DNA of 64,000 nucleotides from Gautieria morchelliformis (Eukaryota > Basidiomycota > Agaricomycetes > Gomphales > Gomphaceae), in the NCBI GenBank assembly GCA_015179125.1, contig WHVA01000572.1, positions 1-64,000 on the forward strand. The letters run 5' to 3'. Each line of letters begins with the position of its first letter. Positions within the stretch are counted from its first letter, which is position 1. The translations under genes and the position numbers were made by a program. Below, piece after piece: positions 1 through 64,000 of the stretch. The notes beneath the pieces are model-generated. The model was not told where the DNA came from and searched no databases. It worked only from the letters and a program-made list of their open reading frames with translations.

Positions 1-172
1 AAGAGGCAATCGGATGCCACCCCCACCTTCTTCCGATGACTGTTGCGACAAGACCGCTCCGGTAGCTGCGTCGGAAGAATCCGCCTCCACTCGGTAAGGG
101 CGAGAGTCGTCGGGAAAGATCAGGACCGGGGCGGAAGTGATCAGCTCTTTGAGTTTGTCAAAGGAGGCCGTT
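1..172 (-). pseudogene. Pol continuation: start of RNase H, out of frame with RT
   Basis: Directly after the RT tail the minus strand encodes FDKLKELITSAPVL and then DDSRPYRVEADSSDAATGAV. This is the classic connection-to-RNase H block (VEADASD...GAVL) of Ty3 elements. It is shifted by one base relative to the 141-1988 frame, which points to a single-base indel at about 165-175. The frame is open to the window edge, so the rest of RNase H and the integrase lie outside. Confidence 0.85.
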
Positions 173-1988
173 CCGGCTCTCCCCACCGCCATCCAACCTC
201 CTTCTTGGTGAGGTCGAAGAGGGCACGGGCGTGGCAGGAGAAGTCCTTGATGAACCGCCGGTAGAAATTGACAAACCCAATGAAGGACTGGACTTCCTTC
301 TTGTTCCGCGGCACCGGCCAATCCGACGCACCGGAAACCTTGACGGGGTCCATTTCCACCTTTCCTTCCGACACGATCACCCCAAGATACTCTATCCGCG
401 TCCGCTCAAATTCGCACTTTTCCGGCTTGAGACACAGGTTGTACTCCCGGAGTCGTTCCAGCACTCTCCGCACGACTTCCCGATGTTCGGACATTGTTTT
501 TGTGAAGATGAGGATGTCATCGAGGTAGACGCAGACAACCCCTTCTGCTATCATGTCACGGAAAATGTCATTCATCATTGTCTGGAACGTGGCAGGACTG
601 TTGGTGAGGCCAAAGAACATGACCTGTGGCTCAAAGAGTCCTCGGTTGGTGCGGAATGCGGCCTTCCACTCATCTCCCTCCCGGATCCGGACATTATTGA
701 AGCCCCAGCGGACATCCAGCTTGGTGAAGTACTTCGCCCCGCGGAGTTGTGTGATCAATTCGGAAATGAGCGGAATGGGGTACCGGTTCTTGATCGTGAT
801 CGCATTCAAGGCCCGGTAATCCTGCACAAGTCTGAGCGAGCCGTCCTTCTTCTTGATGAAGAACACCGGAGATGCCATGGGTGACTTGGAGGGGCGGATC
901 CTCCCTGTACGGAGATTTTCCGCAAGGAATGCATCGAGCTCTACCTGCTCCTTGGGTGACAGCGGGTAGACCTTGCAGTTGGTGGGCTTCGACCCAGGCT
1001 CCAACTCGATGGCATGGTCCCACAGTTTCCGGGGAGGCAGGGCATCAAACGACTCCTTGGAGAAGACGTCCTCAAACTCCCGCAGGTACTCCGGAATTTC
1101 CGCCTCCACTCTATCATACCTCTTAGAGGCTTCAGCAAGGCGTTGCGAAATATTTCCGGTGGCGCGGATGTGTTCCGCCTCCGGCGGAAGGTTTACGTAC
1201 AGCAAGCGCTCCCCTTCCGTCAGAGTGCCTTCCAGGCCGAGTCGGATGGCGTCGGAATCGGAATTGGAAGGGGGATCCGGGTCAAATTCCGCTTCTGAGT
1301 CTTCTTCTGCAAGCAGTGGATGGGGGCCGGAACGACATGTCTGTATGAGCCGTTCGGTCTTCCGCTGCTCCTGGTGCTCCTTCCGCGCTTCCGACCGGCA
1401 CATGTGACACTTGGCTGGACATCGACTCATCAGTACCTTCCGAGTCTGCCAATTGATCTCCGGGTTGTGCTCTTGAAGCCAGGTAAACCCAAGGATGATG
1501 TCTTGCTTCCCCAGGCTGGTGACAGCGAAGGAAGTGCGTTCCGAGTGTCCATCGTAGCGGAGAATTGTGTCCACTATCTCCGTGATGGACCCTGCCTCAT
1601 TGGGGCTTCCATCCACATTGAACACCGGGATTGCACGTTGCAACTTCCGCGTGGTCAGTCGGTTCCGTTCCACATAGTCCCGGTCCATAAACTGACCAGT
1701 GGCCCCGCAATCGACAAGGGCGGGTCCGGATTTGACCTCCGCCGTATCTGTCGTCTGGATCTCTACCTTAATGACTAGTGACTTGGGGCCAGGGGTGGCA
1801 GCAACGACATAGCGCTTCGGAAGGCGTCTCTCCCAAGGGCGGATGCGGGATAGACGGGGTGTCGGATTTGGCTTTTGTGTGACTTTATCCGGTGGGTCTG
1901 TATGAAGTGAGGGGAGTCGGGGCTTTTCATTCTCTACTTCAAGACAGGCAAACCGGTTATGTACAGGCAGCAGGGGCACACATCTCAC
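141..1988 (-). CDS. pol: Pol polyprotein: aspartic protease and reverse transcriptase
   Basis: This 615-codon frame carries the enzymes that process gag-pol and copy the element's RNA. A retropepsin-like site DCGATG lies at residues 93-98. The RT region spans about 355-530, with LDVRWGFNN near 425 and the catalytic YLDD at 488-491, followed by the usual LGVIVSEG and FIGFVNFYRRFIKDFS blocks. No ATG is needed: the frame overlaps the gag stop in the -1 frame (G-TGA), so pol is likely made by frameshifting or reinitiation. The reading frame is lost about 30 bases before its stop, where the RNase H segment continues in another frame. The gag-pol junction type is seen in the sequence; the expression mechanism is inference. 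Confidence 0.92.
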   Translation of the reverse strand: MRCVPLLPVHNRFACLEVENEKPRLPSLHTDPPDKVTQKPNPTPRLSRIRPWERRLPKRYVVAATPGPKSLVIKVEIQTTDTAEVKSGPALVDCGATGQFMDRDYVERNRLTTRKLQRAIPVFNVDGSPNEAGSITEIVDTILRYDGHSERTSFAVTSLGKQDIILGFTWLQEHNPEINWQTRKVLMSRCPAKCHMCRSEARKEHQEQRKTERLIQTCRSGPHPLLAEEDSEAEFDPDPPSNSDSDAIRLGLEGTLTEGERLLYVNLPPEAEHIRATGNISQRLAEASKRYDRVEAEIPEYLREFEDVFSKESFDALPPRKLWDHAIELEPGSKPTNCKVYPLSPKEQVELDAFLAENLRTGRIRPSKSPMASPVFFIKKKDGSLRLVQDYRALNAITIKNRYPIPLISELITQLRGAKYFTKLDVRWGFNNVRIREGDEWKAAFRTNRGLFEPQVMFFGLTNSPATFQTMMNDIFRDMIAEGVVCVYLDDILIFTKTMSEHREVVRRVLERLREYNLCLKPEKCEFERTRIEYLGVIVSEGKVEMDPVKVSGASDWPVPRNKKEVQSFIGFVNFYRRFIKDFSCHARALFDLTKKEVGWRWGEPERPPLTNSKS

Positions 1989-3358
1989 CCGCTGCGCGTC
2001 ACAAAATCCGACGCATCTTCCGCTTCCGATGCGCCATGTTCCACATTTTCGGAAACTCCTTCTGCAGTAGGCACTCTGCTTATGTCCGCAAGTGCGAGGA
2101 ACTCTGGAAGGAGCTCGAGTTTCTCCTCTGTGGTCATAAGCCGGATGTCAAATGCTTGGGGGCACTCGCGGGCATAGTGGCCTGGTTGTTGACATCGGAA
2201 GCAGGTGATAGTTCTGCGGCCTTTTCCGCGCATGCGGTCAACATCCATCGGGGCAGGGCCACTCTTCGAGGGAGGAGGGCTATGGTTCCTAATAGGAGCG
2301 GGCGGAGAAAGCGTCGGAAATACTTTCCGCATGGGAATGAATGCACTTCCGGATTTTGGCACAGGTGGAGTAGGACGAGTGGAACTGCGCGTCATATTCC
2401 GGCTCGTCTCCACGAAGGCCTCATTTGCTTCCCTGTTCCGGGACACCCTCTGTGCAGCTTGGTACCACCCTTCCGGGTCATCAAAGTCCGGAGCTCCATC
2501 CCCAAGCAGCGCAACTTGGTTCTGGAGTGTCGGATCGAGTCCTCGTCGGAATTTGATGACGATCGTCTTGTCGTCATCATACTCCGCAAGGTCGATGAGC
2601 TCCTGGAAGCGATCGATATAGTCATCGACCGGATCCTTGGCCTGGTACCAGCTGGTCCCCTCGAGCTTCGTAAGGGCTGTGAGCTGCTCATTTTTTGGGC
2701 AGAACTGGTCGGAAAATGTTTTCTCGAAGGCGTCCCAGTCTCGGAAGTAGTTCCCCTTGCCCTTTGCTTCATGTCGGATCACCTTGTTTGCAAAACGGGA
2801 TGCGCGGTCCGACTTGAAAAAGGACAATGCCCAGTGAATCCGAGCCTGGTCGTTCGGAAAGAGGTCTCCGACAATTGCGAAGTAGATGCTGCATGTGTTG
2901 AAGAATGCGCGTCCCTTCTCCCGATCTCCGTCAAAGTCCGCCGGAGTTGCGGGTTTGACCTTTGCTAACTTCGCGGACTTTCTCTCCTCCGCTAGTTCCG
3001 CTTTTCCGAAATCCGGATCGTCCAACATTTCATTTCCACCACCTTGTGGAATATCTAACTTAGCCAAAATCGCTTGTAAGGCTGTTTCAATCGCGTCGGT
3101 CTTCATCCGGTTCCGCGTCAATTCCTCCTCCATATTCCGAAGACGATCGTCCGGATCCATGTCGGAAGGAGGAATGTGGGACGGGATTTCCGGGGTTGGG
3201 AGCTCGACGTAAGAAGAAGGGCTGTCGTACGCTGTGTGTGCGGAAGAGGTTGCGATCTCCGAGTCGCTGTCTCCGATTCCGAACGCACCTATGGCGGCTG
3301 CGACACGCAGTACGACCGCCGGTCCTCTATGGGAGAGACTTTTCTGCTGTAAGGGCAA
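1985..3358 (-). CDS. gag: Gag capsid/nucleocapsid protein
   Basis: The protein is 457 residues if the first ATG is used; the true start may lie further in. It has an acidic N-terminus, a helical gag core (residues about 150-330, with WALSFFKSDRASRFA and the YIDRFQELIDLAEY region typical of the retrotransposon-gag family) and a CCHC zinc knuckle CFRCQQPGHYAREC at about 387-400. The last residues are DFVTRSG followed by TGA, which overlaps pol by a -1 shift. It would form the virus-like particle and bind element RNA. The leader upstream (3359-3499) holds a 19-base direct repeat. Confidence 0.9.
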   Translation of the reverse strand: MPLQQKSLSHRGPAVVLRVAAAIGAFGIGDSDSEIATSSAHTAYDSPSSYVELPTPEIPSHIPPSDMDPDDRLRNMEEELTRNRMKTDAIETALQAILAKLDIPQGGGNEMLDDPDFGKAELAEERKSAKLAKVKPATPADFDGDREKGRAFFNTCSIYFAIVGDLFPNDQARIHWALSFFKSDRASRFANKVIRHEAKGKGNYFRDWDAFEKTFSDQFCPKNEQLTALTKLEGTSWYQAKDPVDDYIDRFQELIDLAEYDDDKTIVIKFRRGLDPTLQNQVALLGDGAPDFDDPEGWYQAAQRVSRNREANEAFVETSRNMTRSSTRPTPPVPKSGSAFIPMRKVFPTLSPPAPIRNHSPPPSKSGPAPMDVDRMRGKGRRTITCFRCQQPGHYARECPQAFDIRLMTTEEKLELLPEFLALADISRVPTAEGVSENVEHGASEAEDASDFVTRSG

Positions 3359-3397
3359 CCCTGGCTAGTTGTGGAGATCACACTACCACACAACTGA

Positions 3398-3478
3398 CAA
3401 GGGGAAATCCAAAGTCTGTATAAATGAACAGAGCATACAAGAGAGGGGATTCTCACCTGACAAGGGGAAATCCAAAGA
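3398..3478. repeat. 19-bp direct repeat in the retrotransposon leader
   Basis: The word TGACAAGGGGAAATCCAAAG occurs at 3398-3417 and again at 3459-3478, in the untranslated leader between LTR and gag. Its role is unknown; packaging or dimerisation is only a guess. Confidence 0.7.
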
Positions 3479-3499
3479 GAAAAGTCTAAGGACCCCCAA

Positions 3500-3810
3500 T
3501 GTCAGCGAGCCCGTATTATACTACGCTGCGCAGCCAGGGACAACACTTGGCACCCGCCATCAACCCTGCACCTCCCTGACCCTTGATCGACCCTTGATGT
3601 CACCTATTACGCGAGTCGCTTGATTTCCGACACTGTTCCGAGGGTGGAACTCGGAAATTGGAGTGGAACTGGGAAGGCGAACAGAACTGGTGGAAGTTCT
3701 CCCAGAAGCGGAATCATTTCCGAGAGCGGAGGCGGAGATGGAATCGGAATCGGAAGCGTCTTCGGAAATGGAGTCGGAACTGGAAATGGAAAACAGGGTG
3801 TCCCCTGACA
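3500..3810 (-). repeat. 5' long terminal repeat (311 bp)
   Basis: On the plus strand the block begins TGTCA and ends TGACA, giving the short inverted ends TG...CA expected of an LTR. It sits directly upstream of the gag leader. On the minus strand it is followed at once by TTGGGGGTCC, a possible primer-binding site resembling proline-tRNA sites. It contains an imperfect hexamer run of the GGAATC/CGGAAT type at about 3690-3790. The partner LTR is outside the window, so the boundaries rest on the terminal motif alone. Confidence 0.6.
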
Positions 3811-4454
3811 GGTGCTTCTTTTGGCTCACCCGGTGGGTTCATTCTAGAAGGGGAGGGTGTAAGGAAGTAGATTCCCAGGGGGGGGGGTCCACAAGACCCC
3901 GCTGTATAGTAGTGCGTGGGAACTGCCCGGCAGTTCCCCAGCTTAACTTACCTTGTAAACTGTCACTACGTAGCATCAGAATCCCACAGCTTGGTTGATC
4001 TCTGCTGCTCTTGTGATACCCCCAAGGCTCTAAGTTTACTCCTTTACAGTGTTAGAGCACTGGCAGCGCACGAAAATAAAAGACCTACGGTGAAAGCGGA
4101 AGAAGTGAACAGGCCTCAAAAATGTTCAACAATATGTATGTAGTACAAAATAGTCGCCCGGACGACTTTCACTGAAAGCCGTTGCCCGTTGGCTACTGTT
4201 AAACCTACAAGTTTGCCGACACAGCACGTGTTGTAGAAAAAGCGTTTAATGTGGCCGTACCATGGGAAGACGCCCCTGCATTGCTACTCTAGTACACGAC
4301 GTCACCGCGAGAACAGTAGAACAGAGTACGTGTACCAAATAGAGGTTGAGATAAGATAGACACCGTAAAACGGGTCCAAAGTTTACTAATCTGCTTACAA
4401 ATTCGCGAAGAAATACCTTTTTCAGCAAGAAAAGGATTACGAAATACGTCGATA
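3811..4454. other. Spacer between the LTR and the first Helitron; no gene seen
   Basis: About 640 bases without a coding signal that I recognise. It has a C/G-homopolymer patch (about 3880-3900) and a short palindrome-like CTGCCCGGCAG at about 3923. The base before Helitron H1 is A (4454), as expected for Helitron insertion between A and T. Confidence 0.6.
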
Positions 4455-4548
4455 TCTAAGAGTTAAACGCGCTCAGTGGGTTGTGGGCGTCGAGGCTGAC
4501 TAATAATATTACAAATAATGTTACGTAATAATTAGGTCAGCGGAGCGA

Positions 4549-4561
4549 GCGGCGCAGCCGC
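4549..4561. repeat. Subterminal palindrome shared by all five Helitrons
   Basis: GCGGCGCAGCCGC forms a 5-bp stem with a GCA loop about 95 bases inside the 5' end. The same motif is at 11801-11813 (H2) and 18507-18519 (H3), with slight damage at 24778-24790 (H4) and 26300-26311 (H5). It is preceded in H1, H2 and H4 by an inverted pair built on CTGAC/GTCAG. Conservation in otherwise different 5' regions suggests a transposition or transcription signal. Confidence 0.7.
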
Positions 4562-4729
4562 GAGCCCTAGGCCCAGGCCCAGCGCAGACCTTGCCGGTAC
4601 AGCGCTGGGTGACCTGGCAGACGCTGCGCAGCCGGTCCCCTCTGCCCTCCTTCTACCATCATCCCATCCTATCCCATCCCTCCCACCACCTGCATCTCTT
4701 CTATTAACTTCCTATCTAGGTTCTTTCTG

Positions 4730-6030
4730 GTGAGTTTGATGCTACTGAAACTGCCTTTTTTTATGTTTGTTATTTATAATTTCGCTTTTTTGGCCTTTTT
4801 TAGGGACTTTTCAAGTGACATTTGTCCTGTCACTGCTGCACCTGCTACCTGGCTGTTTCTGGTGAGTGTTATGGTATTGTATCTGCCTTTTCTTGATGCT
4901 TATTATGTTCTTTTTTGCTATAATTTCGCTTTTTTGGCTTTTTTTAGGCACTGCTCAAGTGATATTTGTCCTGTCACTGCTGCACCTGCTATCTGGCTGT
5001 TTCTGGTGAGTGCTATGCTATTGTACCTGCCTTTTCTTGATGCTTATTATGTTCTTTTTTGCTATAATTTCGCTTTTTTGGCTTTTCTTAGGCACTGCTC
5101 AAGTGATATTTGTCCTGTCACTGCTGCACCTGCTATCTGGCTGTTTCTGGTGAGTGCTATGCTATTGTACCTGCCTTTTCTTGATGCTTATTATGTTCTT
5201 TTTTGCTATAATTTCGCTTTTTTGGCTTTTTTTAGGCACTGCTCAAGTGATATTTGTCCTGTCACTGCTGCACCTGCTATCTGGCTGTTTCTGGTGAGTG
5301 CTATGATATTGTACCTGCCTTTTCTTGAGGCTTATTATCTTCTTATTTGCCATAATTTCGCTTTTTTGGCTTTTTTTAGGCACTTTTCAAGTGACATTCT
5401 TTCTGTCACTGCTGCACTTGCTACCTGGCTGTTTCTGGTGAGTGCTATGATATTGTACCTGCCTTTTCTTGAGGCTTATTATCTTCTTATTTGCCATAAT
5501 TTCGCTTTTTTGGCTTTTTTTAGGCACTTTTCAAGTGACATTCTTTCTGTCACTGCTGCACTTGCTACCTGGCTGTTTCTGGTGAGTGTTATGGCATTGT
5601 ACCTGCCTTTTCTTGATGCTTATTATCTTCTTATTTGCCATAATTTCGCTTTTTTGGCTTTTTTTAGGCACTTTTCAAGTGACATTCTTTCTGTCACTGC
5701 TGCACTTGCTACCTGGCTGTTTCTGGTGAGTGTTATGGCATTGTACCTGCCTTTTCTTGATGCTTATTATCTTCTTATTTGCCATAATTTCGCTTTTTTG
5801 GCTTTTTTTAGGCACTTTTCAAGTGACATTTGTCCTGTCACTGCTGCACCTGCTACCTGGCTGTTTCTGGTGAGTGTTATGGTATTGTATCTGCCTTTTC
5901 TTGATGCTTATTATGTTGTTATTTGCTATAACTTTGCTTTTTTGGCATTTTGTAGGCACTTTTCAAGTGCATTTGTCCTGTCACTACTGCATACCCTACC
6001 TGGGTATTATCCCCTTTCTGGTAAGTTTTT
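4730..6030 (+). repeat. Tandem 144-bp intron/mini-exon-like cassettes in H1
   Basis: GGTGAGT recurs at 4861, 5005, 5149, 5293, 5437, 5581, 5725 and 5869, an exact 144-bp period. Each unit reads as an 86-base intron (GTGAGT ... pyrimidine tract ... TTTTTTTAG) plus a 58-base block starting GCACT and ending GGCTGTTTCTG before the next donor. A 434-codon open frame crosses the array only because 144 is divisible by three; its hydrophobic repeats are those of the T-rich tracts. A last GTAAGT...TGCAG intron (about 6020-6053) precedes the RepHel start. The array most likely lies in the 5' leader of the RepHel transcript. Confidence 0.8.
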
Positions 6031-6181
6031 GTAACTGTATCTGCTGTTTGCAGTATTTATATTAGGATCAGTGGCTTTGCAATCCGTCTGAGATACCCGC
6101 ACAGCCTGTTTTCCCTGAGTTTGCCTTATTCTGCTTGCGATGTAAGTCTGATATTGATATCTTTATTCTCTCTCTACTCTT

Positions 6182-8104
6182 ATGCCTGCATTTCTCAGGG
6201 ATCCATCTACCCCAGAGAGCATCCGTTGGCAGGTGCGTCAAAGTGCGAGGGAGGGGCAGGAGGTAATGACACCACCCAGTCATCGGAGAGCGCGTCGGAG
6301 AGCGCATATTGGAGCTCAGAACCAGCCACCCCCTCCACCACCGCCTTTTGCCATCCCTCACCCTCCTTCTAGAAGCAGTGCAGCCGATCCTTTTCAACAA
6401 CCTGTGGCAGGGCCATCACGTCCACCAATGCCTGCGGCGCCATCACTTGCTCCTGATCCCAGTCCTACAGAGCAGGTGGCAGCCCTTCGTGCTCAGTTAG
6501 CAGTTATCACACCATGGCAGCCCCTGAGAGGACATAGGCCAGACCCTGTACAGCCAGCTCCATTGCACCCTCCTACGCTTGCGGGGCCATCATATCCACC
6601 TGATCCCAGTCCTGGAGAGCAGGTGGCAGCCCTTCGTGCACAGTTAGCAGCTATCCCACGATTACAGCCCCTCAGAAGAAATAGGCCTGACGCTGGACAG
6701 CCAGCTCCTGTAGCAGGTTCTGCAGCAATTGCTCAGTTGCGTGCTCAGGCGGCTGGAATTGGACAACCTGTAGTAGGCTCTACAGCGGTGGCAGATTTGC
6801 GTGCTCATGCTGCTGGGTTACAGCCTATCCCAGCACAGCCCTTGGGAAGACACAGGCAGGCACCTTTACAACCAGCTCCTAGACCTCCTGTAGTAGGTTC
6901 TGCAGCAATTGCTCAGTTGCGTGCTCAGGCGGCTGGAATTGGACATTTGGCAGTAGGCTCTACAGCGGTGGCAGATTTGCATGCTCACACTGCTGGTATA
7001 CAGCCTATCCCAGCACAGCCCTTGGGAAGACCCAGGCAGGCACCTTTACAACCAGCTCCTAGACCTCCTGTAGTAGGTTCTGCAGCGGTCGCAGCATTGC
7101 GGGCTCAGGCTAATGCAGTAAGACCAATGCCTCGGCTACTCCCTGCACTTCTGCGGCCTCTTCAGCGACTGCCTGCACCTCCTCAGCCTCCTCAGCCACT
7201 CCCTGCTCCTCCTCAGCCTCCTCAGCCACTCCCTGCTCCTCCTCAGCCTCCTCAGCCACTCCCTGCACCTCCACAGCCTCTTCAGCCACTCCCTGCACCT
7301 CCTCGGCCTCCTCAGCCACTCCCTGTACCTCGGCAGCGTCCTCAGCGACCTCCTCCTCCTGTTCCACTTGGTCGCTCTAGAATAATTGAGGCAGATGTGC
7401 AGCGTCATGATCTGGGTCCCATGGTTATTCCCTGCCCTGACTGTGGAGCATTACACTGGATGGCAGAACGCCTGCAGAGATCCTCAAATCGGCGGCCCAG
7501 ATTTGGTGATTGCTGTATGGAAGGAAAGGTGCAGCTTCCAGAGCTGCCAGTGCTCCCTCAGCCATTGAGACGGCTCTTAGAGGGCCAGGACCCTGAGGCC
7601 AAACAGTTTCGCCAGAACATCAGGCAGTACAATGCTGCATTTGCATTCACTTCCTTGGGAGCTGAGTTTGATCTAGATTTGCTTCGGGAGGGTCGTGGTC
7701 CATATGTCCTCAAGCTGCAGGGCGAACTGTATCATATTCATGGCTCTCTCATCCCTAACCCTGGGAGGCGGATACAGTATGCCCAACTTTATATATATGA
7801 TCCAGCATTGGCTTTGGCACAGAGGAACACCCGTAACCCAGGTCTGTCTCCAACTATCATGGGAGACTTGCAGGAAATGCTCCTCTTATGCAATCCTCAT
7901 GTTCCCATATATAGACAAGCGGCCGAGAGGCTCAGAGCTCAGGGACAGAATGGTGAGATCCGGCTAGGCTCACGTACAGGGAACACAGGGATCCTAGGAG
8001 GTATAATATCCCTACTGCGGATGAGATTGCGGTGGTTCTTCCTGGAGATGGCATCATCCCTGAACCTAGGGATATTATTGTCCAGCTCAAAGGTGGACGT
8101 TTAA
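6182..8104 (+). CDS. RepHel N-terminal region (zinc-finger and Pro-rich part), H1
   Basis: First frame of the H1 Rep-helicase, 640 codons from the ATG at 6182, the first start after the leader introns and one conserved in H2 (13194) and H3 (19339). Residues about 60-310 hold repeated Ala/Gln/Pro segments such as VGSAAIAQLRAQAAG; 310-400 is a PAPPQPPQPL repeat. From about 415 comes the conserved Helitron block: a CPDCGALHW zinc-binding motif with a later CC pair, then NIRQYNAAFAFTSLG and YHIHGSL. The frame loses register near 7965 (one base missing compared with H2), so its last 45 residues are not native. It would contribute DNA binding to the transposase. Confidence 0.85.
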   Translation: MPAFLRDPSTPESIRWQVRQSAREGQEVMTPPSHRRARRRAHIGAQNQPPPPPPPFAIPHPPSRSSAADPFQQPVAGPSRPPMPAAPSLAPDPSPTEQVAALRAQLAVITPWQPLRGHRPDPVQPAPLHPPTLAGPSYPPDPSPGEQVAALRAQLAAIPRLQPLRRNRPDAGQPAPVAGSAAIAQLRAQAAGIGQPVVGSTAVADLRAHAAGLQPIPAQPLGRHRQAPLQPAPRPPVVGSAAIAQLRAQAAGIGHLAVGSTAVADLHAHTAGIQPIPAQPLGRPRQAPLQPAPRPPVVGSAAVAALRAQANAVRPMPRLLPALLRPLQRLPAPPQPPQPLPAPPQPPQPLPAPPQPPQPLPAPPQPLQPLPAPPRPPQPLPVPRQRPQRPPPPVPLGRSRIIEADVQRHDLGPMVIPCPDCGALHWMAERLQRSSNRRPRFGDCCMEGKVQLPELPVLPQPLRRLLEGQDPEAKQFRQNIRQYNAAFAFTSLGAEFDLDLLREGRGPYVLKLQGELYHIHGSLIPNPGRRIQYAQLYIYDPALALAQRNTRNPGLSPTIMGDLQEMLLLCNPHVPIYRQAAERLRAQGQNGEIRLGSRTGNTGILGGIISLLRMRLRWFFLEMASSLNLGILLSSSKVDV

Positions 8105-8117
8105 AAGGGTATCCGAT

Positions 8118-9662
8118 ATGAATCCAAACTATGCCTCTCTTCACTATGTCTTGCTCTTTCCCAGGGGAGAGTTGGGGTGGCAACCTGGTATTCGCTATCG
8201 CCAATTACCAGACGGGCGTGAGCGAAGTGGGCGTGTCACTCAAATTCAGTTCCATTCCTATTGTCTCTTCCAGAGAACAGAAGAACCTACAACACTCCTG
8301 CGCGCTGGCAAATTATTCCAGCAGTACATTGTAGACTCTTGGGCCGCTGCAGAGCAAAGCAGGCTGTGGTGGATCAGGACAAATCAACACACTCTCCGTG
8401 CTGAGATGTATAACCAGATGATGGATGCCTTTCATCGCAATGACAATGACAGAGATCCAAACAACTTGGGCGCAAGATCCATTCTGCCTGCCACATTTCA
8501 GGGGGGGACACGGGACATGCAGGAAAACCTGCAGAACTCTCTGGCCATTTCAAGGAAGCATGGTGTGGCAGATCTCTTTATTACCATGACTGCCAATCCC
8601 AACTGGCAGGAGGTATTGGATGCATTGTTGCCTGGACAAACTCCTCAGGACAGGCCTGACCTGGTGTCGCGGGTGTTCCAGCTCAAAAAGAAATACCTCA
8701 TTGACTTGATCGTCAAGGAAAAGATTTTTGGGGAAACCGTCGCTCGCGTCCACACCATTGAATTCCAGAAAAGGGGACTCCCACACATGCATATTCTTAT
8801 CTGGTTTGAACGAGATTCCAAGATCAGACATCCACATGAGGTGGATTCAATGATTTCGGCAGAGTTCCCTGATCCAGAGACTCATCCTGTCCTCTACCGG
8901 TTGGTCTGTGAGCTGATGACACATGGTCCCTGTGGACAAATGAAACCAAACGCACCCTGCATGGAAAATGGCAAGTGCAAGAAAAACTTCCCAAAGCCAT
9001 TCTGTGAGGAAACCAGTCTGAATGAGGATGGATATCCAAAATATCGTCGTCGCAATGATGGAAGGCTGCACAATGTCAGAGGTGACATGCTGGACAACAG
9101 ATGGGTTGTGCCATACTCTGCCCTGCTCTTGCTCAAATTCTGGTGTCACATCAACCCTGAACTCACCATCAATGTGAGGTGTATCAAGTATATCCACAAG
9201 TATCTCTACAAGGGCCATGATCGGACCACCATGGAGTTTGGTCGCACCCAGGATGAAATTAAGCAGTACCTGGACGCTCGCTATGTCAGTGCTCATGAGG
9301 CCTGTTGGAGGTTGCTGGAGCGGGAAATCCACACCCAGGTGCCTGCAGTCATGGCACTGCCAGTCCATGAAAAGGACCACACACAATCATCTTTGATCCC
9401 GACCAGGATGTGGACAACATCCTGGAAAGGGCTGAGGCAAAAAAGACACCGCTCATGGCTTACTTTGAGGCCAATGATATCTACCCTGAAGCACGTGATC
9501 TGCTCTATGTGGAGTTTCCTGAGCATTTTACCTGGCACTCACAGGACAAGGTATGGACACCACGCCAAGGAGGTTATAGCATCGGTCGCCTTCACTTTGC
9601 AAACCCTAGATCAGGAGAGAGATTTTTTGTGCGACTCTCCTCACAGTGGTCAAGGGGGCTAG
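8118..9662 (+). CDS. Rep nuclease domain (Helitron-like N), H1
   Basis: Second frame of the H1 RepHel. Its ATG is not a true start: the homologous reading continues upstream in this frame, and H1 lacks one base near 8100 relative to H3. Conserved features are FITMTANPNW (about residue 153), the metal-binding HMHILIWF motif (HUH type, about 223) and KYIHKYLYKGHDR (about 357-370), which contains the catalytic tyrosines of Helitron Rep proteins. The enzyme nicks and joins DNA strands during rolling-circle transposition. After residue about 420 (base 9385, next to a CA-dinucleotide run) the frame drifts. The correct reading goes on at 9410-9640 and then 9646-9830 in other frames. Confidence 0.88.
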   Translation: MNPNYASLHYVLLFPRGELGWQPGIRYRQLPDGRERSGRVTQIQFHSYCLFQRTEEPTTLLRAGKLFQQYIVDSWAAAEQSRLWWIRTNQHTLRAEMYNQMMDAFHRNDNDRDPNNLGARSILPATFQGGTRDMQENLQNSLAISRKHGVADLFITMTANPNWQEVLDALLPGQTPQDRPDLVSRVFQLKKKYLIDLIVKEKIFGETVARVHTIEFQKRGLPHMHILIWFERDSKIRHPHEVDSMISAEFPDPETHPVLYRLVCELMTHGPCGQMKPNAPCMENGKCKKNFPKPFCEETSLNEDGYPKYRRRNDGRLHNVRGDMLDNRWVVPYSALLLLKFWCHINPELTINVRCIKYIHKYLYKGHDRTTMEFGRTQDEIKQYLDARYVSAHEACWRLLEREIHTQVPAVMALPVHEKDHTQSSLIPTRMWTTSWKGLRQKRHRSWLTLRPMISTLKHVICSMWSFLSILPGTHRTRYGHHAKEVIASVAFTLQTLDQERDFLCDSPHSGQGG

Positions 9663-10194
9663 ATCCTTTGAGGAGCTTAGGTCGGTGGATGGCATACAAT
9701 ATGCTACTTACAAGGAGGCCTGTCGTGCAAGGGGACTTCTGGATGATGATCAGGAGTTGAGGTTGTGTCTCCAGGAAGCCAGTGGCATGAAAACAGGTGC
9801 TCAGCTCAGACATCTCTTTGCCACCATCCTTGGCCATTGCAATCCATCGGGCCCGGCAGACTATGGGATGGCTTCAGGGAGCACATATGTGATGATCTCA
9901 GACATCAGCTCCAAATCAGACATGGTATGCAGGATCCACAGGACGATCAGGTTTATGATTTTGGCCTCTTTCTCTTGGAAAAAATCCTCCAGCAGGGTGG
10001 AATGTCCTTGAGCAGCTTTGATGATATGCCTCGGGTGGCAGGCGAGTGGGAGGCCCTCATTGGAAACAGGTTCATAGCTGAGCAGAGGGACTATGACCTG
10101 TTGAGAGAGGGACATAGCTGATGAGGAGGTTCCCAGGCTGAATGAGGGGCAAAGGTCGCGCATGATCAGATATTACGGTCGGCACTGACCAGAG

Positions 10195-10698
10195 ATGCTC
10201 ATGGGAAACCTGATGGACAAATGTTTTTTGTCACTGGCTCAGGTGGGCGCCGGGAAATCATTCACATGGAACACTCTAATCCACTCCTGTAGAGCGGAGA
10301 GCCTCATTGTGATTGCAGTAGCCTCATCTGCAATGGCTGCACTTATCCTCACTAAGGGTACAACCTCTCATAGCATGCTTGGAATTCCCATTCCTGTCCA
10401 TGAGCGCTCTTTCTCCTCCATCAAAAAGAACTCTGACAAGGCTGACATGCTGAGACAGGCCAGTCTCCTCATCTGGGATGAGGCTGCAATGCAGCATCGC
10501 CATGCCATAGAGGCCATTGACAGGACACTGAGGGATTTCCTTGACCAGCCTGACAGACCCTTTGGTGGCATCACAGTCGCCTTTGGAGGTGACTTTCAGC
10601 AGACTCTCCCAATTGTCCCTAAAGGCTCCAAGGAGGATATCGTGGGAGCTACCCTTCAGAAGTCATATCTGTGGCCAAAGATCAATGTCCTCATCTGA
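10195..10698 (+). CDS. Pif1-type helicase domain, N-terminal half, H1
   Basis: Third main frame of the H1 RepHel. It carries the Walker A motif GAGKSFTW, the SSAMAALIL and TSHSMLGIP blocks, Walker B IWDEAAM, and motif III GGDFQQTLPIV, all diagnostic of Pif1-family helicases fused to Helitron Rep. The stretch just before Walker A is out of register by one or two bases compared with H3. The frame breaks again near 10690, where a base is missing relative to H2. The helicase unwinds the donor strand during transposition. Confidence 0.88.
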   Translation: MLMGNLMDKCFLSLAQVGAGKSFTWNTLIHSCRAESLIVIAVASSAMAALILTKGTTSHSMLGIPIPVHERSFSSIKKNSDKADMLRQASLLIWDEAAMQHRHAIEAIDRTLRDFLDQPDRPFGGITVAFGGDFQQTLPIVPKGSKEDIVGATLQKSYLWPKINVLI

Positions 10699-10900
10699 CA
10701 GAGAACATGCGGGTGAGAAATGACCCTGACAGAGCCAGGTTTGCAGAATGGCTGCAGAATGTGGGCCAGGGAAAGGATCTCCCACTAGATCATACGTTCT
10801 CACTCCCTCCTCACATGGTTTGTGGCCCTGGAATTGAAGATCTGATCCAGGAAATATACCCTGGCATTGGCAATCATGTCCCTGCCCAGGACAATTACTT

Positions 10901-11527
10901 TTGGAGCGTGCCATCCTCTGTGCCAGAAACACTGAGGTCAATGAGATCAATTCCATGGTGTTTAGGGAGTTTCCAGGTGATGCTCAGGTCTTGCACTGCG
11001 CAAATTCCATTGAAGAATCCGACGATGCAGATCGGTATCCTGTGGAGTATCTGAATTCCATAGAGATGGGCTGTCTTCCTCCTGCTCGCTTGGAAGTCAA
11101 GCCTGGAGTGCCTCTGATGCTGTTGCGCAATTTGGATCAGAAGCAAGGACTATGCAATGGGACAAGGTTGCGGTTGGTGAGGATAAGCATTAGAGTGTTG
11201 GAGGTCAGGATCATCTCAGGTCCACGTGCAGGCAATATTGCTTTCATCCCCAGGATCATCATTAAGCCATCAGAGGGAGAGTTGCCATTTGTGCTGCAAA
11301 GGAGGCAGTTTCCAGTGCGTTTGGCATTTGCAATGACTATCAACAAGTCTCAGGGACAGTCTTTGGGTACGGTTGGGCTGGACCTGAGATATCCAGTGTT
11401 TGGACATGGTCAGTTGTATGTTGGTGTATCAAGAGGGACCAACTGGAACAGAGTCAAGGTCTTGCTTGAGGAGGGTTTGGACACAACCAACATTGTATAT
11501 AAAGATGTATTACTTAGAGCTCCTTGA
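10901..11527 (+). CDS. Pif1-type helicase domain, C-terminal half, H1
   Basis: Last frame of the H1 RepHel. From about residue 50 it gives the Pif1 C-terminal motifs: [46 protein letters not shown] (motif V) and GQLYVGVSR (motif VI). It ends at TGA 11525-11527 after YKDVLLRAP. This end is nearly identical in H2 (TGA 18277-18279) and H3 (24522-24524). About 180 bases separate it from the 3' hairpin of the element. Confidence 0.88.
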   Translation: MERAILCARNTEVNEINSMVFREFPGDAQVLHCANSIEESDDADRYPVEYLNSIEMGCLPPARLEVKPGVPLMLLRNLDQKQGLCNGTRLRLVRISIRVLEVRIISGPRAGNIAFIPRIIIKPSEGELPFVLQRRQFPVRLAFAMTINKSQGQSLGTVGLDLRYPVFGHGQLYVGVSRGTNWNRVKVLLEEGLDTTNIVYKDVLLRAP

Positions 11528-11683
11528 TTTTTTTATATCCACTTCTCTTGATATGATTTATGTGTTTTACTTCATTGTACTTGATGCAAATTGATTACTT
11601 TGATTTTCCCCAATGTACTTGACCTTACTGATATGTTAGACTTACTGGATGCATTTGACCCTACCGAGGCGTTGACCTACACC

Positions 11684-11710
11684 CCGCGCGAAGGCGCGGT
11701 ACCCACCTAG
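11684..11710 (+). other. Helitron H1 3' terminus with hairpin
   Basis: The 6-bp stem CCGCGC/GCGCGG with a GAAG loop, then an 11-base spacer TACCCACCTAG ending in the CTAG terminus. Equivalent ends: H2 18403-18425 (stem reduced to 3 bp), H3 24671-24698 (7-bp stem, GAA loop), H4 26205-26233 (same with one mismatch), H5 29397-29421 (GTGC/GCAC stem). The spacer TACCCACCTAG is identical in H1-H4. Known Helitrons use this hairpin as the termination signal. Confidence 0.9.
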
Positions 11711-11989
11711 TCTAAGAGTTAAACGCGCTCAGTGGGTGTGGGCGTGAGGCCTGACTAATATATTACAAATAATGTTACGTAAAATTAGTCAGCGGAGCGA
11801 GCGGCGCAGCCGCGAGCCTAGGCCCAGGCCGCAGCGGACCCTTGCCCGGTACAGCGCTGGGTGACCTGGCAGACGCTGCGCAGCCGGTCCCCTCTGCCCT
11901 CCTTCTACCATCATCCCATCCCATCCCATCCCTCCCACCACCTGCATCTCTTCCATTAACTTCCTATCTAGGTTCTTTCTGGTGGTTTG

Positions 11990-13060
11990 ATCTACTGAAA
12001 CTGCCTTTTTATGTTGTTATTTATAATTTCGCTTTTTGGCCTTTTTAGGACTTTTCAAGTGATTTGTCCTGTCACTGCTGCACTGATACTGGGTGTTTCT
12101 GTGAGTGTTATGTATTGTATCTGCCTTTTCTTGATGCTTATTATGTTCTTTTTTGCTATTTTCGCTTTTTTGGCTTTTTAGGCACTGTCAAGTGATATTT
12201 GTCCTGTCACTGCTGCACCTGCTATCTGGCTGTTTCTGGTGAGTGTATGTATTGTACTGCCTTTTCTTGATGCTTATTATGTTCTTTTTTGCTATAATTT
12301 CGCTTTTTGGCTTTTTTTAGGCACTGCTCAAGTGAATTTGTCCTGTCACTGCTGCACTGCTATCTGGCTGTTTCTGGTGAGTGCTATGCTATTGTACTGC
12401 CTTTTCTTGATGCTTATTATGTTTTTTTGCTTATTTCGCTTTTTTGCTTTCTTAGGCACTTCAAGTAATTTCTGTCACTGCTGCACTGTTGGCTGTTCTG
12501 GTGGTGCTATGCTATTGTACCTGCTTTTCTTGATGCTTTTTGTTATTGTTTTGTTTAGGCACTTCAAGTGATATTTTCTGTACTGCTGCACTCTATCTGG
12601 CTGTTTTGGTGGTGTATATGTACCTGCTTTTTTGAGGCTTTTTCTTTATTTCCATAATTTCGCTTTTTGGCTTTTTTTAGGCACTTTTCAAGTGACATTC
12701 TTTCTGTCACTGCTGCACTTGCTACCTGGCTGTTTCTGGTGAGTGTTATGCATTGTACCTGCCTTTTCTTGATGGCTTATTATCTTCTTATTTGCCATAA
12801 TTTCGCTTTTTTGGCTTTTTTTAGGCACTTTTCAAGTGACATTTGTCCTGTCACTGCTGCACCTGCTACCTGGCTGTTTCTGGTGAGTGTTATGGTATTG
12901 TATCTGCCTTTTCTTGATGCTTATTATGTTGTTATTTGCTATAACTTTGCTTTTTGGCATTTTGTAGGCACTTTTCAAGTGCATTTGTCCTGTCACTACT
13001 GCATACCCTACCTGGGTATTATCCCCTTTCTGGTAAGTTTTTGTAACTGTATCTGCTGTT
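11990..13060 (+). repeat. Degenerate intron/mini-exon-like array in H2
   Basis: Same cassettes as in H1: TTTTTGGCTTTTTTTAG followed by a GCACT...GGCTGTTTCTG block and a GGTGAGT donor. The first five or six units have lost many single bases, so spacing is irregular and no long frame is open. The last two units (12660-12960) and the following GTAAGT...TGCAG intron are well preserved and match H1. Confidence 0.7.
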
Positions 13061-13193
13061 TGCAGTATTTATATTAGGATCAGTGGCTTTGCAATCCGTC
13101 TGAGATACCCGCACAGCCTGTTTTCCCTGAGTTTGCCTTATTCTGCTTGCGATGTAAGTCTGATATTGATATCTTTATTCTCTCTCTACTCTT

Positions 13194-16100
13194 ATGCCTG
13201 CATTTCTCAGGGATCCATCTACCCCAGAGAGCAACCGTCGGCAGGTGCGTGAAAGTGCGAGGGAGGGGCAGGAGGTAATGACACCACCCAGTCATCGGAG
13301 AGCGCGTCGGAGAGCGCATATTGGAGCTCAGAACCAGCCACCCCTCCACCACCGCCTTTTGCCATCCCTCACCCTCCTTCTAGAAGCAGTGCAGCCGATC
13401 CTTTTCAACAACCTGTGGCAGGGCCATCACGTCCACCAATGCCTGCGGCGCCATCACTTGCTCCTGATCCCAGTCCTACAGAGCAGGTGGCAGCCCTTCG
13501 TGCTCAGTTAGCAGTTATCACACCATGGCAGCCCCTGAGAGGACATAGGCCAGACCCTGTACAGCCAGCTCCATTGCACCCTCCTACGCTTGCGGGGCCA
13601 TCATATCCACCTGATCCCAGTCCTGGAGAGCAGGTGGCAGCCCTTCGTGCACAGTTAGCAGCTATCCCACGATTACAGCCCCTCAGAAGAAATAGGCCTG
13701 ACCTGGACAGCCAGCTCCTGTAGCAGGTTCTGCAGCAATTGCTCAGTTGCGTGCTCAGGCGGCTGGAATTGGACAACCTGTAGTAGGCTCTACAGCGGTG
13801 GCAGATTTGCGTGCTCATGCTGCTGGGTTACAGCCTATCCCAGCACAGCCCTTGGGAAGACACAGGCAGGCACCTTTACAACCAGCTCCTAGACCTCCTG
13901 TAGTAGGTTCTGCAGCGGTCGCAGCATTGCGGCTCAGGCTAATGCAGTAAGACCAATGCCTCGGCTACTCCCTGCATTCTGCGGCCTCTTCAGCGACTGC
14001 CTGCACCTCCTCAGCCTCCTCAGCCACTCCCTGCCACCTCCGCACTCCTGCCCTCCCGCCTCTCAGCCACTCCCTGCACCTCTCGCCTCCTCAGCCACTC
14101 CCTGTACCTCGGCAGCGTCCTCAGCGACCTCCTCCTCCTATTCCACTTGGTCGCTCTAGAATAATCGAGGCAGATGTGCAGCGTCATGATCTGGGTCCCA
14201 TGGTTATTCCCTGCCCTGACTGTGGAGCATTACACTGGATGGCAGAACGCCTGCAGAATCCTCAAATCGGCGGCCCAGATTTGGTGATTGCTGTATGGAA
14301 GGAAAGGTGCAGCTTCCAGAGCTGCCAGTGCTCCCTCAGCCATTGAGACGGCTCTTAGAGGGCCAGGACCCTGAGGCAAACAGTTTCGCAGAACATCAGG
14401 CAGTACAATGCTGCATTTGCATTCACTTCCTTGGGAGCCGATTTGATCTAGATTTGCTTCGGGAGGGTCGTGGTCCATATGTCCTCAAGCTGCAGGGCGA
14501 ACTGTATCATATTCATGGCTCTCTCATCCCTAACCCTGGGAGGCGGATACAGTATGCCCAACTTTATATATATGATCCAGCATTGGCTTTGGCACAGAGG
14601 AACACGCGTAACCCAGGTCTGTCTCCAACTATCATGGGAGACTTGCAGGAAATGCTCCTCTATGCAATCCTCATGTTCCCATATATAGACAAGCGGCTGA
14701 GAGGCTCAGAGCTCAGGGACAGAATGGTGAGATCCGGGCTAGGCTCACATACAGGGAACACAGGGATCCTAGGAGGTATAATATCCCTACTGCGGATGAG
14801 ATTGCGGTGGTTCTTCCTGGAGATGGCATCATCCTGAACCTAGGATATTATTGTCCAGCTCAAAGGTGGACGTTTAAAGGGTATCCGATATGAATCCAAA
14901 CTATGCCTCTCTTCACTATGTCTTGCTCTTTCCCAGGGGAGAGTTGGGGTGGCAACCTGGTATTCGCTATCGCCAATTACCAGACGGGCGTGAGCGAAGT
15001 GGGCGTGTCACCCAAATTCAGTTCCATTCCTATCGTCTCTTCCAGAGAACAGAAGAACCTACAACACTCCTGCGCGCTGGCAAATTATTCCAGCAGTACA
15101 TTGTAGACTCTTGGGCCGCTGCAGAGCAAAGCAGGCTGTGGTGGATCAGGACAAATCAACACACTCTCCGTGCTGAGATGTATAACCAGATGATGGATGC
15201 CTTTCATCGCAATGACAATGACAGAGATCCAAACAACTTGGGCCAAGATCCATTCTGCCTGCCACATTTCAGGGGGGGACACGGACATGCAGGAAAACCT
15301 GCAGAACTCTCTGGCCATTTCAAGGAAGTATGGTGTGGCAGATCTCTTTATTACCATGACTGCCAATCCCAACTGGCAGGAGGTATTGGATGCATTGTTG
15401 CCTGGACAACTCCTCAGGACAGGCCTGACCTGGTGTCGCGGGTGTTCCAGCTCAAAAAGAAATACCTCATTGACTTGATCGTCAAGGAAAAGATTTTGGG
15501 GAAACCGTCGCTCGCGTCCACACCATTGAATTCCAGAAAAGGGACTCCCACACATGCATATTCTTATCTGGTTTGAACAGATTCCAAGATCAGACATCCA
15601 CATGAGGTGGATTCAATGATTTCGGCAGAGTTCCCTGATCCAGAGACTCATCCTGTCCTCTACCGGTTGGTCTGTGAGCTGATGACACATGTCCCTGTGG
15701 ACAAATGAAACCAAACGCACCCTGCATGGAAAATGGCAAGTGCAAGAAAAACTTCCCAAAGCCATTCTGTGAGGAAACCAGTCTGAATGAGGATGGATAT
15801 CCAAAATATCGTCGTCGCAATGATGGAAGGTGCACAATGTCAGAGGTGACATGCTGGACAACAGATGGGTTGTGCCATACTCTGCCTGCTCTTGCTCAAA
15901 TTCTGGTGTCACATCAACCCTGAACTCACCATCAATGTGAGGTGTATCAAGTATATCACAAGTATCTCTACAAGGGCCATGATCGGACCACCATGGAGTT
16001 TGGTCGCACCCAGGATGAAATTAAGCAGTACCTGGACGCTCGCTATGTCAGTGTCATGAGGCCTGTTGGAGGTTGCTGGAGCGGGAAATCCACACCCAGG

Positions 16101-18279
16101 TGCCTGCAGTCATGGCACTGCCAGTCCATGAAAAGGACCACACACAATCATCTTTGATCCCAACCAGGATGTGACAACATCCTGGAAAGGGCTGAGGCAA
16201 AAAAGACACCGTCATGGCTTACTTTGAGGCCAATGATATCTACCCTGAAGCACGTGATCTGCTCTATGTGGAGTTTCCTGAGCATTTTACCTGGCACTCA
16301 CAGGACAAGGTATGGACACCACGCCAAGGAGGTTATAGCATCGGTCGCCTTCACTTTGCAAACCCTAGATCAGGAGAGAGATTTTTTGTGCGCACTCTCC
16401 TCACAGTGGTCAAGGGGGCTAGATCCTTTGAGGAGCTTAGGTCGGTGGATGGCATACAATATGCTACTTACAAGGAGGCCTGTCGTGCAAGGGACTTCTG
16501 GATGATGATCAGGAGTTGAGGTTGTGTCTCCAGGAAGCCAGTGGCATGAAAACAGGTGCTCAGCTCAGACATCTCTTTGCCACCATCCTTGGCCATTGCA
16601 ATCCATCGGGTCCTGGCAGACTATGGGATGGCTTCAGGGAGCACATATGTGATGATCTCAGACATCAGCTCAAATCAGACATGGCATGCAGGATCCACAG
16701 GATGATCAGGTTTATGATTTTGGCTCTTTCTCTTGGAAAAAATCCTCCAGCAGGGTGGAATGTCCTTGAGCAGCTTTGATGATATGCCTCGGGTGGCAGG
16801 CGAGTGGGAGGCCCTCATTGGAAACAGGTTCATAGCTGAGCAGAGGGACTATGACCGTGTTGAAGAGAGGAACATAGCTGATGAGGAGGTTCCCAGGCTG
16901 AATGAGGGGCAAAGGTCACGCATGATCAGATATTAGGTCGGCACTGACCAGAGATGCTCATGGGAAACCTGATGGACAAATGTTTTTGTCACTGGCTCAG
17001 GTGGCGCGGGAAATCATTCACATGGAACACTCTAATCCACTCCTATAGAGCGGAGAGCCTCATTGTGATTGCAGTAGCCTCATCTGCAATGGCTGCACTT
17101 ATCCTCACTAAGGGTACAACCTCTCATAGCATGCTTGGAATTCCCATTCCTGTCCATGAGCGCTCTTTCTCCTCCATCAAAAAGAACTCTGACAAGGCTG
17201 ACATGCTGAGACAGGCCAGTCTCCTCATCTGGGATGAGGCTGCAATGCAGCATCGCCATGCCATAGAGGCCATTGACAGGACACTGAGGGATTTCCTTGA
17301 CCAGCCTGACAGACCCTTTGGTGGCATCACAGTCGCCTTTGGAGGTGACTTTCAGCAGACTCTGCCAATTGTCCCTAAAGGCTCCAAGGAGGATATCTGG
17401 GAGCTACCCTTCAGAAGTCATATCTGTGGCCAAAGATCAATGTCCTCCATCTGACAGAGAACATGCGGGTGAGAAATGACCCTGACAGAGCCAGGTTTGC
17501 AGAATGGCTGCAGAATGTGGGCCAGGGAAAGGATCTCCCACTAGATCATACGTTCTCACTGCCTCCTCACATGGTTTGTGGCCCTGGAATTGAAGATCTG
17601 ATCAGGAAATATACCCTGGCATTGGCAATCATGTCCCTGCCCAGGACAATTACTTTTTGGAGCGTGCCATCCTCTGTGCCAGAAACACTGAGGTCAATGA
17701 GATCAATTCCATGGTGTTTAGGGAGTTTCCAGGTGATGCTCAGGTCTTGCACTGTGCAAATTCCATTGAAGAGTCCGACGATGCAGATCGGTATCCTGTG
17801 GAGTATCTGAATTCCATAGAGATGGGCTGTCTTCCTCCTGCTCGCTTGGAAGTCAAGCCTGGAGTGCCTCTGATGCTGTTGCGCAATTTGGATCAGAAGC
17901 AAGGACTATGCAATGGGACAAGGTTGCGGTTGGTGAGGATAAGCATTAGAGTGTTGGAGGTCAGGATCATCTCAGGTCCATGTGCAGGAATATTGCTTTC
18001 ATCCCAGGATCATCATTAAGCCATCAGAGGGAGAGTTGCCATTTGTGCTGAAAGGAGGCAGTTTCCAGTGCGTTTGGCATTTGCAATGACTATCAACAAG
18101 TCTCAGGGACAGTCTTTGGGTACGGTTGGGCTGGACCTGAGATATCCAGTGTTTGGACATGGTCAGTTGTATGTTGGTGTATCAAGAGGGACCAACTGGA
18201 ACAGAGTGAAGTCTTGCTTGAGGAGGGTTTGGACACAACCAACATTGTATATAAAGATGTATTACTTAGAGCTCCTTGA
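13194..18279 (+). pseudogene. Helitron RepHel gene of H2, frameshifted throughout
   Basis: Same start (ATG 13194) and stop (TGA 18277-18279) as H1. The main readable pieces are 13415-13700, 14295-14760 (zinc-finger and N-terminal Helitron block), 14890-15480 (Rep, ATANPNW region), 15705-15850, 16214-16500, 16954-17450 (Walker A region damaged, then IWDEAAM and GGDFQQTLPIV), 17657-18000 and 18068-18190 (motifs V and VI). At several places H2 keeps the frame where H1 has lost it, for instance near 14735, so the two copies correct each other. As written it cannot encode a working transposase. Confidence 0.85.
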
Positions 18280-18957
18280 TTTTTTTATATCCACTTCTCT
18301 TCATATGGTTTATGTGTGTTACTTGATTTTACTTGATGCAAATTGGTTACTTTTATTTCCCCAATGCACTTGACCTTACCGATGCGTTTGACCTACACCC
18401 CACGCGAAGCGCGGTACCCACCTAGTTCTATAGGTGAAGTAGCACGTGGGAGGTTGTGGGCGCGCTTACAACATATTATGTCAAGTTATGTCAGCGGAGC
18501 GCGCGAGCGGCGCAGCCGCGAGCCCCACCAGCGGTTTGCGCCACTCTTCCGGCTCCAGCGCTGCGCAGCGTTCTGGAGCATGCGAGCGGCGCAGCCGGAG
18601 CGGTTTAGGCCGGTCTGCTCAGGCGCTCAAAGCAGCGCTGCGCTGGCAGATCGCTGCGCAGCCAGCCGCTTTGCGCACTCCACCACCACCCTCCTCTCCT
18701 CTCCTCTCTGCCCACTACTAGATAGAATAAAAATTGCGTGAGAGTGAATTAATAGATAGCCTATATAGTGTAGTACACAAAAGATCTCTTCCCAGGGAGA
18801 TCTCTGCAGTGAACTATTGGGGTTGACCTCTTCAGTGGGGCAGCTTTTTCTCTGCTAAGGAGCCAGGTAGTGATCCCAGGCTGCCTTAGAGGGAGCCACA
18901 ATTGCATTGCAGTTCTTTCAGTGTTGACTTGCACTACTGGTGGCTGAAGAAGACATC

Positions 18958-18986
18958 TCCCAGGACCAGGACCAGGACCAGGACCT
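18958..18986. repeat. Hexamer microsatellite in the H3 leader
   Basis: About four to five copies of CCAGGA/GACCAG in a row. Short and probably of no coding meaning, because it lies upstream of the RepHel start. Confidence 0.7.
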
Positions 18987-19338
18987 TTTACTGGAATTAT
19001 TCCAGTTGGATAGCCGAAGAAGACTTGGATATTTTCATCAAAAAAATTCCCATCCCTTCCTTGGTACATATATTTCTCTGTGGTCTGGTGTGAGCCATCT
19101 GACAGTTTTTTTTTGTTTTTAAATAGAAATTAATAAATTCCCTTGACTTTGCCTAACAAACAAAACTCCCATCCTTCCTTGGTATGTATGTATTTCTCTG
19201 TGGTCTGGTGTGAGCCGTCTGACATTTATTTAATTAGAAATTAATAAATTCCCTGACTTTGCCAAGAAAAATTAACAAAACAGCATCTGCTTGCAAATGT
19301 AAGTTGAAGTGGGGTAGCTTGATTGTTCCTCTAAGCTT

Positions 19339-22300
19339 ATGCCTGCATTTCTCAGGGATCCTTCTACTCCAGAGAGAAATCGTCAGCAGGAGCGTGAAAG
19401 GGCGAGGGAGGAGCAGGAGGGTCGTATGACGTCGCCTACTGATCGGAGAGCGCGTGCCCTTGCTGTGGCTGCTGCCAGAGCTCGGAACCAGCCACCCCCT
19501 CCACCACCTCCTTTTGCCATCCCTCACCCTCCTCCTAGAAGCAATGTGGCTGATCCTTTTCAACAACCTGCTGCAGAGCCATTACGTCCTCCTGATCCCA
19601 GTCCTGGACAGCAGGTGGCAGCCCTTCGTGCTCAGTTAGCAGCAATCCAGCAGCACAGCCCTTGAGAAGATACAGGCAGGAGCCGATACAGCCACCTCCT
19701 AATCTTCCTGTGGTTGGTTCTGCAGGAATTGCACAGTTGCGTGCTCAGGCTGCTGAGCCAGCACAGCCCTTGAGAAGATACAGGCAGGAGCCATACAGCC
19801 ACCTCCCAATCTTCCTGTGGTTGGTTCTGCAGGAATTGCACAGTTGCGTGCTCAGGCTGCTGAGCAGTCTGCTATATTGCAGCAATTGGGAAGGGGTAGA
19901 CAGGCAGCTAATCCTCCTGTAGTAGGTTCTGCAGGAGTGGCAGCATTGCGTGCTCAGGCCAATGCAATAAGACCAATGCCGCCGCTACCCTGCGCTTTTG
20001 TGGCCTCTTCAGCGACTCCCTGCACCTCCTCAGCTGCTCCCTGCACCTCCGCAGCCTCCGCAGCCACTCCCTGAACCTCCTCAGCCGCTCCCTGACCTCC
20101 TCAGCCGTCCCTGCACCTCCTCAGCCGCTCCCTGCACCTCCTCAGCCGCTCCCTGCACCTCCTCAGTGCTCCCTGCACCTCCTCAGCTGCTCCCTGCACC
20201 TCCTCAGCCGTCCCTGCACCTCCTCAGCCGCTCCCTGCACCTCCTCAGCCGCTCCCTGCACCTCCTCAGCTGCTCCCTGCCCTCCTCAGCCGCTCCCTGC
20301 ACCTCCTCAGCCGCTCCCTGTACCTCGGCAGCGTCCTCAGCGACCTCCTCCTCCTTTCCACTGGTCGCTCTAGAATAATTGAGGCAGATGTGCAGCGTCA
20401 TGATTGGGTCCCATGGTTATTCCCTGCCCTGACTGTGGAGCATTACACTGGAGGCAGAACGTCTGCAGAAATCCTCAAATGTGCGGCCCAGGTTTGGTGA
20501 TTGCTGTATGGAAGGAAAGGTGCAGCTGGAAGACCTGCCAGAGCCCCCTCAGCCATTGAAACAGCTCTTAGAAGGCCAGGACCCTGAGGCAAAAGGATTT
20601 CGCCAGAATATCAGGCAGTATAATGCTGCGTTTGCATTCACTTCTGTGGGGCCGACTTTGACCAAGATTTGCTTCGGGAGGGTCGTGGTCCATATGTGCT
20701 CAAGCTACAGGGTGAACTGTATCATCTCCATGGCTCTCTCCTCCCTGACAATGAAGACGATCCAAAGTATGCCCAGCTTTACATATATGATCCTGCACTG
20801 GCTTTGGCAAAGAGAAAAAATCGTAATGAGCGTCTGTCTCCAACTATCATGGGAGACTTGCAGGAAATGCTCCTGCTATGCAATCCTCATGTGCGCACAT
20901 ATAAACAAGCAGCTGAGAGGCTCAGAGCTCAAGAACAGAATGGTGACATCCAGGCAAGGCTCACTACAGGGCACACAGGGATCCTAGGAGATATAATGTC
21001 CCAACTGCAGATGAGATTGCAGTCGTTCTTCCTGGAGATGGCATCGACCCTGGACCTAGGGATATTATTGTCCAGCTCAGAGGTGGACCTTTCAGAAGGG
21101 TATTGGATACCAATGCAAACTATGCCTCTCTGCACTATGTCTTGCTCTTTCCCAAGGGAGAGTTGGGATGGGAACCAGGTATTCCTTATCATGAGCCAGA
21201 GCGTGCTCGGCAGGCCAATCCCAATCCAAACAGACGGACACAGGTCACCCAAATACAGTACCATGCGTATCGTCTGTTCCAGAGAGCGAGAGAACCTACA
21301 ACACTCCTGCGTGGTGGCAAATTGTTCCAGCAGTACATTGTAGACTCCTGGGCTGCTGCAGAGCAAAGCAGACTGAGGTGGATCAGGGCCAATCAACACA
21401 CTCTGCGTGCTGAGCAGTATAACCAGATGGTAGATTCATATGGAGGCTTGGACAATGACATTGGAGATGCAAACAGCTTGGGCATAAAAGTCATTCTGCC
21501 TGCGACATTTCAAGGAAGTACACGGGACATGAATCAAAACTGCCAGAACTCCCTGGCCATTGCAACAAAGAAGGGTCCCCCTGATTTATTTATTACCATG
21601 ACTGCCAATCCAAAGTGGGATGAGATAGTGGCCGAGTTGCTCCCTGGACAAACTGCTCAGGACAGACCTGACCTGGTGTCGCGGGTGTTTCACCTCAAAA
21701 AGAAATACCTCATTGACTTGATCGTCAAGGACAAGATCTTTGGAGAAACGTCGCTCGCGTTCACACTATTGAATTCCAGAAGAGGGGGCTCCCACACATG
21801 CACCTGCTTACCTGGTTCGATAGGGAGTCCAAGGTCAAACATCCACATGAGGTGGATTCTATGATTTCAGCAGAGTTCCCTGATCCAGAGACACATCCTG
21901 TCCTCTACCAGTTGGTCTGTGAGCTGATGACACATGGTCCCTGTGGACAAATGAATCCAAAGCACCCTGCATGGAAAATGGCAAGTGCAAGAAAGGCTTC
22001 CCAAAGCCATTCTGTGAGGAGACCGTTGTGAATGTAGATGGATATCCAAAATATCGTCGTCGCAATGATGGAAGGCTGCACAATGTCAGAGGTGACATGC
22101 TGGACAACAGATGGGTTGTGCCATACTTCCTCTGCTCTTGCTCAAACTCCGGTGTCACATCAACCTTGAATTCACCTTCAGTGTGAGGTGCGTCAAGTAT
22201 ATCCACAAGTATCTATACAAGGGCCACGATCGGACCACATGGAGTTTGGTGTCACCATGATGAGATAAAGAAGTACCTGGACGCTCGCTATGTCAGTGCT

Positions 22301-24524
22301 CATGAGGCCTGTTGGAGGTTGCTGGAGCGGGAAATCCACACCCAGGTGCCTGCAGTCATGGCACTGCCAGTCCATGAAAAAGACCAGCAATCATCGTTTT
22401 CAATCCTGATGCTGATCCGCTCACCATCATGAACAGGGTCGGGGTCAAAGACAGCGCTCATGGCTTACTTTGAGGCCAATGCTGCCTACCCTCATGCACG
22501 CGATGTGCTCTATGTGGATTTTCCTGAGCATTTTACCTGGAAAAAGAGGAAAGGGTATGGACACCACGTCAAAGGGATATAGCATTGGACGCCTTCACTT
22601 TGCAAGCCCAAAATCAGGAGAGAGATTTTATTTGCGCACTCTCCTCACGGTGGTCAAGGGGGCCAGATCCTTTGAGGAGCTTAGGACGGTGGATGGCATA
22701 CAATGTGCTACTTACAAGGAGGCCTGTCTTGCCAGGGGACTTCTGGAGGATGATCAGGAGTGGAGGTTGTGTCTCCAGGAAGCCAGTGGCATGAAAACAG
22801 GTGCTCAGCTCAGACATCTCTTTGCCACCATCCTTGGTCATTGCATTCCTCACACCTGACAGACTATGGGACGCTTCAAGGAGCACATATGTGATGATCT
22901 CAGACATCGGCTCCAAATCAGACACAATATCCAGGAGCCACGGGATGATCAGGTCTATGATTTTGGCCTCTTTCTCTTGGATAAACTCCTTCAGCGTAAT
23001 GGAATGTCCTTGAGCAGCTTTAAAGATATGCCTCGGGTGGTAGGCGAGTGGGAGGTCCTGATTGGAAACAGGTTCATAGCTGAGCAGAGGGACTATGACC
23101 CTGTTCAAGAGAGGCAGATGGCTGATGAGGAGGTTCCCAAGCTGAATGAGGGGCAAAGGTCTGCGCATGATCAGATATTACGGTCGGCACTGACATAGAT
23201 GCTCAGGGAAACCTAATGGACAAATGTTTTTTCGTCACTGGCTCAGGGGGCGCTGGGAAATCATTCACATGGAACACCCTAATCCACTCCTGTAGAGCGG
23301 AGAGTCTCATTGTGCTTGCTGTAGCCTCATCTGCAATGGCTGCACTTATCCTCACTAATGGGACAACCTCTCACAGCATGCTTGGAATTCCAATTCCTGT
23401 CCATGAGGGCTCTCTCTCCTCCATCAAAAAGAACTCTGACCAGGCTGATATGCTGAGACTGGCCAGGCTCATCTTTGGGATGAGGCTGCAATGCAGCATC
23501 GCCATGCCATAGAGGCCATTGACAGGACACTGAGGGATTTCCTTGACCAGCCTGACAGACCCTTTGGTGGCATCACGGTTGCCTTTGGAGGTGACTTTCA
23601 GCAGACTCTCCCAATTGTCCCAAAGGCTCCAAGGAGGATATCGTGGGAGCTACCCTTCAGAAGTCATATCTGTGGCCAAAGATCAAGGTCCTCCATCTGA
23701 CAGAGAACATGCGGGTGAGAAATGACCCTGACAGAGCCAGGTTTGCAGAATGGCTGCAGAATGTGGGCCAGGGAAAGGATCTCCCACTAGATCATACGTT
23801 CTCACTCCTCCTCACATGGTTTGTGGCCCTGGAATTGAAGATCTGATCCAGGAAATATACCCTGGCATTGGCAATCAAGTCCCTGCCCAGGACAATTACT
23901 TTTGGAGCGTGCCATCCTCTGTGCCAGAAACACTGAGGTCAATGAGATCAATTCCATGGTTTTAGGGAGTTTCCAGGTGATGCTCAGGTCTTGCACTGTG
24001 CAAATTCCATTGAAGAATCCGACATGCAGATCGGTATCCTGTGGAGTATCTGAATTCCATAGAGATGGGCTGTCTTCCTCCTGCTCGCTTGGAAGTCAAG
24101 CCTGGAGTGCCTCTGATGCTGTTGCGCAATTTGGATCAGAAGCAAGGACTATGCAATGGGACAAGGTTGCGGTTGGTGAGGATAAGCATTAGAGTGTTGG
24201 AGGTCAGGATCATCTCAGGTCCATGTGCAGGCAATATTGCTTTCATCCCCAGGATCATCATTAAGCCATCAGAGGGAGAGTTGCCATTTGTGCTGCAAAG
24301 GAGGCAGTTTCCAGTGCGTTTGGCATTTGCAATGACTATCAACAAGTCTCAGGGACAGTCTTTGGGTACGGTTGGGCTGGACCTGAGATATCCAGTGTTT
24401 GGACATGGTCAGTTGTATGTTGGTGTATCAAGAGGGACAACTGGAACAGAGTAAGGTCTTGCTTGAGGAGGGTTTGGACACAACCAACATTGTATATAAA
24501 GATGTATTACTTAGAGCTCCTTGA
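19339..24524 (+). pseudogene. Helitron RepHel gene of H3, frameshifted
   Basis: ATG 19339 gives the same MPAFLRDPSTPE start as H1/H2. Readable pieces are 19339-19665, 19817-20074, a long region of short Pro/Leu/Ser-coding repeats (20000-20370), 20481-20960 (zinc-finger block), 20669-20960, 21103-21760 (Rep N-terminal part with FITMTANPKW), 21798-22000 (the HMHLLTWF metal motif lies just upstream), 22590-22860, 22866-23190, 23216-23470 with an undamaged Walker A region VTGSGGAGKSFTW, 23491-23700 (GGDFQQTLPIV) and 24041-24440 (motifs V and VI). Single-base indels separate these. It lacks one base near 20965 where H2 is intact. Confidence 0.85.
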
Positions 24525-25059
24525 TTTTTATATCCACTTCTCTTGATATGATTTATGTGTTTACTTCTTTACTTGATGCAAATTGATTACTTTGATTTTC
24601 CCCAATGTACTTGCTTACTGATTGTTAGACTTACTGATGCATTTGACCTACCGAGGCGCTTGACCTACACCCCGCGCGAAGCGCGGGTACCCACCTAGTC
24701 TAAGAGTTAAACGAGCAGGTGGGTGGTTGTGGGCCTGCTGACAAATAATGTTACGTAAAATTAGGTCAGCGGAGCGAGCGGCGCAGCCGGAGCCCTAGGC
24801 CCGAGGCCAGACCATTGACGCTGCGCAGCAGCGTCCAGGTCACGTGACCGGTTCGCGTTCGTCGCGACCATACGCGAGGGTGGTCCGTGCACGACCCTTC
24901 GCTCGGTATAAAGAGAGCGATGCTGCAGAACCGCACTCCCCACTGGTGTCTTCCTGTGTTCTGGCTGTGCTGGTGGGCTTACTATTGCTTTGGCTGGGCT
25001 CTGGGTGTCTTTGTGTGTGTCTCTGGGTGTCTCTGGGCTTCTCTGGCTGTGAATTGACA

Positions 25060-25430
25060 CCAGCTTCTGCTTCAATGTCCTGTATTTTTTTTTGATATTT
25101 TTTCGCAAATACATATCAATAAACCTAACTTTTAATAGCCAACTCAATTATCCTGTACATTTTTTGATATTTTTTCGCAAGTAGATATCAATAACTTATT
25201 CTGACTTGGCTAAAGTTAATAACAACTTCTGTTTTAATGTAGTGTGTTTTCTTTTTATCTTTTTTTGAAAAATAAATATAGATATCAATGAATTATCCTG
25301 ACTTTGCTAAATTTGTACCAACTTCAGCTTAAATGTAGTGTACATTTTTTTGACATTTTTTCAAAAGGTAGATATCAATAAATTATCCTGACTTTGCTAA
25401 AATTAATGACAACAGCTGCTTAAATGTGGT
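25060..25430. repeat. Imperfect ~100-bp tandem repeats in H4
   Basis: Four units each containing TTTTTTGA(C/T)ATTTTTTC, then AGATATCAATAA, then TCCTGACTTTGCTAA, and an ACAACTTCTG-like stretch. Similar words (AGATATCAATAGATTTCTCTGA type) recur in H5 at 28070 and 28530, so the two non-autonomous Helitrons share a repeat family. Confidence 0.7.
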
Positions 25431-25479
25431 TTCTTTTGCTATTGTATATATGTCACAAAATAGATACTGATACATGTCC

Positions 25480-25772
25480 CTGATATGTGTGAGGACACAT
25501 TACGTTTGGGGACATGCTACCTGTGAGGACACGCTACCTGTGAGGACACGCTACCTGTGAGGACACGCTACCTGTGAGGACACGTTACGTGTGAGGACAC
25601 ACTACCTGGGGGACACGTTACATGTGAGGACACGTTACGTGTGGGACATGTTTATGTTGGGACATGTTTGTGTGGGGACACGTTATGTGTGAGGACACCC
25701 TACCTGTGGGGACACGTTACGTGTGAGGACATACTACCTGTGAGGACACGTTACGTGTGAGGACATGCTATC
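25480..25772. repeat. GC-box minisatellite in H4
   Basis: About 15 imperfect copies of a 17-18 bp unit close to CTACCTGTGAGGACACG; some units read TTACGTGTGAGGACACG. There are no spacers, so this is a minisatellite and not a CRISPR array. Confidence 0.85.
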
Positions 25773-26639
25773 CAACTGCACTTTGGGTCTTCCCCCATTT
25801 CTGTTTTGGCATTGTTTCTGGTTCTGTGAGTGTCACCGGAGGATCAGCTGGCATATCGATATAACCACATTGTCAAAATTCAGGATCCCAAGATCACTAT
25901 TGGATCTATTTCACAATGCACAAGCTTTGAAACCTGTGGATTATGACAATAGGCACAATCTTATAATCTCTGATGATTCTGTCAAGACTATTACCACTTT
26001 CATGTCTAGAGTCGCTGGAGGCCCATCCCAGAGGTCGAGAGAGAGCTCTGCATGTTCGGCTGTTCCATGGTGCATACATGATTCATGATACTATGTGATC
26101 AGGGATATATTTTGCATGATCCTATTTACCCCAATGCACTTGACCTTACTGATTCACTTGACCTTACTGATGCATTTGACCTTACTGATGGGTTTGACCT
26201 GCACCCCCGCACGAAGCGCGGGTACCCACCTAGTCTATAGTATAAAGTTGCTGGGGGTGGTTGTGGGTGTTTTACGTAATTTACTGAGTTTGAACACGAG
26301 CGGCGCAGCGCGAGCGACCAAGCAGCGTTCCTGGTCACGTGACCTGTTCGCGCGCTACTGCGCGCGCACCCACCTTCCCTCAACCCTCCTGCTGCATTTC
26401 CTCTGGTCCAACTGGCAACCTCTGGCTCTCCTGCCCCACTGTCTCTGTGCCTGCTGGATCTGTCTGTCTGCTGCTGGATCTGTGTCTGCTGCTGGATCTG
26501 TGTCTGCTGCTGGATCTCTGTGTCTGCTGTACTGGATCTCTGTGTCTGCTGCTGGCTCTCTCTGTGTCTGCTACTAGCTCTCTCTGTGTCTGGCTCCCTC
26601 TGTTTCTGTTACTGGGGCTCTCTCTCTCTCTACAGCCCC

Positions 26640-27960
26640 CTCAGGTAAATATTGTTAATATTTTCGCTTTTTATCCTCTTTTGACTTCTTTTCAGCCTAG
26701 GCTGCTCCTCTCATTACCTCCCACCTTTCTTGATGGTCATTACTGGCTCTGGTGTGTTTTGTCCTGTAATATCTATCATTTCTTCCAATAATTTTCGCTT
26801 TTTTTATCCTCTTTTTGTCTTCTTTCAGCCCCTCTCTCAATGCCTCCCACCTTGCCTGTCTGATATTGCTGCATCTGGTGTGTGTCTTGCTATCATGGTT
26901 TGATATTTATTAGAATCAGCTGCTCTCCATGGTAAATATTGCTATTTCTTGCTATAATTTTCGCTTTTTTAATCTCTTTTTGACTTCTTTTCAGCTTAGG
27001 TTGCTCCTCTCATTGCCTCCACCTTTCTTGGTCATCACTCCTGCCTCCTGTGTGTTCTTTCCTCATCATATTTCTTCCACTAATTTTCGCTTTTTTATCC
27101 TCTTTTTGCCATCTTTTCAGCCCAGGTTCCTCCTCTCAGTGCTTCCCACCTTTCCTGTCTGCCATTGCTGCATCTGATGTTTGTCTTGCTATCATATGTG
27201 TTTTGTTTTGACATTTATTAGAATCAGCTTCTCTCCATGGTAAATATTTCTATTTCTTGCTATAATTTTCGCTTTTTTAATCTCTGTTTGACTCCTTTTC
27301 AGCCTATTTTCCTCCTCTCATTGCCTCCCACCTTTCTTGATGGTCATTACTGGCTCTGGTGTGTGTTTTCCTATCATATCTATCATTTCTTCCAATAATT
27401 TTCGCTTTTTTATACCCTTTTTGCCTTTTTTTCAGCCCATGTTCCTCCCCTCAGTGCCTCCCACCTTGCCTATCTGCCATTGCTGCTTCTGGTGTGTCTC
27501 TTCCTATCATATTTATGTTGTTTTGATATTTATTAGGATCAGTTCTCTCCCTGGTATTTCTTGCAATAATTTTCGCTTTTTTAACCTTTTTTTGACTGGT
27601 TTTCAGCCTATGTTGCTCCTCTCATTGCTTCCCACCTTTCTTGGCCATCATTACTGCCTCTGGTGTGTTTTTTTCCTTATCATATCTGTCATTTCTTCCA
27701 ATAATTTTCGCTTTTTTATTCTCTTTTGGCCTTCTTTTCAGCCCAGGTTCCTCTCAGTGCCTCCCACCTTGCCTGTCTGCCATTGCTGCATCTGGTGTGT
27801 ATCTTGCTATCATATTTATGTTGTTTTATATTTATTAGGATCAGCTTCTATCTGTGGTGTTTCTTCCTGTAATTTTCTCTTTTTTGACCTCTTTTTGACT
27901 TCTTTTCAGCCCAGGTTGCTCCTCTCATTGCCTCCCACCTTTCATGCTCATCATTACTGC
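26640..27960 (+). repeat. Dimeric intron/exon-like cassette array in H5
   Basis: Acceptor-like TTTTCAG occurs near 26692, 26826, 26994, 27118, 27299, 27431, 27604, 27739 and 27907. Two unit types alternate: A (GCTCCTCTCATTGCCTCCCA) and B (CCTCTCAGTGCCTCCCACCT), giving a dimer of about 305 bp. Each unit has a block of 55-65 bases that ends in CTG|GTGTGT, then a T-rich stretch with AATAATTTTCGCTTTTT before the next CAG. The layout mirrors the H1 array, and the core TTTCGCTTTTTT is shared, although the blocks are otherwise unrelated. Confidence 0.75.
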
Positions 27961-28930
27961 ATCTGGTGTTTTTTTTTTTTTCTGTCATTCTTGCAATAAT
28001 TCTCCCTTTTTATCCCTTTTTGTATTTTATTTTATATGTATATACATATATCCTGTATAGTTTAAAAAATAGATATTAATAGATTTCTCTGAATTGGCTA
28101 AAAATTAATGAACACCCCTGCCTGCAAATATGAGTCTATTTCTCTGTTATCCATTGTATAACCTTCTGACATTTATTTATTTTCACTTGCCCCACAATAA
28201 TTTCTTTCACTTTTACGCTCTTGCAGATACACTATAAACAAGTGACATGCTACAAAAGGGAAATGCTACTTGGGGGACATGCTATGTATGGGGGCATGCT
28301 ATGCATGGGGGGCATGGTAAGCATGGGGGATCCACTATGCATGGGGACATGCTACAAACCAGGGACACACTACGCACACTATACTGCATCTGGTGTGTTT
28401 TTTTCTGTCTTTCTTGCAATAATTCTCGCTTTTTATCCCTTTTTGTATTTTATTTTATATGTATATACATATATCACCCTTCCAGCAACTTTATACTATA
28501 GATACATATATCCTGTATAGTTTAAAAAATTGATATCAATAGATTTCTCTGAACTGGCTAAAAATTAATGACAACAGCCCTGCCTGCAAAAATAAGTCTA
28601 TTTCTCTGCTATCCATTGTACAACTTCTGACATTTATTTCCTACAATAATTTCTTTCACTTTTACGCTCTTGCAGATACACTATAAACAAGTGACATGCT
28701 ACAAACAAGGGAAATGCTACTTGGGGACATGCTATGTATGGGGGCACACTATGCATGGAGGGCACACTATGCATGGGGGGCACACTATGCATGGGGGACA
28801 CCCTACACATGGGGGATAGGTTACGCATGGGGACATGCTACGCACACTGTACTTGGGAGACAGGCTACATTCAGGGTACACATGCCCATGGGGACATGCT
28901 ACACATGATTGGCACACAGACATGGGAGAA
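27958..28930. repeat. Direct duplication with minisatellite tails in H5
   Basis: The block 27958-28380 is repeated at 28383-28930: both run from CTGCATCTGGTGT through TATGTATATACATATAT and CTCTTGCAGATACACTATAA to short repeats of ACATGCTATGCATGGGG. The second copy contains a 37-base insert (28475-28511) absent from the first. Confidence 0.85.
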
Positions 28931-28953
28931 ATTTGTGGAGACATTACCTACCC

Positions 28954-29053
28954 AGATGTGTTACTTAGAGCTACTTTCAATCATGAAAAGATGTGTTTTA
29001 CCCAAGTTTCATTTACCCAATGTATTTGACCTAACCCTGGGCAAAGCACGGGT
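28954..29053 (+). other. Relic of a second Helitron 3' end inside H5
   Basis: GATGTGTTACTTAGAGCTAC matches the last RepHel codons of H1-H3, and after CCCAATGTATTTGACC the relic has CTGGGCAAAGCACGGGTA where H1-H4 carry the terminal hairpin. The CTAG terminus itself is lost. A second, more diverged match (about 29283-29316) precedes the used end at 29421. H5 therefore carries two stacked 3' ends. Confidence 0.6.
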
Positions 29054-29552
29054 ATCATCCACCCTGGCAGTGTCCCAGCACATCCAGGCTTATCCCACAG
29101 GTCCCTGTCAGTCTCAGGTCATCCAGGCTCATCCCACAGGTCCCCGGTGGTCCCTAACCAGTGCTGTGCCACATCCAGGCATATCCTGATGTGCAGCACA
29201 GGGGCATGGAGGAGTAGACTTGCAATATGCAGTATTTTCCTGTGGGCAGTTTTATGGTGCACTAATTGGACCATGTTCTTTAATATTGTATACAAAGAGG
29301 TATTGCTAAAGCCTGATTAAATATGTAGTTTCATTCCACCAAATAATTCTTTAATACTATCACTACCCCTGTGCGATGTTAGCCTTAACTAACCTGGTGC
29401 GAAGCACGGGTCATTGGCTAGTATATGAGTATCGTCAGATTTATAGTGTCGAAAACGGCATCGGAGCGCCCGTGATTGATCCTCTCTGCCAGTGCATGGG
29501 AGCGGGGATATCAAAGGTTGATTTGATGCCCGCCTACTTGTCTACAGTACAT

Positions 29553-30231
29553 CGATAAAATGGGCCGCCGTCGGTCCATGGTATCTTCTGCTTTGAGCTG
29601 CTCAGCTTCTATGGCAGCGCTCGGGGAGTCGGGATTCTGTTGTCCATCGGCGTAGAGCAAGTGAATGGGTTGGGCTGCAGCCGCCACGATCACTCTGTGT
29701 AAGATATACTGTATACTTGTGTATCTCTTATGTGGGTCTGGTCCACTAGTTAACAACTTCTTTGTGCGTATCATCAGGAACACAAGCATGTGAGATTAAC
29801 TTTTGGATTGTTCAGACCATCGGGTGGCTTGTGATTCCCTGGCTTGTGAGTGGCCTCATCCTTTACATCGCGATACTAATCTCCCACACAGTACCCAGCC
29901 GAAAGCACGAGAAACTCCACCTGAATTCACTCATCATTGCTCAAGAACTGGAATGGAAGACGTACATCAGTGAGAGTCTTCTGCATCGGGAACCGAATAG
30001 TTGATACAATACTATTTCAGTGTTCGCTGTTTTCAATGCCTCATTCGCCCCCGTAGTCTACTTGTTTATCCCGAGACAGCGCTCAAGGTGCGCATCATTC
30101 GGCGTGTGCCACTTGTGCTAACCACATGCATTTTGAAGTCCCTCGAGTCAATTGATAGAATATTCTCATCGCCTGACAAGAACAGGATAGATACGGAGAG
30201 GATTTGCATTCGGGAGACCAGCCACAGGTAG
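29553..30231 (+). pseudogene. MFS sugar-porter C-terminal remnant
   Basis: Pieces of a sugar/H+ symporter can be read through introns. YIDKMGRRRSM (about 29553, after a TCTACAG acceptor) matches the D-x-x-GRR loop of sugar porters. TIGWLVIPWL (29818-29845) is followed by a GTGAGT...CACACAG intron and then YPAES, the WLYPAE block. EWKTYI joins MFAVFNASFAPVVYLF across a GTGAGA...TTTCAG intron (29969-30020). YPETALK joins SLESIDRIFSSPDKN across GTGCGC...TTTGAAG. The last helix and the PET motif are one base out of frame, and about 25-30 residues after YPAE are missing. The N-terminal half is absent; the Helitron array ends 130 bases upstream. Confidence 0.65.
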
Positions 30232-30871
30232 TAGAAATTCACGTCACGACTCACTATGGCGACTTCGAAGGCAAGGATAAGGAAAAGCCTGAGGGTGTGG
30301 CTCTTGCCTGACATGTCTGTTAATGTTTTCCATTATACGGGTGCGTGTAATTATACTTCTTATATTTGGAAAACAATTGTTCTGCCGTGGCGCTTAAACT
30401 TCGGTGAACCATTTATAGCCAACGTCGTCTCCCAGCCTACAGATCAAGGCCGACATTTCTCGACCTATGAATCACACGATAGCATCGAGTGCGTGGCACA
30501 ATGTACGGAACTAGTTTCTGATTATCGTAAGTGGTGTACACTTATTACTTATCCTGGTCACCTCGATCAAAAATCGATCTCCTGACGTCATATTAAACCT
30601 TGGTTGCAGATGCCTCATCACACGCCCTTCAAGACGTCTAGGGAATGTCACAAAAATTAATCCCATTGGAAAGATTAGGAGACCCGATATATATACTGTA
30701 TATATACACAAGCAACCCGAAATGAACGTGACGCTATATCCACACAAATTTAGGCCCGTGCCGTCCCGTTTAGCAACTGACATATCACAAAGCATGACAG
30801 ATAGATACAAGACTACGCTATAGGTTCGATCCAGAACCACCTGTCTTCTGGGGATACGACCACACGCACAC
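30232..30871. other. Intergenic; no gene seen
   Basis: Tail-to-tail gap between the sugar-porter remnant and the aspartic protease. It contains a TATATATACTGTATATATAC alternation at 30690-30712 and no coding pattern that I recognise. Confidence 0.6.
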
Positions 30872-33421
30872 TTAATTGGTTGTAGCATCTGTGAACGACG
30901 TCGTAGCGAGACCCACACGCTGATTGGTGGTGTCGAAGACGGAGTAGAAGCGTCCCTAAAAGTAGGACGGTCAACACCAATCTGCATCCACGCGAATGTG
31001 TAATAAAGAGAAACAGCTCAACGCACAGGAATGCAAATCCGTTAATGAAGTCCAATCCTCGCCACTGGGGGTGCCGAGGTCTCCAACAATGAGGTAGACA
31101 CTGTTGAGTTGCCGCCAATGAGGAGTTGAGGCTACGCGGCCATGCTTGCGCATTGGCTGTCAACTCAAAGGTCGTCTGTGGTGGTGTTAGTGAGCTGTTA
31201 GGAAGAAGCGGCGCGGAAGGTAGGAGAAATGATGTAAGGAGATAAAGACCAGTGGAAAAGTGTAGGATATCGATGCGTCACGCACCCCGCCAATCATGGA
31301 AGAAACAAGCTCTGGAGATTAGCGAACTGCGTAGTCGTGAGACGGAGGAGACCGGTAGTATTGTCAAGGACCGCGCCTGTGGCAGTTTGGTAGCGGTCAA
31401 GGCGTCGTAGCAAGAGACGAGGGTTGTGCCGGTGTCTATTCACAGTTCGGTATGAAGTCTGCGACATTCTGCGACGAGGGTATGCGCACTCACCGACAGA
31501 TGCCAGCAGTCGATGAAAGAATATTCGTTGAGGTACCGAACTATATTACAGCTGCAATGAAACGATATAAGGCATGTTTCCACGTACGTAACACTTTGGT
31601 CGATTCCCCAGAATACTGGCGGGGATGTGCTCGTGATAGGCGTGAACGAGATCGATCCCGTAAATTTAGTCGAATCGTGCCTCCGAAGGTGATCTCGCCG
31701 TTCGTTACGGATGCGGAAGTGGTAGGCTCGAATGAAACACCAATTTCATCGAAGAATAATCGTCCTGGGAGGACTTTAGTATGTCTGCCTTGACAGCGGC
31801 GTAGGAAACCATTTTACCCTGAGAGAACAGGTTCTAAAGTAGCAAGCATCTCAGCGTTTACATCATGAGAAGGAAGGAAGAACGAAGGGAAGAAATTGAG
31901 CAATAATTGGGCAGAGAAGAGAGACATTGTAGCACAGAAATGTAACGCACATCGGTCACAGTGGGAATCAGGGTTTAGTGGCCGGGCTGAGCGTACCCAG
32001 TGTAAGATCAGTGGGCCCTATAAGTTGACACGCGTCAGCCTCTGGGATCGTACCAGATGAAGACTGGGAGAACAAAAGCGCACCGATACCAAGGATTCCA
32101 TCCACGCCTTGGAACCCTGTACTCCTTGATGCGACGCCGATGCTCTGTGACTTAATGACTAAGCCTGATGCGAGGGTCACTTGGTCGGTGACTAGGGGAC
32201 ATGTGTAGGTGAGCATTGAGCACATTGAGGTCAACAACGGAAGAAGACGACGTACACTCTGTTCCAGACTATAGATAGCATAGTAGGAAATAAACAAACG
32301 CGGGTACTGGTTAAGACAATGTGGTCGGGATGGGCGGAAGACATACAAATGAGCCAGAGCCATATTGGACGGCCTGCAGGAGATAGTGTCAGCGGGATTC
32401 CATGATGTGAAATGAGAGTGTTTAGGTTGGAGACCTGAAGAAGGGGAGAGAGCGAGGAGGACAAAAGAGAAGTATAGATGGATGGATGGAAGACAATATG
32501 TGAGAGGATACGCGAATGGTACTTACAACTTTGTTAGCTGTCTGTGTCGATGTGGCAGTCTTCACGTAAGCCTTGGTGGCGCCAACCCAGGTGTTGGAGG
32601 AGCCACTGTGGGTGAGATCAGCTGGGCAGGAGACAGTGAAGGAAGGGGTGGGAAAGCATGTAGTGGACGAAAATTTAGTCATGAAGTAAGGAAAGTTAAT
32701 TGAAGAGTGATCACAGCGACATCTTTGAAAATAACAACATGGCAGGCAACCTCACGCCTCCCGCAAAACTGCTATTTGACACCACCTGGACAACAAAAGA
32801 GACAAGAGAGAGACAACTCACGTATCCACTATCAGCGTATATTGAGTCGCAGGGCTACCCACACCGACGCTTGCTGTGTATTCGACCTGTTGTATAGGTG
32901 GCGTCAGTTAACGGCCATAGTATGATAGGACAAATAACAATGGAAGACACGGAAAATTAATTTAAACTATAATGTGACCAAAGGCAAGATATGCAGGCTT
33001 AGGCATTGAAGTCTACGCCCTGCAGGGCGCCAAAATTGAAGATAAATGGCGCGCCATGGATAGAAGGAACCGATTATGTCTGTACGTGACTTACCGCGCC
33101 ATTCGTGACAGGAACGCCGACGACAGCGTCTGGGGTGGGCTCTCCAGCGAGCTTTGCAGCTCTCTGGGCCGCGACTTGGATGAAGCTACGTGCACGCGCG
33201 CGGTCCGCCTGGTGTCAGGGGATTTAATTTTCAGTCAATTTCTGTGTTTTATTAAATTGCGGGAAAAGTAAAGGCATTCACCTCGGCGAGCTTGACCGAG
33301 CCTCCTGCTGTGTTGATCCGTGCAGCAATAGGGAGCGTAATGGGGAATCGCGGATCTTCACGAATGAAGGGAGGGCGAGAGCGGCAGGGAGAAGCAGGAC
33401 AAGGGAGAGCACAGAGAGCAT
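30872..33421 (-). CDS. Secreted A1-family aspartic protease (polyporopepsin-like), about 11 exons
   Basis: Start ATG 33421-33419 opens a signal peptide MLSVLSLVLLLPAALALP; the stop is TAA 30874-30872. Exons seen: 33421-33282 (signal, propeptide LPIAARINTAGG), 33208-33095, 32886-32822 (VEYTASVGVGSP), 32605-32527, 32373-32347 (YGSGSF), a 13-base exon 32268-32256, then TLASGLVIKSQSIGVASRST, the GPTDLTLGTL block, GVSFEPTTSASVTNGEITFG, DTGTTLV, TFELTANAQAWPRSLN and RFYSVFDTTNQRVGLATT. The catalytic motifs are VDT|GSSNTW (split by an intron) and DTGTT. Several exons lack one base (for example in 33282-33421, near 32010 and near 31690), yet motifs resume at once in the right frame. The product would be an extracellular acid protease. 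Confidence 0.85.
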
Positions 33422-33518
33422 CGTGTAGGTTGCTGGTGCGTAGCGTCTGGTGCTGGTACAGGTGCTGGTACGGGAGGGAGTCCGCAACCGGGGAAGAGTA
33501 AAGCAGTGGGCGTGGCAA

Positions 33519-33524
33519 TTTATA
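33519..33524 (-). promoter_or_regulatory. TATA box of the aspartic protease gene
   Basis: TATAAA on the minus strand about 98 bases upstream of the protease ATG, flanked by TATAAATTGCCACGCCC. Position and sequence suit a TATA-type fungal promoter; no experimental support. Confidence 0.5.
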
Positions 33525-36094
33525 CATGAGAGACATTACGGGATGGACGTCATGCTGAGGTGCCGGAACGGGGCCTATATTCGAATGTGGCGGTGGGAAG
33601 TGCTCGAGAGAAGTATACGGGAATGGCGGGGTAATGAGAATAGGGTGGATTGGCTGAACGAAATTCCCCACGTGCAGCCTAAGGCTCAAATGAGATGCTG
33701 GGGCTATGGGATGGCGATGCACCTGATTTTGGCTAGCCAAGCTTGCGCCCGTTGCCAATCTGAATAGAGACTTGTTTTTCCATTGCATCTGAACGAAGCT
33801 GGCCTTACGTAGTACTGCCCATGTGACTGCCAACTGAGAAACTGGGAACGCAGATATGATAGCAAGTATAGCCTGAATGCTACTGCGAAGAAGTCAGCGG
33901 AAGCATAGCAGGAGGTTAAAACACTAATATTCATGAGGTTTACACGCGGCCAAGCGGCCCAGCCCAGCTTGCCACGTGACCTCCCCGCAGACTCGGAACA
34001 GTGAACACATGCAGCGAAGTGGGATGCTATGGGTCCATCTTCTCGCTTGAGTGCGATGACGGCTCGCCACTCCTCTGGGTATGTAACGTATACACTTCAC
34101 TCCACCTTGAGATTCCACGTTAGATGCCGGCTAGTCACGAGAGATGCGCTTAGACAAACAGCTTAGATGACCACCAGCACTCTGATGAATCTATCTTCGA
34201 GCCCGGATCTTGTTCCCTGGGGTTGGGATGCACTCCAGATTGCGATCGGCCTCGACAGCGTGCTGTGCTGTATCTTTTTTCCACCCATGCCCGACAGACG
34301 CAGCATGACGTCACCCTTACGGCACGACAGATTCTTATGTACACTCGCTCTGCCACGACTACTCACATCGACAGTCCAAGCACATCGTCGTCGTACAGCA
34401 AGTGACGCTGCTAGAGTTTCGTATTCGTATACGCTCAGTACACTCCAGCATTCGCAATCCGGCCACCTCCGCCAACTCACAGCCTAGTAGCTCGAGCCAG
34501 CATCGCTGTAAAGTGTCAGATTGACACTTCGAAGACGTCAAACGTACGAGGAAGGAAGTTATCGACACCGCCCGTCCGGATCAATGCGCAAACGCTCAAC
34601 TACTCCAGATACATTTTCGGCGCATACTTACTCAGCACGCTGCTGGACGTATCGGAGTCCTCCTGTAAACCACCACGACACGTACTCAAGACAACCGCAC
34701 TCAGCTAGGTTCAACCCAATGCAGGCCACGTGGCATGTCTCCTACTAGTACGATTTCGCCCGTGAAACGACTATTCATAGCTGCAACACCAAATTCTTCG
34801 TCTCACTGACATAGCAGCGTTCTTATATGTCATTGATCAAGCATATGCATTTGCCGTAGCGATCCACGCCAGTGCGCAAGGATCATCCCACCGACCGTTT
34901 CCGCACGTACACCTCGCAAACCGTCAGTACCAGGGTCTCATCTACATATTCTATATTCAGATCCTGACCGGCCCTGGTCAGAACCTTCCAATTCCACCAT
35001 CGCGTTAATTCTACTATTGTCTCTGCCATGTTCGCGAGAAGTTATCAACGGTTGGATCTAAATGTAATGTAATATAGTGCGCCTTTCCGGCGTAAGTGTA
35101 GACATTGTGTCTCCGCCATTTTCCCGCGTCCTTGCCGCTTTCTGTTGTTCTCTCTTTTGGGACAAAAGATCTGGGAGTCGCACACTACTGAACAATTGAT
35201 TATCGAGGATCTTCAGTAGCGTATGCCGAAAGGTTTCGCGTCTGATGCGATCAGTCAGAAGTTAGAACTTCCTCGAGTCCCAAGCAACCGCTACGGGAAC
35301 AGATGCACCGCTTCCTAGCATTCGCAGGCACGGGTTCTATTATTAATGCCGTCTTCTCAGAGCTCGACAATGACCACGTCGCTATCCGTGCTCTCCCGGG
35401 TTTCTATAGCTGGCGGCCTGTGAGGGAAGCGCGATGAAGTGCCATAAATCAATATATATATCCGATATTACAACATTTATTGGAGAGTATTTGTTTGCTC
35501 AAATATACATTTAGCAAACTGAACTGAAAACATAGGCTAATATATATTGATAACATATACCCTAATCAATAGTGAGCCCCGGGCTTACGGTTGTATGTGT
35601 AGTTGGTGTATGTTAGATTTGCGTAATATCTGTTCAGTCCCAGTCCCAGTCCAGGAGTCCATTCTGTTCGTTCAAGGGCAGCCACGGCCCACGAGGAGTT
35701 AAGTCTTCAAGCTACCAAGAACATGTGGGATTATGGACGTGATAGTCGGTGTCCGCAGTGAGTGTCTTGAGTCATGCAGGCGGTGCAGGGAAAAAAGTGG
35801 GGTAGGTTGAAGTGCTAACCAAGAATTACAAATTAGGCCTCATCACAATGCCAGAGTTAATCCCATTCATCAGTAGAAATGCAATCCATCCGTGACAGTC
35901 CTTGCGTCAATTCAACTCATTCCAGTACACGTCAGTTCTTTGCTAGAAACACAGCGTAGAGTCATTGCGAGTCATGGTGTGTTATGCACCTAAGCAAAAT
36001 GTAAGTAATATGGTTGGTTCCTAGAAGACTGGGCGAGTGTATGGTTGATACACCTTACCGATATTTCTTCCATATATCCTAAGCCTGATTGGAG
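33525..36094. other. Long intergenic stretch, no supported gene
   Basis: About 2.5 kb with only short open frames on both strands and no domain pattern that I recognise. The protease promoter occupies the left edge. Near 35450-35580 the DNA is AT-rich (ATCAATATATATATCCGATA and TAATATATATTGATAACATA). A small frame at 35303-35437 has no supporting evidence. Confidence 0.5.
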
Positions 36095-37123
36095 TCAAGA
36101 GCCTGTCAAGGTAGGATTTAGACACATCAATAAATTCGAGAAAGGATGAATAATGATGACCTGTTCATCGTCCAGTGTCCGAGTCGTTGGAGCAGGCGGT
36201 AGATTGAAATCGACACGTATATTTTTCAAAACATAAGCCTCCGTTTTTTTTACGAAACCAATTAGATCAGTGTAGCAAGTCGAACAGAGACTTTCTTCGA
36301 GCGCAACCGTACTCCATCTCTCGACAACCCCATATGGTGAGTTTCCCTGTGAAAAATAGTCACCTAATTGTCCGAGGGCGAAATTTCTGCCACCACATGT
36401 GGGTTGCTTTGGACACGAGGAAGGTGCCGAGAGGGCCAGAAATGGTCCATAAATCGCCGTACAGCCTTCTGTCTTCCTACGAAAAGCCGAATTATGTTGG
36501 CCGCTGAAAGCCTTTCCAGTTGTTCTGTTTCCACGCTACTGAAGTCTACGGGGTTTCGGAAACAGAGCTCGAAAACAGCCGGTCGCAAAAGCTCGGGTAC
36601 GTCGCATTCGTAGGCGATATTGATGACTTTTAAAGCGTCTGAAACCCGGGGATACGACGATCTCCCAGCTTCTGTTTCAGTTGCACGTAATCCGAGTATA
36701 CGAGAGGCCAATCCTGCTTGAGTAAAAAGATAATTCCTAACCGCAGGCCATCCATTCTATATTTAGTGGCCATTCTCAGCATACGGCACTTGGCATCGAT
36801 AGTGAAATGTTCCGTGTCAAGTAGGGACCTTCCGGAAGACCATAAATAATGAGCGGCTCCAAATATATTAAGTAGTAGACATACAAGCCGTCATATAGAG
36901 CGTTCAAAAGAGCACTGAGATCTACGGACTCAGGTAACCGAATCATAGGACAACCACACAGTGTTTCGACATCTTCGGACTGTAGATTTATCATATTTTG
37001 AATGACTGGGCTTTGATTCAGCATATGACGATGAATGCGGGCGAGGGTCTTGTTATTATGGATGGGATCAAGACGAGGTCGCCGTTAGCAAAGTATGGGA
37101 GTTTCTGGATAGAGTCGGCCATG
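36095..37123 (-). CDS. BTB/POZ-domain protein, three exons
   Basis: Start ATG 37123-37121 (MADSIQKLPYFANGDLVL) leads into a BTB fold: ARIHRHMLNQSPVIQNMINL, then CPMIRLPESVDLSALLNALY. An intron with a GTATGT donor follows ALYDGL. The next exon gives HFTIDAKCRMLRMATKYRMD, LRLGIIFLLKQDWP, DALKVINIAYECDVPELLRP and LFVGRQKAV. The last part has YGVVERWSTVALEESLCSTC and KNIRVDFNLPPAPTTRTL, with stop TGA 36097-36095. This matches the large Agaricomycete family of single BTB proteins with a helical C-terminal region; partner and role are unknown. Frame slips of one base occur near 37065 and 36700. Confidence 0.75.
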
Positions 37124-37174
37124 ATATAGTGGACTGAAGTGTAGGTGGTGGGGCGGGGCGAAATGTAACTCCAG

Positions 37175-37715
37175 TCATAAATAGGCAGCAGCCTCGAGGT
37201 ATCGTGAGTAGTTGTGACTAGCGTAGGCCCGAGACGTTGGGTGAGTATACCGCGAGCAAGGCACATCGTACTTCATAGAAGCATCCCTCGTGACAATCAA
37301 CCCAACCACGCATGTTTCTTCGAGTTGTGACGTATCCAATAGCGGGTGTTCCGGTGACCCAACACGCTCATGCATAACACATAAGTCTAACGAAGGCCAT
37401 CGGAGGCAAGACATATCAAGTGGATCTATTGTGCCACTGAGAGAATTCAGCATCTGGTACATAGCCGTTGGGAGAACGCAGGGCAAATGCAAACGTAGGC
37501 ATCGCAGTGCCACTCATCCGTTAGTGATCCAACACGCACTTAATAACATACCGTTCCAAATTATGGAGAGAGAATGCGTATGGGCAGAGTTGGATATGAG
37601 TTATGACACCACGACTGGGGGATGGAATCGAGCATTGAAGCAAAGTGACATCAGAGACTGAATGAGGAAGAGCACAAGAGGCGAGGATGAGTGCAATAGA
37701 AGGCGTCTTGAACAT
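37175..37715 (-). CDS. Possible small secreted protein, two exons
   Basis: ATG 37715-37713 starts MFKTPSIALILASCALP, a plausible signal peptide, and the frame runs to a GTATGT donor at 37551. The intron has a CTAAC branch site (about 37528) and a TGTACCAG acceptor (about 37459). The second exon reads LNSLSGTIDPLDMSCLRW and continues to 37175 with a few cysteines. No family recognised. It could equally be non-coding leader of the BTB gene, which starts 50 bases downstream. Confidence 0.3.
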
Positions 37716-37999
37716 GCATATCAAGGTAATCTCTGCTTGGTGTCAAAGTGCGGGACAGGCTCTTGCAAATCATTATGTAATGGATGCTTCGGAAGAGGCC
37801 GGCGGATTCAAACCTTAGCATGAGGCAGCCCTGGACCCTAGGCTGTAAGTAGAGCCATGCATAGTAAAAGTTGTGCGCAGTCTATGTAACATTGTGGTGT
37901 GTGACTGAGGAGCATTGTGTCTTTCACAGAAAGATAGCAGGAATACTCCAAACGCCCTGACCTCAAAGAACTCCTACGTCGGCCGCCATACTTCCGGCT

Positions 38000-39906
38000 T
38001 TACAGGAGCTCCGGTACATCATCTGCGGGCAGCGATATCGCTGCGACACTAAGTGCTCTCATTTTCTCTCGAGCGCCTCGTGTATGGTTGTTAAATCGAC
38101 CTAGAAAGGCCTGCGTAGCGTCACGAATGGGTTGCGGATGCTGTGTCCCCTTGTCTACAAATACCGCATACTCCTGCAGAATACTGGCTCCCCCGGGCTA
38201 CAGCAATATATCAGTTTATCAAGTCCCATGGAAGATATTGAGAAGCACTCGCATGCTCTTTGATAAACGAAGTCACATCGACTGCATGACCCTCAATTAG
38301 AATTACGGTACGCCTTCCGGAGATCACAAAGTCCTCTAATTCCGTCCGTCCCCAAGTTGGTTTTCCCTTGAGGGTTTCTTGGATGGGTAGGGAGCTCTGA
38401 AGCACCTGGGCGCGACGTTCTAGTTCGCGCGCTGTCACAGGATTCGTATTTGAGATCGAAGAGGCCTTCGTTCGAAGCATATATAGTTGCGCTTTTATTA
38501 CATCTGAGTCTTCTGTTCGACGCAACGATGGGATTAGGGGCGTAAATTTATGAAGGGTCCATATTATCCAACGGGTGGGGTCCACATTGGTGATAAATGG
38601 CCTGTAAATGACGTTAGAGCGTGCAGCCGTTCAACATATAAACGCAGATATACCCATTTCTATAGTCAGTTGGAAATGCATGCTAGAAGGCAACAAATCA
38701 TAACGTTTAGACATCTTGGGGAGAGAAATATATGTGATGACATAATACGTGCATGCTAAATGGGTGTGAGTCAAATCGAGAGACGAGAAGTGGATTCTTA
38801 CAAAGTTATGATTTCCTTCTCCCGAGGTTAACGCAGCTACCAACTATTTCCGTCAATGAGCAATAGCGTTGGTGTGGGAACCGCTAGACTAACCCAATCG
38901 CCGCGGGCACTCATTTCGTCAGTGAAGTGTTGCGGCCCTTTCCAATGTGCCAGTCTAATACGGGGGAGTGAGCCATGAATGACATCAAGACATATACGTA
39001 AAACGAACGAGTTCACGGCAGACATGCAATGCCAGCTGTGGTCATGTTAGAGCAGATAAGTGAAACGAACGCAGCTTGAACCATAAAGGCTTACTAATTA
39101 TACGCGCAAATAGGCCACCCCATAGAATCCCCCACGAGCATCTCCCCACAGGGAGCTAACAGCTGTGGGGAGAACAAACGCCATGAAGAGCGCTATAGGC
39201 ACTAGAAACATACTGTGAGCCTCAATTTGTGTTCAGCACAAAAGAGGCCAGTACTATAATGCTTGTGTTGTAGCCTTACTACCACGTCACGATCAAGGTC
39301 ACTTTTATCTACCAGGTTCCAACGAGGATAACTCTGTTTCGCAAAAAGCCACCCGATGTGGGAGAAGATAAGTCCCCTGGTGGCTGCGTATGGGTCATGG
39401 ATTGGGTCTCCGTATACCTATGTTATATTAAGGGCGCAAATAAGTTGGGTAGGTTTATGGTAGCTTTCCAGAAACAAACCTGTGATGGAGTCTGTGGCGC
39501 ACAACCCACACTATATTTCTTTAATGACTTTCACAGCGGGATCACCAGCAGAGAGACGCACTCTAATCGATCCCTGAAATCCCATAGAACCCATGAGAGC
39601 CAATGCGACCCGCAAGGGCTTCCGTGCAGTGAATGCTCGATGCGACCACAGAGATGGTAGCCCATGGTAACTCTGGAATCATTAACACTGTTTCAATGTC
39701 TACACGGAAGGTTCAAGGGAATAGAAGTCGCACCCCACCATGCCCATCTGATAGCACACTGCAGCCACTACTAATGTGGCAGTTGGAGTTGTCCTCCATG
39801 GCGAGACCAGAGGAATGGCGACGAGAGCCGACAAATGGACTATAATAAGGAGGAATCCAGGGTTATGCCACCACGCATGTTTGTCTGGACAATAGGTATC
39901 AGCCAT
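38000..39906 (-). CDS. Delta-9 (stearoyl-CoA) desaturase with C-terminal cytochrome b5
   Basis: Spliced gene of about 9 exons. ATG 39906-39904 gives MADTYCPDKHAWWHNPGFLL and a first membrane pair. Then come LWSHRAFTARKPLRVAL (His box 1), WVVRHRLHHR (box 2), DPIHDPYAATRGLIFSHIGW, a second membrane pair (VPIALFMAFVLPTAVSSLWG), WHCMSAVNSF, LAHWKGPQHFTDEM and TSGEGNHNF (box 3 region). The cytochrome b5 part has LIEGHAVDVTSFIKEH, then PGGASILQEYAVF after a GC-AG intron. Stop TAA 38002-38000. The enzyme inserts the first double bond into acyl-CoA in the ER. Box 3 is cut by an intron and I could not place the HH pair that should follow. One-base gaps occur in box 1 and before DPIHDP. Confidence 0.85.
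38198..38252 (-). other. GC-AG intron in the desaturase gene
   Basis: The heme-binding HPGG motif of cytochrome b5 is split: the upstream exon ends with the codon for His (38253) and the downstream exon begins with CCCGGGGGA (Pro-Gly-Gly). The 55-base intron between starts GCGAGT and ends CTGTAG, so its donor is GC, not GT. The protein match on both sides makes the junction fairly firm. Confidence 0.65.
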
Positions 39907-40235
39907 GCAGATGAACAAAGAACAAACTTGGCTTTTGGGAGTGACATGTTATATTGGCCTTCAGCATATATACGAATGGGCACATTACCCTCCGCTGCAC
40001 GCTATGATTCACAAGTGGTTATGCAGGTGCCTTCAATACGGTGACCAGAGTACCGAGTTAGTAGTCGAGTGGTACGGTTCGAATCCCTAGCCGCTTCTGT
40101 ACTACAGTAATGGTACTCCAATTATCAGTGAAATAGACCTGGATGGCGTCATCCAGACTCCGAGTGAGTTGGGCACATTACCGGGGTGCATGTATTGACT
40201 CTTGACGGTCTGATACATACAGTGACTCTCCAGTT
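39907..40235. other. Desaturase upstream region
   Basis: About 330 bases between the desaturase start and the hAT-like element. There is a tRNA-like B box GGTTCGAATCC at 40076-40086 without a complete tRNA. No TATA box is obvious; a TATATATGC tract lies at about 39965. Confidence 0.5.
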
Positions 40236-40857
40236 TAGTGATGTGCAGGGCGTGGCTCCGCCCCAAAGCCCGGGCTTGGGCCTGGCTTGCTCGGGCTCGG
40301 GCTTGCCAAATCCTCCGCACCTGCAGCCCCATACGCACGCGCAGCCGCAGCCGGCCCACACACACGCCTGCGCACGCACGCGGAGGAGCAAGGCCCCTAC
40401 CGCGAGGAGAATGTGCTGCTCTCGCTGCAGCTCCTCGCGTACCTAAGCAAGTACCCGTACGTGCGCCAGGCGTTCTGTGAGTCGCGCGTGGTGTTCAACC
40501 CTGCGCTGCAGGGGCAAGGGGCGGGGGAAGGGCGCGGTGGATGCAGGTATGGAGGAGAGGGAGAAGGAGAAGGAGTGCGGCGAGGGTGAGGGCGGGTTTT
40601 TCAGGGTGCCGGTGAGGGTGACGGTGGGCGGAAGGAGAAGGAGAAGAGCCGTGCGGCGGCGGCTGGGGCAGAAAAAGCGACCATTTTATGTGGGGCCACT
40701 ATAACTACACTATGAGCAGTAAAATAATATAATTAAATGCCCATTTTGCCTAGGGTTCAGGCGCCTATGAGGCCGCCGCGTCCGGCTTGTCAAAACCCAA
40801 GCGGCCTGGCTCGGGCTGGCTCAAGCCGCGGCTTGGGCCGGGCCGTGCACATCACTA
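40236..40857. mobile_element. hAT-like non-autonomous element (622 bp) carrying a host gene fragment
   Basis: The ends are perfect 12-bp inverted repeats, TAGTGATGTGCA at the left and TGCACATCACTA at the right, the typical hAT terminal signature. They continue as GC-rich imperfect repeats built from CGGGCTTGGG and its complement. The flanks share CTCCA (CTCCAGTT left, CTCCACTA right, one base offset), compatible with a diverged 8-bp target duplication. No transposase is present. Inside is a GC-rich coding-like piece (about 40380-40512) that does not belong to hAT elements. GC content is far above that of the flanks. Confidence 0.75.
40380..40530 (+). pseudogene. Captured exon fragment, MYND/Mub1-samB-like
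   Basis: Reading from the frame that starts at 40287 gives EEQGPYREENVLLSLQLLAY and LSKYPYVRQAF, followed by FNPALQ. This resembles the N-terminal armadillo-like region of MYND zinc-finger proteins of the Mub1/samB group, where QLLAYLxKYPxVRQAFY is a recurring block; that match is from memory. It lies wholly inside the inverted repeats and lacks start, stop and the rest of the gene. Confidence 0.45.
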
Positions 40858-40881
40858 ACTCCACTAGCTAGAAGACGCTAG

Positions 40882-41179
40882 CTGGCGATCTATTTGCTAT
40901 TCCCATAGTGATCTACAACCAGGCTGCCACATAGACGGACCCTGCAGCGCCACCATGGGTGGGTAGACAGTCTGAGGTCCGGACATATGGCGGCAGCCGG
41001 GATGAGTCGATGACCGGCATGTTACTCTGGCGATCTATCTGCCATTCCCATAGTGGTCTACAACCAGACTGCCAATAGACCGACCCTGCAGCGCCACCAT
41101 GGGCGGAGGTTTTCCTTGGTAGACAGTCTGAGGTCCGGCGGACATATGGCGGCAAGGGATGACCGGTTCCGCATTTTAC
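40882..41179. repeat. Tandem duplication of a ~146-bp unit
   Basis: Unit 1 (40882-41026) and unit 2 (41027-41179) share CTGGCGATCTAT, TTCCCATAGTG, CTACAACCAG, ACCCTGCAGCGCCACCATGG, AGACAGTCTGAGGTCCG and CATATGGCGGCA. Unit 2 has a short extra stretch GAGGTTTTCCTT. It lies between the hAT-like element and the NLR gene; function unknown. Confidence 0.85.
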
Positions 41180-42318
41180 TCTAAGTCACCGGCCATGTGT
41201 CACAATGTGACGATGTCACGCCAGTGCAGGCCGCAGGATTTCCACGATCCATTGCCTAGACACTGATCACCGCGCTATGCTCACATTTACCACCACCTGG
41301 ACTGTCAGCACATGCTGAAATTAGAAAGTTGTGTATACACCCGGGCCCCGGCGCCACCCTCCACTGGGACGGTCGACGGCTTCAAGGCTCAAGTTGGTTA
41401 AAGGAAATAGTGGTGGGGGACGGGATGATATTCCATACGCAAACTGGCTCGGGCCACGCATCTGACGGATCAGGCTAACAGCTGTCACAAATGAACACAT
41501 TTCAGAAACGGACGTATCTCCCTCCGCCCTCGACTTTCCGCGATCAAGCCTCGTAGCTTTTAGGGATAGCAGCTGTATTATATCCATAGCACGGCGGATC
41601 AAACCATGTCTTATGACATTCCATCGTGGGCTTTTACCTGTCCTACCACACACGGTACCTGCTGCTGCGATATGTGGCTCATAATATTTGTGAAACACGT
41701 ACTCGACTCTCGGATAATCTGGTATTGTGATTGATCCCGATTCAGAAGTGGATGACCATGGACGCTCTCGGGGCCTTGACAGGATTTGGAGAAGGACCTG
41801 AGGACTATACGGTTTCTGTCCGTTGGATTACTGCTGAAGCGCGACGTGGGGATTGGGGGTCTAGGCAGGCCGGAAAAGTTGGCAAGGGAGATGGACCGGA
41901 GGGCCAAGTGTGGCGTTTTGGGGTCTGGTAGCGGACTGCTTTGGGATTGGTACCTGGGCGCTGGATGGCTGGAACAAGTTGACAAAACTAACGTACCACC
42001 ATATATCTATAAGAGCGGGACAAATTGCATGGGTGAAATCCTGGACCTTCCTTGCAGGGATGCACACATTGTGAGCGCGACAACGGATCCACGAAACTTG
42101 CCCAGGCCTGCACGGAGCTCACTCACGCCGCGTTGCCTTCAGACACCGTAGACCAGCCGATAAGGACGACCGAGTACGTACGGAGCCACGTGACGATCGA
42201 AGCGCGGGACGCCGAGAACACGGGTGGGAGCTGCAGCTTCAGTGCCGAAGTACGCAGTGCCATACGGCGCCTCTCGTCGTCTTTTCCCGCCTACCATCCA
42301 CCTCGAACACTGCGAACA
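41180..42318. other. Region upstream of the NLR gene, no supported gene
   Basis: Several overlapping open frames of 60-125 codons on both strands (for example minus 41321-41698 and 41611-41985, plus 41786-42151), none with a domain I recognise. At least part must hold the NLR promoter. Confidence 0.4.
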
Positions 42319-45300
42319 ATGAACAACGTTAAGCGCAACGATAAGGGCACGGTAGCGTAAGTCCATGATCACTTCTCTATTGAGCCAACTGTTCACTCTA
42401 CCCCGAAGTATTCCTGCAGGAATCAAAGTTGCAGGAACGGCTCTTTCATTTGCACTATCTATTGTATGCTGACTCTCGTCCATGGCAACAGACTTGAGAT
42501 GCACCGATATCTTCCCAATGTCACACTGTTCGGCAAGCGTCCTAGTCACTGCTTCGTGAAGCTCTTCGTCGATAAGGATATCACCGGAGACTGCGTTAGC
42601 TGCGAGGGCAATACTGCCTCGTGGAATCAGCCATTCTATTTGTGCGTTTAATTCCAGTGTTATTGTATCAACGTGATCTTAAATCCATACACAGCTACCA
42701 TCTGAATGGGTCTTCTGTGTTGGAAATTGAAGTATATGGGCATCATACCATCGGACGTGATGACTACATAGGCGGTACGAAGGAAAAGATTGAGTTGCTG
42801 CTTGCAGAAGGAGAACTGGCGGTCAGTCCTTTTCGCTCATCGACGAATGCACGTGTAATCATCGACCACAGCAGCCGTCGCTCGCAAACTGCAAAAATCA
42901 GACAAGGCAGGGAAGATGAGGGTTAGACTGTCCTAGAGTTCGCCATTTCGTCTTTCGCGACGTCAGACGAGGCGCGGAGGCCCAGTTGAGCGAAGCAGTC
43001 AGCAGAACGAAAGAGGTTGATACTATGAACCCGGCGCTGTCCCTAATTGTTGATGCAGGGGCTGAGGCCGATGTCGCCATTCCACCCTCAATACTCTCGA
43101 TACAATATCGGCGACTTGGGTTCCCCTCGTGGACAAAGTCAGGCTGTTTACCGATATTATGGATAAAGCCTCAGAGGTCTGGTTAGGTTGGTCGTCTCCC
43201 AGGTCGTTTCATTGCACGGTGTGCTTTGATTCTAGGTTCATCCTTATGCGAAAATGGCCTGGACCATCCTGTCTCTCGTACACACGGTACATCTATGACT
43301 ATACGAACCGGATAGATATAGCTGACATCTGGGGTTGACTCTATTTAGACGATCATTGCTCAGATGGCCGGGACGATAGTATCCATGATCTGGCGAAAAT
43401 TATTGGCGACACCTATGCATTCGTCCATCTGGCAGAGCCATTGAAGAGAATTGAATCGCAGAAGTCAATTATCTTAGCCTTGGCGCAACAGACGTTAGAG
43501 TGCAGCTATTTTATCCGCGCCTACGCAAAAAACAAGGGTTTCTGTACGTTGAACCCACTGTCAGGTGGTTATGGCTGATGACCTTTGTTCAGGGAAAAGA
43601 ACCGCGGAAAATCTGGTGTCGGATGTCGACAGCAAGGTCAAACAATACAAGGCGTCTTTCGATAAATTCAAGCTGGATTTAGAACAACATGCCGTGATTC
43701 ATACTGAAATCACTGCACGACGTGTTGAAGTCACTGTACTACGTGTTCTGACTGTTGTCGGCGACATCTGTGAGTTGTCTGGTTTAGGCCTTTCCCGAGG
43801 CTAATAAACTTTGCACTCAGCCGGGGAAATTCAGCTTGATGATATGCCCTATGCAGCGGGAGCTGGTTGCGATCCTAAACAAGGCTGTCTGCCGGGTACT
43901 CGCGAGAAAGTTATTGAGGAGATCTGCAATTGGGTCAACCAGGATAGCGACGCACCCCCCGGATATTTTTATTGAACATGTTGCAGGTGCCGGCAAATCT
44001 GCAGTTGCTCACGAGGTCGCTCGACGATTTGATAAACTCAATCGTCTCGGATCGTCGTACTGTTTTGACCGCGATCATCCGGCAGAGCGATCCCCCGACA
44101 ATATCTTTAGCACTATAGCTCGTGATCTGGCTGATCTGGACCCACAACGAAAGCATCGTTGATGAAAGTGGTCGGAGAGCAGAGAGCCCTTCGGACCACA
44201 CGCATACCTCATCGCAGTTTAGAAGTTCATTCTAGACGCCGCCCATGGGCTGACGACCATCGGACCAACGGTGATCGTTTTGATGCATTGGATGAGAGCG
44301 GAGCCCGACATCTCGCCAGGGTCTTTTGTCTGTCCTTGGCAACGAAGCTGCAGAACTGCCGTCTAACTTCCGTGTCCTTATCACCTCCCGTGCCGAACAA
44401 GACATCCAGGACACTCTTCTTGGGAAGAGGCACGTGCTTTCCAGGTCCCTAAAGGATATTGACCCGAACCCTGCCGATGCCGTCGCCCGCTTTGTGAAAG
44501 ACCAACTCGGTATATTACGGCCCTCGAGCGCAAATGGCCCAACGATGGCTGGTGTCGATTGTTAGTCGAGAAATCTGAAGGTCACTTTCAATGGGCGTCC
44601 ACGGCTTGTCGATTTGTCAAAGGAGATGGGAAGGGTGGTCGCGTTGCTGTTGAGCAACTGGAGGAACTTCTAGTCAAGAACCTCCGTGGGATGGATAACC
44701 TGTATCTCGGTATCCTCAAGCAGATATTCGGCGATGGCGATGACTTGACGGACAATGTCAAGCGTCGGTTTTGCTTGGTGATGGGCTGCATATTGACTGC
44801 CAGGAACTCTCTCGATGTCTGCCCTGCAGAGGCTGTGCAATGGAGACGAGTCCGGGTCCGAGATTCATGCAATAGTGGGACCCATGGGGCTCTGTTGAGC
44901 CTTCCTGCTCAAGACTCGACCCAATCAGCCTGCTGCACACGTCTTTTCGTGACTTCTTGACAGATCGCGACCGGAGTGGACCATACTACATTGGCACATC
45001 GTTACACCATGACGGCCTTGCGCTCTCATCCTTGCGCGTAATGAAGGATGAACTGTGTTTCAACCATTTGTCAGCTTGAAACTTCACAACTGCGCAACGA
45101 CGACGTCGTTGACTTGGAGACACGGACCAAGAAGTATATATCCTCACAACTGTCCTACTCTTGCCGTTTTTGGGCGGACCATGTTCGTGCCACCACCTTT
45201 GCGCTGGTATAGGTGCAAAGGTCAAGGAGTCTTCGAGACTAAGCTACTCTACTGGCTGGAAGTTTTGAGTTTGATCAAGAAGGTATTTGATGCCTCAGCA

Positions 45301-47496
45301 ATGCTCTCATCAATAATGGACTGGATCAGGTGAGTGCCCAATTGTTATGTGCTCCAACGTGAGTCTAATGAACTTCAGGATAATGACATTGCAGCATTCG
45401 TAATGGATACCCGCAAGTTTGTAGCTGCATTTGGGAGTGCAATCTCTCAGAGTGCTCCCCATCTCTATTTGTCGACTCCATTTGCGCCTGAAAGGTCGAA
45501 AGTATCTGAGACTTACCTCCCACGATTTCCACGACTACTCAGAATCGAGACGGGGAAAGCGAGGACATGGCTACCAATTCAATCTATTCTGGAAGGCCAT
45601 ACCAACAGCATCGCGTCGGTGGCATTCTCGCAGACGGCAAGCGCATCGTCTCCGGGTCTTATGACACCAACGATCTGCGTGTGGGATGCAGACACCGGGA
45701 GCTTATCTCAGCACCATTCGCAGGCCACACCGATTGGGTCATGTCGTCGCGTTCTCGCATGACGACAAGCGCATCGTCTCCGGGTCTGATGACAAGACGA
45801 TCCGTGTGTGGAATGCAGACACCGGGGAGGTCATTTCAGCACCATTTGAAGGCCACACCGACAGCGTCATGTCCGTGGCGTTCTCGCAGGATGGCAAGCG
45901 CATCGTCTCCGGGTCTAATGACAAGACGACCGTGTGTGGAATGCAGACACCGGGGAGGTCATTTCAGGACCATTCGAAGGCCACACCGCGTGGGTTACGT
46001 CCGTGGCATTCTCGCATGATGGTAAACGCATCGTCTCCGGGTCTGTAGACGAGATGATCCGTGTGTGGAATGCAGACGCCGGGGAGGTCTTCTCAGCACC
46101 ATTCGAAGGCCACACGCGGTACTGTCACGTCGGTGGCATTCTCGCAGGACGGCAAGCGCATCGTCTCCGGGTCTTATGACACACGATCTGTGTGTGGGAT
46201 GCAGACACCGGGGAGCTTATCTCAGCACCATTCGCAGGCCACACCGATTGGGTCACGTCGGTGGCGTTCTCGCAGGATGGCAAGCGCATCGTCTCTGGGT
46301 CTCAAGACAAGACGATCCGTGTGTGAATGTGGACACCGGGGAGGTCATTTCAGGACCATTCGAAGGCCACACCGAGTGGCTTACGTCCGTGGCATTCTCG
46401 CATGATGGTAAACGCATCGTCTCCGGATCTCTTGACAAGACGATCCGTGTGTGGAGATGCAGACGCCGGGGAGGTCTTCTCAGCACCATTCGAAGGCCTC
46501 ACCGGATTGTCACGTCGGTGGCGTTCTCGCACGACGGCAAGCGCATCGTCTCCGGGTCCTATGACCAGACGATCCGCGTGTGGAATGCAGACACCGGCGA
46601 GGTGATGTCAGCACCATTTGAAGGCCACACCCGCTGGGTCATGTCGGTGGCGCTCTCGCAGGACGGCAAACGCGTCGTCTCCGGGTCTGCAGACAAGACG
46701 ATCCGTGTGTGGAATGCAGACACCGGGGAGGTGATTTCAGCACCATTCGAAGCCACACCGAGTGGGTCAGGTCGGTGGCGTTCTCGCACGACGGCAAGCG
46801 CATCGTCTCTGGGTCTGATGACAAGACGATCCGTGTGTGGAATGCAGACACCGGGGAGGTCATTTCAGCACCATTTCAAGGCCACACCGACTACGTCATG
46901 TCCGTGGCGTTCTCGCAGGATGGCAAGCGCATCGTCTCCGGGTCTGCAGACAAAGATCCGTGTGTGGAATGCAGACACCGGGGAGGTGATTTCGGCACCA
47001 TTCGAAGGCCACACCGACTGGGTCAGGTCGGTGCGTTTCTCGCACGACGGCAAGCGCATCGTCTCCGGGTCTCGGACAAGACGATCCGTGTGTGGAATGC
47101 AGACACCGAGAGGTCATTTCAGGACCATTTGAAGGCCGCACCGACAGTGTCGTGTCCGTGGCGTTCTCGCAGGATGGCAAGCGCATCGTCTCCGGTCTAA
47201 TGACAAACGATCCGTGTGTGGAATGCAGACACCGAGAGGTCATTTCAGGACCATTTGAAGGCCACACCGACATTGTCATGTCCGTGGCGTTCTCGCAGGA
47301 TGGTAAGCGCATCGTCTCTGGGTCTTTTGACCAGACGATCCGTGTGTGGAATGCAGACACTTGGGAGCTCATTTCAGCACCTTCGCGGGTCAGGGTAGTC
47401 AGTAGCTGTTATCTTGATTTGTCAGAATATGACGAAACTGCTAATATCCTTTGTGCAGCTATGGGGCCTGGGTTTCGAAACGACTCACCGGCTTGA
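42319..47496 (+). CDS. NLR-like receptor: C2, NACHT and 14 WD40 repeats
   Basis: A spliced gene; the proposed start [13 protein letters not shown] (42319) is followed by a GTAAGT donor at 42357. A C2-like domain follows ([16 protein letters not shown] near 42540; [20 protein letters not shown] near 42710), then a helical linker ([20 protein letters not shown] near 43390). The NACHT core has P-loop [14 protein letters not shown] (43980), Walker B IVFDALDE (44272) and [12 protein letters not shown] (44370). [12 protein letters not shown] (44935) and FWADHV (45170) precede the WD40 array (45594-47375). This C2-NACHT-WD40 layout is typical of Agaricomycete STAND/HNWD proteins related to HET-E/HET-D, thought to act in non-self recognition and cell death. 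About ten single-base frame slips occur. Confidence 0.85.
45594..47375 (+). repeat. Fourteen near-identical WD40 repeats
   Basis: The core [15 protein letters not shown] followed by [12 protein letters not shown] recurs about every 127-129 bases. I count 14 copies from the GGCAAGCGCATCGTCTC-type words near 45630, 45765, 45894, 46023, 46151, 46281, 46409, 46538, 46664, 46793, 46922, 47050, 47178 and 47301. Blades alternate a few words ([10 protein letters not shown] and [10 protein letters not shown]). Many units have lost one base, which rotates the frame. Fourteen blades would make two seven-bladed propellers. Confidence 0.85.
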
Positions 47497-47960
47497 AAAT
47501 GGTGGTTACTAAACTCGCCCTCAGAACTTTTATTTTGGATACCACCCTGGTCACGTGTAGGTCTCTGGCGGCCGGCGAACACAGCTGTCATAGCGAAGGG
47601 GTTCACAAAGCTTGATTCAGCAGGTTGAGCATGGCAAATCGTGGACACAATGCAGAGAGGTCACATGATTTGCTGGGCAAGCATCTGACACAAATGTGTT
47701 GCATCTCCTACTACCATAGTGGTTGGATGTTGGTGTTGAGAACATTCTTTTATGTTTATTGTTAGATTAATCAGACTAAATATTATTCTGATTGCTCAGG
47801 GAGTGGTGGTGCTTTGTGCACCCTGTGCATGGGCTATTGGCAGGCTGACTAAGCTCAGTGTGTGTCTGTTGCCAACTCAGCCTTGGTCACATGACTGGGT
47901 CACAGAGAAAATGGGTGAGATAAGAGGAACAAATGGTCCAATGTGTTCATGTAGAGTAAC
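47497..47960. other. 3' flank of the NLR gene; no gene seen
   Basis: About 460 bases with no coding pattern I recognise. AT content rises compared with the NLR exon. Confidence 0.5.
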
Positions 47961-49103
47961 CAATGGGTGACTATCTGTAAGCCCAAATTCCTAAAGTTGC
48001 AGTTCTAAACCATGGGTGTGACATGTGTCCCTCATTTAGAACACATCCTAGCTGCTTGGCCCTCAAGTGTGCTGATATGGAGTTTGACCTCACGACTGAC
48101 CTCGAGGAAGAGGAAGAGGAGAGGAAGAGCTCCTACAACTGTCTTGTCTGTGAGTCTATTCTATTGTCAGTCTACTGTCCTCAATTAACTTATAGTCTCC
48201 TCTAAGTGCTCGCAGTTGTTGGTCAGCTGGAGTTTCAAGGGTAACACTTACCTGCAAGACACCGCATTCACCCAAGGAGTATAGGCTGAGGTTGAGGGCA
48301 CATCAGCAACTGGTGGGCAATGAAGGGCCCAGAGGTGTGGGTGTGGATGAGGATGTGGTGAAGCCATCGGTGGGGTGAAAGTGAGATTCGGCAGAACTGG
48401 TCCAGCAGGGGATGAGTGGGGGTAATAGGGTGATTTGTAAGTAGGTATGAGATGCCGTAGATAGCAGAAAGTGCACCTGCACACAAGCCTATAACTTTGG
48501 GCACCTTAACGTGGTATATGTGTAATGACCTGGAGAGAATATTAGGCATGGATAATGTGGCCATAAGTACTCCAGGTCAACAGGAATGCTGACTATGCCC
48601 CACACTGGTGTTATGCTGGAATCAGCATCCAACCAAATAACATGCTCGTACTAAACTCATACATAGCTCTCAGTGGTCAACTTAGCTTGGAAAGATCTGT
48701 TAAAAATTACTTTTTCTTTTTTTTGAGGTGTTGGGGTTATGCAGGTGTAAGTACACTTTTCTGTGACAAGAAAACTTTAATTGAGCATATGCTAGGGTTG
48801 GTGTGTGCAGCCATTTAGGTGTTGCACATTGCATGGTCAACATTGAGGATAAAGTACATGGGAGCAAATCCCAAAAAGGGTTCTGTGCTGTCAAATAGGT
48901 GACGGGTAAGGTTTGGAACAGCAAAAAAAAAATCTAGGAAGGGGTTCCAGACCCCCTTCCTAACTGTTGCATTTAGGATCATGTGTTTGCCATTGGTGGG
49001 GCTTGAATCAGCCATGTGATCATTGGCAAACAACCGGAGCGGGTATCCGAATGATTTAGAACCATGAATTTAGGAATTTGGGATTACAGATAGTCACCCA
49101 ATA
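47961..49103. mobile_element. Inverted-repeat DNA element (1.14 kb), non-autonomous
   Basis: The left arm 47961-48014 and the right arm 49053-49103 are inverted copies over about 50 bases. The left contains GGGTGACTATCTGTAAGCCC and AAATTCCTAAA, and the reverse complement of the right contains GGGTGACTATCTGTAATCCC and AAATTCCTAAA. The outer ends of the element are uncertain because similarity fades gradually outward. The interior has a Glu-rich short frame (about 48075-48140, GAGGAAGAGGAAGAGGAG) and no transposase. The superfamily cannot be assigned. Confidence 0.55.
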
Positions 49104-50675
49104 AGAGAATGGGTCCAAATACTACTAAGATACAAGGGGGAGGCTGCATACAGCTGTGGAGCAGGAACAGAGAGGAGATAGTGATCCTGCTGATCACTAT
49201 CCTAGCAGGGACCTAGCAGTGCTTTACAAAACTCCTGTCTACATGAAAAACAGCTCATAATCAGTGGATCTAGTCAGGAGAATAGAATAGAAAACAAAAG
49301 ATGTTAATCCTTGTGCTGCATGCATGCAGGCACTTGGCAAGGGAATTGCCTCCTCTGTACCTCTCTCCTGAGATAGCAGCTTTGTGGTACATATATAGGA
49401 CTAGCACCTTTAATTTCTGTCATATCCAATGTCCTTGTATGGCATTGTTAGTCCCCTAGCAATTATTTCCTGAGGACCGAGTCCAGGTGCCTGCCTGCCT
49501 GCCAGGGCAGGCCCCACTTGCTGGTGAGGTGCCTTGGCTATCCAAACTGAGGCTCGGTCACATGCGCGTCATATCTAAGCGAGATCTTCACTCAATGCCG
49601 CTTGGACACACAGATGCATATGCATTCCAATTAATAAAATTCAGTAGATGTTGTTAACCTAAAGAATATAATGAAATGCAATATTCCATTTATTCTAACA
49701 ATTCCTGCATTTGATTAGGCACTCACATGGCCTGTTATAAATATTGTACCTGTAATAACCATCTGATAGTCAGCCCAGGGGGTTTATTCCATGTCAAGTG
49801 CCCAATTTTAATTTGTGATTGGCTAATCTGTCATATCAATCTACTCCCACTGAGGCATGGGAAATGTCTCAAGTCAGGAAATCCCTTGAAAAATTCTGGG
49901 AAATTCCACATTTCTTGAGAGTGTCCTAAGATGTGAAATTTAGAGGAAATTCGATGTTTTACAAGGTGCCCAAGGAACACCAGTGCTGGATGAATAACAA
50001 GCTCTGCCTAGTCTATGTGCAGAGTGACCACCATGTGTGGGAATGCCCCATGGCCATGTCAACCTGGGCTGCCACAGCTTCCAACAGGACTTCTGATGGG
50101 AAGATGTCCGAGACTAAAGCCAAAAGATAGACGTTTCTGATCCTACGGCAATAATCTCGCTATAGACGGCAGGCATAGGGAGATAATAATTCTTCTATTG
50201 AGAAATTATATCTTCTGAGGAATCTTTCTTCTTTTATTATTTTATATTATATGCATCTGCAGGCTCAACAGAGTTCGATCTCGAGCCCGAGCGTTGAGTC
50301 ACGGGGAAGAATCAAGGACGTACAGACCTGCAGACGAGAGGAGGCCTTTCTGTGCTAAAATATTATCCATATGCGTTGGTAAAGATACGGATGAATATTA
50401 TATGGACGCTTGCGGCAACACATGAAACACTGAGTAGTCGATACGGTTTGAATTCTTTTGGGGAATACAGCCAGGCTACATACGTATATGCACACAAGAC
50501 CAGACCTAGAGGTCTCCGGTTTCTTATCAGTAGTACAACGTATCGATGCGTAGATCTCGGGGGTTAAGATGCAAATAGCGTAGAGAAAAATAAGAATGAC
50601 AAACGGCATGCAGAGCAGACGAGTGATATACAGATTTGAGTGATGTAGTAGTGGAAATGGCGGCGGCGATGCAGT
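49104..50675. other. Intergenic stretch, no supported gene
   Basis: About 1.5 kb of moderately AT-rich DNA. It includes the palindrome-like CCTGCCTGCCTGCCAGGGCAGG (about 49491-49513) and a 65-codon frame at 49933-50130 with no recognised domain. The right end is the 3' flank of the sterol glucosyltransferase gene. Confidence 0.45.
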
Positions 50676-53196
50676 CTACGATTTCAGTGTGGTGCGGTCT
50701 TTACCTGCGCGGTCGAGATAAGTGTAAATGGCGTTGATGGCTGCAGGGACGCCGTCCTCCTGAAAGAACGTAAGTTAAGCTCGTGCACAGACCTCTCGAC
50801 GTAGGATGTACGCTGACCAGTCGTATGCGCTCTCCTACGGCAGCCGCTTTCTCTATCATGATACTGACAAATATAACGGCGGTCAGAAATGCAGTCACAA
50901 AAATGTTTGTGAATGTCCCACCGATCTGTCGTAGCTTTCCTCAGCGCCTCTGCGAGGTCCGCAGAGTGAAGACTTGCGACTCTCAAACCGGCCTAGCGAG
51001 GCATAAGCATTCTATACCGAGATAAGACGACGTAAACGTAAACATACCCCGAGTCGCTGTACTCGAGATGCCCAAAAGAATTGGTCCCTGCAAGCAACAT
51101 GTCGGCTCCAGAGCAATCAAGTGACATACATGGAAGGCACGCACCCAAACCAAGGCTTGATCAGCGTTGGGATGCCGGCTACAATGTTATAGGATAAGTC
51201 CCCGAGCATCCAGACATGTATGACCACGAACCTCGTAGACTCGCTCCAGTCGTTCCCGACCCGCCGTGATGCAACGCAGCATCTATCTGTGGGAAAAGCC
51301 AACTAGAGGATAGGTAAGGCGAAGGCGCGAGCACCATTTGCCGGAGATGTGCACTCACTCATGTGGAACCACGTCGATCTGGCGCAGAAGGGCATCGGTC
51401 TCTGAAGCAGTGACTGACACGAAAAAAAAAAACATACCACGTGAATCTCAGGAGGAATTTCGACCTCCGGGCCCGTATCCTTGTCCATACGCGACGACCA
51501 CCCCTTCGAAAGAATCGCCCTCACATCGCCTACATGCACAACGAGTGAGACCCATACACAACACAACGTAACCGCATCCTCACGCACTCTTCAAAACAGC
51601 TTTGACAATACTCCTAGTCATCGCCCGCGCGCGGGCACCGTGATGCTCCCAAACCCAATATACACAAGCGGCTTCCCGTCCGCCCGCGCCCGCGCTATGA
51701 ACTGTACCAAGCCCTCCGACGGCGTCCAGTTCAGATCGGGATTATCCAAGAACCAGCTGCAGATCCGTATTGTCAGATCAATGGTCCCAAAGACGCCAGT
51801 GGCTCAAATACATACTATCCCGTAATCGTAATCTGAGCACCCCAATCAAGAGGTTTCGGAACCACCGTCTGAAAATGACCGACTCGGCGATCCAGAAATT
51901 AACAATAAAAATAAAAATAAAAAACTGACAGGCGAAAAGTTATATAAGAACGGAATTTTCGCCTGCGCCATATGTCCCATGTCGGTCGACGGAAGCCCGA
52001 GATACTTCTTCCGCCATCGGTTGATCTGGCCCGACGTCCCGAGCCAGAAGACGTTGTCGAACAAAACATACCTGCGCGACACATGTTGTTATAAATACAC
52101 GCCATACCGAGACTGCGGTGTGGGAGCTCACGAAGCGAGGTTGAAGCGCGTCGAGTTGTCCACGGCGGGCTAATGAATGGGTGCGGGTATTGCACCGTCC
52201 TCGACCATGGCATCGTGAAGGCGCGGAAGTACGGAATGTCTGGGCAGGGATGAGGTGGGAAATAGGGTAGACGAGGGAAACATACTCAAAGCCTCCGCGA
52301 TATGCACGCCCGCCATCGCAGGTGGACTCTCGATCAACACGTCCGCGTCCTTACAGTGTTCCCACGCTTCGAAAGCACTACACACAAAAACACCTACATC
52401 TCAACCGCCCCCACAGCAGCTTCATACACACACTCACAGTCATCGATCCACGTCCGGAACTATTCACAGGGGTCAGTGGTATAACCCGCCAATGCCAGCC
52501 TGCCAAGACTCACATGCGCGATGCTCTCCTTGAAAAACTGCGGCGAAAACATCTTGTGCTCAACACTCAGCTTCATCAGCGCCCCCGGGTCGCCGCCCGC
52601 CGTCCGATGCTTGATCCCCCAGCCCTCCACCCACGCTTTATACTCCGCATGCGTCACGATCGTCACCTTGTGCCCCGCGCCGATCAGGCCGCGGCCCAGC
52701 GCGATGTACGGCTGCACGTCGCCCGCGAGCCGATCGTGAGCACCACAAAGTGGCGGCGCGCGATCCCGTACGACATGGCGCGCGGCACGTTGACGTGCCG
52801 CGCGAGGTGCACGAACACCGCGGGCGGCACCGTGTGGTCGCGCAGCTTGGCGAGCGTGCGCGAGAGCGGGGAGAGCAGCGCCGTCGGCGCGAGGTGCGGC
52901 AGGCGCGGGGGCGTGGCGCGGGATGCCTGCTCCTCCTGCGGGGCTGCCCGGCTGCGTCTGCGTCGGGGAGCTCGCCGTCGACGCCGGGCTCGTCGAGACG
53001 GCCGGCGCGGAGGTGTACACGGGCGCGTCTGGCACAGACGGCACAGGCGCCTGCAGCGGCAGCGGCGTCGGCGCCGACACGGTCGCGCTCAGCGGGCTCG
53101 ACAGCGCCGGCGTCCACTCCGCAGAGGCCGAGGCAGACGCAGCGGGCGCCGCCGCCCCCGACGCGGGCATCGTCGCCGCCTTCCTCACCGGCCCGG

Positions 53197-53233
<37 letters not shown>

Positions 53234-56200
53234 CTCTGCGCGCCGGCGCTGGGGCCCGACACCAACACGGCGCGCACCCGCCGCACGGCCTCGTCCCTGC
53301 GCTCCTCGCTCGCGAACTCAAACAGCAGGTCCGGGTGCCCGTACACCTGCAGCGCCAGCGCCGCCGCGGCGCCGCGCGGCCACAGGCCCGTCCCCCCGCC
53401 CGGGAGCGGCACCGCCGCGCGCACGTGCGGGTCGGGAAGCGCAATTTCACGTCGGACGCGGCGAGGAGGCGCGACCAGAAGCAGACGAAGCGGCCGCTGA
53501 CGACGAGGAGGCCAGACGTCGATATCGTACGCGACAGACTGCACTTGGTTACTGCCACAACCCACACCGCATCAGCATCAGCATCAGCCGACAAAACAAA
53601 ACAAAACAGGCACGAGCAGAAAAATAAAGTGTACGCACGCCAAATATCGACGTCCGCGAGCCCGAAGATGCGGCGCACCTCCCGCGCCCTGCCGCCCTTC
53701 ACAAGCTCCTCGTCCGCCTCCCCGTGCCCGTGCCCGTGCCGTCGCCGCTCCCCTCCCGCCCCACGCCCACATTCGCCCCCATCCCCATCCGCGGCTTCGC
53801 AAACGTCAGCCGCCCGAAATCGACGACCTCCTCCGCCTCCGCCTCCTCCGCGCCGTCCAGCGGCGCCGCCTGCGCGCGCGCGAGCACGTCCCCAAAGCCG
53901 GGCCACTCCGAGTCCAGCAGCGCAAACTGCAGCGTGTCGACGTGGCACGGCGAGGCGGCTTTACCCGGTGGCGTCCCTGCGGGGGGTCGGCGGCGGCGGC
54001 GCGGCGCGTCCGGGCATACCGCTCGCACTTGACCGCGGGCTCTCCACCCGGGCGTGAGCGGCCCCGCCGTCAGCAGCGTCTCATAAAGACTATCCTTCCA
54101 CTCCAGTGCTCGCTCAGACTCGTCGCCCTTCGCACCCCCGTCCCCGTCCCCGTCCCCGCCTCCGCCTCATGCTCACCAGCCCCGTGCGCGTGCTTGCCCA
54201 CGCACTTCTCCGGGCCTTGGCCTTGCACGTCCCCGTGCGTTTCAGGCGGATGCCCCTCTTTTTCGGGCGCAGCTTCCCGCTGAGCCCCTTGTCGCTCCAC
54301 GAGCGGCCGATCCGTCCCGGCGGCATCCCGGCCTCGGAGTCTGTCTCGGGTGTGTCGTGCCCCCGGCCGCCGCCGCCGTCGCGTGCCCATGCCCTTGCCC
54401 TTGCCCCGCAGGCGCAGGCTCCCCAATCTCGAACTGGAGTATCGTCGCAAGCTCCTTCCTATCCCCCAGGATTGAGTCACGTCAGCACATCGTTACGGGT
54501 TCGAAACCGACTGCGGCACACAGTCAGCGAGAAAAAAAAAAAACGCACCACGTACGCATGCGGTACCCCTTCACCCTCCGCAGCGGCACGCTAATCCTCA
54601 CACCCTCGTCCGCGTCCTCCTTTCCCGGCCCCCCCGCCCCGCACCCCGCCTACTACTACTATACCCACCCCCCCCGCCGCGCCCGCGCCGCGCCTGTGGT
54701 ACATGTATAGCGCCGCCTGCACCTCGCGGCGCCACTCCAGCGCCGCCTCCTCCGTGTCGAACTCCACCGTGTCCGTCGTGGTGTGCACGCGCGCGTGCGG
54801 CGGGGGGAGCCAGGCCGCGCACGGGTCGTCCGTGTCGGGGTCGGGTCGGGGTCGGGTCGGGCAAGGGCGCGGGTAAGGGGCTGCCGCGAGCGTGTGTGCG
54901 CGCGGCGGCGGGGGCGTGCCGGGGGGCGTCGCCGCGAGCGTGTGCGTGTGCGCGCGGGACGGCACGTGTGTGCCGGGCCCGACGGTCGCCGCGAGCGTGT
55001 GCGAGCGGAACGGCGTGTGCGCGCGGGACGGCGAGCGGGAGTGGGTGCGGGGGTCGACGCCAGGGTGTGCGCGCGGAACGGCGCGTGGTGCGTGCTAGAC
55101 AGTGCCTGGGGCGGCGGCGCGTCTGGACCAGGACACGCCTCGCGCCCACGACGTCTCGCCCGCGTCCTCGGCCTCCAGCTCGACCGTGATGCGCCGCGGG
55201 TGCAGCGGGTCGAAAGGGTGGATCTTGCGGAAGGACGACACTGTTCCGAATAGGGAATCGGGAATCGGGAATCGGGGGGGGGGAGAATGTGAGGAATGAA
55301 TTACTCAAAAGGCGCTGCCATAAAACAAAAACAAAACATAAACGCACGCTGTAACGTCATCAGCGGACGCACGCGGTCGTGGTCGCCGCTGCTCCGGAAG
55401 CTGGACACCATGTCCGGCGTGAGCTCTATCCATACTCTAAATAAATAAAGCGCGATGAAAGAATTAAGAAAGCGACGTCGGGGAATAGAAGGGGGTTAGG
55501 TTGGTAAGAGGCGAATGCAAGGTCAGAAACGATGAGGTAAAGGGACGGAACAAGAGTCATTCGCAATGCGACGACCATACATCAGTCCAATTAGGTACGT
55601 CAGCAGCGCAATGTCAGAGAAGCGGAGTCAGCGTGTCAGGGTCATCACGTCAGCATGCACGCATCAGCGCCATTGCAGGGACGCGGCAGTGTCGGTACAG
55701 ATACGTAATGCGCAAATCATGAAAAAAAAAACACTCAGCACCACCCCTCCACGGCACGCAGGGAAAAAACGACGCACCTGCTTCTCCCCCGTCCCCATCC
55801 GGAAAAGCCCCAGCCCCGGCCGCCGCCGGTCATGCCGGCATTCCCGCCCACGACCGCGGTGCCGGCGTGCAGGACGCGGTGGCGGTCCCATCGCGCCTCG
55901 AGCCGGGCCCTAGATAGGAACGCGGGCTGCCGGTGGTGGGGGTGGGGGGCGGCGAGGTCGGCGGTAGGGCTGGTTATGGAGGAGGCGCTGGCGCTGACGC
56001 TGACGCTGAGGCCGGGGTCGGCGTGCAGGGCTTCGGTGTCGTCGAATGGGAGGAGGGACGCGTGGAATGCGATGCGATGGGTGGTGAGGTGGAGGACGCC
56101 CTGTGGGAAAAGGTAAGGGAGGCGGGCGACAGGAAGGACGTTAACGCGGCACGCACCAGAATGGACACGTCCTGGACGAGGGTGGCGTCTGTCTCTGCGA

Positions 56201-56786
56201 TGAGGCGTTCCTCGCCGGTGCCGTCCTGCTCACCGCCCCCGCGCCCGGGGATGCGCCCAAACTCCTCGATAATGAGCGCCATTTTCTGGTCTGCGGTGAG
56301 CGCGGGGTGTGGGGCGACGTCAGCCGCGGGCGACGAGACGCTGTGCGCGTCGTCCAGCGGGGGCGTGGGCGGGCGAGGGCTGGACTCGGGGTCGGGTGGG
56401 CGCGCGCGTGGGCGTGCACGAGTGGAGAGTCGGAGGGCGTGGGCGGGGATGGAGGGCCATGCGTGCGAGGTCGCTGCCCAATATGCCCATGGCGTCGGGC
56501 GCGCCATCCTCGTCGGTGCTGCGTCGTCGGCCGTGTGGCGCGCGAGCAGGGGACACGGGGTATGGCGGTGCTGGGAGATGACGTCCGCGAACGCGGACGC
56601 GCGGCTGAGGAGCCTGACGAGCCACGGCTCGTGGGCCTGCCCGCCGTCGTCGGGCCCCGCGTATGCGTCGTGCTCGTGCGTGCGCACGTGGCCGTCGTGC
56701 TCGTCGCTCACGGAGTCGCGCTCGGAGTCGGTGAGCGTCGCAGGCTGCGAATGCGTGCGGCGGACGTGTGCGGTGTGCGCAGGCAT
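50676..56786 (-). CDS. Sterol 3-beta-glucosyltransferase (UGT80/Atg26-like), about 18 exons
   Basis: This enzyme transfers glucose from UDP-glucose to sterols at membranes. The N-terminal part from ATG 56786-56784 has [11 protein letters not shown] and ERLIAETDA, then a GRAM/PH region in pieces: MGTGEKQ (55780s), [20 protein letters not shown] (55410), [20 protein letters not shown] (54750), [19 protein letters not shown] (54580), and a second GRAM-like part with [11 protein letters not shown] and [17 protein letters not shown] (53350). The catalytic part has [20 protein letters not shown] (52700), [89 protein letters not shown] (the UDP-sugar site), [24 protein letters not shown] and [14 protein letters not shown]. 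It ends [17 protein letters not shown] with TAG 50678-50676. GC content is very high from 52500 to 56800 and near average below. Confidence 0.85.
53195..53238 (-). repeat. GGCTCT hexamer microsatellite in the glucosyltransferase coding region
   Basis: Seven copies of GGCTCT on the plus strand; on the coding minus strand it reads as alternating Ser-Gln. It sits in a disordered linker between the GRAM-like part and the catalytic domain, where length change would be tolerated. Confidence 0.85.
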
Positions 56787-57133
56787 GGCTGCGAGGAATA
56801 AGAATAAGCTGTGGCAGGCCCTGGCGGTACTGCATCTTATTCCAAGACATGCGGGCGCGCTTAGCTCGCGCTTAGGGGGCGCGTGTGGTCAGGGGTGGTG
56901 CGTCATCTCGGATCACGCACTTGGCGCCGCCACGCCTGCCCGAACAAATGAAGGCTGGGCAGGCTGGTAGAGCTCTGTATTGCATGCGAGACAGATGCCG
57001 TCAAACACCTGCATGCCAAGCACGCCAGGCAAAGATGCAGGCAAGCAGGAACGCGACGCCAAACGAGACACGCATGACGTGGCCGCTGACGCGTCTCGGG
57101 ACTCGCCGCGGCGATGCAGCGGGCCCTGGCTGA
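56787..57133. other. Upstream region of the glucosyltransferase gene
   Basis: Likely promoter and 5' leader. The minus strand reads CTTATTCTTATTCCTCGCAG directly before the proposed start, which looks like a splice acceptor, so a non-coding or short coding first exon may exist further right. No other gene seen. Confidence 0.4.
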
Positions 57134-57681
57134 GGCGCGGCGCACCGTGAGTAACAGTCCCGGAACAGCGAACAGCGAATGAGAGCAGCGCGCCAGGTCA
57201 CGTGAGTTTCACGCCGGGGGCGGCATTCGTCGTCATAGGAATTCAAGTCATCACTAGGCTGGGAATCTATCTACTGCTTACCGGGTGAACCTAGTACCCG
57301 TATATCACAAAGGAAGGAATCACGCAATCCTTTGTTATTTCACCGCCGCTCTATAAAGACTCGTCTACAGCACCACAACAGTAGCCCTGTCTGCATCCAA
57401 CCGCTCTCCTGCATCAGTGGGACGACTTGGCCATCGTACACATTCAAGATGGCTACGAGAAATCCAACAACTTGGATTCCTCGTCGCCTCTTCGCACGCG
57501 CGCCCCAAGTTGTCCCGTCGTTGCAAAGCCTGCATGGCGGAACGAGCCCACCTGGGCGCACTAGTGCTCGATAGGGCCATCGTTTGGCGTGCGGCACACC
57601 GTAGCATGTGCTTCACAAGCGTCTTCTCTTCGACGTGGAGAGACTGTTTTGGAAATGTCCGTTGTGCCATGTAGCTTCTCC

Positions 57682-57754
57682 CGACCGTCGTTCTCGCCCG
57701 CGTAGTTAGGATCGTAGGATGCCATCCTAAAAACACGAGTGAGAACGACGGTCG
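57682..57754. repeat. Hairpin 1 of copy A (copy B: 61238-61297)
   Basis: Left arm CGACCGTCGTTCTCGCCCG and right arm CGAGTGAGAACGACGGTCG pair over 19 bases with two non-Watson-Crick positions. The same arms are found in copy B with a shorter loop. Confidence 0.8.
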
Positions 57755-58064
57755 CCAGTTGTGGCCCGGGACACGTCCATGTCTTCAGACGAATCGCTTC
57801 CATCTCCTGTACGACGTGCTTTGTAAAACCAATGCGAACGCGGCCTCGCCTGTGCGCATTCTCCCCGGGCCTCTGGCCGAGCAAAGCTGTTCGCCTTCTG
57901 GGGAGATGAATATGCAGATGCTTGGTTTATTATCATGTTGCCAGGCGTGATCGTGTATGTCCGTGAGATGGCGCATGGGGTCACCTTGCGCCTTGGGCAG
58001 CGTCCCGAGCGAATCGAGATGATTCGTGCGTATGGAGGTTGCGTCCGGCCGCTCCGTAGCAATC

Positions 58065-58133
58065 GGTCACGGGAAAGTGCACTTGTACGATATCCATGTG
58101 TATGGGATTTCATACGCTTGCATGGCCGTGACC
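58065..58133. repeat. Hairpin 2 of copy A (copy B: 61620-61687; extra copy 58393-58443)
   Basis: GGTCACGG at the left pairs with CCGTGACC at the right, and inner GTATGAAATCC (copy B) pairs with GGGATTTCATAC. Copy A has GTACGATATCC, so the inner stem is weaker there. Confidence 0.7.
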
Positions 58134-58980
58134 ACCGTTGTTAATGCTCCGGTTGCGCTTCGAACCATACGATCTACCCAAGCCAGCCCCCGTATCCATC
58201 CATGACTGGGAGCATGCACTCATTGATTCAGGACCCAACCCTCCGTGTTGGGTTTCGAATCAGTGTGTGCGATGGTTTGGCGGACTGATGGCCGTCCTTT
58301 GGGTCATGCCGCTCCAAGCGCTACCGTGCTGAGCGATTCGAGCTGATTCGTGCGTATGGAGGTTGCGTCCAGCCGCTCCGTAGCAATCGGTCACGGCATG
58401 TGGCGTCTGTATGGTATTCCATACGCTTGCATGGCCGTGACCTCGGTTTTTAGGTGGTCGGTTGGGCTTCGAACCATACGATCGATCCATGCCAGTCGAT
58501 CAACATTCTCCGTATCTATGACCGGGAGCATGCACCCACCGACTCGAAACCCAACCCTCCGTGAAATCCTGCCCGCCCTCTGTATGCGATGGCTGGCGGG
58601 CTGATAGGCCGTGCTTCAATGGTTCATGCCGCTCCAAGCGACGGCTACGCACAGTCGCCCGAATGGTGCGTACTAGATGCTGCTGCATAACCACGGCCAC
58701 AGTGGTAGGTAGCCATTGTATGGCGTGGCTATGGCGGGAATACCTGGTGCTCACCCTCCGATTGGACTCGCTCGTCCACTGACCGTTAATCTCTCCGCCG
58801 TCGGCAGGCAGAGGCATTTGGCTCCGTCGTTAGAGTCAAAGGCGAGTAATGGTGTTAACGCTGGAATGACATACGTATGCTGTGCCTGATGGGTGCCAGC
58901 CGCATTCGGTTTATTTGGGTTGTGGGTTGTGGGTCGCGGGGCTAGGAAGGGCAAGGCCAGCACTGGCATGACACACGAAC

Positions 58981-59103
58981 CAGACATGTACGTGTGTTGG
59001 ACAGGGTGCCACAGGCATGGTCGTTCTTTCGATGCAGGCACCGCGTATAATCGGCCACAGAGCGAGCATGCCCGTGGCACCCCGTCCAACAAACGTTCTG
59101 TAT
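58981..59103. repeat. Hairpin 3 of copy A (copy B: 62211-62343)
   Basis: The left arm contains GTTGGACAGGGTGCCAC, the right arm GTGGCACCCCGTCCAAC; with the flanking ACGT and AGAACG pairs the stem is about 30 bases in copy B with few mismatches. Loop about 65 bases. Confidence 0.8.
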
Positions 59104-59293
59104 AATCGGGACCCCCCTGGGGATACGTATGCAGACCGAAAGTGCTTGCTGGAGCACCATGCGAATGAGCGGGTAGTTGGTAGATGGGATCTGTGGTATG
59201 AACGAGTCCTGTCCAGTCGAGGGACGCTTGAGCGAGCGTATCCTTTGATGAACCAGGTGGCGTGTCCATGCTAGTGTGGGCTTCATTTCCATA

Positions 59294-59346
59294 CGACGGT
59301 GATGCGATGGGAACGCCGGATGTACGGCGTTCCCATCCCACCGTCG
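59294..59346. repeat. Hairpin 4 of copy A (copy B: 62525-62576)
   Basis: GATGGGAACGCCG and CGGCGTTCCCATC pair perfectly around a 6-base loop, extended by CGACGG/CCGTCG after a bulge. In copy B both arms carry a lost base, at different positions. Confidence 0.85.
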
Positions 59347-59597
59347 CATGGTGATGCAAGCACACAATAACATTGACACTCCTCATGGCGAATGTTCAAG
59401 TCGGGCGAGGGCAGCTACAGGGAAGCGAACAGTGCGTAGTCACCGCATGGGTGGCATGGACCGGGCGCACGGACATTATGGTGCATGCGCGCAACCTGCT
59501 ACAATACCTGTCTGTCGCACTGCGTGGACGCGCGAGGGCAGAATCGTCGCTGGTGAGCAGTGCTGCCTCCTGCTCGGTGAGTGAAACTCGTTGCTTG

Positions 59598-59670
59598 AAA
59601 TAAGCCCCGTTATCTTTGGACATCGTCTAACCCAGACCAGTGCGATGTCCAACGATTACGGGGCTTATTT
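59598..59670. repeat. Hairpin 5 of copy A
   Basis: Two 28-base arms (59598-59625 and 59643-59670) pair at 26 of 28 positions around a 17-base loop; the outer part is AAATAAGCCCCGT with ACGGGGCTTATTT. Confidence 0.85.
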
Positions 59671-59864
59671 AATTGCACGGCCAGGGCACCACAGTCAACA
59701 GACATTATGATTTTGCATATATCGGGAGACTCACTGGAAATAGGTAGCTTCTTGAGGGACGTTCGAAAGGCCCACTCTGTCGTTGGAACCAGCAATGGTC
59801 ACAAGTCTGGTTACCTGTATTTGTCAAACAATACCCACTGACCTAAGTGAAAACTCGTTGCTTG

Positions 59865-59946
59865 ACATCGGACTGGTCTGGGTAGACGGTTGTCCTGCAA
59901 ACTTGCACGTACGCACGGCAACCGTCTACCCAGAGCAGTCCGATGT
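59865..59946. repeat. Hairpin 6 of copy A (copy B: 62814-62896)
   Basis: The 28-base arms 59865-59892 and 59919-59946 pair at 27 of 28 positions. In copy B the arms are 35 bases (62814-62848 and 62862-62896), pairing at 33 of 35 with a 13-base loop. Confidence 0.9.
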
Positions 59947-60148
59947 GTCCAGCGATTACGGGGCTCATTCTATTGCAGGGCCTGGTGTGGCACCACAGTC
60001 AACAGACATTATGATTTTGCATATATCGGGAGACTCACTGGAAATAGGTAACTTCCCGAGGGACGTTCGAAAGGCCCACTCTGTCGTTGGAACCAGTAAT
60101 GGTCACAAGTCTGGTTACCTGTATTTGTCAAACAATACCCACTGACCT

Positions 60149-60542
60149 CCCATCGTCGATGCAGGCTGAGGAAGAAGAACATAATGGAGACTGGGGGGTT
60201 TAGTGAAATACAGATGAACAAGTGGCTTGGGTAGGAGTTGATATGATTTCCTTACTGCCTAGATACGTTCGCAGGTGCTTTCATTACATGTCCCACATGA
60301 CTACATGAAAGGTACCTGAGCGTCGGTAAATATTGGCAAGCTAGCTGACCACGTGCTCCGTTCCATCAGCGCCACCTTGGCCACGCAAACGCTAACAACG
60401 TGCGCAATAAATCGTTTCTGTCAGGAGACAAGGACGGCTTCTGAATTACTCTTACGGGGTCATCGTTTGCAGGGACGGCGGGAAACTTATAAGGGTATAT
60501 TGACGTTGCCGTGTGAAATAAATATGTGTGTGTATGCTCCTG
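60149..60542. other. Spacer between hairpin-repeat copies; no gene seen
   Basis: About 390 bases joining copy A to copy B. It contains GTATTGACGTTGCCGTG and other unique sequence and no recognisable coding pattern. Confidence 0.5.
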
Positions 60543-62997
60543 CAGGCGCGGCGTACCGTGAGTAATACTGCCAGAACAACGAACAGCGAGTGAGAGTAGC
60601 GCGCCAGGTCACGTGAGTTTGACGCAGCCCTGCGGGGATAGAGTGTCGCAGCCGGGGGCGGCATTCGTCGTTCGCCGTCATAGGAATTCAAGTCATCACT
60701 TCTCGGGTACGTACATACAGAGGTACTCGCTTCGGAACCTAGGCTGGGATCTATCGATTGCTTACCGTGTACTAGTACAGCGTAACCTAGCTTCGTAACC
60801 CGTATGCAAGCAGTGGCTCGGCAAACGCCGTTAAAAATCACAAAGGAAGGAATCACGCAATCCTTTGTTATTTCACCGCCGCAACTACGCTCTATAAAGA
60901 CTCGTCTACAGCACCACAACAGTACTGTAGCCCTGTCTGCATCCAACCACTCTCCTACATCAGTGGGGCGACTTGGCCTTCGTACACATTCAAGATGGGG
61001 TCAGCCATACATGCCATCATCAACTTGATGATATTCCTGACCGCCTCTTCGTACACGCGCCGCAATTTACCCCCTCGTTTCAAAGGCTACATGGCGGAAC
61101 GAGCCCACCTGGGCGCGCTTGTGCTCGAGAGGGTCATGATTTGGCGTGCGGCACACCGTAGCATGTGCTTCACAAGGGTCTTCTCTTCGACGTGGAGAGC
61201 CTGTTTGGAAATGTCCGTTGTGCCATGTAGCTTCTCCCGACCGTCGTTCTCGCCCGCGCGGTTGGCATCCTAAACACGCGAGTGAGAACGACGGTCGCCA
61301 GTTGTGGCCCGGGACATGTCCAGGTCTTTAGACACTCGCTTCCATCTCCTGTACGACGTGCTTTGTAAAACCAATGCGAACGCGGCCTCGCCTGTGCGCA
61401 TTCTCCCCAAGCTCTGGCGAAACTGTTCGCCTTGCGTGGAGATGTATTGGCCTCCAGCGTCTTGGTTTCCTATCATGTTGACAGCCGTGATATTGTACGT
61501 CCCGCGGCGGCTTGGTCGTCAGATGGCCCATGGGGTCACCTTGGCCATCGGGCACCGTCCCGAGCGATTCGAGATAGCTCGTGCCTATGGAGGTTGCGTC
61601 TGGCCGCTCCATAGCAATCGGTCACGGGAAATGGCACTTGTATGAAATCCATTTGTATGGGATTTCATACGCTTGCATGGCCGTGACCTCTGTTGTTAAT
61701 GCTTCGGTTGCGCGTCGAACCATACGATCTATCCAAGCCAGTCGATCAAAATTGGCCGTATCCATGACCGGGAGCATGCACTCCCTGATTCGGAACCCAA
61801 CCCTCCGTGAAATCCTGCTCGCCCTCTGTATGCGATGGATTGGCGGGCTGATAGACCGTCCTTCAATGGTTCATGCCGCCCAAGCGACGGTCTATAGGCT
61901 ATCACCCCGCCAATCCATCTCTGCCACTGTGCGCGGCACGTTAGCTTTGCCCACTTTCTAATCTCGCAGGACACGGCGAGAAGGCTACGCACAGTCGCCC
62001 GAATGGTGCGTACTAGATGCTGCTGCATAACCACGGTCACAGCGGTAGGTAGCCATTGTATGGCGTGGCTATGGCGGGAATACCTGGTGCTCACCATCCG
62101 GAGCCATTGGACTCTAGATTTCTCTGCCTTCGGCAGGCAGAAGCATTTCGTTAGCTGCACCGTCGTTAGAGTCAAAGGTGAGTAATGGTTTACGACGTAT
62201 GCAAACGAACCAGACATGTACGTTTGTTGGACAGGGTGCCACAGGCGTGTTTGTTCTGTCGCCAGGACGTCGTCGCCGGCACCGCATATAATCGGCCACA
62301 GAGCGAGCATGCCCGTGGCACCCCGTCCAACAAACGTTCTGTATATCGGGACTCCTCGTACGTATGGGGATCGAAAGTGCTCGATGAAGCACCATGCGAG
62401 TGAGCGGTAGTTGGCAGACGGGATCTGTGGTATGCCGAGTCCTGTCCAGTCGAGGACGCTTGAGCGAGCGTATCCTTTGATGAACCAGGTGGCGTATCCA
62501 TGCTAGTGTGGCTTAATTTCCATACGACGGTGATGCGATGGGAAGCCGGGATGTACAGCGTTCCATCCCACCGTCGCATAGTGATTCAAGTACCAAACAT
62601 TGACAGCGTCATGGCGAATGTTCAAGTCGGGCGAGGGCAGCTACAGGGAAGCGAACAGTGCGTAGTCACGTGGGTGGGACGGACCGGGCGCACGCACATT
62701 ATGGCGGATGAAACCCGTACAATGCCTCTTGTGCACTGCGTTGACGCGCGAGGACAGCATCGTTGCTGGTGAGCAGTGCTGCCTCCTGCTCGGTAACTGA
62801 AAACTCGTTGCTTGACATCGGACTGGTCTGGGTAAACGGTTGCCCTGCGTACGTGCAAGATGCAGGGCAGCCGTCTACCCAGACCAGTCCGATGTCCAAC
62901 GATTACGGGTTATTTTATTGCAGGGCCAGGTGTGGAACCACAGTCAACAGACATTATGATTTTGCATATATCCGGAGACTCATTGGAAATAGGTTAA
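60543..62997. repeat. Hairpin-rich repeat, copy B
   Basis: Same order of blocks as copy A, shorter by the tail duplication of A and by part of its middle. It has an extra CGCAGCCCTGCGGGGATAGA insert near 60630 and a longer right arm in the hairpin 61834-61919 that copy A lacks. Spacing of hairpins relative to each other is otherwise kept. Confidence 0.8.
61834..61919. repeat. Hairpin 7, copy B only
   Basis: Left arm GATGGATTGGCGGG...ACCGTC (61834-61860), right arm GACGGTCT...CCCGCCAATCCATC (61886-61919). The right arm has seven extra bases (CCTATAG). In copy A at the same place (about 58584) only the left arm exists. Confidence 0.8.
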
Positions 62998-63029
62998 TTG
63001 CCTGATGTCCTTACGGCTGACTGGTCTAA

Positions 63030-63230
63030 AAACCCTTTCCTTCCTCCTGGACAGGGTTCCCCTTTCTTCTTGTGTTCATCCATTGCTGCTGCAACAGATT
63101 CAGAGATGATTGCTGCAATGTCTGCCCCTGTGAGATTTGCACAGATTTGTGGTTTATGAGGTTCAGGGCAGTTTGGTGAGATGTGACCAGGTTTTTACAG
63201 TTGTAGCAGGTCCGCATTTCAAACACGCGG
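63030..63230 (-). pseudogene. Retroelement gag fragment with zinc knuckle
   Basis: On the minus strand CYNCK is followed, after a one-base shift, by PGHISPNCPEP, together a CCHC zinc knuckle (C-x2-C-x4-H-x4-C). Downstream reads ICANLTGADIAAIISESVA, then MDEHKKKGEPCPGGRKGF. The pattern is typical of LTR-element nucleocapsid regions. It ends about 30 bases from hairpin-repeat copy B. The fragment is short and no RT or integrase accompanies it. Confidence 0.6.
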
Positions 63231-63316
63231 TGTCATGACCTGTCTGTTGGAATGGGCGACAACTTAGTGTGGTAAGTAGGTTGTGCAATGAGTATGTGTC
63301 AAGCTAGATCAGACTC

Positions 63317-63344
63317 CTCAGTGTGGACAGACACTGAGGAGAAC
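63317..63344. repeat. Perfect 11-bp hairpin
   Basis: CTCCTCAGTGT and ACACTGAGGAG flank a six-base loop GGACAG. It lies just outside the gag fragment; it could be part of the same dead element or an isolated palindrome. Confidence 0.8.
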
Positions 63345-64000
63345 TAACTAGCGCCGCTCCACTCATATATGCAACCCGGCATCCCTATCCAGCCCCACTG
63401 CATCTCCTAGAGACGTGAGTACTATACACAACAGTGTACATGTATCTACAACTTAACTATAATGGAGAATTGACCTGAGGTATCCGTTATCTCCAAACCA
63501 TCTATTTTGTATACCCTAACCTCGACACCCCGCTTTTATGTTCTCCCTGTTCACTCCTCGCCGAAGTTGCCGAACATTTATTCGCTTTCACGTCATTCGC
63601 ACGTAGCAGCGCTATCTGTACCCGATCAACGCCTTCTCCCCGGCTCGATGTTCATCACGGGTCCTATCACCTCCCTGGCTCAAACCCCGTCGGATGCTCC
63701 TCTTATCAGATGACTCCTCCTCTATTTCGCGTGGCTTCACCCTCCCCTTGGGCCACACCTCTTCCATGATCATTCTATTCGCCTTTCGCCGCATTTGCCG
63801 AATGACCATTCACTGCTCGCATCATTCGCCAGCAGGCACACCATCAAACACAATCGACATCCCTTACCCAGCTTGATGGTTCATCACTGGCTCCATCAGC
63901 TTCTCGATCCAACCCCTTTAGGTGTTCATATGGCCAGAATGCATTCACGGGATGTCCTACCCATAGGTCGTGTGGGATCCACCAGCAGACGAAGAGTCCA
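63345..64000. other. Right end of window, no supported gene
   Basis: Unique sequence with two loosely similar segments (63580-63660 and 63800-63890) sharing CATTCGC, GATGTTCATCAC/GATGGTTCATCAC and a following CTCCAT/CTCCCT. They may be an old tandem repeat. No coding match. Confidence 0.4.

Follow-up and report, generated by a model that had tools for sequence, protein, structure and literature searches.

Helitrons joined to one another have been described in several organisms, and have hitherto been attributed to concatemers or to consecutive insertion. Tandem Helitrons are reported from bat and silkworm, and adjacent Helitrons from bat and maize (PMC4067079; PMC5876387, citing bat and plant work). 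At the maize r1 locus, adjacent head-to-tail Helitrons were read as consecutive insertions whose order was left unsettled (PMC2267711). Three maize lines have only the left element of the joined pair (PMC2267711), which suggests that the right element arrived later, unless it was excised. In Fusarium, one FoHeli4 is inserted 2 bp upstream of the partial 5' end of another; in Metarhizium acridum, three tandem copies were read as the product either of two insertions at a 5' end or of rolling circle; and multiple 5' termini were ascribed to self-insertion (PMC5148889). Plant centromeric tandem Helitrons are truncated copies, explicable by a circular intermediate (cited in PMC5148889).

We analysed a window of 64,000 nt, the whole stretch of Gautieria morchelliformis contig WHVA01000572.1 under study; array positions are window coordinates. 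Five Helitrons (H1-H5) occupy positions 4455-29421 in one shared orientation. All four internal junctions have zero gap, and the outer flanks of the array read A/TC...CTAG/T, where a slash marks a border. The features are as follows.

4454..4455, plus strand: left outer target site A/T (host A at 4454, first T of H1 at 4455)
4455..11710, plus strand: H1, autonomous-type Helitron, head family A (TCTAAGAGTTAAACG), tail GGTACCCACCTAG
8118..9662, plus strand: H1 open reading frame with Helitron Rep domain (PF14214, 1.1e-58); the HMH (HUH) motif and YxxxY pair align with Helraiser 7lcc
10189..10698, plus strand: H1 PIF1 helicase frame (PF05970, 2.9e-52)
10838..11527, plus strand: H1 Pif1 2B domain frame (PF21530, 2.5e-18)
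11684..11699, plus strand: H1 subterminal 3' hairpin, 6-bp stem
11710..11711, plus strand: junction H1/H2, CTAG/TCTAAGAG, zero gap, also on contig C692
11711..18425, plus strand: H2, head family A, with PF14214 (7.9e-21) and PIF1 (PF05970, 8.5e-45) in broken frames
18425..18426, plus strand: junction H2/H3, CTAG/TTC(C)TATAGG, zero gap; the T at 18426 is the first base of H3
18426..24698, plus strand: H3, head family B (TTCCTATAGGTGAAAG), Rep region about 10% different from H1
21103..21864, plus strand: H3 Rep domain fragment (PF14214, 5.6e-46)
24698..24699, plus strand: junction H3/H4, CTAG/TCTAAGAG, zero gap, also on C692
24699..26233, plus strand: H4, 1535 bp, head family A, non-autonomous, frames of at least 90 aa without Pfam match
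26233..26234, plus strand: junction H4/H5, CTAG/TCTATAGTATAAAG, zero gap, also on C692
26234..29421, plus strand: H5, 3188 bp, head family D (TCTATAGTATAAAG), different tail GGTCATTGGCTAG, non-autonomous, frames of at least 90 aa without Pfam match
29421..29422, plus strand: right outer border CTAG/T into host sequence, also on C692

The first-pass annotation had described five same-orientation Helitrons joined head to tail, and this description was borne out: the termini lie where it placed them, and the joints recur on a second contig, C692. Its view that H4 and H5 are non-autonomous agrees with the Pfam matches being absent from their frames of at least 90 aa. It had also placed an extra T between H2 and H3 (18425/18427). 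C692, which has all four internal junctions on its minus strand, reads CTAG/TTCCTATAGGTGAAAG at this point, and the family of H3 starts TTCC; we therefore assign the T to H3 as its own first base and reject a one-base gap, since both the family B heads and the C692 junction place the T inside H3. Relative to C692, the window is without one C and one A at the H2/H3 junction, apparently through an assembly error. C692 stops within H1; hence, the 5' edge of H1 is seen on one contig. H1 and H2 had been called sister copies. This holds for their Rep regions, which differ at 0.5% of sites, but not for the ends of H2, both of which are closer to other sampled loci than to H1: over the first 1.4 kb H2 is 1.1% from L084 versus 1.9% from H1, and over the last 1.4 kb L034 comes closest (0.4%) and H1 is absent from the best 8. 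H2 has many one-base deletions relative to H1. The last 400 nt of H3 show zero substitutions relative to H1.

In H1, YIHKY faces YLFKY of Helraiser in the alignment with 7lcc, together with HMH; the H1 tyrosines would thus correspond to the two catalytic tyrosines of Helraiser, an assignment that rests on residue spacing (PMC4778049). H1 matches a RepHel protein (an HUH nuclease carrying two Tyr, together with a PIF1 helicase), and in H2 the PF14214 and PF05970 matches lie in broken frames. The named database matches of Rep are plant and fungal; those of the Ty3 reverse transcriptase, within its best 120, comprise agaric mushrooms but also a frog and an alga. All five elements end in CTAG, in agreement with a 3' CTRR end, and the 5' start is TC in H1, H2, H4 and H5 and TTCC in H3, the latter alternatively readable as T plus TC. 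A canonical Helitron carries a hairpin about 11 nt before its 3' end. Here, stems of 6-7 bp were found in H1 and H3, weaker ones in H2 and H5, and a different pairing in H4; z ranged from -0.70 to -1.81. Judging from the bases that flank non-joined heads and tails, insertion is between A and T without target duplication. Helentrons are not known to have a CTRR end, and they insert in TT. The latter is documented in PMC4067079; a Helentron identity was rejected, as the targets here are A/T and the ends CTAG.

The first-pass annotation proposed searching the genome for CTAG/TC junctions. Three 5'-end families together have 859 counted heads in the genome, and CTAG lies directly before 526 of them (A, 232/312; B, 138/267; C, 156/280). 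By a simple base-frequency reckoning, chance would give about 1 in 256, or some 3 of the 859 heads, and reversed control patterns gave 0 matches for all three joined patterns. The joints are exact to the base: a listed A, B or C head abuts (distance 0) 55 of the 149 tails with listed coordinates, and lies 1-59 bases away from only 3. One contig (C269) carries a run of ten heads, nine of them directly after CTAG. One orientation prevails in joined Helitrons: the 300 listed heads include one head-to-head pair at zero gap and two more at 38 and 41 bases, and no tail-to-tail pairs within 200 bp were detected among the 149 listed tails. A 38-nt tail piece lies between two opposite B heads (C20, L101) and shows that Helitron tails can be hit too. 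Same-strand head pairs 21, 57 and 74 bases apart (C295, C188 and C261, respectively) may be further insertions inside heads.

Tandem Helitrons are thus already known from bats, maize, silkworm and Metarhizium; what is new here is the base-exact, cross-family scale. The maize r1 pair resembles the joints described here in having CTAG directly on TC, a G/T joint and two different elements (PMC2267711), but it is one pair, as compared with 526 exact joints, three head families and a ten-head run. Bat and silkworm arrays likewise consist of units placed head to tail, and bat and maize have Helitrons of distant relationship lying directly side by side; however, the tandem arrays of bat and silkworm were ascribed to terminator bypass, which the mixed, unequal units found here do not match. 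The FoHeli elements have non-canonical termini and targets and are single cases, whereas most of the heads counted here are joined. Similarly, the plant centromeric arrays consist of truncated copies, whereas those in G. morchelliformis combine different families with both termini. Helraiser and Helibat1 have in common with these elements a Rep with HUH and two Tyr, a CTAG tail, an AT target and a CTAG/TC circle junction (PMC4778049, PMC5876387; PDB 7lcc), but the excerpts of those accounts used here (PMC4778049, PMC5876387) make no mention of targeting of resident ends, which we propose below.

Among family A heads not preceded by CTAG, 72 of 80 follow an A, indicating that A/T is the usual target. 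The same base precedes 12 of 13 non-joined heads of family B (TTCCTATAGGTGAAAG), two of the 12 (L103, L114) sharing one flank; these come from 20 sampled heads that were picked omitting several known joined ones and used only to read the base before non-joined heads. Resident left ends read A/TCTAAGAG and A/TTCCTATAGG, and right ends CTAG/T. T follows 636 tails and another base 60; at least 9 of these 60 are internal, sitting 388-389 bp ahead of a listed head, and none of the 60 shares its contig with another of them on the opposite strand. Over their first 15 nt, heads A-D have an AT content of 67-80%, and Helraiser prefers AT targets in AT-rich DNA, above all on the 3' side (PMC4778049). The left flank of the window array is a repeat, of which 19 listed copies match to 2-3 bases beyond the join (40 of 623 candidates scored), consistent with an A/T empty site.

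We consider it probable that the joints arose by separate successive insertions, each at the end of a Helitron already in place, through end recognition by Rep, with an A/T 5' border and leftward growth. On this model, Rep (HUH) would cut between the flanking A and the first T at the left end of its own Helitron, and would also treat the left end of a resident copy, whether of the same or of a related family, as a site for integration. The newcomer would be joined on its left side to the host A and by its CTAG to the first T of the resident. Since the 5' border of the newcomer would again be A/T, the target would be recreated and the array would extend leftward, in one orientation and with no intervening base. 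We infer that end recognition by Rep selects the target, and that growth takes place at the 5' side rather than at CTAG/T.

Consecutive complete units that share head type and length (within 3%) make up 0 of 41 pairs, which argues that the arrays formed as different elements inserted one after another at the ends of resident Helitrons. Of 95 joins, 25 are between units of the same type, versus 35 expected from the margins (whole type table, chi-square p 0.078). The first-pass reading of repeated insertion rather than concatemer formation is upheld by these counts, but the targeting of the 3' end that went with it is not established. Rolling-circle read-through or integration of multimeric circles would give concatemers in one event, and could account for CTAG/TC, which is the circle junction of Helraiser (PMC4778049), and for Rep regions as close as those of H1 and H2; we nevertheless regard it as very improbable, because families and lengths alternate and the ends of H2 are nearer L084 and L034 than H1. 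As a general mechanism it is refuted by the unequal units and by H1 and H2 ends that are not mutually nearest; a minority of arrays could have formed in this way. We give almost no credence to an assembly artefact. There are homopolymer errors in the contig, with 60 one-base gaps in H2 versus 7 in H1 in the alignment of the two elements, but C692 shows all four junctions with different small errors, and the joints number in the hundreds, in differing contexts.

Directional evidence is weak and leans modestly to insertion at the 5' side. At L053, 8 nt of a C head are followed by an A head at A/T, and at L091, 7 nt of an A head are followed by a complete A head. The distance to the nearest relative is greater for elements at the right edge than for those with a Helitron behind them (Mann-Whitney U, p 0.018 with unscored elements counted as distant; p 0.15 for scored elements only, 8 versus 36; Fisher p 0.058, 2/14 versus 19/43) in a post hoc test of 60 loci from which L047, L060 and L061 were dropped as likely allelic twins; lone old elements could be the source of this contrast. 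Left-edge heads were not clearly younger (9 versus 25, p 0.60), the 9 including L091, beside a partial head. Serial insertion at the resident 3' end, as the first-pass annotation saw it, would have Rep cleave CTAG^T and the newcomer enter there, so that arrays extend rightward. Rep naturally cleaves at CTAG^T as well; hence, growth at the 3' side would give identical zero-gap joints. Exact right-end cleavage is reported for Helraiser (PMC4778049), and the maize lines carrying the left element only (PMC2267711) fit as well. We think this course unlikely, as it requires a G/T target, yet A precedes 72 of 80 non-joined A heads; right-edge elements look, weakly, older rather than younger; and the partial heads beside joints at L053 and L091 suggest the left end as a target. 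We rate as improbable a mixture in which both ends and existing CTAG/T joints are used and arrays grow on either side and within, perhaps by two-unit blocks after terminator bypass. It is favoured by the L053 head inserted beside an existing joint, by the at least 9 internal tails among the 60, and by C47 and C200, each of which has an A unit of about 1550 bp with a C head behind it and which could be alleles, but it is inseparable from other serial models on the loci sampled. For the window array, a joined-flank query for an allele with fewer units, as suggested in the first-pass annotation, found none; the sole 100% right-flank match, C692, carries the same units. Duplicated arrays identified by spacing in the coordinate lists were only C101/C122 and C47/C200, which are uninformative, as are L056 and L060, which share one locus. 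Head-to-head versus tail-to-tail pairs (1 versus 0 at zero gap) are too few events for a test of direction.

More than 500 exact, mixed-family joints in one genome show that serial insertion can be the rule, and joints in the hundreds provide replicates enough for testing the direction of growth and the order of insertion with alleles or strains. The chances seem about even that, in this genome, the resident left end is the main integration site for several families, that the specificity of end cleavage amounts to target choice, with A/T restored at each insertion, and that the arrays grow from one end and keep a mixed but sequential record of earlier activity. Should resident ends indeed be targeted, the Rep cleavage with which transposition begins would account for target choice as well, and a mobile element of high copy number would stay within clusters of its own kind.

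The first-pass annotation described five Helitrons in a single orientation in the window, and this was borne out: coordinates could be set for each of them, and all five end in CTAG.

Helitrons of the array at 4455-29421
4455-11710, H1, same orientation as H2-H5, ends CTAG
11711-18425, H2, same orientation as the other four, ends CTAG
18426-24698, H3, same orientation as the other four, ends CTAG
24699-26233, H4, same orientation as the other four, ends CTAG
26234-29421, H5, same orientation as H1-H4, ends CTAG

H1 encodes a Helitron Rep domain, in which both the HUH motif and the two tyrosines line up with those of Helraiser, a bat Helitron; H1 also contains parts of a PIF1 helicase. H2 matches both Rep and PIF1, each in broken frames, and the Rep of H3 is a fragment. 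None of the 12 frames (4 + 8) of at least 90 aa that lie wholly inside H4 or H5 or span their junction had a Pfam match. Reiterated leader units, which resemble repeated small exons and introns, occupy 4730-6062 in H1, 12101-13075 in H2 and 26645-28471 in H5. Units of 144 bp with GTGAGT, nine in H1 and five in H2, have a T-tract finishing TTTTAG; in the H5 leader, TTTTCAG recurs 8 times and GTGTGT 10 times.

At three junctions, CTAG is joined directly to the next head (Helitron 5' end), as had been claimed. The supposed exception, a single T between H2 and H3, did not hold, since this T belongs to the head of H3, whose family reads TTCCTATAGGTGAAAG. A second contig bearing the same array, C692, spans it on the minus strand from the right flank into H1; it reads CTAG followed directly by TTCCTATAGGTGAAAG at H2/H3, and the other three junctions are also present. 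Given this family head and the C692 sequence, all four junctions are zero-gap. Compared with C692, one C and one A are missing from the window at H2/H3, apparently through an assembly error; when H1 and H2 are aligned, there are 60 one-base gaps in H2 versus 7 the other way. Among 20 short-fetched heads of the H3 family, 7 lie directly after CTAG, and the remaining 13 are preceded by A (12 heads) or T (1 head).

A search for such junctions beyond the window, as the first-pass annotation had proposed, found them throughout the genome. Pattern counts over the whole 122 Mb (1113 contigs) gave 312 heads of family A (TCTAAGAGTTAAACG), 267 of family B (CTATAGGTGAAAGYR) and 280 of family C (CACTATATGAAARC), of which 232, 138 and 156, respectively, lie directly after CTAG (526/859 in total). 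The joined B and C counts are lower bounds because the joined patterns demand exact first bases; a joined B head starting TCC on contig C269 and a joined C head with a first base other than T on C200 both fall outside them. A heads elsewhere than after CTAG are preceded by A in 72 of 80 cases. The tail (3' end) GGTACCCACCTAG is followed by T in 636 places (211 TC, 425 other) and by another base in 60. In 60 fetched tail loci, with likely allelic twins counted in, a Helitron head comes immediately next for 24/30 TC tails and 20/30 other tails, or ~71% after weighting by 211 and 425. The joints are base-exact: for 149 coordinate-listed tails, the distance to a listed head of family A, B or C is 0 in 55 and 1-59 bases in only 3. 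The longest run of listed heads numbers 10 (C269, 119319 to 150210), 9 of them, counting the B head that starts TCC, directly after CTAG. At least 9 of the 60 non-T tails are internal, with a listed head 388-389 bp downstream of each. Contigs up to C281 have 17 non-T tails and account for 6 of these, and a check by hand added 3; the nine are C135:151390, C135:158309, C162:154329, C261:26800, C261:135586, C269:138919, C364:11424, C378:67309 and C572:60769. The pattern looks like one inherited terminator bypass with capture of 3' flank.

Such arrays could in principle be rolling-circle concatemers. We compared units on contigs up to C281, where 146 of 241 listed heads are joined, and tabulated types for the 95 joined heads with an upstream head 0.3-8 kb away. 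Types are mixed, with 25/95 same-type joins against 35 expected from the margins (chi-square p 0.078 for the table). Units are between 1.55 and 7.1 kb long, any that contain an unlisted head being overmeasured, and none of 41 consecutive pairs of complete units agreed in head type and in length within 3%. On the units of these contigs, we therefore reject concatemers as the general source of the arrays. The Rep regions of H1 and H2, described as sister copies, are only 0.5% apart, yet in the set of fetched loci the first 1.4 kb of H2 is closer to locus L084, and the last 1.4 kb to locus L034, than to H1. H3 was correctly recognized as a divergent relative of H1, their Rep regions differing by about 10%; since the last 400 nt of H1 (11311-11710) and H3 (24299-24698) nevertheless show zero substitutions (15 gap positions), the elements appear to be mosaic. 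For eight Rep loci, chosen because they matched the domain best, identity over aligned stretches is mostly about 97-99.5%. The elements thus resemble mosaics of a young population of similar members.

The unit mix that opposes concatemers agrees with the repeated insertion proposed in the first-pass annotation; the proposed targeting of the Helitron 3' end fared less well. In the model we favour, a new Helitron would enter at the left end of the resident, leaving CTAG directly before T between the two elements, and each insertion would create a fresh A-T site at the left border of the array. Helraiser left-end cleavage falls between flank and TC, and its target is AT, with AT-rich surroundings preferred, chiefly on the 3' side (PMC4778049); in heads of families A-D, AT content over the first 15 nt is 67-80%. 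Insertions within resident heads exist (loci L053 and L091) and resemble those in Fusarium, where multiple 5' termini of Helitrons are put down to self-insertion (PMC5148889). Right-edge elements, whose tail is followed by host DNA, were more distant from their nearest sampled relative than elements followed by a Helitron (14 v 43, p 0.018, with unscored elements treated as distant; 8 v 36, p 0.15, for scored elements only; Fisher, 0.058). Left-edge heads, which follow host DNA, showed no distance difference from others (9 v 25, p 0.60). This evidence leans towards leftward growth without proving it. Rightward growth is possible, since Rep cleaves the right end too, and on C20 a 38-nt piece of tail, flanked by B heads of opposite orientation, shows that tails can be hit as well. 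By their coordinates, two B heads at C269:119318/119319 meet head to head without an intervening base, an arrangement that would be expected if the palindromic A-T site at a resident head were used in reverse orientation.

Pieces of a Ty3-type LTR retrotransposon adjoin the array (141-3358, minus strand), with gag bearing a zinc knuckle, protease and reverse transcriptase; named matches of the latter, among those listed, include Lyophyllum, Mycena, Agrocybe and Psilocybe, and also a frog and an alga. From these matches, the host would probably be an agaric fungus. The left flank (4049-4454) is a repeat, at least 19 other copies of which run 2-3 bases beyond the insertion point of the array; we take these copies to be a paralogous empty site. 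A WD40-repeat coding region at 45334-47496 extends over several overlapping frames; small indels may have broken it.

Helitrons in tandem or immediately side by side have been described in bat, silkworm and maize (PMC4067079, PMC5876387), and three copies lie in tandem in Metarhizium acridum (PMC5148889). In the maize lines McC, W22 and W23, a joined pair is represented by its left element alone, and the authors did not decide on the order of insertion (PMC2267711). In the open-licence literature on tandem Helitrons, covered in part through titles and abstract openings, we found no report of a genome with most Helitron ends joined. Hence, within that literature, the arrays of this genome are new in their scale and in their mixing of families.
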